Shown: positions 1 to 64,000 of the stretch, piece after piece
How the letters are laid out: each line of letters starts with the position of its first letter
Numbering within the stretch: the stretch's first letter is position 1
Origin: Arthrinium phaeospermum
Taxonomy: Eukaryota; Ascomycota; Sordariomycetes; Amphisphaeriales; Apiosporaceae
Length of the DNA: 64,000 nucleotides
NCBI GenBank assembly: GCA_006503535.1
Contig: QYRS01000001.1
Location: 3,162,001 to 3,226,000 of the forward strand
Reading direction: 5' to 3'
The notes under the pieces: model-generated
What the model was told of the DNA's origin: nothing
The model's database searches: none
The model's input: only the letters and a program-made list of their open reading frames with translations
Translations under genes and position numbers: made by a program

Positions 1-537
1 CGGGACACTTTCCCGGAACGCCTTACTATGGGCCCAGGAGACGATTCCTCGTTCCCCCAGTGGGCGAATCCGGTGGCTGCAATGGGGACCCCATGTCCAA
101 AAAGTACGACGCTCGGAGGCGGCAGGGTGCATTGATCAGAGCATGCCTCTGCTACTGCATTTTCTTATTACTACTCGCTTGTAATACTTGTAAGGTGGTA
201 ATCCTACCCTGCAAAGGAAAACTCTAAGATTCCAAAACAGCAGCTCAAGTAAGATGCGTGTTTCCCCTAAACCATGAATCGCATGTGGCCTCAGTTCAGA
301 TCGACCAGCTCTTCCTAAAATGCAAGTGGTTAAGAAGGCGTGTCGATGCCCACACTTGTTACATTCGTTGTCTGTTTCGTTTCCACGCTCAGCTCACCCT
401 ACCCTCTCGCACATGCAACTGTGACCCATTGCGCCTGTGGAGGTGTTAGCGGCTTCTAGGCCTTGAAGGTTCCATACTATTTCTTGTTGCGTATTGTCTC
501 TATCTATTTGCTTTATTAATATCTTCTATTCGCGGCT
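1..537. other. Intergenic, left edge
   Basis: No gene can be supported here. The short open frames have no recognisable protein features. The last 100 bases form the presumed 5' region of the rhodopsin-family gene and include an AT-rich patch at about 505-530. Confidence 0.5.
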
Positions 538-1889
538 ATGACTGTCAGAGATAACACCAGCATGGCGGCCGACCCCATCGTGCCCGAGGGGCTGGGGCGG
601 TCGCTGATGGTGGTGACAATCGTGATGACCGTCCTGGCCACCGCCGCCGTCGCAGGGCGGCTTTACGTGCGCAGTATTTACAATGCACTCGCCGTGGATG
701 ACTGGATGATGCTCGCCGGATGGGTGAGTAACCAACCCCCCTTTTGTTACTGCTTCGGCCTTCCCCGTGACTCTGCATCTCGATCATAAGACTGACACAT
801 GCATCCATTGCCCCACGGACACAGATTCTCAACCTTGGCCACAACGCCTCTGTCATCGTCCTCGCGACCTACGGCATGGGAGCGCACGACTACGAGCTCA
901 CGGCGGGCATGGGGCAGAAGATCTCGATGTGGACCATCATCTGGCAGTTTATCTACGTGCTTGACGGCGCACTGATCAAGTCGAGTATCATCGTGACTAT
1001 GCTGCGACTCGCCAACAGGAAGGAATACAAGATCATCCTCTGGACGCTCTTTGGTCTGACCTGGGCCACCTGGCAGATTTCGTGGCCCGTGGCCATCTTC
1101 CAGTGCAAGCCCGTGTCGGCCGCGTGGACGGGCATCGGCGACTGCAAGTCGGGCCAAAAGGTGATTCTGCAGGTGTCGTACTTCGTGTCTGCCGTCAATA
1201 TCTTTACCGACCTGGCCACCGCCCTGACCCCGATCCTGCTCCTGCGCCACCTGCAGATGCCGGACAAGGTCAAATACCTCACCATGGCGATTCTGTCGCT
1301 CGGTGTCTTCGCCTCCGTCGCCACCACCATCCGCATCAGCTACACCTGGGCCTACACCGCCAAGTCCGAGCAGATCTACACAATCGGCAAGATCGTGCTG
1401 CTGACGGTCCTCGAGTGCGACCTGGGCCTCATCGCCGGATCCCTACCCATGCTGCGCCGCCTCTTCCCCAGCTTCAACCCATCCCAGGCCAAATCGTCCA
1501 ACAACGTCGGCTCCGCGATCCCGGGCCGCTCGAACGACGTTACCCTCGTCACCATTGGCGGCGGGCGGCGGAACAAGGGGTACAAGCTGGAGAACTCGCA
1601 ACACAGCACCCATCTCAGCGGGAATAACCACCGGTTCCACGACCACAAGGTCGTGGAGGACGATGGCGGCAAAGACAACACGACGGAAAGCAACTCGGTT
1701 GACAACGATGACCACGAGTCCACGCGCCGCATGATCCACGTCACCCGCGAGATCGAGCAGAGCAGCGTCACGGGCGGCCCCGATAGCCTCGAGCACTCCC
1801 AGCACGGCGATCACAGTCAGATGGGCTATCCTGATAGCCGCTTCCAGCACGCCGCGGGCGCCAGTCGCGGCAGTTCGAAGGCGTTTTAA
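538..1889 (+). CDS. Rhodopsin-domain (PTH11-like/SAT4-type) integral membrane protein
   Basis: Two exons, 538-723 and 825-1889, joined in phase 0 by an intron of 101 nt (GTGAGT...ACAG), give about 416 aa. The N-terminal 270 residues carry about seven hydrophobic segments in the pattern of the fungal rhodopsin-domain family. These include a DDWMML motif after the first helix, a YGMGAHDYEL stretch, and the conserved LTWATWQISWPVAIFQCKPVSAAW region with its cysteine. The tail after about residue 280 is hydrophilic, rich in His, Ser and Asp, and probably cytosolic. Family members are plasma-membrane proteins, some proposed as orphan G-protein-coupled receptors; ligand and role cannot be told from sequence. 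It lies well outside the cluster-associated palindrome region, so I do not assign it to the cluster. The start is the first ATG of the frame, at 538. Confidence 0.85.
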
Positions 1890-4072
1890 ACATTGGTCAA
1901 CTTGACAGCTGGGTGGTGACGCATACCAGGCATGGATGATGTGCAGTTTCTAATGGTGTTCTGCCCTACGGATTTCTAGCCTACTGTAATATGACCTTTG
2001 GTAACTAAGAAGTTTTGATTCTCTCCTAGGAAGAGAGCTTTTCTTGATCTACTTTGGACTCATCTACGGGAGACCTTGGATGCTTCTGCCTCCCAATGAA
2101 TATTTTTTCCACAGACCAGTTGCAGAACTTGAACATGATTGATCTTTTCGAGGGAGCCTTTCGACGTATGAACAAGTTAGAATACGGTTAAGGCGTGTTA
2201 TGTCATCCAACAGATTGCCATCAAATGCAGTTGTCAACCAGAAGCCCAATCGACTTGTGGCAGATCTACAATGGTACACTCAGTCAAGAGTTGTCAAAAT
2301 ATCCAATTCCTGTCTCATTTCATTCTTCGTTGCCTCGTATTCGTTTCCACAAGTTGAGTTCTCCGTACGCAATTATTGAACCCAACTGGGCAGCAAACTC
2401 AATACGCGAGGCCCGGGGAAGACGGAAGCCCCTTGTAAAAGAAGCTCGCCCTCCACCACGCCCTGCATATGAATGGCCTGATCGCCTGATGAGTAGCCGG
2501 GGTCAGAATATGTCCACGGCTGATGGTCCACGACACTAGTGCACAACCGCACAGCCGGCAGGCCCGAGCCAATTCCCCTGACTGTTGCTTTGGACCGAGA
2601 GCCTCGTAAAATGGAGCCATATCCCTCGACCAATCACATAAACATTACGCAGAAGGTGGAACGTCCCATTTTGTCGGTAAGATCTTGATAATAACGCTGC
2701 CAATGGTATGAGACCCAGCTGTATGGACGAGATCCTGCAGCTGTGCCACGCAGCGACATTGTCCTGGCCTCATTTAGTTGCCTAATGGTTTTCTTTTGTT
2801 CCAACCATGGTCCCCGTAGGCTAGCTCCTCTGGTAATTCTAAAGTTGCAACCATATGTCCCACCCATTTCTACATGGGTAGAGTTGAATACGTCTGCGGC
2901 AACCAATCCCGTTGGGACATCACGGCGTACATCCCACGGCGAAGAAGCACTGACAAATGACCCAAGTCGTCTACATCGAGTAATAAATCGTTCATCTTAG
3001 AGTACTCAGTGTTCCAGTGCAAATAAAGCGTTCGATTACCGTGGGGTAAAAGTCTGACGAAAAAGTGGTCAAGCTTGTTCAATTATGGACAAGGCCCTCA
3101 ACGTTGATTAATTCCAGTTTAACGATCCTGCTTCAGACAATGTTACTCCCGAGTCAGTCTTGCTTACTGCACTCCTTGGCCATATGACCCGGCACTGGGA
3201 AGTTTGCGAGCGTGATATCATTTGTATGCCGTCTGGTTGTTGGCTGATCTTGATCCCGCCGGGCTCTTCACGGCTCATGTCTGGCTCATATTGCCCAAGT
3301 TGATGAAACTGTTTGGGAAGGGGATCCAAGTAATCGTTCAAACCATACCATATTACTACAGAGATTCTTCCTGACATGTCCCGTAGATAAGACTCAATGT
3401 AAACATGGCTTGTTACCTGAAAATCGTCGGATCAGCCTCTCCCATGGCAAGAACTCATTGATTGCCTATGAGGCATTCAAACTGGGAATGAAAGATAAAC
3501 ATACGGTGAGGTATGACCGAGCTTTCGTTTGTTGCAGGCCCTCTCATGGCTACGTATCACTGTAGCTTGACGACGGCAGATGATGGACAATCCAACGGCA
3601 CCAACACTTGCATCAGCATAGCCAACAATGCAGCCCCAAGAGAATTAAATGTAACTTGAAAGTATCCAGGGCTCGTGGCTTCACCTCAATATTACATAAA
3701 CTCCCAGAAAAATAGTACTGTAACCTACCTACCTATCCTGTTCGTCCATAGTTGGGAGGGACTGCTACAGAGGGAGGGACTGCTACAGAACCCGCCCAGT
3801 GTGGTACATAATGGGCCTAGAAGGGAACTGTCAAGTAGGCATCAGTACTGGTTGCATTTACCTAACTTCACTGTACGGGTCTCCACAATGCCTAACGCGT
3901 TTGTGATTGTGCTGTGATTGTTTCGTGTAGGTACCATATTGTACGTTCCAATCCTGTGTACGCCTGGCGGGGACCCACATCCCCCCAGGCGCGTTCTTTT
4001 AAAACCGCCCTGCTCACTGCAGATTCCCTTCCTCTTTTCCTTCCCTTCATCATCCTTCACCTTCTTCCGCAT

Positions 4073-4600
4073 GGTAACGTGCGGGGGGTCGCTGGCAACA
4101 GTGATGGTTCAGACGCCCACTGAAAAGTTGGGTGAGTGTTCCGAGGGCTGGTATTATTCTCGAGTGTTGGCATGTTGACGGACTCGTCCTTCCAAGCGGC
4201 AACGTGCGGATGGGCGAGCCCATGAGTGTTTGGCATGAGGATAAACCTTCTTCAATTTTTTTATTTTCCTTCTCCCAAGCGGTAACGCGCGGGGGGTCAC
4301 TGCTTCACCGTAGTGGCGGCGCTGACGCCCACCGAGGAGGTTGGGTTGACGTGCCGAGGGTGTACTCCCGAGTGTCAAGAGCACCAGGCTGATGGCATGC
4401 AAACCGCTTTTAGGCTGCATGCCTGAGTTGTCTATCGCGATGACCGTCTGTCGCCTTCGTCTGTGCGGTAACGTACAAGGGGGTCACTGCTGCAAACCAG
4501 TGGCGGGACGGTGAACTAACGGACTTCGGTCACTGACAAGCTCCATGTCCCAAGGCTTCATTCTCGAGTGTGTTGGGGCGCGTGGTATCGAGGCTTTTTG
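4073..4600 (+). repeat. Three diverged tandem repeat units, about 190-210 bp each
   Basis: Units begin at about 4073, 4281 and 4467 with GGTAACG(T/C)(G/A)C..GGGGGTC(G/A)CTG. They continue with related blocks: an AGTGGCG-like stretch, GACGCCCAC(T/C)GA in units 1 and 2, a CCGAGGG(C/T)TG-like block, and TC(T/C)CGAGTGT later in the unit. Spacing is 208 and 186 bp, so the copies have drifted by indels as well as substitutions. No coding potential runs across them. The origin is unknown; a decayed minisatellite or part of a dead element are both possible. Confidence 0.55.
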
Positions 4601-5876
4601 ACACGAGGACGGACTGCACGGGTGGTGAAATCGGTTCTGCACCTCCCCGCATGGCGATGATTCGTCTTGGTACCACCTGGGAAACCAGACTCTGTATCCT
4701 TGCCTGCTCAGTGGCTTGCGGTATGGGTTTGGGCTAACGCAGAGAAACGTATTTACATGTAGCAGCATTAGTTCTGTAGATGTCGGCGATGTTCCTTGGC
4801 CAAGGAACGCTGACGTGAATTACTTTAGCCGTAATATGATCTTGTTTCGTGATCGTAGACGGCAATTTGCGATGGTACGTATTCCAGTGTTTGTATTTCC
4901 TATTCTAACCAATACATGCATGTAAATCTGAATTTTATGGTTGCTGTCTGTCTGCATCAAATGTTTCATCCAGTTGGCAATGGATCATGATGTGGGTTGC
5001 ACCATTTGTATTGAGATGGAAGTATGAGTTCTATCTACAGCCCGACGGCGGAGAGGGCTGCTATCCTTGAGTAAGATCACTCTAGATTGCTGTGTTGTCT
5101 TCCCGGTGAATCACGGCAGTTCGGTCTCGGAGGATCATCGGTTTGTTGAAGTCGATCTCGTCGGCGAGGGTATGGGATTGTCGGTGGAGGGTCATACGTG
5201 TAGCGAGCGGTGGATGTCGGTAGGAAACTGGCGATGTTTTTCGTATCGTGATGGTTAGCATCACGAAGATTGATATCTGCCGGGGAGACACGATGCTCAT
5301 TAGTGAAGTTTCGTCCATGTAAATGCCAGCCAAACGCCTTGAATCGGGAAACACATTACCTGTAAATATTCGTACAAATGGGCATCTTCGATACTTGAAG
5401 TGGGCGGTTGTCCACCCAATCACCGCGTTTGGGCGACGATGTATGAGCAGTCAAGAGCTCTTCTGTAATGGACAGCCACTTCTGAAAAGCCAGCCCTGCA
5501 ATTTGTTTTCAATTCTAAGAGACCTTACGATTTCTTGCTTGAGCCTGCTGGCGTTGAGATCCATGATGGCCGAGTTCAATGGAGAGCAGCGTGTTCGTCA
5601 AGTCATCATCACCTTATCTAGAGAAATAGCACAACAAGAGAGGCGGAAATTACGGCTGGTCATGGTTTCTTATTACCATTTTAGGATTCTCGTATTGCCC
5701 AGTTACATCAGGGTCACTTAATCCTTCCACTGGAGTTTGGGTTATTTACCAGTCATTCCAACATTCCATAAGCCATTGGCCTCGACGATATCAAATAACG
5801 ATATTGAGCTCGCTCCTTGGACCACCTTGGTCTCGATACTGAACAAGGATCATCTGAGGCTGTCATCTGTCCTGTA

Positions 5877-5899
5877 GTTGCAGTTGCAGTTGCAGTTGC
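5877..5899 (+). repeat. Hexanucleotide microsatellite (GTTGCA)n
   Basis: Almost four perfect GTTGCA units in non-coding sequence. This looks like simple slippage and no function is implied. Confidence 0.8.
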
Positions 5900-6530
5900 T
5901 AGAATTGCATTGCCTTACTCGGCTGTGTCCTGTTTTGTTTGTGCCCGAAATATGTTGCTCTCTATGTGTTTTCTTTGACCCAAGCCTTGTTGGCTCTGGT
6001 CTTTTCGGTACAGCTGACCAACTGCACGACATTCCAGACCCTGTCGCAAACGAGCTGTCTGGTAGTTAAACGTCCCAAATGTCTGCATACAAATTATATG
6101 CTCGCGATCAGTTTCTCCCAGGATGAATCAGTGGCTTTGTTCAAGCATTATTTTATTGTGCACTTCTAGAGGTTGATATGTTGGCTTTGGCAATCATTGT
6201 AGTCGGCAAAGTGGGGTGAGCGCCGGCATCTTTCGGAGATCTCTCGGAGCTCCGTGGAAGTCCGGATGCGGATGTGGCAGTGGCAGTTGGTGCCGGGGGT
6301 ATTGTAGCCGGCGGCATTGTAGCCCAGAAACAGCTGTCCTGTTGTGATTGTTCTCTGTGCATGTCTCACTGATGCTTATCCTGATTCAATGTGCTGAAAA
6401 TGGCTCAAATGCAGTGTGGCACCTACACAGGATCAGCGCTAACCTTGTACAATCATCCGCCCCAATTGTGCCCCTCTGCCCCTCTGCCCTTCATAATCGC
6501 CGAAAACCGCCTGCTACCTCAACAAGACAC

Positions 6531-6683
6531 GGCTCTTTGGTCTAGTGGGTAAGTTACCATCAACCACAACGTCAACGACTACAAACACGGCTAACAATGT
6601 TCGCAGAATGATTCGTCCTTCGGGAAACCTTCGGTTAAACACTGAAATGGACGAGGCCCCGGGTTCGAATCCCGGAAGAGCCC
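6531..6683 (+). tRNA. tRNA-Pro (anticodon CGG) with two inserts
   Basis: Acceptor arms GGCTCTT (6531-6537) and AAGAGCC (6676-6682) pair fully, with discriminator C at 6683. The T arm CCGGG/TTCGAAT/CCCGG is perfect. The anticodon stem CGTCC (6614-6618) pairs with GGACG (6649-6653), and the loop TTCGGGT has anticodon CGG at 6621-6623. A 23-nt intron at 6625-6647 sits at the standard tRNA position 37/38. A second insert, 6549-6606 (58 nt), interrupts the D-loop after ...CTAGTGG. It begins GTAAGT, has GGCTAAC 12 nt before its end, and ends CGCAG, exactly like a spliceosomal intron. Removing both inserts leaves a normal-length tRNA with conserved D-loop residues. Box A (TGGTCTAGTGG) and box B (GGTTCGAATCC) are intact but farther apart than usual. 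A run of six T at about 6704 could end Pol III transcription. Whether it makes a functional tRNA is uncertain. Confidence 0.8.
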
Positions 6684-8004
6684 GCAGCTCTTCTTCATCT
6701 CAATTTTTTGCGATTTTGTGCGATTTTTTGCGGGCGTGGTGGGAGGCCATCGTGAGAATTCGTGATGCGATTTTGCGTGTGCGGACGGGCGCTAGCGTAC
6801 ACGGCCCAGCCAAACAAGCTTAAAGGGCGCTAGCACGGACATCATTTGGGCCCGTGCGCTACTCTAGTTCGAGGTCCTGGGATCAATTCCGGTGCATGCC
6901 TGCGACGAGTCTTTTGCTTTGCTGGTGCGATTTGTTATTGGATTGATAGTTATTCCAAGTTTGCACATCACATATTGCAGACACCCGTCGTCCCATTATG
7001 GCTTGCATTGGCACATACACTATTTTCCATGGTTTATAGTATTAGTCTGTTCACATTCATATCTTTATCTTGCTAGGTAGATTGGGGCAGGACTATGGTG
7101 TTTTGTAGCAGTTTCCATGGTGTCAGTTTCCAGCTAACGTATGTACGACCAACCTCCAAGGGTACCTCAAGCTGTAGAAGCCCACGACTTGCATTTGCAT
7201 ATATGCATGACCTCAACTGAAGACATGCATTCGTTCGTTGAGCAGATTCAATGTCTAAACTATGGTCCGCTACCTGTTGGTGGGCAAATAGCCAACTCCC
7301 CGAGCTGATGCCCTGCTACATGCGATCTGTCTCGAACATCTGCTTGAGTAGCCAAGCTTGCTTTAACCAGAATAACTACTCGAATAAGCCGGTGGGTAAC
7401 CAGTACTCATGCCAATGACATGAAGTCGTGACCGGTCTTTGGTGGCATTGCTTTTGAACCGCTCGAGTGGAAAGTTAACCCACGACTTGAATGATTATTT
7501 GGATAACAACCCGGGTTACCAGTAACTGTGTTAGTGATGCCTTTGTAGTGGGTATGGGGTGGCACTGCTAGGCTTTAGGGGGCCAGGCAGGGTCACGATG
7601 ATCTTTTGGCGTTGACTGTAAAAAGAACCAGCTTCCAAGAAACTTCAGACTCTGCTCACATCCTATTCAGCCATGACCTGAACAAGGTCCATTGGTATCT
7701 CAGGTGTAAAGATCCACGAATTAGGCCTAACCATGAGCCTTTCCAGTCAATGAACCTGCCACGTGAGTGTTCACGAATGTAAACAATCTAGCTGGACGTG
7801 GTCAATCTTGTATTCACTCGATACAGTCTGATTTGATTGGACGGAATGCAATCATGGTGTTGAATACAACCAGCCAAAGTAACAGAGGCCATATATATCT
7901 TATTATACGCTGCATCACACCTTTGAGGAGAGATCACGTGCTTTAACAAATCTGTTGTCAACCCCTTTCGGCGTCAACGGCCCCACACGACATCAGTCTA
8001 CGGC
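6684..8004. other. Intergenic after the tRNA gene
   Basis: No protein gene is supported. A box-B-like stretch at about 6868-6888 has no acceptor pairing or box A around it. The final 100 bases before 8005 are presumably the promoter and leader of the nucleotidyltransferase-fold gene. Confidence 0.5.
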
Positions 8005-8643
8005 ATGATAGCACCACCACGTGGCCCGCCGGCCGCCAAGCTGAAGCCGAGCGAGATACCCAACGGGTACATGCCGGCCGAGGGGATGAAGTTGACCCAG
8101 TCCGGGTGTAATGGGTCCGTGCTCCAGCTCCTCTGTGCCTTGGACTACATGGCGGCATTCATCCAAGGCAAGGGTCTCACCTACGCCGTGATCGGAGGGA
8201 TGGCCCTCGCCTTGAGAGGGTTACGGCGAGAACCCCATGACGTGGATATCGCCGTTGCCTGTGATATGAACACGTTACGCAAGGCATTCATTGGAGAACA
8301 ACGGTGCGTATAAGTCTTGGACGGATGACTACAATTTACTGACCCTATCCCAGTGTCAAGGTTCCCATTGGACCTCCCGAAGAGGTGATGCGTGTTTTCG
8401 TCGAGGTCGGCCCGGCACATGGCGACAATGTCAGCGAAAAATGGATCCAAGTAGACCTCTTCTTGGCCGGTAGGTTGATACAAATGACTTTATACCTAAC
8501 AGACCTCAAACTAATCACTGGTTGAACCGACTGAAGGTTCATTTAGAGTTCCTCAAGATTTAACAGGAAACACCGAGATCGTCCCCGTACCAATGTTAGC
8601 CGACCCGAAGAAGCGCAAAGAATTCAACATTCTCTGCACCTAG
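8005..8643 (+). CDS. Small nucleotidyltransferase-fold protein
   Basis: Three exons, 8005-8303, 8354-8469 and 8537-8643, spliced in frame, encode about 173 aa. Exon 1 has the signature of the DNA polymerase beta/MNT-like nucleotidyltransferase superfamily: a Gly-Gly pair (residues 64-65, in VIGGMALALRG) followed 14 residues later by the acidic pair of PHDVDIAV (Asp79 and Asp81). A VDLF segment in exon 2 could provide the third metal-binding acid. The length is close to the minimal catalytic fold and no other domain is present. The substrate is unknown; fungal proteins of this type are usually annotated only by fold (AbiEii-like or aminoglycoside-nucleotidyltransferase-like). The intron frames fit well, which argues that it is a real expressed gene. 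It lies just outside the first cluster palindrome at 8809. Confidence 0.6.
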
Positions 8644-9142
8644 TCGGATAGGAAAGATGAATCTATTGCTTGGCTTCCCTTAAGAATAGGCGAAGAATCC
8701 AATACAACCAAAGACCAAACGCCTGGATGAACTGGGGAATACTCCCGCAGGAACTGTCGAACAGGGGGGCCCTGGCATAATGATCCCAGCAGAGTAGTTG
8801 CCTGTGGGGTGGCACCACCTCGAGTTACCCAACAGGGGATAACTGTTCCCTATATAGCTCACCAATGACAAGTTCGTGGAGCCACTACATTTAGTCGCGC
8901 GTTTGATGAGCAGGGAAGCCTCACTGCATAAGTTGACTGGCGGGAGAAGACGTAACCAAAAGAACATGAGTATCTCCGTGTTGTCTTTTACGTAAAAAGA
9001 GAGCCAAGTTGGCCTAGGCCAGGGTTCACGATAATTGAACTTCATTGTCCATATCTCAAGGTCATACTACGTTTACCAAGTTCGCAAGTTGGCCAGTTGA
9101 ACAGTACGCGTTCCAAATTTTCACTGGAAAGAATACTAGGCA
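8644..9142. other. Promoter region of the GliT-like gene
   Basis: Non-coding. It contains the first exact copy of the cluster palindrome (8809-8818), about 325 bp upstream of the next start codon. Nothing else is recognised. Confidence 0.5.
8809..8818. promoter_or_regulatory. Cluster palindrome GTGGCACCAC, copy 1
   Basis: Inverted half-sites GTGG and CCAC with a 2-nt centre. It lies 325 bp upstream of the GliT-like start codon and is the leftmost copy in the window. Confidence 0.6.
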
Positions 9143-10138
9143 ATGTCTTCAGGAATGGACCTCACTCGCGACGTCCTCATCATAGGCGGCGGGCCAGCAG
9201 GTCTCGCTGCGGCCTTGGCCCTGTGCCGCCAGAACCACAACTTCATCATCTTTGACTCGGGCAGCTACCGGAATAGGTTCGCCACGGAGATGCACATGGT
9301 CTCGACCTGGGACCATCGGCCGCCCAGCGAATATCTGGCGGCCGGTCGCGCCGAGCTCACCCAACGATACCCCGATCAGTGCAAGTTCGTGGACAGCGAA
9401 GTCGCCACCATCAAGCGACTCCCAGGGACACCCAGTACCTTCGAAGCCACCGACGCCGAGGGCAACCAATGGCGGGGCCGCAAAGTCATACTGGCCACGG
9501 GCGTGCGCGATCTTCTACCTTTCATCGACGGGTTGGAGGAATGCTGGGGCCACGGCGTCGTGCACTGCCTTCTGTGCCACGGCCACGAGCAGAGCGGGGC
9601 CGAGTCGGTGGCCGTCCTCGCCCTGGACGCGTTCGCGGAGCCGTCGGGGGTGCTGCGCGTGGTGCGGTCTTGCAAGCAATTCGCGAAGCGGGTGCGCATC
9701 TACACCAACGGCAACACGCGGGTCGCGACGCAGCTGCGGCCGGTGGCGGCCAACGTCGCCGGCTGCGATGTGGTGGCGGGCGTCATTGAACGTTTGGAGA
9801 TGGTCGAGGGCAGCCCCAAGGGCGATGGGCATGGGGCGGAACGGGTTCATGTGGTGCTCGAGGACGCCGAAGAAGGGGTCCTCGCTGAGGAGCATGCGCA
9901 CGGCTTCGCCATGTATCATGCGGGGACGGAGCAGGCGAGTTCGCTGGTGGAGGAATTGGGTGTACAGCTCGACGATGCGGGGGATATCAAGCTCGGGGCC
10001 TTTGCGGAAACGTCGCAGCCTGGGGTTTTCGCGGCGGGCGACTGTGCTTCGCGGCACAAGTTTGTTTCCATTGCGTCGGGGTCGGGGCTGTTGGCAGGGG
10101 ATGGTGCGGCGCAGCAGTTGCAGGCGGAAGGTGTTTAG
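9143..10138 (+). CDS. GliT-like thioredoxin-reductase-family flavoprotein (dithiol oxidase/reductase)
   Basis: A single exon encodes 331 aa, the usual size of GliT/TdiR-type enzymes. The N-terminal FAD-binding fold is clear (VLIIGGGPAGLAAAL, residues 11-25), and the second FAD motif GVFAAGDC is near the C terminus. The redox pair Cys142-Leu-Leu-Cys145 lies in HCLLCHGHEQ, matching the CxxCHGxE signature of the fungal dithiol oxidases that form disulfide bridges in gliotoxin-type metabolites. The second Rossmann segment lacks a clean GxGxxG, also usual in that subgroup, so it more likely uses O2 than NADPH. It sits at the left end of the cluster and has the cluster palindrome upstream. Alternatives are a generic FAD/NAD-binding oxidoreductase or another cyclisation or oxidation step. 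No other sulfur-inserting gliotoxin-type gene (glutathione transferase, C-S lyase, dipeptidase) is seen here. Confidence 0.85.
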   Translation: MSSGMDLTRDVLIIGGGPAGLAAALALCRQNHNFIIFDSGSYRNRFATEMHMVSTWDHRPPSEYLAAGRAELTQRYPDQCKFVDSEVATIKRLPGTPSTFEATDAEGNQWRGRKVILATGVRDLLPFIDGLEECWGHGVVHCLLCHGHEQSGAESVAVLALDAFAEPSGVLRVVRSCKQFAKRVRIYTNGNTRVATQLRPVAANVAGCDVVAGVIERLEMVEGSPKGDGHGAERVHVVLEDAEEGVLAEEHAHGFAMYHAGTEQASSLVEELGVQLDDAGDIKLGAFAETSQPGVFAAGDCASRHKFVSIASGSGLLAGDGAAQQLQAEGV

Positions 10139-10530
10139 GCTGGCCTATTGAAGTCAGGTACAGGAATGAGATGGAAGATTCGTAGCCTAGGCCCCTGAGG
10201 CTCTGGTCAATCGCATGGGCCTGTATTCAGCGTGTATTTATTTTCATAGCGTTATCTACATATGTAATAACATGATAGTTCAATTGAATGTCTCATAATC
10301 TGTAGCTATTTCGATAAATTTCAGCAGGTTGGAACTGTGTTTTGGTGGCGGATGCCTAGAGAGGCGGCCTAGAGCTCTGAATTGCCTCTGCAGTAAGGCC
10401 GCCCAGTGCTACACGTTATCGACAGTAGCTTCAACCATTACCACACTGATTCCGACACTCTGCCTGACTGTGTATATCGGTTTGATCCTTCGTGGTAGTG
10501 GGCCGCAATACGAAGGCACTGACTCGCGTG

Positions 10531-10540
10531 GTGGTGCCAC
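10531..10540. promoter_or_regulatory. Cluster palindrome GTGGTGCCAC, copy 2
   Basis: Reverse complement of GTGGCACCAC. It lies 467 bp upstream of the hydrolase start at 11008. Confidence 0.55.
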
Positions 10541-10787
10541 CTTGGCCAAGACGTTACGGATTGCAGGTCCTGCATAAACAGGATCCCATCCCAACGCTTT
10601 CGAACTGGACCTCGCGCATCTTCATGAGTTGGCAGCAGTGCAAAGCCCTGTAATTAGGGAGAACGGGCCCGTATGCTTCGGGGCCTCGGGCTTTTAACTT
10701 GTTCGATTCCAGCGTTTGTTCTTGGTTTGACACTTACCCCTGGACTGCGTTCTATGGATAGTATCCGGTGCAAGACGACCTAGTCTG

Positions 10788-10797
10788 GTGGTACCAC
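10788..10797. promoter_or_regulatory. Cluster palindrome GTGGTACCAC, copy 3
   Basis: A perfect 10-bp palindrome 210 bp upstream of the hydrolase start at 11008, a typical distance for a fungal activator site. Confidence 0.6.
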
Positions 10798-11007
10798 TGC
10801 ATCGGCATGACCTCCTTCGGCCCAGATCATGCTAAGTTATCGTCGCGAATTGATGGAAAACAATGTACGAAGAATCCATCTCACGAAATTTCTTTACATC
10901 AAATTACTTTGTACAGAGACTCCTTTATCACAAGTCTTGAACAAAGCCCCTGCTTCTAAGCCCCGCATATACATCTAGACACCTCCAATTCCACCACCAT
11001 TTGCAAT

Positions 11008-11952
11008 ATGTCCACCAACCCTTCAGCCACAGACACAACACTTGAGCTAATCTTGAAGGACGGGAGAAGACTCTGCTATAGTACTTTTGGCGCGAGTGGG
11101 TCAACCCCGGCCGCCTCCGCGCAGCTCCCCACAGCATTCCTCTTCCACGGTTTCCCGGGGTCCCACTACGAAGGCCATGCAGTCCATGAGGCCGCCTCGA
11201 GCCACGGCATTCGGATCATTTCCGTCAGCCGACCCGGGTACGCTGGCTCGAGCCCGGAGCCGAAGCGCACCATCAGCTCCTTCGCACTCGACGTCCTTGA
11301 GCTGGCCGACCATCTCCGCCTCCCGCGCTTCGCCGTCATCGGCATCTCCGGGGGCGGACCCTATGCGCTAGGCTGCATCGCCAAGATCCCCGCCGAGCGC
11401 CTTGCCGGCACGATAGTGGTGTCGGGCATGTACCCCGCGAGCCTAGGCCTCAGCGAAATGATGCTATCGAACCGCGTCATCTTCAACCTGGCCCCCTGGG
11501 CACCGTGGCTCATCGGCTACCTCTTCGACAGCAGTCTCGGGGCCGCCGCGAGGGACGTGGCGAACCCGGAGAAGCTGAAGGCGACCCTCGAGGGGGGTTT
11601 TAAAAGCATGCCGCCCGAAGACCTGCGGGTCGTCGAGGCCGACGGGGGCAAGCTCCTCGACATCTTCACCACGAGCATGCGGGAGGCCTTCCGTGACGGG
11701 GCGGCCGGTGCGGCCTGCGAGGCGGCGCTGTTTGGCAATCCCTGGGACTTTGAGCTGGGCACACTGCCGGTGAGGACGGGGGAGCTGGTGATCTACCACG
11801 GGCGGAAGGATGTACACGTCCCCTGTCGGATGGCCACAGAAGCGGCGGCGGAGATGCGCGGGGCGCAGCTCATTGTCGAAGAGGCCCAGGGGCATACCCT
11901 CGGATTCTGCAAAGCGGATGAGATTATGGGGAGATTAAGACAGATGCTATGA
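11008..11952 (+). CDS. Alpha/beta hydrolase
   Basis: An uninterrupted frame of 314 aa with the full alpha/beta-hydrolase layout. The oxyanion-hole motif is HGFPGS (near residue 48), the nucleophile elbow is GISGG with Ser114, the acid is probably the Asp of GRKDVHVP (near residue 270), and the histidine is in QGHTLGF (near 298). There is no signal peptide, so it is probably cytosolic. The substrate is unknown. Epoxide- or ester-type hydrolysis, or release or trimming of a metabolite intermediate, would fit its position. It lies convergently to the NRPS (3' ends about 660 bp apart) and has two copies of the cluster palindrome upstream, so I place it in the cluster. Confidence 0.85.
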   Translation: MSTNPSATDTTLELILKDGRRLCYSTFGASGSTPAASAQLPTAFLFHGFPGSHYEGHAVHEAASSHGIRIISVSRPGYAGSSPEPKRTISSFALDVLELADHLRLPRFAVIGISGGGPYALGCIAKIPAERLAGTIVVSGMYPASLGLSEMMLSNRVIFNLAPWAPWLIGYLFDSSLGAAARDVANPEKLKATLEGGFKSMPPEDLRVVEADGGKLLDIFTTSMREAFRDGAAGAACEAALFGNPWDFELGTLPVRTGELVIYHGRKDVHVPCRMATEAAAEMRGAQLIVEEAQGHTLGFCKADEIMGRLRQML

Positions 11953-12611
11953 AGGTACTAGTAAACAGTATTAGTGGCATTTTCCTCCGCCTACGCTCGT
12001 TGGGTTTGTCAGTGACGGAAGCTGCGCCGACGGCCTTTAAACTATTAGCCCGACGTTTTGTACATTTCGATGGAAGCTGCCTGTAGCACCCCCTAAAGCA
12101 AATCATGGGTCCTTCTCAAGTAGGTCCCTTGTAGCGCAGACGCAGGACGCTCTGGCCACCAAATTACTGTAATATCTCCATCTGCGAAGTTGTCAATTTG
12201 GCATTGAACGAATGTAGTTGTATGTTGAAGTCCTATGGCCTTCGAGTTGCGAGGAGTGCACTGGCAAACAATGTAGGCTCGGCCTTGGTTGCTAGAACCC
12301 CGCCACTAGGGGCCAAGAGGCACCTACCACCAATTGCCTAGCGGGGACCAGATCACTTCTCCAACCTGCCATCATCATCTACCAGCATGAAGCTCACCAC
12401 CACGTGTTACCTAGTCGTGGCTTTTGGCAATCGTATCTATATCAATTGAGCCGATCAATCTATATTAAACAATTGATATATCTAAGTATTATGTTTTTCT
12501 ATATTCTCTATATACCTATATCTTACGCTATTTGACAGCTTGCACGTGAAGGAAACGCGCTCAACGAATCCCAGCCAGCCCACAAACACATTACACACAG
12601 CTTCTCTGTCT
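11953..12611. other. Convergent 3' intergenic region
   Basis: It lies between the 3' ends of the hydrolase and the NRPS. It is AT-rich at 12420-12540 with an 11-bp inverted repeat, and has a CACGTG E-box at 12401-12406. No gene is seen. Confidence 0.5.
12438..12480. terminator. Inverted repeat between convergent genes
   Basis: Arms TATATCAATTG (12438-12448) and CAATTGATATA (12470-12480) are perfect 11-bp complements separated by 21 nt, inside AT-rich sequence. The location between two converging genes suggests a shared 3'-end or polyadenylation region. A chance AT-rich palindrome is also possible. Confidence 0.3.
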
Positions 12612-15600
12612 CTATTGATCGCCCGCCCGGATTAGGGTCATTTCCTCTCCCGTCTTTTCCAGATCCTCTTCCTTTATTTCCAGCAATGTCGAAACGTCCA
12701 TGTCTCCCTCCGCCGTCACGAGGGCACGCACAACGACATCGAGAACTGCGACAAGTCTCTTTACCTCTTTATCCGCGACGACCGAGTCGGCAAAGTACAC
12801 CATGATGTCCATACTCTGCAGCTCCTTGCCCCGCATCACCGGGGATATGATGACGATGAAAGGCATCCCATTGTCCCAAAACAGGGGCTGGGGTCTCCTT
12901 TCCAGACCAATCCCGCCAGCCGGTGGCTCGGCATACGGATCAACCGCCTGCACAATGACCAATGGCGCCACGTCACAAGCTGCCTGCGCTTCCGGATGTA
13001 ACTTCGCCACAGTCTTGAAGTTGGCCTGCTCGTAGGGTGCGAGACTCACGAGTTGCTCTCGGACATGGGCGATGAAGTCTGATGAGGTTGATCCCCGTTC
13101 AGAGTGCCGCAAACGCAGCGGCAAGTTGTTGACCGTGGGACCAAGCAGATCTTCGATTCCGGGGACCGAGTCGATGGTCCGGCCTGTCGAGACCACGCGC
13201 AGGACGGTATCGGCGGTTCGTAGCTGCTCGTGGAAGGCGAGTCCAAGGGCCGCATACCCCAACTCGGCAGGTGTTTTATACGCACGTACACCGGTCGCGC
13301 CCTGCGGAAGCTGGATACTGTGTCGCAAGAAAGTGTTGGACGAGAGTCCCTGTGCTGTCACCTTGGCGAACGCCCGCGTTGATACCCCGAGCAGAGCGTC
13401 GTGCCAGAACGTCGCGGTCTCGGCACGGCCTTGCTGATGCAGGATCGCCTTCATGAAGTGCCGGAAGTCCACTCTCTGCTCCTGGTCGGTCGCTTCTTCG
13501 CCCTTCCCGTCGGCGAGGCGCGTATACTCGAGGTCGAGCAACGCGAACAACTTATTCAAACTCCAGGCGTCGTATACGATATGGTGCAGCGTCACGACAA
13601 GCCACATCTCGTTAACGATGGTGAAGTGGGTCAACGACTGCCCAGAGCTCAACGTTCGCTTCTGTTCGTATGAGAGGAAGGCGTCAAACTCGGCGGCTGG
13701 GCATTTCGTATGGTGGATCTCGCCAGGGGACCGCAAAACAACCTGGAGAAGTTCGTCCTCAAGAGACACTACGCGGGTGCGCATGATATCATGAGTCGAG
13801 ACTATCCGACGCCAGGCGCGAGCGAGACGGTCTACGTCGACGTTTTCAGGGATCTTGAACACATTCTGCATCCACAGGGCGCCCGGTCGCACAAGACCAT
13901 AGTTGAATAGGTCCCGCTGCGTCGGAGTTACGGGATAGGCGTCGACCACCTCTTCCACCCAGACCCCGCAATCTTCTGCCACCTTCGCCTTCAGCGAGTC
14001 TATGCTCGAACCAGTCGCTGATTCTGGCAGCAAGGAAAAGGCAGGGATTTCTGTGGGTGCCGTACCCTGGGAATCTGGCGTCCTGCCTTCGACCAAGGCT
14101 GCCAGGTCGCTGAGCTGGGGGCATTTGTAGATGTCTTGCACCGTCAGCGATACGTTGATGGTACGTGCGAGGGAAGCCAGCTTGATGGCCACGATTGAGT
14201 CTCCGCCACACTCGAAGAAGTCCGCCTCGACGCCGAAGTCTTCCGGTCCCAGGTTCATTACGGTAGACCACAGGTTATGCAAAAGCTTCTCCACCTTGGT
14301 CTGGGGCGCTTGCAGCTCGCGCTGCGTTGTCAAAGAGAAGCGAGCCAGGCCACCAAATCCCAGGTCGGCAACAAGCGCACGGAGGCGCTTCCTGTCTGTC
14401 TTGGCCGAAGCGTTCAGCGGCATGCTTGTCAGCGCCACGAAGAAGCTGGGGATCGTGAAAGCCGGCAAGACCGAGGAAAGTTTGCTCCGGAGACCTTCGG
14501 TACGTTCGACAAAGTCCCGAAGAGCCTCCTCGTCCTCCACAACAGCCACCTCGTTACGGTTCTGGGGATGACCAAACGATGCCGTGCTCACAAACGCCGC
14601 CAGTTTCGAATCCGACCTGTCCGCGGGGTTCTCAATCATCTCGACGGCTACTTCCAGCCCGACTTGGCCGAGCCCACCCAAAGCGACGCGGATCTTATCC
14701 TCCACGTCTCCAACGTCCACTTTGAGTCCATGGAGCTTCACTTGAGTGTCCTTGCGGCCGAGGAATTGCACGCGACCGCCAGGCATCCAACGTGCCAGGT
14801 CACCCATGCGGTATATCCTGTTCTTGCCTTCACCAAGGAATGCCAGCTTCTCAACAAATGCATGTTTCGTCTTTTCGGGGTTATTGTAATATCCCCCGGC
14901 GATGTTGGGGCCCTCGACGACAAGCTCACCGATGGCCCCGATGGGCATGAGCCGATTGCAGTCTTCGGGATCAACAATCCAGGTCGCGCAACCCAAGGAG
15001 CAGCCGATGTCAGATCCAATATCGGCCGTGGTAAAGTGCGGATGTGCGTGACTCCAGATTGACGTCTCCGCCGGGCCAAACGAGTTGATGAGATGCAGCC
15101 TCGGGGCCCATGTGTTGATGTTGGTGACGGTGGCCGTCTCGCCTCCGTAGAGCAGCGTCCGAAGGGTCGGCACTTTCAGCGGATCCAAAAGAGATGCGAC
15201 ACTGGGAGTCAAAAAGGCCCAGTCGACGCGCATGCGTTCCATCGCTGCAGTTAGGTCGTTCATGTTCATACGCTCCTCGTCGGAGGGGATACAAACCTAG
15301 ACTTGGGTCAGCACTACTTCTCTAGCGCTTTCAAAAGGGATCAGGAAGGCTTACCGTGGCACCGCGTGTGAGCGAGGTGAAGATCTCTCCGATACTGACA
15401 TCCGACGTGTATGCCGTAAACTGCAGGTTCCTTCCACCCTTGTTGTAGCAAAGCGTCTCACCGTGGCCACGCATGCTACTGCAGAACGCTGTATGGTCGA
15501 TCATAATGGCCTTAGGCTTACCAGTACTACCACTGGTGAAAAGCAAAAACGCCAGGTGATCCGGTGTGACAGTGGCCTCGTTTGTTCCTGCCAGGCTGGC

Positions 15601-18600
15601 ATCCACTTTCATGGATGGACCGACACACATGTAACGGGGAAAGCAGTCTTTGACAAGCGCGAGATTTCCCTCACTACAGAGTACGAACTCGGCGTCGACG
15701 TCAGAGACCAACGACTGTAGCACATCTGCCGGCTGCGCCGGGTTCAGAGCGACGTTGGCCGCGCCGACCTTCATCACAGCCATCATGGCGACCACGGCCC
15801 AGAGGCTCTTTTCAAACACGAGAGGCACATGCATTCCCGGGCGTATGCCACAAGAGGTCCACAAGTGGTCGGCCAGGCGATTAGACAGGTCTTCGAGCTC
15901 AAGGTATGTCAACGACCCCTCGTGAGAAACGAGCGCCTCGGCCTCGGGTTGTTCACGAACTCGTTCCCCGAAAAGTTCGTGGATCAAGTCCCTCATCGGC
16001 TCGGGGACGACTCCGTTCCATTCCCGCATCTCTTCGATGTCTTCGGGGGCAGCGAGGTCCAGATCTGCAATACGAAGCACGCTACCGTCGGAGTGGCCAG
16101 ATATTTGGGCCACAATGTGTGTCATCTGGCGGAGGAATCGCTGTACTTCGTCAGGTTTCAACACGTTGTCATCATGGGTGGCGACGAGGTGCAGCTCCTG
16201 TCCCGATACGGTAGCCTCGAGGACCAACGCGCAGTTGTGGTATCCATTGTCTAGCCCAGTGGGCGGCTCGATCTTGAACTGGACCGCCCCGGCTGCCTCA
16301 GCATCCACATTCTGCGGTGCAGATGCGTGAGGTTCGTCGACCTGGACCACGAGTAGACTTTGGGAATCCACGGTAGCCAGGGCCTCGGCGGTATACTGTT
16401 TGATGGTCTGCAGGCCTTCTTGCTCGTATGCCAGCATCTCAGCCGATTCGGCTTGGACCGCGGCAAGGACATCCTCAACACGCGTCTCGCGGGGAATGCG
16501 GACTCGAATCGGGATAGTGGCCAGGGTCGGACCGGCCACTAAGTCAGCCGATGGCAAGAGATGAGATGCGCGTCCATAAACGGTCGAGGCGAAGACAATG
16601 TCGTCGGTGCATGAGTATGCGCCGAGGATGATGGCAAACGCGGTGCGAAGCCACGTCGTTGGGGTAAAGCTCCCCGCATCTACAGTGTCGGGTAGACGAC
16701 TCGTTCTTGTCTGCACGCAGTTGGATCTTGGGCGGAAGTCTGGGCTTGGCAGCTCGGGCCAAGAGAGTCTAGGGAGACCGTCGACATAACGCTGCCAAAA
16801 CTCCCGGCTCTTCTCGCGATCTCTGCTTTCGAGACACTGGATGAAAACGTTGAACTGCGTCAAGTCCGGTGTCGGCATGCCCGCATATGCGCGTCGGAAG
16901 GCCGTCGTTAGAAGAGCGATCATCCATCCATCGAAGATTGCGTGGTGAATTGTCATGACGAAGTGGTCTTTGCCCGTCTTCTGATCCCTGAACAACGCCA
17001 ACCTGAGCATATCGTCTCCGGCCTGCATCTTGTCTCTTGTGTCAAGCTTGCGGTACTCCTCCAAGCCCCGCGCCTTCCTCCACCGTGGCTTCGATCGCAA
17101 CACCGCTTGCATCAGGCGGATGGTGCCGTCATCCTTGGCTAACGGAAAGAAGCGCGTCCTTAGCACCGGCCAATCGTCCAGCACCGTAGACCATGCCTTC
17201 TTGAATCGAGCCTGGTCAATGTCGGGTGACAGGGTGTGTACCATCTGGGCGACGTAGGTGCCACGGCCGTCTTGCGACAGGGCTAATAGCCCCTCCTGGA
17301 GTGGTGTGCAGGGATAGATGTCCTCGACGTCACCCACATCGACTCCAAAGTACTCTGCGGCGGATTCGGCCGCCCCATTATCAGTTGATGCAGTACCAAC
17401 CATGGCAAAGGGAGCTGGGACCGCGACCGTGGTATCATCCGACCCTTCGAGAGCTGCCTCAGCAAGCCCCCGTTTATCGTCTACCACGACGACGGCCTGT
17501 GCCATCTCGCCCAGAGTCGGTGCCTTGAAGATTTGCTCGACGGATACCTTGAGGTTGTGACGCCCGGCTAGCGAGACGAGACGCATGGCCGATAGCGAGT
17601 CGCCGCCTACCTTGAAGAAGCTATCCCTCACGTCCAAGTCAAGCTCACGTCCGAGGGTAGCAGCCCACAATCGTGCGAGAAGCTTCTCCATGACCGTACC
17701 GGGTGCATTCAGCTGTCTGGAGGAAGACTGGGTACCTAGGCGAACGAGCTCCTCGGTCGGCACCATGGACGCGAGCATTTTCAGTACTTTGCGGTCCGTC
17801 TTGGCGGATGCCGTGAGGGGCATCTCGCCCAGCGGAACATAAGCAGCCGGCACCATATGACTCGGGAGCACCCTCTTCAGAGCGTCTTCGAGGCCATCTA
17901 GCGCTTCTTGCAGAGGCGCTGGGACCTCATGTGAAAGAAGCGAGAGCAAGCTTTCGGTCTCCGAGCCTGACTTTGGTGGGGTGGCATTGCCGGCCGCGAG
18001 GACGGGTTTCTTTGGGGCAATGAAGGCTGCTAGAATCCGTGGCGATCCGGCAGGGTGGGGGTTGACAACATCGACCGCGACCATCATCTCGTCCGGAACG
18101 TGGCGACGAATTTGGTGCTCAATCTCTCCAAGCTCGACACGTAAGCCGTTGAGCTTCACTTGGTGGTCCCGCCGCCCAAGGAACTGTACCATGCCATTGG
18201 GGAGGAACCGCGCAAGATCGCCGCTCCTGTATAGCCTCATGGATTTTCGGTCAGCCGGCTTCCAAACGGGGTCCGACACGAAGGTCGCCTGCGTCTTCTC
18301 TGGCGCATTCAGGTAACCAGCTGCGACGTTTGGTCCATCAGTCAGCAATTCGCCTATGGCCCCGATGGGCAAGAGCTTGTTGTAGTCGTCGGGATCAGTG
18401 ATCCATGTCGCACAGCCAACGCCATAGCCGATGTTACTGCCAATATCACCCAGTTCTACGGGGCGCGGGACACAATGCGTCCAGATGGAGCACTCGGCTG
18501 GGCCGAAGCTATTGATCAGATACAGCGACGGGGCCCAGGTGGCAAAGTTCTCGGGCGATGCCGTTTCTCCACCAAACACCAGTGTCCTCAACAACGGCAC

Positions 18601-20244
18601 CTCGGAAGGCCCTAGCAAGGTCGCGACGCTTGGCGTGAAGAATGCCCAGTTGACGCCCAGGTCGCGCATAGAGCCGGCGATGTTGTTTTTGCGATCCCAC
18701 TCGGATGGGACGCAGACACAAGACCCGAGAGACAGGGAAGTGAAGATCTCTCCGATGCTTACGTCAGAGGTGTAGGCCGTGTACTGGAAGTTGCGCGAGC
18801 CTGGCCCCGTTGAGAAACGGAGAACCTCGCCGTGCCCTCTCATGCTGCTGGCGAAGGCCTTGTGGGGTATTAAGATGCCCTTGGGCGTACCCGTCGAGCC
18901 AGAGGTGAAGAGGACGAATGCAGTGGTGTCGGGAGATATCGTAACCTCGGTGCTGAGACGGGGCTGAGGTGGTCTGGCAGAAAGGGCTCGAAGCGTGTTG
19001 GCGTCTAGGACAACGTTGCGGCGACCGAACCCGGAAGCCAGGTCGCGGTTTTGCGCACTACTGACCACGATGCATTCTCCCATGCCCGTCACGAGGTTGG
19101 CCAGGCGCTCGGGTGGTTGTGCTGGATCCAAGGCGACACTGGCGCCGCCCGCCTTCAGAACCGCTAGCATCGCCACGATAGCAAGACCGCATTTGTTGAA
19201 CACCAAAGGTACGTACGAGCCCTGCTTGACACCAACGGAGCGCAGCAGCCTGGCGAACTGCTCGGATACCCTGTCTAGTTCCGCATACGTCCATTCGCCG
19301 TCGCGGGCGCAGATGGCCGGCTTGTCGGGCTGCAAGTCGGCTCTATCCTCGAAGAGGCTATGTACTGTCCGTTCCAGGGGCTCGGGGACATTGCCGTTCC
19401 ACACCTTGAGCTCCTCCCAGTGGGAGCTTGGGACGTGGTCGATCTCCTTCAGCCTGGTCTCGGGGCTCATGGAGCACGTCTGTTGTAGGACGTACTCGAA
19501 GTGGGATAGAAGACGTTCGACCTGGATGAGTTCGAGCGCAACGGGATCGTAATCCACCTCGACCGAGATCGAGCCGTCGTGGCCCTGGGGTGTGACTACT
19601 AGGACTAACGCGTAGTCATACACGTTCTCGCTTGGTCCCTGTGCGCTTGAGGAACTCACAGTGACCAGGCTCTGGAATGAACATGCTGCCATGCAGTGCT
19701 CATCGATGGCTTTGATGTTATCTTTGCCGTAGTGGCTGTGGGTCGTCATGGCCTCAATCTGCGCCCGCACGTTACGAAAGAAATCTGAAATGTTGGTGTC
19801 GAGAGTGTCTATAGTGACACGCTGCGGCACGACGGCCAAGGCAAGGCCGGATGTGAGGTCCCGGTCGTATGTAGGCAGACCAGCGCCAAAGACGACGTCG
19901 GACCCCTGATACTGGGAAAGGGTCAGAGCCCAAGCTCCGTGTATCCATGCAGCGCGTGATTGAAGGGAATCTTGGGTGGGAAAGTGTATCTGTATGCTCT
20001 TCTGTGTGTGACTGGTTGCCTGGGCGCGGTGCCCGGCTGGCACCTCGGGGAAGCTGGGATTCGGGCAGCTCTGCAGTGTCTGAGCCCAGAAGCTTCGTGC
20101 GGCCTCGGCCTCGGCCTTGTCGGCCGGCTGCTTTTCAAGATGTTCCTCGAATTTGGGGAGGGAGGCATCTTGGGCGACGACGGCGCGAGTGATGGCCATG
20201 TCGTGGGGCTCGGACCGAACAGGTCCCTCTGTTAAGGCGCCCAT
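12612..20244 (-). CDS. Two-module non-ribosomal peptide synthetase
   Basis: Exons 20244-15355 and 15296-12612 are joined in phase 0 across a 58-nt intron (GTAAGC...TCTAG) inside the second A domain; about 2524 aa. Order: partial C (residues about 30-270, no HHxxxDG), A1 (about 283-830; TSGSTGTPKG near 446), T1 (GGDSLSAM near 880), C (about 960-1370; HHAIFDGW near 1100), A2 (about 1400-1920; TSGSTGKPK near 1572), T2 (GGDSIVAI near 1997), terminal C (about 2060-2500; HHIVYDAW near 2205). There is no thioesterase, reductase, epimerase or methyltransferase, so release is probably by the terminal C domain, as in many fungal NRPSs. Hand alignment to the GrsA ten-residue code gives DVGFVGSIWK for A1 and DVGFLGSIWK for A2, so both may load the same or a similar substrate; I cannot name it. 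The first Met of the frame, a true ATG, starts the protein. The palindrome at 20811 lies upstream. Confidence 0.93.
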
Positions 20245-21440
20245 CTTGTAATTTGGTATGTGATTATGAGTGAGAGACGCTTAGGCGGGAAGTAGGGCGC
20301 CTCAAAAGTAAGTGTATGAAGGATGTGTAACTGACAGAGCTGTCTTAATGATACAATTGGAGTTGAGTTGAAGTTCAGTATGCGTCAACGAAGCATTATC
20401 AAGGACTCAGGTATGTATACAAGACTCTCCTGACGGCAACTCACGCCCATGAAAACAGCTATTGTTGATCAACGCTCTGACGTGGTTTCAATGACACACC
20501 TATGCTGTGTTCACGCGGCGTTATTCCCTGCGAATCTTATTCTAGACTGCTTCGGCCAAAGCAACCGCATCAGTGGTTCTTGTTACTTGGGTCAGGAACT
20601 CCCGCTAATGTCGAAACTCTAACTCCTGGTGTGCCTAGAGTTCGTCGGGTCTTGAGTGGCCGCACCAGTTCTATGCGTGATATGCCGTCGTGTTTCATCC
20701 AAGTTCTGGAGTACGAGTGGTCCATCGCCGCGTAGAAGTGTGCATTCACAATGCGTGCAGGGGGGTCGGTGGTTGATGTTGACCCCGTGGATTGGGGCGT
20801 GGGGCCATTGGTGGCACCACTCGGGGGTTACACCAACTCCACGATACCCCGGCCAAGGATGTAACCCACCACGGTTCTCGTCACCCACGTGCCTGGCATA
20901 TGGAGTCAGGGTCCTGCCGGGATCCCTGCATGTTTCATCTGATAACAGAATAGGGAAAAAGGCAAGAAAGAGAAGGTCAATACCAACCTGCCAAAGGGCT
21001 GCAGCTGGATTGGGCCCCTGCTTTTAATGGTGCAATGATGACTTGGCGGTATAGTAAAGACTTCAGACGGCAGTTCGCATCCCAATAACCAACGAGAAAC
21101 CACCGTGACGTAACTGGCATCTCGTTGTGGTGGCGCTGAGTTGAAATGCAGTACTGTAGGCGCGGGTGATACTTCGCCATTTCTCTTTATTTCCTTTCTA
21201 CATTTTGGATTTCTATTGAGCCTCCCTGGCAGTTGAAGTCTCATCACACGATTCTGTCTTTAATGAAATGGCATTATCAATGGGAATTTCAATGGTATAT
21301 CAATGGCTAGCAAAAGTTTGTCATAACGTCTCATAGTGGTGATATGAACTATCTATCTGCTATAAAAGTTTCAATCTGATATCGTGACATCATTCGCCTT
21401 GGTATCTTGCTGAATATGCTCGAAGGACAGCCGATACCCA
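20245..21440. other. NRPS promoter region
   Basis: About 1.2 kb between the NRPS start codon and the 3' end of the terpene synthase gene. It contains the cluster palindrome at 20811-20820. No coding frame is supported. Confidence 0.5.
20811..20820. promoter_or_regulatory. Cluster palindrome GTGGCACCAC, copy 4
   Basis: It lies 567 bp upstream of the NRPS start codon, which is the nearest gene start reading away from it. Confidence 0.55.
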
Positions 21441-23209
21441 TTACACCTTCGCCGTTGAGCCATTCATGGGCGCAGGAATGGGCAGCCGCATCTTGCGCGT
21501 CTCGCGCACCAACAGACCCTCTTCACGGTTGAAGTACCTCTCCGTCCAGAAACTGTGTGTCCAGATTAGTCTTCTTTCGGGAGGAGAACGGATGGGGGAC
21601 TGGGTGGTATGGAAACTCACCTCCATAGGAGACAGCCCAACGCAATGTTCCGAATCCCTTCGAGGTAGCTGTAGACTATGCGGTCGGTCTTTGAGCCCCA
21701 GCTGGGCATCTTCATCAGGGCCTCGTACCACCGCTGGTAGCAGCCGTCCAGCATCCGGCCCGTCTCGTCGACAGCATCTTGGAGTGACCAGCCCTGGCTG
21801 CGGAGGATGTTGATTATGGAGAGATCTTCTCCCGACAACTGGCGAGATTGTTAGACAAGGAAGTTCGCAGATAGGGGTGCCTTCCATGGACTTACTATAT
21901 CTTTTTTGTACGACAATATGTCGTTGTGGCTATAACACGTGTCAGTAAAATTTGCATCTCAACTCACTGGGCCCAAACCTACATAGCAACAAGATCCACA
22001 GAGACCTCCTGACAAGCCTTTAGAGACGGATGGTTGATGACTTCTTCGGGGACCTCGATCCCAAGTGCGTACCTATGAGCATGTCAGTCTAACCGTGGGT
22101 GAATGTCGCCGAGCGAGATAAGGGGATGGGTTCACGAACTCGACAAGAGCCATACATGGCATCGCAGCCACGGTCGACCGCCGGAAAGCCATGAACTCGT
22201 CCACCGTTATCGTATCTAGTTCCATCTTGCGCGAGTTGACTTGGGCGAGGACGCCAAGCATGTACTGTTCAACATCTGTAGGGGCAATGTCAGTAAGAGA
22301 CGGAAAAGGGGGATCTGACAATAGGTATGTCTTGACTTACATCTCTTGTATCGATACTGAAGCACTTTACCGCGAACAAGTTGTCAGCCCGTGTCCTATT
22401 GAATTAAACTCCTCAGTTTCTTAGCACCAGCTCTTGAACCTACCAGGTGATGCCCGCTAGATAGTTCCCGGTCAGCTCGACTTCTTGTTGAGAGGCTGTG
22501 GTAGTTGATCTCTCACCTTCTTAAATTTCCGGTAGACGTGCTGGAAGATGTAGCCGAGCGGATGCTCGTCACGCGGTATGCCAGGGTGGCCGTCATCCAA
22601 CAAGGACATCATATAGATGATTTCCCGTGCTGCGCCGTAGATATCGTCCTTCAGATGGCCCTCGTCGAACTCTGCCAGCCCAGGGGGTCAGTGGGAGGAA
22701 AAAACAAAGGGGACAACACGCAACGTACGATCGTCCCAATAGAAAGCCTAAGAACATCATTAGCAAGACTTGTCTCTATTCTCCAGATGCCCACGGAGAG
22801 AGGAGTACTAACCCAGTGGTTCCAGTCGATCAAGAGTCGCAACGATTCGGCGTCGCAGTGCGGTCCAACCCACCACGAGACCATGTAGGCGAAATCGGCT
22901 CGACTATTCCTGGCGGCCTGCTTTTCGCTATAGCCTAGAATCCTTTGAGGGGGCGAGGGAAGACTGTCAGAAACCGTGATCCGGCTAACTACAAACTGAG
23001 TGGCTTTATGATACATACTCTGCAACCCACGCATCCGCCTCCTTCTTGACCTCGGCATAATGCGGGTTCTGGACAAGCTCGACGGACATGATGGAGGTGA
23101 ACATGTCTGGCACAAGCAACTCGACCTCGCCCGCGGCGACATTATCTTCTGTAGTATGGTTTATGATGGAAGCACTGGGAAGAACAGGTTCGACCAGCGA
23201 AGGGGCCAT
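21441..23209 (-). CDS. Class I terpene synthase (sesquiterpene-synthase type)
   Basis: Eleven exons: 23209-23019, 22963-22813, 22747-22729, 22671-22517, 22456-22444, 22364-22341, 22275-22140, 22072-21983, 21929-21896, 21838-21621 and 21552-21441. They total 1143 nt, 380 aa, in one frame. The Asp-rich Mg2+ motif reads DDQFDEG (residues 119-125). The second metal motif NDxxSxxxD is NDILSYKKD (262-270), and the closing Arg-Tyr pair is RY (349-350). The length and motifs are those of fungal farnesyl-diphosphate cyclases; no prenyltransferase domain is fused. The first ATG in frame is at 23209; an upstream GTG is not needed. Three exons are only 13, 19 and 24 nt. The donor after exon 7 (GTTCGT) is weak but is the only one that restores the conserved LVEYALG segment. 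It is divergent from the P450 gene, with two palindromes between them. Confidence 0.9.
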
Positions 23210-23439
23210 CTTGTCGATGAGCACGGTCTCAATGCGATTATACGTGGCGCCGCGATAGGGAACTTGGAATTTATGTGAGATGGGGTCTTATTGTTGTGCA
23301 ATAATTGTTCAAAGATAGATTAAGGATTAGAAGGGCAATCCGTTGATGTCCAGGCTCCCAAGGGCAGTCATGTACTTGGGCGTGGGATGCTGAGTACATA
23401 GTCTTTCCCGTCCCAGGATCGATGGAGCCTATGGGGCGG

Positions 23440-23449
23440 GTGGTACCAC
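23440..23449. promoter_or_regulatory. Cluster palindrome GTGGTACCAC, copy 5
   Basis: 231 bp from the terpene synthase start codon and about 380 bp from the P450 start codon. A further TGCCAC follows directly. Confidence 0.6.
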
Positions 23450-23591
23450 TGCCACAAGTCATGCATATCCCGACTATCGCCCTCACTGTTGCAGGTGGGG
23501 CGAGAAGAAATGTTTGAGAAAGAAGTCCACGTGCAACCCAGAAAACAACCCCCCGGGTATTGTTTCAGAATGTTCGATCGCGGAAAACAAC

Positions 23592-23601
23592 GTGGTGCCA
23601 C
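23592..23601. promoter_or_regulatory. Cluster palindrome GTGGTGCCAC, copy 6
   Basis: 226 bp upstream of the P450 start codon; shared with the divergent terpene synthase. Confidence 0.6.
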
Positions 23602-23827
23602 TGACATCGACGATGGCTTCTCCACACGCCAATAACGATCGTTCGTCTTGTATCAATCTCTGAATATGTGATCTGTGATCTGCTAAGGTCTTCGTCGTGG
23701 GTAGTATAGGTGCAAGCAATTCCTCTCATTTCAACTCTACCTCGAGAGTTCGTCTGTCATATCAATTGGAAACTGACGTGAATTGTTTCAAACGTCGCAG
23801 AACTCTGGCTAGCGCGACCTTGACACG

Positions 23828-25490
23828 ATGGATTCCATACATACTCTTCTCGAGAAGAATGAGGGTGTAATCTACCCCCATCGGGCACTCGGGGCAATTG
23901 CTGCCTTGGTAAGTAGCATTCGACTCTGTACCAATTTCTTTTTACTGATGTCGGCTTTTGTAGGTCGTGCTCTACAGGGTCGTCACAACGGTGTATCGGC
24001 TCTACATCCATCCCCTGTCCAAGGTTCCCGGCCCGAAACTCTATGCAGTCTCGAGCCTCCCGTTCGAGATCCAGAACAAAATCAATGGCACCTTTGTCCG
24101 GGACGCGACGGCGTTGCACAAGAAGTACGGCCCCGTCGTCCGCGTATCGCCTGACCGGGTTGTCGTGGACGGGTCGGTGGCCTGGCCCGCCTTCATGCGG
24201 CGGTACAACGAGGAGTTCAGCAAGATCTGGCAATTCTATGGCTTCGGCCCTCTTGCCATCCTTGGCGCCGGCCCCGACGCTCATAAGCGGCAGCGCCGCG
24301 TGATGGCTCATGCCACCTCTCCAGTCGCGCTTGCAGACCAGGAGGTCTATCTCCAGCAGCAGGTCAACAAGTTCGTGGACGTCTTGGGCGAGCATGCGGA
24401 CCAAGACAAACCTATCGACATCATGCTTTGGTTCAACTACCTGACGTTCGACATTGTTGGGGAACTGACGCTCGGCACCTCTCTGGGCTGCCTGGACTCC
24501 CGGGACTCGATACACCCCCTGGTCGGCGTGGTGACGGCCACAACCCGAGACAATGCCCGGAGAATGTTCCTGACGGGCATCCCGCTCCTGGGCCGCATGA
24601 TCCCCATGGCGACGTACATCCTGAGGAAGAAGGAGATCGACAAGATCCTCGACATGCAGCGCCACATGGACGAGCAGGCCGAGGCGCGGATCGCGCTGGG
24701 CACCGACACCCGCAGCGACCTCATCACCTACATGCTCCGGGCCAACGCGGAGAACAAGGGCAAGGGCATGAGCCACGAGGAGATGCTGGTCAACAGCCGG
24801 GTGCTGCTCCTCGCCGGCGGGGAGACGACGGCCACGGCTCTGTCCGGCTTCGCCTTCCACATCACCAACGACCCCCTCGCCTACCGGATCCTGGCCGACG
24901 AGATCCGCGGCGCCTTCGCGTCGCCCGACGCCATCACCATCCGCGCGACGAGTCAGCTGCTGTATCTGTGCGCCGTCATCGAGGAGACGCTGCGGATCTA
25001 CCCGCCGGCGGCGGACACGCCTCCGCGGGTATCGCCCGGCGCCGACGTTGGGGGCTATTACCTCCCCAAAGGTGTAAGTGCCAATCTTTTCCTCTTGAGT
25101 CATGACTTAACCGACGCTAATGTTGTTCCATTCCCGCAGACAATCGTGTCCGTCTACCAGTGGGCCACCACCCACTCGGCCGAGCACTTCACCGACGCGG
25201 AAACTTTCGCGCCCCAGCGCTGGCTGCCCGACTCGCACGCGCTGTACGACGCCAAGTTCTCCGGCGACAACAAGGCGGTCTCCAAGCCCTTCTCCGCGGG
25301 GCCGCGGGACTGCACCGGCAAGATCCTGGCCTACGCCGAGATGCGGCTGGCGATCGCGCGGCTGTTGTGGCACTTTGACTTTGTGCGGGAGCCGGGGCAG
25401 GACGACTGGATCGCCGAGCAGCGGGTCTTCACGCTGGCGGAGAAGGGGCCCCTGATGATCAGGCTCCGGCGGCGGGCGGGGGTAGTGTAG
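23828..25490 (+). CDS. Cytochrome P450 monooxygenase
   Basis: Exons 23828-23908, 23964-25073 and 25140-25490 (introns of 55 and 66 nt) give 513 aa. An N-terminal hydrophobic segment is followed by a proline-rich hinge (HPLSKVPGPK near residue 43), typical of an endoplasmic-reticulum-anchored class II P450. Oxygen-binding helix I reads AGGETTAT. The ExxR motif is ETLR (368-371), and the heme loop FSAGPRDCTG places the thiolate ligand at Cys455. It resembles the fungal secondary-metabolism P450s that oxidise terpenoid or peptide scaffolds. It is divergently paired with the terpene synthase, so oxidation of its product is the simplest role (inference). An antisense frame across the whole gene is a codon-bias shadow. 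Confidence 0.92.
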
Positions 25491-25850
25491 GGGGCATGGT
25501 AGGAAAGGGGGGGGGAGGTGTTGATGGGGGGCTCTGAGCAATTGGCAGTCACAGTTTCTGGTTGCAGGATTGGATAATCTTTACTAGTAGAATTTCCACT
25601 ATGATGTACGAACAGTTTACGTAAAGACTGCCTTCTATCATCCGATATCAATGCTGTTGCATTCGGACTAGTCGTTCCCAAAGAACCGAATAGCGAGAAC
25701 TCTAATATTTATACTTTCTATCTAGAGAAACAGGGGGTTGCGTCTATGTAATAATGGATATTTACGTAAAGTACACCAGGGGTGACCTTGTTACTCATTA
25801 CACGCTCCTAGAAGCCCTTTGTCTGCATCTTACATAACCAACTCTCTACA
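25491..25850. other. Convergent 3' region of P450 and bHLH genes
   Basis: About 360 bp, AT-rich after 25540. No gene is seen; it serves as the 3' end of both neighbours. Confidence 0.5.
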
Positions 25851-27080
25851 TCAACTCCTGCCCGCCACGAAGGATGGCAGCTGCAACGCCCGCTGGGTCG
25901 CCTGCATCCGCTCCACCAGCGCCTCGATCTGCTCCAGCATGATCCCGTTCTCCTCCTCAAGCTGCTGGACGTACTCGACGGCCTCGGCCAGGACCTCTGC
26001 CTTGCTCATCCTGGTCGCAGGGTTGGCTGCAGTGGTGGTGGACGAAGATGCAACTGTGGTGGAACCACCACCACCACGACCGTCTCCTGCTGCTGTTGCT
26101 ACTCCACTATCGGTGGTGCTACCATCATCGCCCGTAGGGGCTTGGCAGTGACGGCGTTTCGGGCGTTTTCGCGACTCAAGACAGACTCGCAAAGCCTCGA
26201 TCTTGTCGTTAAGACTGACCCGGTACCGCTTCTCGACCGCGGCGTGGGGGCGGTGCGGCTTCTGTGTGTCTCGGGGTGAGGGTGACTGCGAGGGCGATGG
26301 TCGAGGAGAGGCGGAGTCCCTGTCAGTGCTAATCCTGGGTCTTTTGTTTCTGCTGCTGCTATGGTTGCTGGTATTTTCGCCGGTGTTGATCACTGGTGGA
26401 GGTGAAGGCGCCAGCGCCGGCGCCGTTGCTACCATGATGGTATCTGCAGGCAATGGGATGGTATCTGCAGGCAATTGCGGCGGCGACGGTTGTTGTCTCG
26501 GCGTGCTGGCTGTGTAGTAATCCATAGCGGTATCCCCAAAGCCCGGCTCAAAATCCAAAAACTGGAAAGAGTTGGAGAAGTCGTAGTCATCTAAGGAGTT
26601 GTTGCTGAATGGATCACCAGGGGTGAGCGGCGTGCTCGATGCGTTGCTGCCTGCCTCGAAGTCGAGCTGTGGCACTGGGAGTTGCGGACTATTGTGACAG
26701 GCGCTCCCGGCGCCGGCGTGCATTGATTGAGCGCTGCTGAGGAGCAGCACGGCATTCTTGAGTGCCTGCACATAGCGAGCCTGCCCAGTGGTGCTGCAGG
26801 CATGCCCGCAGTGGCTGGCGGGGGAAGTGCTGTCGTGATGAGACGAAGGGCCCGCCCAGTGCTGTGAAGGTGGTGTGGTGGTAGTGTGGTGGTGGGCATC
26901 GTGATGACGAATTTGCGGTGCAAGATGGCGTTTCTCGGGGGACCCGCCCGGGAACATGTCGAAACCTAGCCCTCCGAGACTTATAAGAGCCTCGAGCGAC
27001 GCCTCCAGCTGCTCTTGCCGGCTAGGTCCAGTTCCACCCGCCTCGGCCACCGCATTGAACGAATGGGAGGGCAGAGACAT
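25851..27080 (-). CDS. SREBP-type bHLH transcription factor
   Basis: A single frame of 409 aa from the first true ATG (27080). The frame stays open upstream only through a TTG-initiated stretch. The first 250 residues are low-complexity (His, Thr, Ser, Pro). The basic region begins at His279 (HAAVEKRYR). His, Glu and Arg are the usual DNA-contact residues, and the Tyr before the last Arg is the hallmark of the SREBP subgroup, which can read sterol-regulatory-type sites as well as E-boxes. The helix-loop-helix has a long loop, with helix 2 (MSKAEVLAEAVEYVQQL) near 355-372 followed by a leucine-zipper-like coiled coil. No transmembrane segment is present, so unlike true SREBP it need not be membrane-released. 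It lies in the middle of the cluster and is the best candidate for its pathway regulator. A TATAAAG (27298-27304, minus strand) lies about 220 bp upstream. Confidence 0.88.
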   Translation of the reverse strand: MSLPSHSFNAVAEAGGTGPSRQEQLEASLEALISLGGLGFDMFPGGSPEKRHLAPQIRHHDAHHHTTTTPPSQHWAGPSSHHDSTSPASHCGHACSTTGQARYVQALKNAVLLLSSAQSMHAGAGSACHNSPQLPVPQLDFEAGSNASSTPLTPGDPFSNNSLDDYDFSNSFQFLDFEPGFGDTAMDYYTASTPRQQPSPPQLPADTIPLPADTIMVATAPALAPSPPPVINTGENTSNHSSSRNKRPRISTDRDSASPRPSPSQSPSPRDTQKPHRPHAAVEKRYRVSLNDKIEALRVCLESRKRPKRRHCQAPTGDDGSTTDSGVATAAGDGRGGGGSTTVASSSTTTAANPATRMSKAEVLAEAVEYVQQLEEENGIMLEQIEALVERMQATQRALQLPSFVAGRS

Positions 27081-28400
27081 GATAGTACTCCGGCCACCAG
27101 CTTCGTTTGCGACCGAGTAATATGGTTGGTTGATACGAATTCTGCTGCGTGCCTCCAATAGAAAACCAACAAGACTTGGGACGAAAGCGGCCGGCTAACT
27201 TTTGGGTTTTCTCGCTGTCCGATTATTGAAACTGTGTTCTAGTTTCCCGTCCCAACCAAGACCTGCAAAAGTATTGCGCCACGTTATGCTGCCGCTTCTT
27301 TATACTGATGTCCCTAAACCTTCTCTTCTTGCTTCCCTCTCGCTTCGCTCCCGCTCCCGCTGAGCAGCATAACAAGGGTGGAGCCCGGTATAGGACTAAC
27401 GTTTGGTCGCTCTAATTGGGCGCGCCGTCTGAGCCCGGATCACAAGAGAGAACGTGCCAGCATCCCCATGGAGTATAGCGGTTTCGTGATTGGCCGGCGC
27501 GGGACCTCTGGCTGCCAAGGATCTCCCTCCGTCGAGTTCATGGGAAGGCCCAGCTTGGCAGCTACCGCTGCTTTCCCAAAGCCTCAGAACCATGATATCG
27601 GGCCACAAGCGAACTCTGAACTCTGCTGGGAAGTTTCGCCGTCTCATCTGGCGTGCCAAGCTGGACATATACTCAAATAGACTTTGGCCTGCAAACTTGG
27701 CAGGGGGCCCGGGCTTGCCAATGCCTATGACACAGCCACGTCGGTCACGGTGGCAGGCCGTACGTAACCCGGTTACTCGGTGCTTGACGCCGGCCACTGA
27801 AATCGAGCGCACTAATCGCGGGACTTGCCTAGGGGTCCCATACTTGCTCTCGGCGAGCACTCCGCAGTGACCCGGGGCCCCACGACAAGGGCTTGGCCCG
27901 CCCCCAAAAAAGACCCGAACAGGTATTTGATCTAGATTGTTCAGTTAGAAGTAAAGTCGGAAGTCTAGAAGGGCCCGCCTGAATCAATCATATATGCGTT
28001 CGCATGGTACGATTGTGCGCCACGTGAAACATTTGTCTGACCCGGGTCACAAATTCTAAAGTTATCGTGATCCTGGTCAGTGTCTCCATACTGACTAACT
28101 GCTGCTGGCAGTTGGCGGCCAAGGGCATACGACAGGCAATCCTTGGCAGTGGCACCACCACGAGACAACCGCTGAGTCGGCACACCTGGCCAGCCACGAA
28201 GTCAGAACAACGCAACCATCGAAGAAGGACAGAAGAGGAAACACACCCGCAACGACGATGGAACCAAACGATTGGCCGATTGCCCTGGGGAAGGGGGCAA
28301 GACCATGTTATAAGACCCCGGCTGCTGCAGACTAACCCAGGCCGTCTTATCAGATCAACCCCATCGATCCATTCGACTTTGAACGGCGACCAACATCATC
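27081..28400. other. Divergent promoter region, bHLH/MFS
   Basis: About 1.3 kb without a supported gene. It contains the cluster palindrome 28149-28158 near the MFS gene and TATA-like sequences for both sides (27298-27304 minus; TTATAAG at 28308 plus). Confidence 0.5.
28149..28158. promoter_or_regulatory. Cluster palindrome GTGGCACCAC, copy 7
   Basis: 243 bp upstream of the MFS start codon at 28401, with a TATA-like element between them. It is about 1.07 kb from the bHLH start. Confidence 0.6.
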
Positions 28401-30732
28401 ATGCAAGACAGCACTCCCGCCCAAGAAACTCGAGAGAAGGTCGTCATGTCTGAACTCCCGGGAACAGACGTGACCTCTGACAGCAAACCCCACGCCCTGC
28501 CATCTGAACATACCGTGCACCAGAGCGACGACAATGACTCGGAAACTTTGGCCGACAGCATAGAGTACCCGTCGATGTGGAAGGCCATGCTGATAGTCTC
28601 GGGGCTGTTCATGGGCGTCTTTCTCGTCGCCCTCGATCAGACCATTATCGGCACCGCCATTCCCAAAATCACCGACGAGTTCAAGACGATCCAGGTTCGT
28701 GCCTGGAGTGCAAACAACCCAGATCTTTTGCCCGCGACTCATTTTCTCGGCCAACTTGTTCATTTTTCTCGTGCCATGAGCTGACCATAAAAACACCAGG
28801 ACGTGGGTTGGTACGGCAGCGCTTACTTCCTCACGAGCACCGGTACGTGTTATCCGGATGTCCCCCCCTGGTCCCCGCCCCCGGTCTCCCGCTGACTCGC
28901 GCGCGTGTTTCCCCAGCCCTTCAACCGTCGTACGGTCGCATCTACGTTAGCTTCGACGTGAGTTTCTCCCTTTCCTCGATTGCCTTTCAAATCTACCGGG
29001 CCGATCCATATTTGGGCTGACTCGGGATGCTTTCAATTTCCCCCGGTCACAGTCGAAGTGGGCCTTTCTGCTGGCCATCTTCCTCTTCGAGGTTGGCTCC
29101 CTGGTCTGCGCCGTGGCACCGTCCAGCCCGGTCCTGATCGTTGGTCGGTAAGTTCAGCCAAGAATGCTACATACCTACTCAACGTGGAGGGGGGACGGCA
29201 ATCTGATCTGCTCCCCCCGTTGATCGGTCCCCGAAGATTGCTGCTGGCCGGGCTAACCCTGCGTGTGCAGCGCCATTGCCGGCCTGGGTGTGGCCGGGAT
29301 TTTCTCCGGTTGCACTGTGATTACCTCGTTTGTTGGTGAGTGTCTCCCGCCCCCATTAGAGTTCTCCCCAACAACAACAACAACAACACCGTGACATACA
29401 TACCTCGTCTCGTCGTCTCGTATGCTAGCTGACTGACTGACCGCTTGGGACAATAGTCCCCCTTGAGAAACGCCCTATCGCCTTCAGTCTCTTTGGTGCC
29501 GTCTGGGGCGCCGCGTTTGTGGCCGGGCCCCTCTTGGGGGGCGCCTTCACCGATCATGTCACGTGGCGGTGGTGTTTCTATATCAAGTATGCTATATCCC
29601 GATAAGCTTCCCCCTCCCGTTTCGGCGAACGTTTCGGGGGTCCACTGTATTGACTTTGTGTGTGTTTCTGTCTTCTAGCCTTCCCATCGGGGCCGTCTCC
29701 GCCGCCGTCGTGATGCTGGTGCTCAACCCCCCGCCGCGACCCAAAGACGAGCCTGACAAGTCCATCCTGGTCCGTCTGCGCGAGCTCGACCTGGCCGGCG
29801 CCGCCCTGCTGGTCGCGGCCGTGACCTGCCTGCTCCTGAGCCTGCAGTGGGGCGGCAAGCAGTATGCGTGGAGCGACGGCCGCGTCGTCGGCCTGCTGGT
29901 CGGCTTCGCCCTGCTCCTCGTCGTCTTCGTCGGCTGGCAGGCCCGGCTGGGCGACCGGGCCACGCTGCCCCCGCGCATCATGCGCCAGCGCACCGTGGCG
30001 GCGGCGTCGGTCTTCGTCATCATGTTCAGCGGCTCCGCCGTCGTCTTCATGTTCTACCTGCCCATCTTCTTCCAGAGCATCCGCGGCTCGACGGCCATCA
30101 TGTCGGGCATCCAGATGCTGCCCATGCTCCTGGGTTTGGTGGTGGCCTCGGGCATCGTCGGCGCCCTCATCTCCTGCTTCGGCTTCTACACGCCGTTCCT
30201 CATCGGCAGCACCGCCCTCTTCGCCGTGGGCGCCGGGCTCATCACGACGTACCACGCCGCCATGCCCGACGCGACCTGGATCGGGTTCCAGATCCTGGCC
30301 GGCGCGGGGATGGGCGCCGGGTTCCAGATCCCGCAGGCGGCGGTGCAGACGGTGCTGGCGCAGGCGGACATCCCCGTCGGGTCGTCGGCCCTCATCTTCT
30401 TCCAGAACCTGGGGGGCTCCCTCTTCGTGTCCGTGGGGCAGGCCGTGTTCCAGAACGGGCTGGCGGCGGGGCTGCGGGAGCTGGCGCCCGAAGTGGACGC
30501 GGGCCTCGTGTTCGCGACGGGCGCGACGGGGCTGAAACAGGCCCTCGAGAACGCGGGGCAGGCGGCACAGTGGCCCGCGGTGCTGCTCGCGTATACGCGC
30601 GGGCTGCAGGATGCGTTCAAGGTCGCCATGGGGCTCGGGGTGGGGGGCTTCTTGGCGTCGCTGTTCTTTGAGTGGCGGAGCGTCAAGGAGAAGAAGGGCG
30701 GGGGCGAGGGGACCATGGCGCACGTGGGGTGA
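28401..30732 (+). CDS. MFS exporter, 14-TM drug:H+ antiporter type (DHA2-like)
   Basis: Seven exons: 28401-28694, 28800-28842, 28917-28957, 29053-29147, 29271-29335, 29457-29586 and 29679-30732, giving 573 aa. A hydrophilic N-terminal arm of about 60 residues precedes the first helix. Family motifs are present: [13 protein letters not shown] after TM1 (motif D1 of 14-TM transporters), [12 protein letters not shown], and GPLLGGAF before WRWCFYINLPIG (motif C and the DHA2-specific block). The closest known types are toxin and secondary-metabolite efflux pumps of fungal clusters. It is probably in the plasma membrane and exports the cluster product or gives self-protection. The cluster palindrome lies 243 bp upstream. 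The early exons are very short (41-130 nt) whereas the last is over 1 kb; all junction frames agree. Confidence 0.9.
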
Positions 30733-32247
30733 GAGTTGGATACGCACATGGGTTTGGTTTGATATGCCGTAGCCGATAAGGCTTTCTCGACCGTACATTG
30801 TCTCTGGTTTGTGTTCGCCGAAGGGGTTTCAGGTTATAATTAGATAGCCGTCAGTCATTGTTTATGGGAAGTTACTTTTTTTCTATATGCATTTCGTTGA
30901 GCGATTGGTCGTTTGTAGGACTCATCGGACGTTGGTTATGTTTCCAATGCCATTAAACAAACGAATCATACCGACTTGGCCACGGGTATGATCTTGGTGA
31001 GCTTGGTATGTGATGTTTCGAGTTCCGCGTGTGGAAATACAAGGGCATCGCTGGTATTATAATAACATGCAGCTCCTGGTGAAAACATAGTTAATATGAA
31101 GGCATCATTTGGTATCATCATTATGCCTGTAAAGGCTTCACTCGGCAAAAGCTGCATCTCGAGGTGAGACCCGAAACCATGGTATTGAACCCCTTCTCAA
31201 GAACTTCTAGACTCTTATGCCATGTGTACGTCTTTCGTTTCTGCAGGGGTGGCTCCGTAAATCAAACAAACGTTAAAAGTAAAACTAGACACAGCACACC
31301 TTGTGCGTATGTATAGTCGTATAATGCTTGCACCACGTTGAAACGCTTGCCAAGCTTATGGTTTCAATGAATAAACTATCTGAGGCTACAGATTAGATCC
31401 TGCGAGTGCCACGAGGTCCGGTTAACGTTGCAGCTACCCCTGGAGGTCACCAACTACCCCAGGGTAGTCCATCTTCAAGCAAGGTCCCTTTTCCCATCGC
31501 CGAATGAGAGCTTCTCATGCAAGCTGCGACACCTCTCGCGGCGGAATAATCTCCTAGACCATGTGGACAAAGCACGTGCCACCCGTTTCGGGAGCCCAGT
31601 GTCGGGGACCCAGTGTCGGGGACCACTCAGCCAGGTGTCCGAGCCAACTTTGGTCCGCACCCCCGGGCTCGGACAGCAAAACCGTCCAATGCATACACCC
31701 CCACGGACTTGGCAACCGGGCTCCTTGCCCGCCGGAGACCGTCGACGACCAACCTTGGGGCTAGACTGAGGAACGTGGTCCCAAAAATGCGGGTTGAAAA
31801 CACGGGGGTATTTCTGGGCGCGGCCGATTTGGTAGATCATCATGCGGACGGGAGGACGTTGGGGCCCAGAAGGGTCCATTGCGGGTCTCAGTAGTGTCGG
31901 GACTTCAAAGTCTATTTTAACACTTGGTTTAAACATAGTCCCAGGACAGGGGTGGTAGAGTGGCACCAGGGCCCATCCCTGGCAGTGGCACCACCCTCAT
32001 TGGCCACCACGTGGATCTGGACCAAACATCTGGTGATGGGCTACTCTTCGTGCTGTTGGGACATACTTTGAGGTAAAAATCAGTCTTCAGGCTGAAGAGC
32101 TCTAGAGTGTAATACGTTTAATTACTCATATGTAGTCGGGATGTGATGCACTCGTACATCGAGTTGATCAGACCTGTATCACGATGGAGGAAGCACACGT
32201 TGTCATGGTGATAGACTTGAAAGTAATAATAAAGTCGTCTGATTAAT
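30733..32247. other. Intergenic region with an orphan palindrome
   Basis: About 1.5 kb with no supported gene. There is an imperfect 16-bp direct repeat (CCCAGTGTCGGGGA) at 31591-31625, one exact palindrome (31985-31994) and one near copy (GTGGCACCAG, 31960-31969). Confidence 0.45.
31985..31994. promoter_or_regulatory. Cluster palindrome GTGGCACCAC, copy 8 (orphan)
   Basis: The only exact copy with no start codon nearby. The flanking genes both have their 3' ends towards it. A near copy lies 16 bp to the left. It may mark the promoter of a lost gene. Confidence 0.45.
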
Positions 32248-33192
32248 CTAAGTAACAAATACAGTGCTATCCTCATACCCGACATAACTGACAAAGTACT
32301 TGGACGGTTGACCAGCCTCTTCCGGCTGTAAGCTTATTCGGGGGCGATCAATCTTCCGCCCGATCCTGACTTGTATCCATTTCCGAACTGCAGCGCCGCA
32401 CACAACCATTATCTCCTCACTATTGCTATCTTGAAAGGCTAGTGCTAGCATAGTCCGAGCACCTCTGTCCTCAATGTGCGACACCAGACAATTCAAATGT
32501 GTCGTTGGGGTGGTGGTGATGCGCGGCGTTGGGTGGTGATCACAGTGAACCTCTCCATCCGCCAAGAGCCATCGGGAAACCAGCTCGTTTTCCCACAGCT
32601 CGAGTGCCTCCTCCAGGATGTGGAGAAGATCATGGTGCAAGTTGGCGCAGTCCCGAGAGAACGGCTGCATTTTCATCTGGAGGATTTCTCCTCGCACTCC
32701 CACCGGCCATGGGGTGGGCGCCTGCTGGTCGGATGTTGAGCCTATTATAAACGTTTCCTGTAGCTTCAGTTAGCCTCAAGAGTATTGTAATCACACAGTT
32801 CGTAAGAATCGTTTGCTCACAGAAGAGTCCCTCTCCGCCGCTTCTGGTCCCCGGTAGCCACGCAGTCGACCATTCTTGAGTCGTGGCCTTACCGCCGACT
32901 TCTTGATATGTCTGTGCAAGTCAAAAAACTCTACACTCTGTCGTCTGAATTAGCAGAATAGGATGACTAGAGTGGACTGGAGATTCTTCATTCTTACAGA
33001 CTCGAACACCCGCTGGATGGTACTCCCCGATATACCGTGGCCGGTAACCTTGAAAGCGCCATATGTAGAGACGGAGGTCAAAAGGGCATTGATGGCTTTG
33101 CTCCGCTCTGCAGAGGGATCAGTATACTGGCTTCCCTCTGTAAGCTCCTCAAACTCGTAGAAATGCGATATGTCGATAGTTGGGATGCCCAT
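32248..33192 (-). CDS. 2-oxoglutarate/Fe(II) oxygenase-like protein, probably degraded
   Basis: Exons 33192-32998, 32937-32821 and 32757-32248 give about 273 aa, in frame. The N terminus is a good DIOX_N domain of the isopenicillin-N-synthase-like family: PTIDISHF at residue 4 and GAFKVTGHGI near 47. Exon 3 opens with a recognisable block (ETFIIGSTSDQQAPTPWP). From the catalytic region on, however, it diverges. The expected HxD pair before the TLLFQD-like strand reads SHIEDRG (His-Ile-Glu), and the distal histidine and RxS motif are not identifiable. The protein also ends about 60-80 residues earlier than usual. I read this as a decaying gene. An unrecognised intron in exon 3 is the main alternative. 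The palindrome at 33374 is in its promoter. The start is the ATG at 33192. Confidence 0.6.
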
Positions 33193-33599
33193 ATTCACGA
33201 CTCGTTCGCCAAGATTGATTACTAATGCTCTTCGTGTTTACCCCGGTCAAGAAGCAGTACTACGGAGAAGTGGGCACCGTGGGGGATAGATTGGTAAATA
33301 AAACAGTAGCAGGTAATATCAACCATATTGGGATGCGGTTGCAGTGTACGTTTATGTGGTGTGGTACTCTCAGGTGGCACCACCCGAAACGAGTGGAACC
33401 CTGGCACTGAACTTTATCATGTCTGCGGGTGGCCATACTCCAGCAAAAAGGGGGGAGGGCTAGTGGGAATCAATAGAGACAATGAAATGTTCAATCACAT
33501 TGGAAGACTAATGGTACGACTACATGCATCAACTTGTGGGAAAGCCCGCGCCCAATCAAGTAACTAAGTTCCAATCCAATTCTTCGCAATATACTTTCA
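33193..33599. other. Divergent promoter, oxygenase/hydrolase
   Basis: About 400 bp between divergent start codons, with one exact palindrome at 33374-33383. No gene is seen. Confidence 0.5.
33374..33383. promoter_or_regulatory. Cluster palindrome GTGGCACCAC, copy 9
   Basis: 181 bp upstream of the oxygenase-like start and 216 bp upstream of the hydrolase start at 33600. It is the rightmost copy. Confidence 0.6.
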
Positions 33600-34655
33600 A
33601 TGGCAGTCAAGCAGTACGAAATCGCCGCCGAAGTTGGCACCCGCAACCCCAAACTGGGTAGCACAGGCCACCGAGACTGGGTGACGGGCGACACTCCTCT
33701 GGAGGGCCTTGTGCGCGGGTCGCGTGGCACCGAGCTTTTCTTGTCCGCCCACGGCCCGCCGAGGGAGCCGGGACAGCCAGTCGTCATCTTCGAGGCGGGG
33801 ATTGGCGCCTGCAGCTCCAGTTGGGGACCCGTCCGCCGATTCCTAGACCCGCGCATCCGCAGCTACTGTTACGACCGAGCTGGCTACGGTCGCAGCCCAC
33901 CTCCGCCCACCAAGTCCCGCCGCCGCACCGCGGAGACCCTGGCTGGGGAGCTATTCGACACTCTCGCTTCGGCGGGTGTGCTCCCCCCCTACATTCTGGT
34001 GGCACACTCGTTCGGCGCGCTCGTGGCCCGCGAGCTGGTAGAGATGCTGGGCCCGTTTGACGTGGTCGGCTTGGTTCTGGTTGACGCAAACCAGGAGAGG
34101 GCTTACAAGCTCATCGAGGAGCCCCTGCAGCCGCTGGCCTCGCTGGCCGGACCCAGAGGGTTGGCGCTGCTCGACCAGTCCGGCATGCTAGCGGGCGGGG
34201 ACCGCTACACGGCCGACGAGCTGCATCGGCTGACGCTGGACGCGGAGAGGGAAGCCGAGGAGAACACGTCGGCGGGCGAGGCGGCGCTCTTGGAGGTCAG
34301 CTCCGAGTTGCTCGCGCGAAAAGGCCAGTTCGAGGCCATGGCTCTCATGATGCAGCCCGTGACCGTCATCCGGGGCGACACGAAGCGAGACTACCGGCGG
34401 GTCATTGCCGCCACTCGGCGGCGTTCCGATCTGGATACCGATGACAGACGGATACTCGAGAGCCTCCACGAGTTTGTCGAGAAGGAATTCGATGGGCGGG
34501 ACAAGGATTTGCAGCGAGAACATTTGCTCTTGTCAGCCAACAGCCGCTTCGTGCAGGCGTTGGAGAGTGGCCATGCCGTCATCGCCACAGAGCCGCAGCT
34601 GGTCGCGGAGGAAGTGTCGAGCATATGGGAGAGCTGCTTGGGTGGCAGGCTTTGA
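33600..34655 (+). CDS. Alpha/beta hydrolase
   Basis: A single exon of 351 aa. The oxyanion region is EAGIGACSSSW (near residue 65) and the nucleophile elbow AHSFG has Ser137. A conserved YDRAGYGRS block lies near residue 93. The histidine is probably that of SGHAVIATEP near the C terminus, a typical context for the catalytic His. There is no signal peptide. The substrate cannot be predicted. It is unrelated in detail to the hydrolase at 11008, so the two are not recent duplicates. It shares the palindrome-bearing divergent promoter with the degraded oxygenase, which suggests it is the right-hand member of the cluster. Membership is inferred. Confidence 0.8.
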   Translation: MAVKQYEIAAEVGTRNPKLGSTGHRDWVTGDTPLEGLVRGSRGTELFLSAHGPPREPGQPVVIFEAGIGACSSSWGPVRRFLDPRIRSYCYDRAGYGRSPPPPTKSRRRTAETLAGELFDTLASAGVLPPYILVAHSFGALVARELVEMLGPFDVVGLVLVDANQERAYKLIEEPLQPLASLAGPRGLALLDQSGMLAGGDRYTADELHRLTLDAEREAEENTSAGEAALLEVSSELLARKGQFEAMALMMQPVTVIRGDTKRDYRRVIAATRRRSDLDTDDRRILESLHEFVEKEFDGRDKDLQREHLLLSANSRFVQALESGHAVIATEPQLVAEEVSSIWESCLGGRL

Positions 34656-35272
34656 GAAACAAGAAGCGCAGTCGATGCGCACAACTGGACGGCCCGACAA
34701 GGATTGATTCGGAGTAATGTAGATGTCCGGCTGCCGGCTAAATAGGTCAGCCACTCAGCTGCGCGGTCATCATCGATCAATCGGATGCTACGGGGGAGGG
34801 GCCGGAGGGTGACTAAGACGTCGGGGGTAAAAGATCAAATATTTGACCGAAAATACCAAAGCCTGACTAAACACCCGATAACCAGGATGACATTGAAGAT
34901 AAGAGGGCTATTTTCCTGTACTTTATGCCATGTGGCTAGCTAGCAATGCTTATATTATGTACCACAGGCCACTCAGGTCTTCGTATCTTACCTCATGCCC
35001 CCCTTCAGCTCGCTGACAGTCGTTCGGGCCCTGGTTCAGACCATCCCCCCTCAATGTAAGTCGGGTTACACAAACTCGCGGTTTCGGCACCAGCAACGGA
35101 GAGCGAAAAGTCCGTCCCGCCTGTCCTGTATTGTCAGCTAGACTTAATCAGCCAGCTAGGGATAGAAAAGCTCCCGGGAGATGGGCTGCTGCTGCTGTGC
35201 CGCTACGGCCATGTAAAGCCTTCCAAGTTCGTTCTAACAACCTTATCCCTGGCCAATTTCCTCGGTATAGCC
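34656..35272. other. Intergenic region
   Basis: Promoter region of the second MFS gene. No palindrome copy and no coding frame is supported. Confidence 0.5.
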
Positions 35273-37278
35273 ATGAATCGAGAAGCGTTTCTAAACAGCG
35301 CCTCCGCGCTGGAGCTGCAAGACGTCCGCCACACCCCGGGCTCCAGCACCAAAGCCCCGACCGAAGAGGACCTGACGCGGGCGCCGTCCGGGCAGCCCAA
35401 AGACGAGGACGATGGATCCGTGAGGCAAGGAGAGCAGGGCCCGGTACAGGACGCCAACCTCGTCGACTGGGACGGGCCCGACGATCCAAAGAACCCGCAG
35501 AATTGGACCTGGAAGCGGAAGCTGGTGACGACGGTCGTGCTCGCCCTGTGCACGTTCTCCGTCTCGTTCGGCAGCAGTATCCTGGCGTCTGCCATCGGCG
35601 TGCTGTCGAAGGAGTACGGGGTCAGTCCGACGGTGACTACTCTGAATGTCACGCTTTACGTTCTGGGGTTTGCGGCGGGCCCCTGGGTCTGGGGGCCCAC
35701 CTCCGAGTAGGTCGACAATTTGGAAACGTTAGAGGAGCTTGAGGCCCAGCAGACTGACCTGAGCAAACGCAGGTATGTCGGACGGTATTGGCCCCTCGTG
35801 ATCGGCTACATCGGGTTCATGTGCTTTACGGTGGGCGTCGCTTGCGCGCAAAACTTGCACACCATCATGATCTGTCGATTCATGCAGGGGGGTTGGGGCG
35901 TCGCGACGGTCACCGTCGTTCCGGGAGTCTTCGTCGATCTCTGGGATATCCGGACCCGCGGTCTTGCTACCATCGCTTGGGCGGCGACTATTGTCATCGG
36001 TCCCACCATGGGGCCTATTATCGGAAGCTTCACGGTCAAGAATGAAAATCTCGGCTGGCGATGGACCATGTGGTAAGAAAGCATCTCATCGATCATCGCA
36101 AAGACTATCGCTACATGCTGCACTCTTTCTGACCCGGTTTCGGTATACTTACAGGTTCACCTTAATCATCTCCGCCTTCTTCTTCATACTTGTCCTAATA
36201 TGCTTCGAAGAGACATGGGGCCCCATCATCCTCCAGAAGAAGGCCAAGCGACTGCGATACGAGACCAAAAACTGGGCCCTGCACTCGAAACGAGACGAAG
36301 CCCCCGTGGACTCGAGAGCGCTGCTGCGCAAATATGGTCTGAAGCCCTGGCAGATGCTTATTCGCGAGCCGATCCTGGTTTGCATATGCATGTACAACAG
36401 TCTCATCTACGGGGTCATATATCTCACCTTCGAGGTCGGTAGCTTGCGAGTTTGCATACACGAAGTGAAGAGTCAGGTCACTAACAGGGTATAGGCATTT
36501 CCATATACCTTCGGCACGGTGCGGCATTGGGAAGATGGTGTATCGTCGCTGCCGTTCCTCTCGCTCTTGGTAGGGTACCTCGGGGCGGCTATCATCCAGA
36601 CTTTTATCCATCTGCAGATAGTTGACAAGAAGCTGGCTCAGGGTAAGGAGCGATACGACCAACGCCATTCTTTATCATAGAACCCGCCACTGACAGGTAT
36701 ACACTAGGTATTCGCCCTGCTCCTGAGGACCAGCTCCCAACGATGATTCTTGGAAGCTTCCTTCTAACAATTGGTAATTAGAACACCAACTCCGTCTAAT
36801 GGAATGCACCAGACTGACATGTAGCCCATCATCAGGCCTCTTTTGGTTTGCGTGGACATCGTCTCCCAATATCACCTGGGTTCCGCAAGTCCTCGCCGGT
36901 CCCTTCATTGGCTGCGGTATCAACATGGTGTTCGTCCCATGCCTAAACTACCTCATCGAATGCTACCTCGTCGACGCGAACAGTGCATTGGCGGCCAACA
37001 CCATCATCCGCAGCGCCGTGGCGGCCGGCTTCCCCCTTTTCGCGACCCCAATGTTCGCCAACCTTGGAGTGGCTTGGGTACGTCCATCTCTCTCCTCCGC
37101 CCTTTTTCATCTGCATGGCAGACACAATCATCTTTACCAGACGCTGTACTAATTTGATTATTAGGCAACCTCGGTGCTGGGCTTCTTGTGTGTCGCATTC
37201 ATACCGGCGCCCATTGTGTTCTACCTTTACGGCAAGAAGATTCGGGGATGGAGCAAATTCGCGTTCGATATAAACTAG
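35273..37278 (+). CDS. MFS transporter, 12-TM DHA1 type
   Basis: Seven exons: 35273-35706, 35773-36072, 36155-36434, 36495-36642, 36708-36773, 36836-37077 and 37165-37278, giving 527 aa. The N-terminal 75 residues are hydrophilic and include VDWDGPDDPKNPQNW, the segment that precedes TM1 in the fungal FLR1/TPO-like DHA1 group. Then follow about 12 hydrophobic segments with WGPTSEYVGRYWP (motif A position), QGGWG and GPTMGPIIGSF (motif C). A long charged loop lies between TM6 and TM7 (KKAKRLRYETKNW). Such pumps export drugs, polyamines or metabolites at the plasma membrane. The gene lacks the cluster palindrome, so I treat it as a neighbour rather than a cluster member. Confidence 0.88.
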
Positions 37279-37675
37279 CTAGGAGCTGGCCGTCTACTAC
37301 TTCACTTTCTGTTTTCGTGTAAGCCTAAAAGACTTAGCAAGTGGTCAGTTTTTGGCCGTACATACCAACTCCTATTCAACATTGTACTATGTATCAGGCT
37401 AGCGGTATATATCCAATAGTACTTTGGCCATGTTCCCGACTACTTCTATATGCGAAAGACACCTTTGGTTTGTTAATGTTTTGAGGCATTATATCTTACG
37501 GAAACACAGGTATAAGTCACGTGCCAATAGAACTGTTGGGACGGCCGGGGGATCTTCCTTATCCCTTACTTGTCCAATGTAACCCTACCCAAGTGCTGGG
37601 AACAACCAACCTTCACCCTTGTCTCCAACTACACTACACTGGTCTACCCTCAGGTAATCTGCAACCTCAAATGCA
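37279..37675. other. Intergenic region
   Basis: About 400 bp, AT-rich at the left. It is the 3' end of the MFS gene and the promoter of the dehydrogenase gene. Nothing else is recognised. Confidence 0.5.
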
Positions 37676-38800
37676 ATGGAAAGTTCCAAGGGAAGCATCA
37701 TTATGACCGGCGCCAACGGCGGCCTAGGTTGCGCCATCGTCCGCCGGATCATCACGACGCCAGAGCTTCTCCACTATCACGGAATCTACCTTGTCCGCGA
37801 TGCCTCCCAGGCCACTACGCTCAAATCTGCGCTTGCAAATGTACCTCCGTCGCATTCCTACGAGATCATATCGCTAGAACTCTGTCGACTGGCCAACGTG
37901 CGCGAGATGGCCCGGGGTCTCAAGTCTCGCATTGCAGCGGGGGAGATCCCGCCCATCCGTGCACTTCTCTTACTCGCCGGGTACACGGATGCGGGTCTAC
38001 AGCTGTGGACTGATGAAGGGTTTGACGTGGCGTTTGTGTCCAACTATTTGGGCCATTGGCTGCTGACCATGATGTTGCTCGAGAGTATGGACCGGGAAGT
38101 CGGGCGCATCATCATACTCGGCAGCAGCTCTTACGAGTAAGTCTATATGCTCTCACCTCTTTTGGCATGTGGACCGGTGTGTAGGCAGCAGCTGATAAGG
38201 GGTCCGTCCGTTAGCGTCGAACACCCTTCCCACTCGTTTGACGGACAGTATGTGGACGAGAAGTGGAAGCTCTTCTTCCGCGACGACAACCTCGACGCCA
38301 TCGCCCACGGCACCTGGAGCAGCAACGACGACCCTACCAGCCTGGCCCGGCAGGCCGGCACCCGCCGCTACGGCGTGGCCAAAATGTGCAACGTCATGAT
38401 GATTGCCGAGCTCCAGCGCCGCCTCGACGCCGACCCGGTCCTGCACCGACTGTCCGTCGTGGGGGTCGAGCCTGCCGTCATGGGCACGGGCCTGCTGCGG
38501 CGCGGCAACTGGCTCGTCTCCGTGCTCATATGGCCCATTATCATCCCTCTGCTGGCCCCGCTGCTCACGTGGCTCTGGCCGAACGGGGAGATCCGGACTA
38601 CCTACAAGTCGGCCGGGGACGTGCTGGCGGCGGCGTTCGAGGCGGGGGATAGGTTGAGGGGGCAGTTTCTGAATGGGTCGGAGGTTTTGACGGTGGTGCC
38701 GGAGGCTGCGGATGCGGGGAAGCGGCGGATGGTTTGGAGGGATAGTGCGAGGTATACTAAGCTGGAGGAACAGGATACTGCGCTTGTTCACTGGAAGTGA
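37676..38800 (+). CDS. Short-chain dehydrogenase/reductase
   Basis: Exons 37676-38136 and 38215-38800 (78-nt intron) encode 348 aa. The cofactor loop is TGANGGLG (residues 11-18). The conserved Asn is in SNYLGHWLLT, the Ser in LGSSSYD (the last residue is completed across the splice), and the catalytic Tyr and Lys in YGVAK. This is a complete classical SDR tetrad. A hydrophobic stretch late in the protein (VSVLIWPIIIPLLAPLLTWLW) could anchor it to a membrane, as in retinol-dehydrogenase-like fungal SDRs. Substrate unknown. No palindrome copy lies upstream, so cluster membership is not supported. Confidence 0.88.
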
Positions 38801-39222
38801 GAAATGGCACTGTTTTGGCTGTGTTGGCCGTAGCTCAGCACGCCTTCCCTTTGGTGGGTTGCCTCGGGGGATTTGAGTTCACTCGCAACCAGACTCCCCT
38901 GAAGACAAGAGCCATGCTTGCTCTGTCAGTTCTACCTTATAAGTCCCAATGACTTAGATCACCCTTGACCGGGCCGGTGTAGCCTAGCGGTAGTATTCTT
39001 ATTCATATACTTAAAGGCAAGAGGGTTCAACTCCCTCTGCGGTCACTTTTTTCAGCCCCGCTTCTGGTCATTCCTTTCTTTTTTGGTCCTATTATGACCT
39101 GCATATAGAATTTCCCTGACACAAGTCCAGAGAATATTCAATGAGTATGCTATAACATTGATGATCATGCATTGTTTTTATGATGCTTTGAAGGTCTAGT
39201 TATTGTTCATTCTTCTCCCTAT
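38801..39222. other. Intergenic region with a tRNA-like relic
   Basis: It lies between the 3' ends of the dehydrogenase and the FAD oxidoreductase. It holds the tRNA-like sequence 38967-39045 and no protein gene. Confidence 0.5.
38967..39045 (+). pseudogene. tRNA-like sequence, probably a tRNA pseudogene
   Basis: Box A-like TAGCCTAGCGG (38980-38990), box B-like GGTTCAACTCC, a perfect T-stem GAGGG/CCCTC and a T-run directly after the 3' end are all present. GACCG at the 5' end pairs with CGGTC at the 3' end. The D arm and anticodon arm do not fold into a standard cloverleaf, and six extra bases seem to lie between the acceptor and box A. An anticodon cannot be assigned. A decayed tRNA or tRNA-derived short element is the best description. 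Confidence 0.4.
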
Positions 39223-40338
39223 CTACTGCTCTTTGCTGAATCGATCCAGCTGAAAGTCGACAAGAGCAGGATCACTAACACCCGTCATAATCTGCTTCGT
39301 CAAGAGGTCGCCCACAATAGCCGCATTCGTGACCCCAGAGTGCATAACCGCCACAGTAAGCCCCTTCAACCCCGTCGCGCCTAGAATAGGGATCCCATCC
39401 TCGGGATCCGGCCGCGTGCCAATCGTATAGTAGTCATATTCGAGATCATCGCCGCCCACCAGCGCCGCCTGCACCTTCTCGAAGAGCGCGTCAGCGTCCC
39501 CCTGCGGGTTGTCGCCGGGGTCGCCGCCCGAGTAGTCAGCCCCGGCGCGGATGCGGCCCTCGTCGACGGTCTGGCGCACGTGCAGCTGGTCCGAGTTGAT
39601 GACCGTGTTGAGCAATTTCTCTGATACGGGCTTCGAGTTGATGAGCATGCCCTGCCGGCCATTGACGGGGAGTTTAATGTTCTCTGTCGCCAGAAGTGGT
39701 ACGCTGCCCAGGCCGCCAGCGAGGACGACGTGGTCGCCCAGGATCTCCTTGCCGTCTTTGGTGAGGACGCCTGTGACCTTAGTGGTGCCGTCGTCGGCGG
39801 CGTCGCTCTTGACGAAGCCCTCGACGGTGTTGACGATGACCTTGGCGCCCATGTACTCGACGGCATGGTCCAGCAGCTGATGCGCAGCAACACTAGCCTC
39901 GAGAGTCCCCTCCCCGCCGGCGAACAGTCCCCACTCCGGGACGTACTCCGTCTCGAACCCGGGCTCAATCTCGCCAATCTCAGTACGGTTGACGCGCACG
40001 ATGTCGTAGCCCCAGGCCTGGTGCTGCTTCTCGTACTTCTCCAGCTCGTCAGGCGACATGCTCCACGTGACGGAGCCGCCCCAGTGCAGCGGCAGGCCGC
40101 CGGGCACCTCGTCGGCGATCTCGGCCCAGCGCTTCATGGAGCGCACGCGGAAGTCGTAGTAGAACTTGGGGTTGTCGTACGCCGCGTTGACCCAGGCGAA
40201 CGAGTTGGGCGTCGCGACGCCGCCCGGGTGCTCGGCGACGACGGTCACGTTGGTCTCGTGGGCGAGGTGCCAGGCCAGGGAGGCGCCGACGATGCCGCCG
40301 CCGACTACGACGACGTTGGAGGGGGGTTCGAAGGCCAT
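39223..40338 (-). CDS. FAD-dependent oxidoreductase, DAO family
   Basis: A single exon of 371 aa from the ATG at 40338. The N terminus has the dinucleotide-binding fold VVVVGGGIVGASLAWHL, followed by a NSFAWVNAAY block and a C-terminal GLKGLTVAVMHSGVTNAA segment, as in the D-amino-acid/glycine oxidase-like (DAO) family. Earlier in-frame ATGs at 40419 and 40461 would add 27 or 41 residues without domain content; the model starting just before the FAD fold is the more economical. There is no signal peptide from this start. Probably oxidises an amine or amino acid. The substrate is unknown. Confidence 0.85.
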   Translation of the reverse strand: MAFEPPSNVVVVGGGIVGASLAWHLAHETNVTVVAEHPGGVATPNSFAWVNAAYDNPKFYYDFRVRSMKRWAEIADEVPGGLPLHWGGSVTWSMSPDELEKYEKQHQAWGYDIVRVNRTEIGEIEPGFETEYVPEWGLFAGGEGTLEASVAAHQLLDHAVEYMGAKVIVNTVEGFVKSDAADDGTTKVTGVLTKDGKEILGDHVVLAGGLGSVPLLATENIKLPVNGRQGMLINSKPVSEKLLNTVINSDQLHVRQTVDEGRIRAGADYSGGDPGDNPQGDADALFEKVQAALVGGDDLEYDYYTIGTRPDPEDGIPILGATGLKGLTVAVMHSGVTNAAIVGDLLTKQIMTGVSDPALVDFQLDRFSKEQ

Positions 40339-41865
40339 GTTGGGCTTAGGGGGCGATTGACTTGAGGATAGAGGTACCTGCGAATCGGGGGTTTGGGAGA
40401 TGAAGGTGGAGGCTCTCATACTTATAGGCGCAAATGCATCCCAGATCTGCAAGAGCCGCATGATCGCAGATGGTCGGGATTGACCGATGTCACTTCGGCT
40501 GGGAATTGGACTGTTCGAATTGCCTTTCAGGGCCTCGCCTGCCTCTTTCGGGACCGCTCCGTGATAAGATGCGTAATCTCTCCTTGGCTGATATTGTTTG
40601 CCGTCTGCGTTGTGTAGTAGCATACACCAAGCGGGGTGTGAATGGTGGATTGTGCCAAGATGGCGTTATCACCAAGGGGGCAAAGGTTCAGCGATAGCGG
40701 AGCGGGGGTGTGGAGGTTTCCCCCCGGCACTTAGCCGATGGCGATCGGCAACTTTCCGCGGAGCCGACTTAGAGTAACTATTCTTCAACTCCGCCACGTG
40801 CCGTGATTTCCAGAGTTGTCTTCCAAGTAGCAACAGTTGCCCCCTGGAGTTGAGAATATCGTCACTTTCAAGCTGGGCAATGTCCGACTGGTTCCGCGAC
40901 ATGTCGAAGTTGATGTCCAATTTTTGTTCATTAAATCGGCAACCCGTCTGCTTCGGAGCACCATTATCGTGTCGTGGCTATCGAAGATTAGATTGGGAAT
41001 GTGTCAGATGTAGTTGCTCCCACTTGATATGATTTGGGTTGATTTTATGTCAAATCCCAGACACTGGTGCTACCTGGGAAAGGGGCAACAGGGGCTGAGG
41101 GTCCATCGACCACAGAGCAGTCGCCTAACAAGGAGTCACTGTAGAAGACTCTTTGAATTGACAATAGCTCCACAGAGGCTTGCATACTTTTCATGTAAGC
41201 CCTTGTAGTGTAATGTCCCCATGTTTAGACGGCATCGCTTCCACCTAATATAGTGCAAGTATTGCACCTTCAATCGATTTTGATGTATTGGGTACCAAGC
41301 ATTCCCGGTACGTAAAGGTTTGGGTCGTTTTGCGACCGTATGAATACTGTCTGTCATCAGTCCGACGACTCCGAAAGTCCTTACGGGCTCGAGGAAACGG
41401 CGTATTATTCAGGTCAGTCAAGCCATGTTTCAGGATCTTCGACAGCAAAACTAGATTAGAGCAGCTTCCAGGTGTAGTCTGACGTGAGCAATAGATGGCG
41501 CTTGTCTGAGGCTTTTGGTCAAATAGAAAGGACTGGGAATGGACTTTGCAGATACTGGATACGTGGCTGGAACCGCTTCATCTGGAACAAGAAAGACCTC
41601 TTAAATCCAAACAAAAGAGTCCAAAAGGCAAGGATTCTCGAGACAAAGAGTTCTCGGGTATAATGAATATTGTCTATTAGAATTCTTTGTTCAGAAGACA
41701 TGATGAATAGTATTCTAGACCATCCATAGACTCTGGATAAAATGTATAAAGCTCACCCCTGGTCAGGCAACTAGAGCCAAATTTAGCAGACACCCTCAGA
41801 CTTTCACTTTCACCAGCAGCCTCTACACTCGCTCTAACTCTTACACTTACATTCTTTACTTGAAC
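40339..41865. other. Intergenic region
   Basis: About 1.5 kb with no supported gene. A TATAAA at 41745-41750 lies 116 bp upstream of the next start codon and is a plausible core promoter. Confidence 0.5.
41745..41750 (+). promoter_or_regulatory. TATA box of the small Cys-rich gene
   Basis: TATAAA 116 bp before the ATG at 41866, with a pyrimidine-rich leader in between, the usual fungal arrangement. Confidence 0.4.
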
Positions 41866-42198
41866 ATGCCTTCCTTCGCCACCGTCTGGGAGTACACCTG
41901 CGGCCACACCCAGGAGACCCAGCACCTCTCCCGGGGAGAGGACAGTCAGGTGATCAAGGAGACCCTTCCCGTGGCGACTCGCTGTCGCCTGTGCATCTGC
42001 CGGACGATGCTATCTGCCGTCAGCAGCAACATCACCTGCTTGACCATCAGTGCCGTCCAGGAAATCGAGGCCGAGATCCAGGGCATGAGCCAGGGCGAGA
42101 CCAGGCGGTTCATCAAAGCGCTCTCGCAACGGGTGTGTCTCCCCAGAGACGCGGAGACCTTTCAGGTCGCACTGGGCGAGCTGGTGGCTTGCAACTAG
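41866..42198 (+). CDS. Small Cys-containing protein, function unknown
   Basis: A single exon of 110 aa. I do not recognise a named family. Two Cys-bearing elements, YTCGH near residue 11 and RCRLCIC near residue 41, are spaced like half-sites of a small zinc-binding module; the remainder is charged and helical in appearance. There is no signal peptide and no transmembrane segment. A good TATA box and a codon use like its neighbours support expression. Confidence 0.55.
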   Translation: MPSFATVWEYTCGHTQETQHLSRGEDSQVIKETLPVATRCRLCICRTMLSAVSSNITCLTISAVQEIEAEIQGMSQGETRRFIKALSQRVCLPRDAETFQVALGELVACN

Positions 42199-42777
42199 GA
42201 AGGGCCTTCGGGCCCGGGGTGTAAGCAATATGCCCAGGACAGACACATTTCGCGGGGCGAAAGGAAGATCGGAGGCTTGATTCAGGCTTGTCATTTACTT
42301 TTCTTTTTCATACGCGTATAATAATATTAATAGATAATAGACATGTACAATTACCAATCATGGTCTTTGACGAGCTTCCAAGTTTTCAGTGAGATTGGTT
42401 GGATCGTGGCCGTCAATGGCGCCAAAACCGACCGGGATTTGACGCCGCGCCGTAGCGCTTTGATTAACGCAATCCGTAGCACCCCTGGCGCCTCTAATAC
42501 CCCAAAAATAGGGAGTCCCCCACGCTATTCCCCAGAGGTTCCTTCCCCCCAGAACGGCCCCCACGCGCTGTGACCCCGACGGTTTCTGACCCGAGCTGCC
42601 CGCCTCCCCACTTTGCCGCGCTCTCGAATCTCAGCTCCTACCTCCCATCTCATCTCACCAAACCCAATCTCTACCTAATCTATATCTCAATCTTTGATGG
42701 TGCGCTAATCAGTTGCTTGTGCTTGAGCTTGACGTTTTGGTGCTCTTTTAGCACACCTAGTAGCTTGGCGGCAATGA
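42199..42777. other. Promoter and leader of the C2H2 regulator
   Basis: About 580 bp, with a pyrimidine-rich stretch before the start codon. No gene is seen. Confidence 0.5.
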
Positions 42778-45481
42778 ATGGTTCCGTCTCCAGCGATGGC
42801 GTCGCCCGAGGGATCGCAACAGTCTCCAAGTGCGCCCGGCTACACCTACAAACGTGCCAGCCGCAAAGGCGCCGAGAAGAAGTTTCGGTGTACAGAGTGT
42901 CCCAAGGTCTACTCTAGAGCCGAACATCTCCAGCGCCATCAATTGAACCGTAAGTCCCCTTTTCCATGGTTCACCTCGCCTGCGAATCGCATTACTCATT
43001 CCGAGCTACACAGATAACCCAAAAGTGGTGTACAAGTGTCAGCACCCAGGCTGTTACCAAGCCTTTGTGCGCAAAGACCTTCTCGACAGACACGAGAGGC
43101 GCCACTCTGCAAGCTATCAGCCGCGGAATCGCGCGAGTAGTTTCAACATGCCTCCTGAATCCCCGCCCCTTGAGCCGCCCGTGTTACCTCTGTCGCCCGC
43201 CATGGTCGCCGAGAGGCAGACTCAATCCGCCCAGCCGTTCCCGCAGCCTCCATTGCAGAGCGCGCCTCTGAATGCGTCCGTTCTTTTGACCCCAGATTCT
43301 GATGTGTCACGGCCCAAGTCACACCCACTGCCACCCGTCCCGTCAGGCCCGGTCCTTCCCAACACCGCATGGTCTGCTGGGCCAATGGACCCGGCCAACA
43401 TGATGCGCCCTAAGCCAAGCTTTATGAACCGCGAAGCACTGCCGCCTATGGGATCTGAGCACAATCATTCGTCGTTTCTGCCCTACAGCTCAATGCCAAT
43501 CTCACAATACGATAGTACCTTGACGCGGGACAACTTTGCCATGTGGCTATTCGATCCCCAGCGCAGCTATGGTGAGATCAGCATGGCCAACGTCCCCTTC
43601 TTCGACGGCGGCCTCGAGTCGGCGTTCAACAACAACATTCACTACGACCACGAGTCCTTGACGAGCCGGTCGCAATTGGGGTCGACCTCAACACATGCGA
43701 CGGAATGTTCGGATGATCTCGTATCGGAGATGCGCCGCTCCGAGGTGGTGAGTTGGGTCCAGATGTTCCGGCAGAAGCAGCCCTCGTCCGACGCGCTTAT
43801 GCCGAATTTGGTCATGCAAGGGGCGACCAACGGCGACCTGCCGGGATTAAGCCTGGAGATGATGCGGGCGTGTGTGCGACAGTTCTGGGAGTCGGTGTCA
43901 CCGCGCATGCCGATCGTGCACCAGCCCACCTTCTCGTCCAACCGTTGCGCGATCTTGCTCTTGATGGTGATGATTGGTCTGGGCGCGGCCTCTCTCAGCA
44001 GTCAAGCCCCAACGGACGCCTACAGAGAGTATGGCCCATTCGCGGATCTCGTCATCACGTATTCTCGATGGGAGATCGTCACGGATAATGATTCCGCCCC
44101 GCCTACGGAGCTGTGGGTTGCACAGGCGCTGCTACTCGTGGAATTTTACGAGAAGATGCTGTCCAATCGAAAACTCCACGAAAGAGCGCATATATACCAC
44201 AGCGTGACCCTGACGCTTCTGCGGCGCGGTAGCCCCTTGATAGGACGCGCCGGGAGCGAGTCGCCACCTGATGCCCAGGTCGGAAACGAGAATCCAACTG
44301 CAACAGATGCAAGGACGTGGTGGTCTCGCTGGGCTGACACGGAAGCGATGCATCGGGTTGTCTACGCGGCCTTCATGATGGACATCATCCATGCTGCCAT
44401 GTTCGGCCACACTGCCGATATGGCACCGCACGAGATACGGCTGCCGCTGCCTTGCGACGAAACCCTGTGGCTGGCGGCCAGCCCAGAGAAAGTCCGTGAG
44501 CAAGAAGCGAGCCTACGCATGTACGGCGTGAAGCCAGTATCGTTTCTGGACGGGCTGAAGCAAGCCATTCACGGGAAGGAGGTACCGACGCATTCGTTCG
44601 GTCGCATGATCATCATGAGCGGTCTTCTCAGTGTCGGGTGGCACCTCAACCACCGAGAGACGCATCTGAGCTGGCTGGAGCTCGGGGGAGGCGTTCCCTC
44701 GGATCGGCGGGATAAGTGGTCCAAGATGCTCTTGACGGCTTTCGACGGGTGGAAGTCCAGCTTCGACAAGGCCATGGGGACGAACGACCCCAACCCCAAC
44801 GGCGAGGCCAAAACGGGAGCCAATGGACTAATTCAGAGCGCCGCCGTCTTGTACCACCTTGCCCAGTTCAGCCTGTACATCGACATTGTCGACTGCCAGG
44901 TGTATGCCGGAGCTAAGCGGCTGCTGGGGCGGAAGATCACGACCCGCGACTTTGGCAATGTCGTGGGCAGAATGCGGACGTGGTCGAGCCAGCCGTCGAC
45001 GCGCCACGCGGTGCTCCACGCGTTCAAGCTGCTGAACCAAGTTCTGGTAGACCCTTTCCAGCGTCCTCGGCCCAGATACCACGTCGGCACTGGTGGATTG
45101 ATCCAGAACACGCAGTATTCATGCCGCAACGACCCGGATCCCCATCGACCGTGGATACTGTACTACGCCACGCTCAGCATATGGTGTTTCGTGCAGGCCT
45201 TGGGATACGATCGGTCACGCTCCACGGCGACAGGTTTACATCATCCGCAGCAGTCCTATCACATGACCGCTTCACCGAAGGTGAGTTTAGCGGAGTACCT
45301 GAGCAATGTTGCCAACCTGCACACGCTCGACAAGAGCACCGCGGCTAGCCTAGGGACGGGTCTGCCTGATCTGCTGGATACCGTGGGTAACCTTGCGGCG
45401 GAGTCGCACTCGGAGCTCTTGCAGGAGGCGCATGGTCGGTTGGAGCAGTGTAGGGAGATCTTGGGGAGAGCGCCTCAATGA
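42778..45481 (+). CDS. C2H2 zinc-finger transcription factor with fungal_trans domain
   Basis: Exons 42778-42949 and 43014-45481 encode 879 aa. Two tandem C2H2 fingers occupy residues 38-58 (Cys38, Cys41, His54, His58) and 66-88 (Cys66, Cys71, His84, His88). The intron splits the codon of His58, so splicing is needed for a working first finger. A Pro/Ser-rich linker follows. A fungal-specific transcription factor (fungal_trans) domain begins near residue 335 (MMRACVRQFWESVSPRMPIVHQP) and runs past residue 600. This architecture is common among Pezizomycotina regulators of metabolism, and the target genes are unknown. A nearby upstream ATG at 42774 is in another frame. Confidence 0.9.
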
Positions 45482-46292
45482 CGACGATATTGGCTGAAGC
45501 TAGGGGCATGTGAGCCGTCGGTAGGCAGTGTTGATTATGGCTGTCGCCCGCGTGGTGTCTGTCGTCCCTTAGCGAGTTCGTGTTGGAAGATCACATGCAA
45601 TATTTACACGGTTACACATAATGAGATGGGGAATTGGTATTAGCGTGCTTGAAGCAAACGGACACACATGGGAAGCGGGAGTTTTGGCGCAGGAATGCAT
45701 CGCTGCGGCAGCATGCGGTTTGATGATCATCTGGCTCGCTATACCGAGCAACATATTTGATATATCGACTTTCTATACAGCGCCATTATTAGCGTTTGTC
45801 GCCAATTTCAATCACACGGCTTCGTATATCCTTGATCTAGACATCCCATGACGAACGCCTCGGTGAGGTTCTTTATCTTGTGCACCGTCGACTCCTTTAT
45901 TCGATTGGTAAAGCCGCTCAAAGCCGAGTGCGGCAATACTCGGCCCAGTTGGCGTCACTGCCCCCTTTCATGGTCGCCCGGGCATTCCTCGAGGCGGCAC
46001 CGTACATGCCAGACAAAGCACGCCACAACGTGACACAGGCCCGTGATCGAGGCCACTCGGCGCTTATGACATTCTTTGCGGCCAATCAATCATCTTGAAC
46101 GCAGTCAATTAGGCCAGATCTAAGACAGACATCATTTCGAACTGCTTTCGGCGGTTCCCATCGCTTGCAGTCACAGAAGACATATGATTGCTACCAATAT
46201 ATTTTGAACGATTTGAACTGGTAATAGTTATCATGTCCTTCTAGGAAGCTTCAAAAATCTCTAAAGGACTTTTGTTTAATAATATCCTCACT
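45482..46292. other. Intergenic region
   Basis: About 800 bp. No supported gene; the short frames here lack recognisable content. Confidence 0.45.
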
Positions 46293-47027
46293 ATGCTGGG
46301 TTTCTTCCATTGCATCTTGCCTCTTAGGCAACTTCAACCTGTTAGGTGGTTATTACCAACGTTTTGTCGAGATGTCCTTGTTAATCTTTTCAACCACCAC
46401 CTCCTCTCTTTTCGTGGCCCAAAGATCGAACCAATAGGTGCAGAGCCTGTTTTGTGTGTACAAGAGCACAAGAAGTTTGTTGAAGTTGCTGAAAGATCCA
46501 ATAGCACAAATATTGTCTTTCTTGTCATAAATGCAATCACAAAGAATGGAAATGTGTGGCAATTTGGACTGGCAAGCTGGGACCCGCAAACAAAGAAGAC
46601 GCCAAGGCCAACGCAATGGCATGCGACAGATCTACTGGACTCAACAGAGACGACTGATCTGGCCATGCCCAATGATGACCATGTCGACCAGTGGTACCAT
46701 CTCACGGAACCAATCACGTCCATTATCCGCCAACGCTGTGACTTCTATACGACGAAGGGATATGAAGTTATTATCGTGGGTCACAACATGAAAGAGAAAC
46801 TCGGGCCGGTTGGAGGCACTTATAAGGCTTGTGGTGAGGTTGTGTTGCTAGATATGCAGAAAATATGGCTACATGTGCATCCTGACGAGAAGAATGCAAC
46901 GCTAGAGAACTGCGTTTCAACCCTTTCTCTTCCATGTTACCACGCACAGGATCAAAGTGCTGGAAACAATGCGTTTCATTTAGCAAAACTTCTCGAATAC
47001 CTCTGGTCAAGTTTGAAGGTTAGGTAG
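46293..47027 (+). CDS. Gfd2/YDR514C-like protein (RNase H fold), probably inactive
   Basis: A frame of 244 aa from the ATG at 46293. The order of blocks matches the Gfd2/YDR514C-like C-terminal domain, a DEDDh-exonuclease-like fold: a first strand (IVFLVINAI), a middle VIIVGHNMKEKLG, a VVLLDMQKIW strand, and a final NNAFHLAKLLEYLW helix. The usual acidic residue of the first strand is replaced (VINAI), and the GNDA motif reads GNNA, so catalysis is unlikely. The N terminus may be incomplete, because no domain start or leader is obvious and an upstream exon cannot be excluded. The base composition is more AT-rich than its neighbours. Confidence 0.5.
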   Translation: MLGFFHCILPLRQLQPVRWLLPTFCRDVLVNLFNHHLLSFRGPKIEPIGAEPVLCVQEHKKFVEVAERSNSTNIVFLVINAITKNGNVWQFGLASWDPQTKKTPRPTQWHATDLLDSTETTDLAMPNDDHVDQWYHLTEPITSIIRQRCDFYTTKGYEVIIVGHNMKEKLGPVGGTYKACGEVVLLDMQKIWLHVHPDEKNATLENCVSTLSLPCYHAQDQSAGNNAFHLAKLLEYLWSSLKVR

Positions 47028-47238
47028 TTAGTTCAGGGAAACATGTTTACTGTGCTGGTTAATATTTCATACTCAAATATATTGGTGAAAGGTTCGAGCA
47101 ACTCCTTATTTTGATTTATGCCGCCTTTGGTTATGAAAGTAGTCTGGCCTTTTTTTCTTTTTCTTGCCATTCTCAACGTAAGTAAATACAAATCATATTT
47201 CACTTCAGTATCTCACACTAAACAATATCTGAACCCAA

Positions 47239-49167
47239 TCAACAACCAATATCAGGGCGGCTTTTGGTGTGGGGTAAGTCTCTGAAGATGACGCTGACAA
47301 CGATTTCGGAAATGCCTCGGAAATTCTGGTAGCGAAGGTCTGAAGGCTGCACCAGTGGCCAAGATTGATCGCTGCTTTCTGGTCCACTTTTGAGAGGGAA
47401 CATATCCCTTATATGGCGGTGGAGTTTGAAAAGTACCAGCGAAGCGTCTTGGGTAGATTTCAGGGTTGGGTGAATTTGCTGATTATACAAGCTGATAAAC
47501 AGGCCCTGATTCCGTGTTCGTGACACGAAGTCCGTGGCTTCCGCTTCTATAGTTGTAGAATATGTTTCGACGTGGTTCCCTTTCGCATCCCAAACCGCGG
47601 AAACAAGTACACTAAACGGGCCACAGGCGACTAGTTGATGTGACATGTCCATATCTCTTCGTTGTCTCAATGTTGTTGTAGTGAATTGTCGCACATCGTA
47701 TACACTGGTATATGGCTGCATGGCCTTCATCTCGCCGAAGCCAATCCTGATCATGATCCCGGAGAACCCTGAGCAACCAAGTTGTCGCACGTATTGCAGC
47801 GTTCTATCAACAAGTACCTCATCGGTTCTATGAGTCGTTGAAATGAACAGATCTCGCGAAGTCATGTTCCCCATGTCCTCGTAGTGGTACTCGAGACAGG
47901 TCCTGGAGAAACGAGTGTGATCTCTCAACCATATGTTGTTGCTGCGGTTTCCACTAGCCAATAAAGGAATCCAGATACGAAACTCTCTTGGCACAAAGTC
48001 TTGCCTTTTCGCACGTGCCCCTGACAGGATACGGCAGCAGTTCAACCCTGCTAACACCACTCCTGGCATTTCCGTGGGCAAGATATCAAGTTTCATGGAT
48101 ATTCCGAGATTAGTCATCGAATACGATGACTGTACAGAGAACATTGCCCTTGATATATCGCCACAAGTCTTAAACGCCGCTGGCGACTTCGCAAGTCCAG
48201 CTGTGGGCCCCATCATTGGGCCAACTTGATCCCATGCGAGAATGCTATGGTCATTTGAGACTTTTATGATTTCCTCCTGCAACTTCAAGAAGGCCTTTTG
48301 GCCTTGCCCATAAAGCATTGGCATATTGATGTCAAATATGCCAAGCAAACAGTAAGCCATATCTTCAGGTACAGTGGTTCGACGCTCCGCAGCCCAAGAC
48401 ATGCGCTGTGCAATAGAGTATGTCGGTATGGAGGATGCGTCCTGTAATGCCTTCCGGTGAATTGTCGTGAAGCTCAATATCCACTCAGACAGCCCGATCT
48501 TGCTTCCCAGAGGCGACCAGTCATGGGCGAAGAAGATCAAGTCTTTGGGAGCCAATAGCTCCTGCAGTGTCCAGCCACGGGTCCACCAACGACTACTTTG
48601 GAAACAGTTCCAAACATCGATGTTTTGACGTTTGCTCTTCTGTTGTCGAGTGAACCAGCCTTCAGTAAAGCTCTTGTAACCGCGAAGGGAGGTAGCGGCG
48701 GGAACTTGAACATCGGTCAGGATGACGTAGCAAACCTTTGAGTCTCGGTACCATGCACTATATCCGCTTGGTTAGTGACGAACATAGTGGTGGTAGTCTA
48801 AGGCCAGACCACTGGAAGTTCCCGGAGAGGTAAATAAAACTTACAACATCGAGTTGATAGCCTCGCTAAGCTCCGCCGAACTTGTCTTGTCAATACAGTT
48901 GGTATCACACCAGAGATATGGAATCCCATCACAAGCGGCCTGCTGGCACGCGCCGATGATCTTCTCGTAGCCTCTTTTCCGAGTGACGTTGGGCCGGGAC
49001 ATCTTCTGCGTATGCGGGCACTGGCCCTGGATCGCACCGGAGTCATGGACCACCTCCCACTCCTGGAACGAGAGCTCCTCGGGGCCCCAAGTGTGCGAGA
49101 GGATCGCGTAGGGGACCTGGGTGTAGATGGACTCCAGAAGGAAGGTTTTGGTGTTGATGAGACGCAT
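47239..49167 (-). CDS. Heterokaryon-incompatibility (HET) domain protein, HET-E/D type N terminus
   Basis: Exons 49167-48845 and 48757-47239 encode 613 aa. The HET domain starts almost at the N terminus: MRLINTKTFLLE, then YAILSHTWG (near 21), GYEKIIGACQQA, and IPYLWCDTNCID (near 82) with EAINSMFAWYRDS across the splice. TRGWTLQELLAPK follows near 170. This is the order seen in HET-E/HET-D-type proteins. No NACHT or WD repeats follow; the C-terminal 300 residues are not recognised. HET proteins act in non-self recognition and trigger cell death when incompatible fungi fuse. The gene shows no frame break. Adjacent to a Gfd2-like gene. Confidence 0.88.
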
Positions 49168-50756
49168 GGTGTTGGTGTGTCGAGGAGACGTGAGGGAGCT
49201 GGGTCAGCAAGAATGCGAATAGGGGCTGAGACGATGTTGGTATGGTAAAGCGTTTCCTTGATGAGACTTGCAATAGAGAAAGAAGAGAACGAGATGAGAA
49301 CTCTGGCTGTTGAAAAAGTCCAGAGAATCGAGACGTTGTGGCTATTAGGGATCAGTAAATACTGTCGACATATTGAGTATGTCACCTCCGTGCATATCTT
49401 AGGATCCGTTTGTCATCATGCAACTCTTCTTGGTCTGAGACATGCATATTGAGAATAAATGTGAGATATAACAAACGAGAAGTAAACTTCGGTGTGAGTC
49501 TTTTGTTTCCGTCTGGTTGGTTAACTTGATATCTCAGTAGTTAAGCCAACACACGGCCAGCCAGGCGGAAAGGTACCCCAGAAGACCATGCCCTCGGATA
49601 ACTTCTCATGTACCTTTATTTCCCATCTATCGTTTCTCATGGTGGGTCCTCTCGGTGTGCATTGCGGACGAGTGTATATTGCCGTTTGGTCCGAAAGACG
49701 GCTAGTTGCATCCTGACGTACCAGCCTTGCTAAACTTGTTGGTACTATCAGGTTGCTCCTAGATGATCGCCAATACTGCTCACGACTTACGAGTAGATGC
49801 CGGCGGTCAAGAATTGAGCTCCTCCCATGTTAGCAACCCATTCCATGATCAGTAAACCAACTCAGAGTTGTGTCTTTGAGTTCTTGCATTGGGTTATTTG
49901 GACGATCTGAATACTTCTAATGTTGAAAAGACTAGGGACAAGCCCAGAACTAGAGAGTGCATATGCATCATTGGGTGACAGGATGGCTGGATTCGAATAC
50001 ACTGCGTAATCAAACCCTGAGACCCTGGTCAACCAGAGATGTCAACTCTTACAAGCCGGGCAACTGTACAGACAAGGATAATTCCTGTCAGGTGGCTGAA
50101 GATCATAGATGGTGGGAAAGATGCAGGTCGGAAAGGCAACAAACGGAGTAGGCAAGTTGGGGACCCATCGCAATACAGCCACTGATGTACCCATTCGTAA
50201 TGTCAACATGCCCGCGAGACATCCGAAATGATAGAAGCGGCCTGGCCAACCGTGAGCCAGAGCTTTGCCCGTCATATCTGAGCATCTAAGCGGCGCTGTA
50301 TAAGTGAGAAGTGACCTGCGTAGCTATATGCGACTCACCTGTCAATGCTGGAGAATACGAACTCCTGGTCAAAGCACTGAAACAGTCGGTATGAAGGACA
50401 AAGAAAACGGGTTCAGACCTCAATCATAGCTGAGCAGAATCCCTGCGCATGAGGACAAAATAGTTGGTTGGTCTCTTTCGATCAAGATGAGATGGTGAGA
50501 AGCAGAGAAACTTGCTCGACTTGCAGCCGTGTCAGTACTTGGCGAAATCGAATTGAAGTTCACATGTGTGGAGGGCAGAAGGATCTGACGAGGCCAAGTT
50601 TGATATTTGTGATCCTCAATAAATGTTCTGTGCTCTCCATCGTAATCTTTGCATCCGGGCCAATCGCTCTACCTGTCGCTTTTTCTCTAGCCTAGCCTCC
50701 TTTGCGCTTGTCGTGTAGATCGAAAGGCCACCCCTCCAACATTATCTCGTCCATCA
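49168..50756. other. Intergenic region
   Basis: About 1.6 kb between the HET start and the 3' end of the AP-1 mu gene. No coding frame is supported on either strand. Confidence 0.5.
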
Positions 50757-52268
50757 TTATACAGCATCCGGCAAACGCACAGCGATATCTCCAGATTGCG
50801 TAATGTACCGTACCCAGGGGAGGGACGGATATTGTAACTAACGACGGGTCAGGACTTGTCACGGCAACAAAGAATAATATGTGGGGACTTACTTTGGGTT
50901 CAGTAATCTTGAGGTATCGCACCTGGATACCACTTGTCGTAAAGTAGGGGATCTCGAACTTGACCTGGATCGGTCGCTTGGCGCCCTTGCCAGCACTCAC
51001 ACCGCCCATACTGCCACCGAAACCACCCGTCATACCACCACCGTGCTCATCGTCACCGCGTACACTGGGCAAGCCCAGCTCAGCCCTCATTAAGAATTCC
51101 TTCTGGCCACCAAACTGCTTGATCTTCCACACGATGGCGCTCTGCTCAGGGGCGTAGTGGACGCTTCCGACGTTGGTGCGGAAGCGGGGAGAGTCGGCGT
51201 CGTCGGGCACCGGCACGATAATCTCGACGTTGTTGGCTGTGCTCCTCCTCTTGAACTGTGCGCGCGCCTTCAACATGTATTCTATCCGAGAGCCAGAGTG
51301 GCTTTCTACCACACACTCCACCCAGATCAAGGGCTTTACTTGTGTGTTCAGACGGTAGCTCATGAGCTCGAATTCGCCATCCGGGGGAATGAAGGAGATG
51401 GTGCGGTCGTTTTCGAATCGTGATAGTCGCACGCACTGGTGGAACTTGACATCCTCCATCTCGATAGCCTTGCCTCGCGTCGTCCTTCCGGTCGTCTCGA
51501 ACATGACTTTGTCGTTCAGCCCCAATCGCAGCTCGGGCATACCCGAGAGGTAGCACTTCATCTTGATGGCGCCCAGAATCTCGGATCGCAAGACATTGCC
51601 ATTCGCCGAGACTAGCAGGTTCAAACTCTCCACAACGTCCAAGAATACCTCGTTCTTCCTATATCTGATACCCTCAGAACGCCATGATACGGCATTGGTG
51701 ACTGCGATGGGCGGGCGCGCCTGGACCTCGAGCTTGTGCGATTCTTGTGTAATGTACTCCTGTAGAATCTTGGATTCGGTCGTTTGCGGGTAACCGAAGT
51801 CCATCATCTCATCCAGCAGTTCGTAGATGATGACGAAGTTGTCGCGAATGGATTCCTCCTCGAGGGCCTTGAAGTACTCTGTAAACACTTCCACTATCTT
51901 GTGCAGGAAAAGGAGTATCTCGGCGGCATTCGTGTTGCGCTTCGTCAGGGCGAGGAGGTAAAGGTTGTTGTGTCGGATGTAGAGATACTATCGGATGTGA
52001 GAAGCAATTCTGATGGGCAGGGGGTCCTGATAATCCTACGTTGACACCCTCGTGGGAGAAACATGGTGGTACGGCAGATGATTCCTCTTCAGCGTCGCTC
52101 AGGAGAACAGGGAACTTCTCGACTGCTGACATGGGAATATCACCGCGATAGTTTCGGGCCAGAAGGGTCTAAGCCAGGCATGTGTTAGTACCATGGTGCC
52201 ATCAAAAGTCAACAATGGTCGTTGCGTACCTTGCCCTTGAGGTCGAGGAAGAACAGCGCGGAAGCCAT
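50757..52268 (-). CDS. apm1: AP-1 clathrin adaptor complex, mu subunit
   Basis: Exons 52268-52230, 52168-52040, 51987-50893 and 50837-50757 give 447 aa, full length for the family. The N terminus (MASALFFLDLKGKTLLARNYRGD) is the longin-like domain. The mu-homology domain begins near residue 180 (WRSEGIRYRKNEVFLDVVE). The C terminus ends in the very conserved YPSLPWVRYITQSGDIAVRLP segment, encoded by the 27-codon last exon. The protein sorts cargo at the trans-Golgi network and endosomes by binding tyrosine-based signals. A Gly/Met-rich insert near 375 (DEHGGGMTGGFGG) is typical of filamentous ascomycete orthologues. Housekeeping gene, useful as a syntenic anchor. Confidence 0.97.
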
Positions 52269-55200
52269 GATGTTTGGGAGCTTGGCGGTAAGGAGTGGAT
52301 GGTTATGTTGCGAAAGGAGACGCCAATTGGCAGTCTGGCCAGACAATAAAAGCCAGAAGCGCTAATTCATGCGTGTCGATGCTCGGGTAGGCTTTCGTCG
52401 CGGTCGAATGCTGCAGCCTGATGGTTATTATTGACGTCGAGACAGGCGCAATTACAGTTAACACACAAGCTGGATGGACCCTTCTAACACTCCAAGTGAC
52501 ACCTGGGCAGGCCAGATTGACCCCACGTAATCAGGAGTGGACGTTGACGAGCTCAATGGAGGCACAGACCACATCTTAGCAGCTAGGCTCACGTGACTCC
52601 AGCCTCTAGCAGTCAGTGGAGCCCTGAAAAATGCATATAAACACCAAAAGTAGCAGGAAGCTTTCTCGTTTCCTTCTTCTTTTACACCAACGCGTCCATT
52701 AGACAGTGCACGACTTCTTAATTCTCACAATACCGGCATTCTGCTGGATTATTGCGTTTGACGTGGAAGTGGTTTGCGATTTCGAGGCGCGGAGAAGGAT
52801 TCAATTGAATATGGTACCATAAGAGCTGCCCGAGCAAACACTTCCGTTGCTTTTGGCGGCGTCAGAGGGACCGAACATCACGAATAGATTGAGTAGCATT
52901 TTTGTTTTCGGTGTGGACATGACTTCTGTAAAAATTGCAGGAGTCTGTCGTAAAGAATATTCGCTTCGATGGCTTGTCTGCTTCGTATCAGAACACCATC
53001 TACGTTGACCTTGCGCCTGTGTCTGTATCTGGATCTGCCAGGCATCTGGTGTCACTTGTCAGCGCAAAATGTCGTCCTCGGCTGCAAGTAAGCGCCGGCG
53101 CGGGCTGCGTTACGCAGGGACTTGGAGATATCGAACCACCTCGTCGGCTCCCATCTGGAAGCCGTTATGTCGTGATTGTCAGTCGACCTTTACCGCCGAT
53201 GGTACATCACGTTGAGAATCCCAGATCTAGATCTTGAGTTTCGGTAGAGATTCTCCAGTGATTTCGGTGCAACATCAGGGCTTTATCAGATGATCCTATT
53301 TCACCAGATCCTCTTTTCCAGCAATTTCTCCCCAACGTTCTCGGTGTTGAGAAGGAAGTATTTAATCAGGTCCAGCTTATGCTCTTCTCATGTGAGACAT
53401 ATTGAAGTTGTGGGGGGTCTACGCAATCTCGAGTTCTTTGTGGTCAAAGAGGGAGAATTGGCATACTGAACACGCAAATTTTCACAGGTAAAACTTCATG
53501 CGAATGCAACCCCTAGAACAAATATAGTCTGTCTTCTAGGCAGGTCCAATCGAGCCCATCTCAAACGCCATTCGTCTTAGAGCCGGGCAATATCCGGCGT
53601 TGGTATTTTGGTATGCATATGAAAAAAAATAGAGTCCAACTGCCAAGAGCGTGACGAAAAAAAGCCACCGGTAAAAACGGTACACAACGCTGGTGACTGT
53701 CAGATGCTTTTTTCACATCCTTCAACAGGGCGCTATTGCGACCATCGTTACTGTACCAGTTGCCAGCATTGCTTCATGTGGGCCACCATTGAAAGCAGCT
53801 GGGCAAATCAGAAGCCGCAGGCTCAGCTGGTGGTGGGGACTGATCTCCAAATTGCAGAAAGACATGCCATGTATTTGTACATCTCGAGCATTGTTAAGTA
53901 GTGTGTCGCATGTGATCGAGTCTGGCAGTCCGGTTCCGCAAAAAGCCCACGCTCTTGGCTGCATCTCTCAGATTAAACAGCCAAACACGTGCATGGCCCT
54001 GCCTTTTGCCTTGTGCAAGTACCCGTCCCCCGTCATTGCTGACTTCATAAACGGAAACAGCCCTGGAATCAGCATGGCGCGTCGAGGGCCGGCGAACAGG
54101 GGCGCAATCACAAATTGTGACAACTTTGGAGCCGTTTATGGGGTGGTTTGCAGTGCTGGTAATTTGTGCAGTGCAGCCCCTTTTCCAACATTGCATGAAA
54201 GGATGCAGATGCAGATGAAATAAATCCAGCGGTATGCTGTCATGGAGGTTGTGCGTCTAAAACGGGGGTACGTTGACGTTCTCGTTCTTTTTTAGAGTCC
54301 GGCAATGCATCCATCTCCAGCTGTGTGTGAAATCTGGAATAACTGGGCTGGCTGTGGAAATGATCGATCCCTCCGTCCCCCGAATCTGTTGGAAGTTGGA
54401 ACGGGTGCCCCATCCACCTGCTTCTGGCTGCTTGCTGCCTGTAGCCGTCAACCATCGAAGCCTGCGCTTTCACATGGAAGCCAGTGAAGAGCGCGCCCCT
54501 AAAAAGGGACAGGGCAAACAGCACGCTATTTCTAGAGGATCTGCTCCACCGAACAGCGCACCTGAGCACCACCCCCCTGTAGTTGGGACCTGCTAACCTC
54601 GGACCCTACATGCGACACGACGGGCGACAACCGGCCGGCTACGTCTGCACCAGTGAGAGGGCAGGTGGTGTGTTTCTTTCACAAGCAGACAGAGAGATCG
54701 CTGCTTACCGCATACGTCAACCGACCTGGGGAGACAGAAGGGTGTTGATGTTGATCTTTCTGGACCCAGACGAGCGTTGCATAAGGAGTCCGAATTGAGT
54801 CATGACACAAGTGTTCGCACCCATCAGAGTGGGATTTTTCAGCAAGGCATATGATCACATTAGTTTGAGCAAGTGAAAGGGAGAACCCGTATGGGATGGG
54901 GGGTTTCGAGGAAACGGTGCGACCAGCTGGGAATTAGTTACATAACCCAACGTAATGTCTGGTACGGTAATGGGACTATGCTACTGCCACATGATGCTGC
55001 TTGTCACTGGTTGATTGGGGAGCGCCAGCAAGAAAAGACCACCACCACCACCAAGGGACGACCTAAAAGACGGGGGAGCACCATGTCCCTGTCTCACACT
55101 TGTGCCCTGCTGCCGGCGGTTTGCCGCCCCCCAGATTTTTCCCTGACTGGTCAATCAGCGCGCACCTCCCGTTCTATGTAATTAATCCCATCTCATCATC

Positions 55201-56047
55201 AACGACTACTAGGTACTGCACGACTTTTGAGCCCGTTTCGTGCTACGCCTGCTCAATTTGAACTGCTCAGCGGGGACCATCTTTCGGTTGCTGCCATTTT
55301 CATAAGCAAGCTAACCCCCCACGCCCTTTTGGTTGAGATAGATTGGTCCTTGACTGGCATCATCGTCTCATGATAGCCATACCATCATCATCTTTCCTCC
55401 CGTTTTACTTCTGCTTCTGACAAAAGGGAATTGCTGTACTACTACTACTCTAAACTGCGACCACGGCTATTACTACCATCCCCACCCCGGTTCTGAGACT
55501 GTGTGAACCTTCCCGTCTCTCTCTGGGCGTTGCATGAGCGCAAGCTCGGTTTCTTTCCTTTTCTCACTCATTCGCACGTGTACCAAGGAAAAGCACACAC
55601 GGGTTCTCCGCTTATATACCAATACGGTCGGTATACCCATAGCCATAGCACAGTCGTGCTGATAAAGCTGTATTCCTCCCACAAGCACGAGTCAGGTCCC
55701 TATATTCCATCAATCTCCACGGGTTGAGACCGACAGCGGCCGACGTTTTGCAAGAGCGCCTCGGGAATACACTGCATTGTTCGGACGGTGCCAACTCTGT
55801 CGCTCGAGCCTTTTCCCCCCTCGGACTGGCCCCAAATGATTTCATACAGTATTCTCAGCGACAGACTGGCAAGCTAGAGCCTCTTCCACCCGCCCAAAGT
55901 AGGAAGGCGCTTCACAGGCTTGAGTTGAGTTCACTGCTGCTACCTACTCTCAGCGCCTTCGCACTGGTTCTGATCGGTTTATTACTCGGGTTGTCTACGC
56001 GCTGATGCAACAACAAATAAGCACCGGCGCATACCAAACAACCCGCC
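52269..56047. other. Long intergenic region upstream of the Opi1-like gene
   Basis: About 3.8 kb. The largest frames (up to 176 codons at 53693-54223) have no family features. The last several hundred bases are pyrimidine-rich with several short upstream ATGs, consistent with a long 5' leader of the Opi1-like gene. No repeat or RNA gene is recognised. Confidence 0.45.
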
Positions 56048-58101
56048 ATGGAGCAGAATCACATGTTGCCCCGGCCGGCAAACACTGTTGATTTTACCTC
56101 GACTACCGCTGCGACTCACCACCCTCTCGATCAGAAGCCGGCCATCCTGCACCAGGACCCTCGACAACAAACTCCCTCAACAGACCCTGCGGCTTTGAAA
56201 ACATTCGATCGTACCTTTAAACTTCCACTGTATCCTCCACCGTCATATGCTCAAACACATCACCACGACCACAAAGCCCTTGTCTTCCCCGACGCTCCCA
56301 AGACGGAACTCGCTCCGATCCACACCTTCACTGGCCTCGCCAACGACGACAAGAAGAAGCATACTCTGCCGTCCCTGTCCTCCCTAACCGCCTCGTCGTC
56401 GCCTCCTTATCCCACGTCTCTGGCCCAGTCCAACCCGTCTGCCCCTCCGGCGCCGACCTACAACCCTCCAGCTCCCCCGTTATCCGCGACAGCGACTGCA
56501 TCGGCCTCGTCCTCGTCCTCGACTGCGGTTCCCCTTCGACCACAGGCTACTCACTGGCCGAGTCTCAATCCTCTGACGGCCTACTACGCCCCAAGCCATG
56601 CGCCAGGTGCAGAGCCAATGCAAATGGAAGGGGACTCAACAAACAGCAGCGTCTCGAGCGCGGCTTCACCAGAACAATACGAATCAGGTAGGGCAAGTAG
56701 CGTCAGTCTAGACGACCCAGACGTGAGGCTTGCCGCTGAAGCCCTGGGCGACTTAAGAGCAGGTCAGTTGGCCCACCAGAGCCCGGACAGCAGCAAGCGA
56801 CGCTGTCATTCCATTTCGTCGGGGTACGTACTAACAAGTCATCATCATGTGTAGACTTTGTATCTTCGCCAGGAGATCACAGCACAACACTACCATCGAC
56901 ACCAAGGTCACAATCGAACGCACCGCCCGAACCTCTTCTACAACTACTTACTACGAACCATCCGCTCCTCGGCAATGTTATCGAGGGAACACAATCGGCG
57001 TATCATGCCGGAAAGGAATTATACCCGCGCTTCAGGTCGGGTGCCGAATATGTCGAGGGCTATATGACCCCTATCGCAAACACTGTCGGCCATGTCGGTC
57101 GGAAAACCGGCGTGGAAGGAGGTGTGCGCTGGTTCTTGAAAGGAGGGTTGAACGGAGGGCGGAGGCACAAATCCCATGGTTCGGATCTGGAAGCCTGCAA
57201 CTTCAGGTCGCCGAACAAGAGGCGCAGAGTCGACGCGGGATCGGGAGAGATGATGGACCAGGACGAACACATGTCGGGGACAATAACCCCAAGAGCGACA
57301 AACGACCCCCACGACCGCAGGTTGTCCGTCGCGAGCACCATCGACACTCTGCCTGCATACGACGAATACCGATCTCCGGCATATACGGAGCAGTCGGAAA
57401 CACGGCCGACAAGCGGATCCGCATGGCAATCACGGCTCATCATGTCGACATCGGGCTTGAGCATTGCCATGAGCGAGGAGAGCTTGAGGAGTCTCAAGTA
57501 TTGTCTCAGCTGGTTACGCTGGGCCAATGTACACATTGGCAATGTCATCAACTCATTGAAGTCGGTCATGGACCGGTCAGCCAACGATCCGAGCATGGAA
57601 GGGTCCAGTACCGCAACCAGCGTCGAGCAACAACAAATGGCAGCGCGGATCAACGCCTTGAGAGCCGACGTTCTGAAGACCCTCCAAGATGTCATTAGCA
57701 CAGTTAGCAAATATGCTGGCGGTGCTCTGCCAGACAACGCCCGCATTCTTGTCCGACGCCACCTTACCAGCCTGCCTCAGCGCTTCCGCATCGCATCCAT
57801 GGCAGACGAGGGCCAGAGGACCGACCAGCAGACCGACCTGTCGGCCGAGGAGGCTGGCATTGCCAAGGAGAAGGAGATGCGCGAGGGAGTGCAGAAGGTT
57901 CTCGTCCTCGCCAAGGAGGGCCTCGACATGATGGCGCAGGTGTCCGGTGTTTTGGATGGCACCATCGTCAGTGCCGAAGAGTGGTGCGATAGACTAGGCC
58001 GAAAGAGGAGGCAGCAGCGCGAAGAGCTTCTCGAAGGCCCGCGGCTGCCGCATTTCCCTATTGACGATGGCAAAATGGACGTCAAGATGGCCGGACAATA
58101 G
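56048..58101 (+). CDS. opi1: Opi1/CCG-8-like transcription regulator
   Basis: Exons 56048-56762 and 56855-58101 encode 653 aa. The N-terminal 230 residues are Pro/Ser-rich. The Opi1 domain is clear from about residue 270: HPLLGNVIEGTQSAY, then KELYPRFRSGAEYVEGYMTP, GVRWFLKGG, and later LRSLKYCLSWLRWANVHIGNVI and the C-terminal EEWCDRLGRK block. In yeast Opi1 represses phospholipid synthesis genes; the Neurospora orthologue CCG-8 is clock-controlled and affects sterol and drug responses. A role in membrane-lipid transcription control is inferred. The intron contains CTAAC at the branch position. Confidence 0.9.
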
Positions 58102-59549
58102 ATGACGACGATAGCAAGATACGACGAGCGACGCGGAGAAGCATATCAAGACCAAAAAAAAGAGGTTGGTGTTCCGGGGAAAACTAAAAAAAGAGCAATG
58201 CCGAGGAGAGATGGGATGGCTAGGGTGTGGGGTTCACCAAGCATGTCATGGAGCCGACCGACCAGATCGGCATTACACCACATCACTAGTTCGACGGACT
58301 GGCCGATTTCCTTTCTACCGATACCGAGATTCTCGTTCTGGGGCCCCTCTCCCCTCTCACACCACACATGTCGCCTTGACATGTACACCCATCATATCTA
58401 CGAACTACGATTTTCTTACTACTGTCACGAAACCTCGTGCGCGAGGCACAGCTTATACCCTTTCGGCAGATTAATCGACGCCTTGTACATGTATTCAAGC
58501 TTGGATTCTTCGTCTGCTTGCTGAACGCCGCATGCATACTTACACCTACCTTTTTCAAACTTCACACTGGTTCTCCCTGTGCACCACGTATAGGGGAATC
58601 TTTATACTAGGGCTTCTTTGGTTTCACTATGGGCAAGGCATCACTTTCCGGGACGGATTGACCAAAATAAATGGAAAATGAGGCACATTTAGCGGTACGT
58701 GGCTGGCGCTGTCACGGAGATGTCGTCGCGTACTCGACCATGGATGGAGGAGTTGTCTGTACTCATTTTACGCATAGCAATCTTGCGTGGCTCGGAATTG
58801 GGCTATTGATATTTATTGAATATATCGTACAAATTCACCGCATCTCTTGTCACCCATGTATCAATATTGTTTCCCGAGTTCATTGTTCGAGCATTTGCCT
58901 CTGCAGCGCGACGACTTGCCCACGACTTATGCTCCAAGCTGCGTCAGTAGCACGCTTTTGAGTTGCGGCATTCCATTGGGGTCCGCGGGCCCAACCCTCT
59001 CGGGACAGATGCCATCGTGATCGGGATTGACTCCCGCCAGGAAGCTCAGTATTCGTTTGGCAGTGAGGGCTTATTCACTATCGGATCATTGCTTAGACTC
59101 TTGCCAGCTTCAATAGCTGAACCATCCCTGGGCAAGCTCGACTTCCAACCGAAATTTGAGTTTTCTGTCACTCATCCATCGTCGCATGTTTATGATTAAT
59201 GCCCTGGCAGACGTTTCTGGAATCACGAACTGGACAGATCGGGGGGCGCGGACGGCCAAGGGCAACTAGGGCCTTGCTCACTCACTCAGCAGGCAGGCCC
59301 CTGGGAGGTCATATGGTCTGTTAGGTTGCATGGTCTCCAAACTTTGAGAGATATTGGTCTGGTATACGGTACAGTTCCCCAGCCTTTTCAAGCTAAGTTT
59401 GACGATGTCCCTCGGCTCTGCATTCTGCCCACTAAGCCATCCATAGGCTCCGCCGCTCCGTCTCTCGGAACCAATGATCCTATTCGTCTTCTCTTCTTCT
59501 CCTCCTCCTTCACCTTCCCACCCAAGGTAATCGCTCGTGACTTGCCTAT
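58102..59549. other. Intergenic region
   Basis: About 1.45 kb between convergent 3' ends. No supported gene. Confidence 0.45.
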
Positions 59550-60407
59550 TCAGGCTGGCACCCCGTCCCGAATCGCCTGGCTCAGCGTCGCATTCGGCCG
59601 GATCCACGGCCCCAGGCACTTCCCCGCCGCGCTCTCGAGCAGCAGGTCCGCCACCATGCGCCCGAACACGACGCTGCCCCAGTCGTCGAGGTGCGTCTCG
59701 TCGTCCGCCTTCAGGTTGTAGGCGTGCGCGGCGTCGCGGCCGATCCGGTTCACGTACATCCGCGACGCGGCGTTCAGGTCCAGCAGGGTCGTCGTCGCGC
59801 CCGTCGGGTCCCGGGCGGCGGCGGCGATGGTGGCGATGCGCTCGTCGTGGAGGGTGTCCTTCACGTCGTGCGGGGCGTCGGCGGGGAAGCTGCGTCGGGT
59901 TAGGGGGGTGAGGAGGATGGGGTGGGCTTGGTGCTGCTGGATGGTGCGGGCGAGGGTGGCGAGGTTGGTGGTGTATTGGGGGAGGGAGATGTTTTTGTCG
60001 GGTTTCTGTGGCATAGTCAGATGGTCGTGGTCCGTTCCAATGCGAAGTGAGTTAGAGCCTACCTGATCGTTATGCCCGAACTGCACCGTGACCCAGACTT
60101 GGAACCCCTCAGCGTTCTTCTCGTCGATGAGCCGCGTGACGTTTGCCCAGTCGCCGCCCTGGACGAAGGACACCGTCGTCGCCCCGTTGTGGCCCTTGTT
60201 CACACCCCACGCCGGCGGCGCCCACAGGAACGACAGGAAGCCGTTGCCCCACCCTCCGCCGCCGGCCGACTGGACCGCCGTGGTGGAGTCGCCGGCCAAG
60301 ATGAAGGCGGGCGGCTTGGGTGAGCAGGTGGGACAAGGGTTCGCGTACGCCGGGGTGACCAAGGGCAGTAGGAGAGCCGCGTGGGCTATGGCGTTGATGT
60401 TCACCAT
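59550..60407 (-). CDS. Secreted SGNH hydrolase, rhamnogalacturonan acetylesterase-like
   Basis: Exons 60407-60063 and 60005-59550 (57-nt intron) encode 266 aa. A signal peptide (MVNINAIAHAALLLPLVTPAYA) precedes the mature start. SGNH motifs follow: block I AGDSTTA with the nucleophile Ser, block III FGHNDQ directly at the splice, and block V DETHLDDWG with the catalytic Asp and His. This matches the CE12/rhamnogalacturonan acetylesterase group, which removes acetyl groups from pectin. The intron length is a multiple of three and would read through, but its removal restores the usual HNDQK junction. A TATATATA (60499-60507) lies about 95 bp upstream. Confidence 0.88.
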   Translation of the reverse strand: MVNINAIAHAALLLPLVTPAYANPCPTCSPKPPAFILAGDSTTAVQSAGGGGWGNGFLSFLWAPPAWGVNKGHNGATTVSFVQGGDWANVTRLIDEKNAEGFQVWVTVQFGHNDQVGSNSLRIGTDHDHLTMPQKPDKNISLPQYTTNLATLARTIQQHQAHPILLTPLTRRSFPADAPHDVKDTLHDERIATIAAAARDPTGATTTLLDLNAASRMYVNRIGRDAAHAYNLKADDETHLDDWGSVVFGRMVADLLLESAAGKCLGPWIRPNATLSQAIRDGVPA

Positions 60408-60890
60408 GGTGGTGATTTGGCTACGACAATCCGGACTTGAAGTCCCAATGATGATACTGCAACTCAGAACAGCATGGTGTCGCCAGATATGGAGCAAGTA
60501 TATATAGCTACCGCGACGAACCACCGGAGGTATTTGTATACCGCTCTGTAATTCTTCCGGTTCTACATGTATCACAGCAGTAGGTGCTGACCTTGACTGG
60601 CCGGGGTTCGCGTTAGTTGGACCCGAGCTGTGGAGAGAACCATGATTACTCTAATTCCGGCCAACAACTTGGTCGCTGTCAAAAAGTTCCATGAATGATG
60701 AGATCTGATCAAAGACTTCGCTGACTTGCAGGTCAATCTTGGACGGGTCGGGTAACATGATGTCTGACGACTGGCTGGTGCTTATGCCGGCAGCTAAGCC
60801 TATCTTCGCTCCATTGCCATCCCCACAGTATGTTTGGACTCCGGCTTGGACTACAACCGCTGGCATCTCCATGTCACTTAGTGTAACAGT
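60408..60890. other. Divergent promoter region
   Basis: About 480 bp between the esterase and HET start codons. A 73-codon frame on the minus strand here has no support beyond being open. Confidence 0.45.
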
Positions 60891-62884
60891 ATGAAGACGA
60901 TGGAGTGGCACAATACCGAGTGCAAGCGGCCAGACATCGTGGACTTTGGCAACGGCCGAAGCTGCTTAGCCTGCGGCTCCATCGAACCCCGCTCCATCTT
61001 ACCGCCGATCCGCCAGCAGTCCGAGATTCGCATCCTGCGCCTCCAGCACGGCGCCTTTGACGATCCCATCGTCTGCGAGGTCAACACCAAGGACTTGACC
61101 CTCCATCCGGAGTACGAGGCCGTGTCCTACACCTGGTCTGATGAGTCGGGCGACGCGACGCGATCCCGGACCATCCAGATCGGCGACAAGCCGTACCAGG
61201 TGACTGTCAACTGCGAGAACGCCCTCCGGCGCCTGCGACGCCAGTTCTCGTACCGCAAGTTGTGGATCGACGCCATATGTATTGACCAAGACAACGTGGA
61301 GGAACGCGGGCACCAAGTCCAACTCATGCCGCGCATCTACTCGGGTGCGAAAGCGGTGCAGATCTACGTCGGGGAGCTCACGACGCCGTCGCAGGTATTC
61401 CTGCAAGGTCTGCTGAGCCACTCATACGACGATGATATAAGCAAAGGCAACGACTATGAATTCCATCAGGGTATGTTCGAGTTTGTTGCTCGGCGGTATT
61501 TCAGTCGCGCCTGGATCCTTCAGGTCAGTACGTCGACATCGACAAATTCGTATGTCCAATGGTATATGTACTAATTGTTCAATGCAATTTACAGGAGGTA
61601 GCTCTTGCCAGGCAGGCCACCGTCCTCTGCGGCAGCATTTCTGTTCCGTGGTCATTGGTCAAGTCAGGCGAGATAGCCAACCTAGTCCGGTCTGGGCTTT
61701 ATGCCGTCTCCTCCCGGCAGTCGATCCCGCCTTGTTTCGCTTTTGATCACTCCCTTTATTCCACGCCGGGCCAGGAGTTGAAACTCCTGGACTTCGCCGC
61801 CCGCAACTGCATTGCCACTGACCCAAGGGACAAGATCTTCTCGCTACTCGGTGTCATAGCCGGAGGGCGACTTGGCACCATCGAGGCCGACTATAGCTTG
61901 AGTGTCTCTCAACTGTACGCCAAGACCGCACACTATCTGGCCTCGCAACACGGCTGGATGAGCGTGCTAGACAGAGCCGGGGTGGAGAACGCCTTCCTTA
62001 CTGACATTCCGTCGTGGGCCCCCGACTGGACCCGCCCCCTACGGAAAGATCCAGTGATGCTGAAAGGCCTTCCGGTACAGCGCTTCGAGGACGGAGAGTG
62101 GGACGAGGCCAGCAATACCCTTACCCTGAAGTTCCTCCGGCTTCCTGCCTGGAAGGGACGGGAATGGGAAGCCGGCCTTCTCATCTTCGAACCACACCTC
62201 GTGGACGGGCCGAGGTATCTCGTCTTCCCCTCCGATTCTCCGAATTGGATCATGACGGAAGGCCTTGCCAGAGACTTCCGTGCTGCTCACGAAGATGCAA
62301 CGGCAGAAATGGGCGGCTTGCCCAACCTAAGTGAGGGTGGGCCCGAAACCTACGGACTGCCCCAGGTTCCCGTCCATTCCGCAGACCTGCGCTGTCGTCC
62401 GGCGGGAACGGACACGTACACCCTGGAGGCGAGCAACTGCTCCGACACGCGGATGTTTTGGTCGCAGGTACCCGCCTCGACCGCCGTGCAAATGTTTACC
62501 CTCACGATCACCGAGATGCACTGCTACAAGGTCCTAGGTCTGTTCACCAGCGAACCGACGGGCCAGTTGATCCCCAACGAGGAAAACGTCAACAATACCA
62601 TGGTGGATCTGCTGCATCGGATCCGGGCCCTTCGACACCAAGAGCCTAGGGATCCCGAGCTCGAGGACCTCTGGATGAACGAGTACCGGGCTGGCAACCT
62701 GGTGAGGATCGAGGCCTTGAAACAGTCTTCGGTACGCTTAAGGGTCACTATTAGCGAGCCGTATCCTAGTGAGAACGGGTTCAACTCGGTTCATCACCCG
62801 GAGTTCGTCCGGGTCAACGACGGGCTCTGGAGGTTGCTGGTGCGGAATTACGTTCTGCAGGAGACGACTATCAAACTAATATAA
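60891..62884 (+). CDS. Heterokaryon-incompatibility (HET) domain protein, HET-6 type
   Basis: Exons 60891-61523 and 61595-62884 encode 640 aa. The HET domain spans about residues 45-225: IRILRLQHG, YEAVSYTWSDES, LWIDAICIDQDNVEERGHQV, and RAWILQEV across the splice. A later DPRDKIFSLLGVI block is typical of HET-6-like proteins. The C-terminal half has no named domain. A short Cys pair (SCLACGS) lies near residue 26. The role is probably in non-self recognition or programmed cell death. It is of a different subtype from the HET gene at 47239, so the two are not tandem duplicates. Confidence 0.88.
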
Positions 62885-63728
62885 ATGTAGCTTCCGGATT
62901 GCCTTTGCTACTTGATGCCTGTGATAATGACGTTTCTCAAACCCCCCTTTCCCCCCTTTCCCTTGTATTTTGGCTGCTCGCACGATGGGGATTCGCCAGG
63001 TGCATAACAAAGCCACTGAACCAGGCTGGAGAGCATATAAGACAATAATAGAAATAAAACAAAGCAAACTCAGGCAAGCAAACGTGCATACAACTTGATA
63101 ATTTGGGCTGTAGAATAAAGTAGTTACTCACCATCTTGTTTCGAGGTACAATATTGCTACTTCGCTGATTCGTAGCACATAGACATGTCTAGAGCATTAC
63201 CATAGCTGTAAGTTCTAAGGAATAAAGATGAACACTCTACGGACCCAATGAACCGAACTTCTTCATGGTTCCTTGAAGATGGGTTTGATCTGTTCGGATT
63301 TAGGGGTACATGAGTTTCGTCTCATTGATACGGGGCTCTACAAAGATAATACATCTAGTAGCTACCAGTGGGACGCTCAAATGATTGACGTCCCAACAAA
63401 GGAAAGCCTTGTGCAAGCACGGTCACAATGTTATTCGTTACATACTGAAAAGCGTCATCTGGAACTGTCCAGGGGGTGCTGCACACACCGATATCTGAGA
63501 CATGGTGGCTTAACCTACGATACTTCCACACAGCTCTGGCCATTGTACGCACAGACCTATGGCGAGGAGACGTTTTGGTTTATAAAGTTGTTTGGGATTC
63601 TAGTCAATATCGTATTCGCTACCATAAGGTTTTGTTTTCCCGTGATTTCTATTATCTTACCCAAGTGACTTCATCCCTGAATACCAGATCACACACGTGG
63701 CATCCTCTACCATTACTATAAAAGCAAC
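62885..63728. other. Intergenic region, right side
   Basis: About 840 bp, AT-rich. No supported gene. Confidence 0.45.
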
Positions 63729-64000
63729 ATGACGAAAGACCAGAGGCAAGCACACCGCAGGATCGACCAAACCAATGCAAATACAGGAGGATCGAATAAG
63801 CTGCTAGCTTGCGGTATACAGAGTGCCGGCTTCATAATCTCTGAACCAGGATGTTTCGAGAACCCCAGGACTCCTCCGCCTGTACCAGGAAGTCGAAATA
63901 CGGAGGCAATATCATCAGGTGCACATCAAAACGAAACGACTTCCTGGACGGATGTCGTATCACGAGCAAAAGTCTTGTCAGAAGCCACAAGCCAGCCCCT
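63729..64000 (+). CDS. Open frame cut by the right edge, function unknown
   Basis: From the ATG at 63729 the frame stays open for 90 codons to the window end. The predicted start is polar, with a Gln/Arg-rich beginning (MTKDQRQAHRRIDQ) and a later TSWTDVVSRAKVLSEA stretch. I recognise no family. A sequence like TATAAAAG lies only a few bases before the ATG, too close to be its TATA box, so the true start may be elsewhere. Confidence 0.3.
   Translation, partial: MTKDQRQAHRRIDQTNANTGGSNKLLACGIQSAGFIISEPGCFENPRTPPPVPGSRNTEAISSGAHQNETTSWTDVVSRAKVLSEATSQP

Follow-up and report, generated by a model that had tools for sequence, protein, structure and literature searches.

Nine copies of the palindrome GTGG-YR-CCAC, found in the 64,000-nucleotide stretch of DNA analysed here (the window), are probably the operators of a single natural-product cluster of Apiospora or a close relative, read by a homodimer of an SREBP-type, apparently anchor-free bHLH protein that the cluster itself encodes. 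The palindrome is best read as a cluster-specific operator and most likely serves as the docking site of this home-made regulator. A candidate cluster-specific operator had been proposed from the letters of the window, and the present analysis supports it: there are nine sites where a genome-wide test expects 0.07, and all of them are intergenic. The motif has a precedent in Fusarium graminearum; as far as a partial survey of the literature tells, the new part is the reading of the palindrome as SREBP half-sites and the parallel between two clusters.

The gene cluster and its palindromes

Gene models were built with a small splice-aware script and named from Pfam, and are approximate; model lengths are near those of Apiospora marii proteins for the NRPS (2524 versus 2525 aa) and for the bHLH protein (409 versus 409 aa). 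The genes run in the order GliT-like, hydrolase, NRPS, terpene synthase, P450, bHLH, MFS, dioxygenase and hydrolase:

9155..10138, + strand: GliT-like thioredoxin-reductase-type oxidoreductase, with CLLC (Pyr_redox_2; TIGR01292 below its cut-off)
11008..11952, + strand: alpha/beta hydrolase 1 (own gene model, Pfam)
12612..20244, - strand: NRPS, 2524 aa, two exons, two adenylation domains (gene model, Pfam)
21441..23209, - strand: terpene synthase, approximate model (Terpene_syn_C_2)
23828..25490, + strand: cytochrome P450 (Pfam)
25851..27080, - strand: SREBP-type (tyrosine) bHLH protein, 409 aa, one exon, the proposed regulator (HLH 6.3e-9)
28401..30732, + strand: MFS exporter, approximate model (MFS_1 on one exon, below its cut-off)
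32250..33192, - strand: 2-oxoglutarate dioxygenase (DIOX_N 8e-14; clear N-terminal domain, unrecognised C-terminal part)
33600..34655, + strand: alpha/beta hydrolase 2, the last operator-bearing gene (Pfam; homolog search)

The NRPS is 95% identical to the A. marii protein of 2525 aa, and its best Pfam stretches read A-T-C-A-T-C, with one more condensation stretch counted but given no position. No known product of the NRPS/terpene cluster was found.

An exact scan of the window for GTGGYRCCAC recovered all nine copies where the original prediction had placed them, against a shuffle mean of 0.29 and a largest count of 3 in 100 shuffles. Freeing the centre raised the number to eleven by adding GTGGAGCCAC at 8876 and GTGGAACCAC at 26059, the latter within the bHLH coding sequence. 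The putative operators and the possible second site at 8876, all given without strand, are:

8809..8818: operator GTGGCACCAC, 336 bp before the GliT-like gene
8876..8885: possible second site GTGGAGCCAC from the free-centre scan, with a centre other than YR
10531..10540: operator GTGGTGCCAC, 467 bp before hydrolase 1
10788..10797: operator GTGGTACCAC, 210 bp before hydrolase 1
20811..20820: operator GTGGCACCAC, 566 bp before the NRPS gene
23440..23449: operator GTGGTACCAC, divergent terpene synthase/P450 promoter
23592..23601: operator GTGGTGCCAC, divergent terpene synthase/P450 promoter
28149..28158: operator GTGGCACCAC, 242 bp before the MFS exporter gene and 1068 bp before the bHLH gene (divergent)
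31985..31994: orphan operator GTGGCACCAC, more than 1.5 kb from any modelled start codon; GTGGCACCAG, a near-copy, lies at 31960
33374..33383: operator GTGGCACCAC, flanked by the dioxygenase and hydrolase 2 genes, which are divergent

All nine sites are intergenic on our own gene models, as had been claimed, although 71% of the interval 8809-33383 is genic (P about 1.4e-5); for this count four low-scoring models (8005, 36925, 41866 and 48841) were left out, two MFS models were merged and the tentative dioxygenase span was included. The edges of eight sites lie 181-566 bp from a start codon, several of them in divergent promoters, which agrees with the predicted distance of about 180-570 bp; a correction applies to the ninth, at 31985, which has no modelled start codon within 1.5 kb and lies in a stop-to-stop stretch of 173 codons that matches nothing in Pfam. 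Outside the ten bases, a purine precedes the palindrome in eight of nine cases and a pyrimidine follows it in all nine (full consensus RGTGGYRCCACY), and the flanks otherwise differ. The centre is CA/TG in seven sites, TA in two and CG in none; taken alone, the absence of CG from these nine is weak evidence (Fisher P 0.06).

The whole genome (48.45 Mb) holds 198 copies of GTGGYRCCAC, versus 262 of the same pattern read backwards, used as a control. By centre, 108 are CA/TG (66 + 42), 32 are TA and, by subtraction, 58 are CG. The clustering test used the 140 CA/TG and TA sites and left out the CG-centred ones, which were partly listed. Nine of these 140 lie in the 24.6 kb cluster (0.07 expected; Poisson P about 7e-17), and no other locus has at least three of them within 25 kb. 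Set against equal frequency elsewhere in the genome, the predicted cluster-specific enrichment holds.

The CA/TG sites outside the cluster number 101, with 60 in the GTGGCACCAC-Y class and 41 in the GTGGCACCAC-R class. In a sample of 42 of the 60 GTGGCACCAC-Y sites, taken in list order and leaving aside 14 others of that class and all 41 GTGGCACCAC-R sites, 22 fall in open stretches 150 or more codons long, as do 222 of 420 positions drawn at random from these loci; four further GTGGCACCAC-Y sites, drawn from pairs and uncounted, divide into two within a long open frame and two not. The outside sites therefore look like chance. Within the cluster, one site of nine falls in such a stretch (Fisher P 0.03). 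A global regulon was rejected on the backwards-pattern control and on the random rate at which the sampled outside sites occur in open stretches. A second motif cluster elsewhere in the genome was likewise rejected: the two tightest other pairs, on contigs C5 and C12, lie within open reading frames (463 codons on C5; 459 and 226 codons on C12).

Motif discovery on the promoters gave the same answer as the original prediction. In an unbiased count of all 4+gap+4 words over the nine cluster intergenic segments (7558 bp), GTGG-N2-CCAC was the top palindrome, with 10 copies in seven of the nine segments; the runner-up had 4 and the maximum over 30 shuffles was 3. The nine leading gapped words of any kind are pieces of this motif. 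Single GTGG/CCAC words number 93, versus 69 by shuffling, and 20 of them belong to the ten palindromes. Genes modelled rightwards from 34995 (MFS 34995, SDR 37676, FAD enzyme 39223 and Fungal_trans factor 42796) have no site. The sites supply the sequence-based border that had been foreseen for the NRPS/terpene cluster, marked here on its right side.

An SREBP-type bHLH protein as candidate reader

One HLH protein was found in the cluster (Pfam HLH 6.3e-9, above the cut-off). Its basic region, HAAVEKRYR, carries the SREBP-diagnostic tyrosine in place of arginine; a basic-region tyrosine is the hallmark of fungal SREBPs, according to PMC6329520. The core VEKRYR is present in the window protein and in all ten homologs, and HAAVEKRYR is identical in the nine close ones (P0001-P0009), while whole-protein identity drops to 46%. 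The cluster protein reads RPHAAVEKRYRVSLNDKIEALR, as do nine of the ten homologs; the tenth, P0010, reads RPHSVVEKRYRAGINEKIEALR. The residue after the histidine is alanine or serine in this subgroup and asparagine in Tye7, Hms1, SREBP-1a and the proteins encoded on contigs C7, C9 and C1 of this genome. Among PDB sequences the protein matches Tye7 (1e-4), Hms1 (1e-4) and SREBP-1a (0.02), with further weak matches to a variant surface glycoprotein (0.011) and the bHLH protein Myf5 (0.95).

Hydropathy gives no membrane segment (highest 19-residue value 1.1), and the protein ends soon after the zipper. DUF2014 is absent from it; the genome's DUF2014 protein is encoded on contig C7, beside a different bHLH. 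The genome has twelve HLH matches, four of them of the tyrosine type, counting the cluster's own. Judged by its sequence, the cluster bHLH is SREBP-type and predicted to be anchor-free. Because it is SREBP-type, it fits as the candidate regulator better than the original prediction could see.

Published SREBP sites include ATCANNTGA and ATCANNCCA (PMC6329520), and SREBPs contact ATCAC and GTGG half-sites (PMC8431614). Such sites pair ATCA with TGA or CCA around NN, and GTGG-NN-CCAC is the missing combination: the cluster palindrome has the GTGG half and the NN spacer, and the ATCA half is absent. We infer that it is the alternative SREBP half-site used twice, inverted, with the same spacer. 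In the part of the literature surveyed, we found neither a description of GTGG-NN-CCAC as a doubled SREBP half-site nor any symmetric GTGG/GTGG SREBP site, and the fungal SREBPs tested in print favour ATCANNCCA or E-boxes. Fungal SREBP-type bHLHs (SrbA, Hms1, Cph2 and Tye7) have the basic-region tyrosine, the GTGG/CCA half-site and the NN spacer in common with the system described here; their known sites are ATCANNTGA or ATCANNCCA, whereas both halves of the cluster palindrome are GTGG, and the genome's SrbA-like protein comes with DUF2014, unlike the cluster bHLH. Zinc-cluster regulators such as GliZ offer a similar arrangement, with one in-cluster regulator and a palindrome in most cluster promoters, but have another protein fold and a CGG-type site.

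The bHLH encoded at 25851-27080 would bind the palindromes as a homodimer, each subunit recognising GTGG, the alternative that SREBPs accept for one half of the sterol regulatory element; two such half-sites, inverted around the usual NN spacer, would make up GTGG-NN-CCAC. Binding at the promoters would co-activate the GliT-like gene, both hydrolase genes and those for the NRPS, terpene synthase, P450, exporter and dioxygenase, with divergent promoters having sites in common. Two facts fit poorly: no gene accompanies the orphan site at 31985, and the bHLH start codon is more than 1 kb from a site, the nearest being 1068 bp off.

Other bHLH sites were counted over the cluster's intergenic DNA (7.6 kb). 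Ordinary SREBP sites are unsupported as a cluster signal, none being clearly above shuffles: TCANNCCA occurs 2 times against a shuffle mean of 4.9 (not enriched), TCANNTGA 3 times against 2.4 (not clearly enriched) and ATCANNTGAT 0 times against 0.16. Plain CACGTG, a normal bHLH site, occurs 7 times versus 1.75 by shuffling, which exceeds all 200 shuffles (P 0.045 against the outside rate). The bHLH might therefore read E-boxes as well or instead, and CACGTG may be a further input to cluster control.

A Fusarium parallel and rival readings

A 2014 report (PMC4198257), which refers to a paper of 2009, gives the palindrome 5'-GTGGtgCCAC-3' for F. graminearum cluster C02. The earlier reading of the motif as a cluster operator stands, and the motif itself is not new. 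By the text of that paper, 12 of 16 C02 genes have the motif, and agmatine raises 11 of the 12; its table marks the motif in 11 rows, ten of them with a tg centre and one with ta. The NRPS FGSG_15673, neighbour +2 of C02 with no marked palindrome (PMC4198257), is GRA1 of gramillin (PMC10455296). Gra2 is described as a bHLH regulating gramillin production (PMC10056406) and named a transcription factor (PMC10967133). In both systems the same ten-base palindrome, TA variant included, recurs across many promoters of a single metabolite cluster, and the chemistry differs: C02 has a fatty acid synthase and a seven-module NRPS, whereas a two-module NRPS and a terpene synthase are found here. With both clusters pooled, CG centres number 0 of 20 listed sites versus 58 of 189 outside-cluster genome sites (Fisher P 0.0013), the background being this genome, not that of Fusarium. 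The main text of PMC4198257 does not mention bHLH or helix-loop-helix, and our partial survey found no printed link of the palindrome to bHLH/SREBP or to Gra2, although one may be in print; no Fusarium protein is named among the ten bHLH homolog matches. Two chemically unlike clusters seem to share an operator and a regulator class, Gra2 being likened by its description as a bHLH.

The palindromes could be real operators with another reader, for instance a factor of the zinc-finger or zinc-cluster kind from a gene elsewhere, in which case the bHLH would act indirectly or via CACGTG; we consider this unlikely. The raised CACGTG count is consistent with it, and one example is the Fungal_trans-domain factor at 42796-45481, whose gene lies about 9 kb past the last site but is beyond the motif border and has no site of its own. 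In Fusarium, we take FgSge1 to be the same Wor1-like protein as Fgp1. All 12 C02 motif genes fall in the fgp1 mutant, and C02 includes FGSG_11654, related to a nitrate regulatory protein and another possible reader (PMC4198257); however, FgSge1 binds TAARGTTT, not the GTGG-NN-CCAC palindrome (PMC13205826). Under any such reader, the half-site match of the bHLH and the bHLH parallel in Fusarium would be coincidences.

Somewhat less probable still is that the cluster bHLH pairs with one of the genome's other tyrosine-type bHLHs (SrbA-like on C7, or those on C9 or C1) and reads the sites as a heterodimer. Four of the twelve HLH matches are of the tyrosine type, the cluster's own included, and the commonest centre, CA/TG, is asymmetric (seven of nine sites). 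The arms, however, are symmetric in all nine (by construction of the pattern), the symmetric TA centre of two sites suggests equal subunits, and SrbA-type proteins favour the ATCA half in the literature surveyed, whereas TCANNCCA is no more frequent here than in shuffles. Chance or a duplication artefact, for example a duplicated promoter or dispersed repeat, is highly improbable: sites 28149 and 31985 have TGGCA before and C after in common, but these are few bases, the remaining flanks differ between sites and therefore do not have the look of a duplicated promoter, and neither the shuffles nor the genome-wide Poisson test come near the observed count.

A possible portable module, and the cluster in relatives

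The preferred reading, a homodimer of the in-cluster bHLH on GTGG-NN-CCAC, may extend further. We raise, tentatively and at a little under even chances, the idea that anchor-free SREBP-type bHLHs encoded within metabolite clusters, in two or more fungal orders, form a subfamily that has gone over to this third kind of site, built from the GTGG half alone, and that protein family and palindrome together make a portable module controlling chemically unrelated clusters, that of gramillin included. If so, the palindrome could serve to locate clusters of this kind and set their borders in any genome. On the preferred reading, the published Fusarium palindrome, for which no reader is named in the literature surveyed, would gain a candidate reader class and a structural reason. 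The half-site set of SREBP-type proteins would be completed (ATCA/ATCA, ATCA/GTGG and GTGG/GTGG), which would make a change of specificity in these proteins testable.

Homolog searches returned 10 matches for the bHLH, 64 for the hydrolase and the best 120 of 2789 for the NRPS. By locus tags, the bHLH and NRPS genes are three genes apart in A. sp. TS-2023a (PG984_003647/003650), A. hydei (PG997_013365/013362) and A. phragmitis (PG994_013921/013918), as are the bHLH and hydrolase 2 genes in A. arundinis (PG987_007992/007989). Nine of the ten bHLH matches sit on a contig of the same size as that of an NRPS or hydrolase match, among the matches listed; the exception is P0009. Equal contig sizes suggest, rather than prove, linkage. 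The NRPS and bHLH genes seem to be kept together with the last gene that bears the motif, in agreement with the motif border. NRPS and hydrolase matches also share contig sizes for which no bHLH is listed (64223, 30149, 42827, 34073 and 106704). The bHLH P0010 and the NRPS P0035 are both on contigs of 26806; P0035 is merely 66% identical and therefore probably from outside Apiospora. Among the hydrolase matches listed, the nearest named hosts outside Apiospora are Diaporthe and Gnomoniopsis.

Short motifs between the cluster genes

The hexamer CACGTG is enriched in the intergenic DNA of the cluster, with 7 copies in 7.6 kb versus 1.75 by shuffling, and 10 copies occur in 23.6 kb outside it.

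CACGTG sites, cluster intergenic DNA: 12401, 12543, 20886, 23528, 28021, 31573, 32008

These sites may constitute a further bHLH input. The palindrome TTTACGTAAA has three copies in the window, of which two (25616 and 25761) lie between the P450 gene and the gene for the SREBP-type bHLH protein and one (8987) upstream of the GliT-like gene. An SrbA-like SREBP is encoded elsewhere in the genome, on contig C7.

C7:1503315-1505684: SrbA-like SREBP, bHLH with HNAIEKRYR adjoining DUF2014

Possible gene losses and the left flank

The orphan operator, the copy lacking a nearby modelled start codon, lies in 1.5 kb without a recognised gene. A near-copy, GTGGCACCAG, is located 25 bp from it (the pair spans 31960-31994), and together they are possibly the promoter relic of a lost gene.

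32250-33192: dioxygenase gene, N-terminal domain clear

A search of the reading frames for the C-terminal HxD...H part of this dioxygenase revealed none; truncation of the gene or loss of its middle portion is possible. The left flank (1890-8004, about 6 kb) yielded no confident gene model; its GC content (0.49) is below that of the cluster (0.57).

Relatives of the NRPS

Among the matches listed for the NRPS (12612-20244), a 1170-aa Penicillium expansum protein is 58% identical over 43% of the query, and relatives in Pyrenophora show about 33-36% identity.
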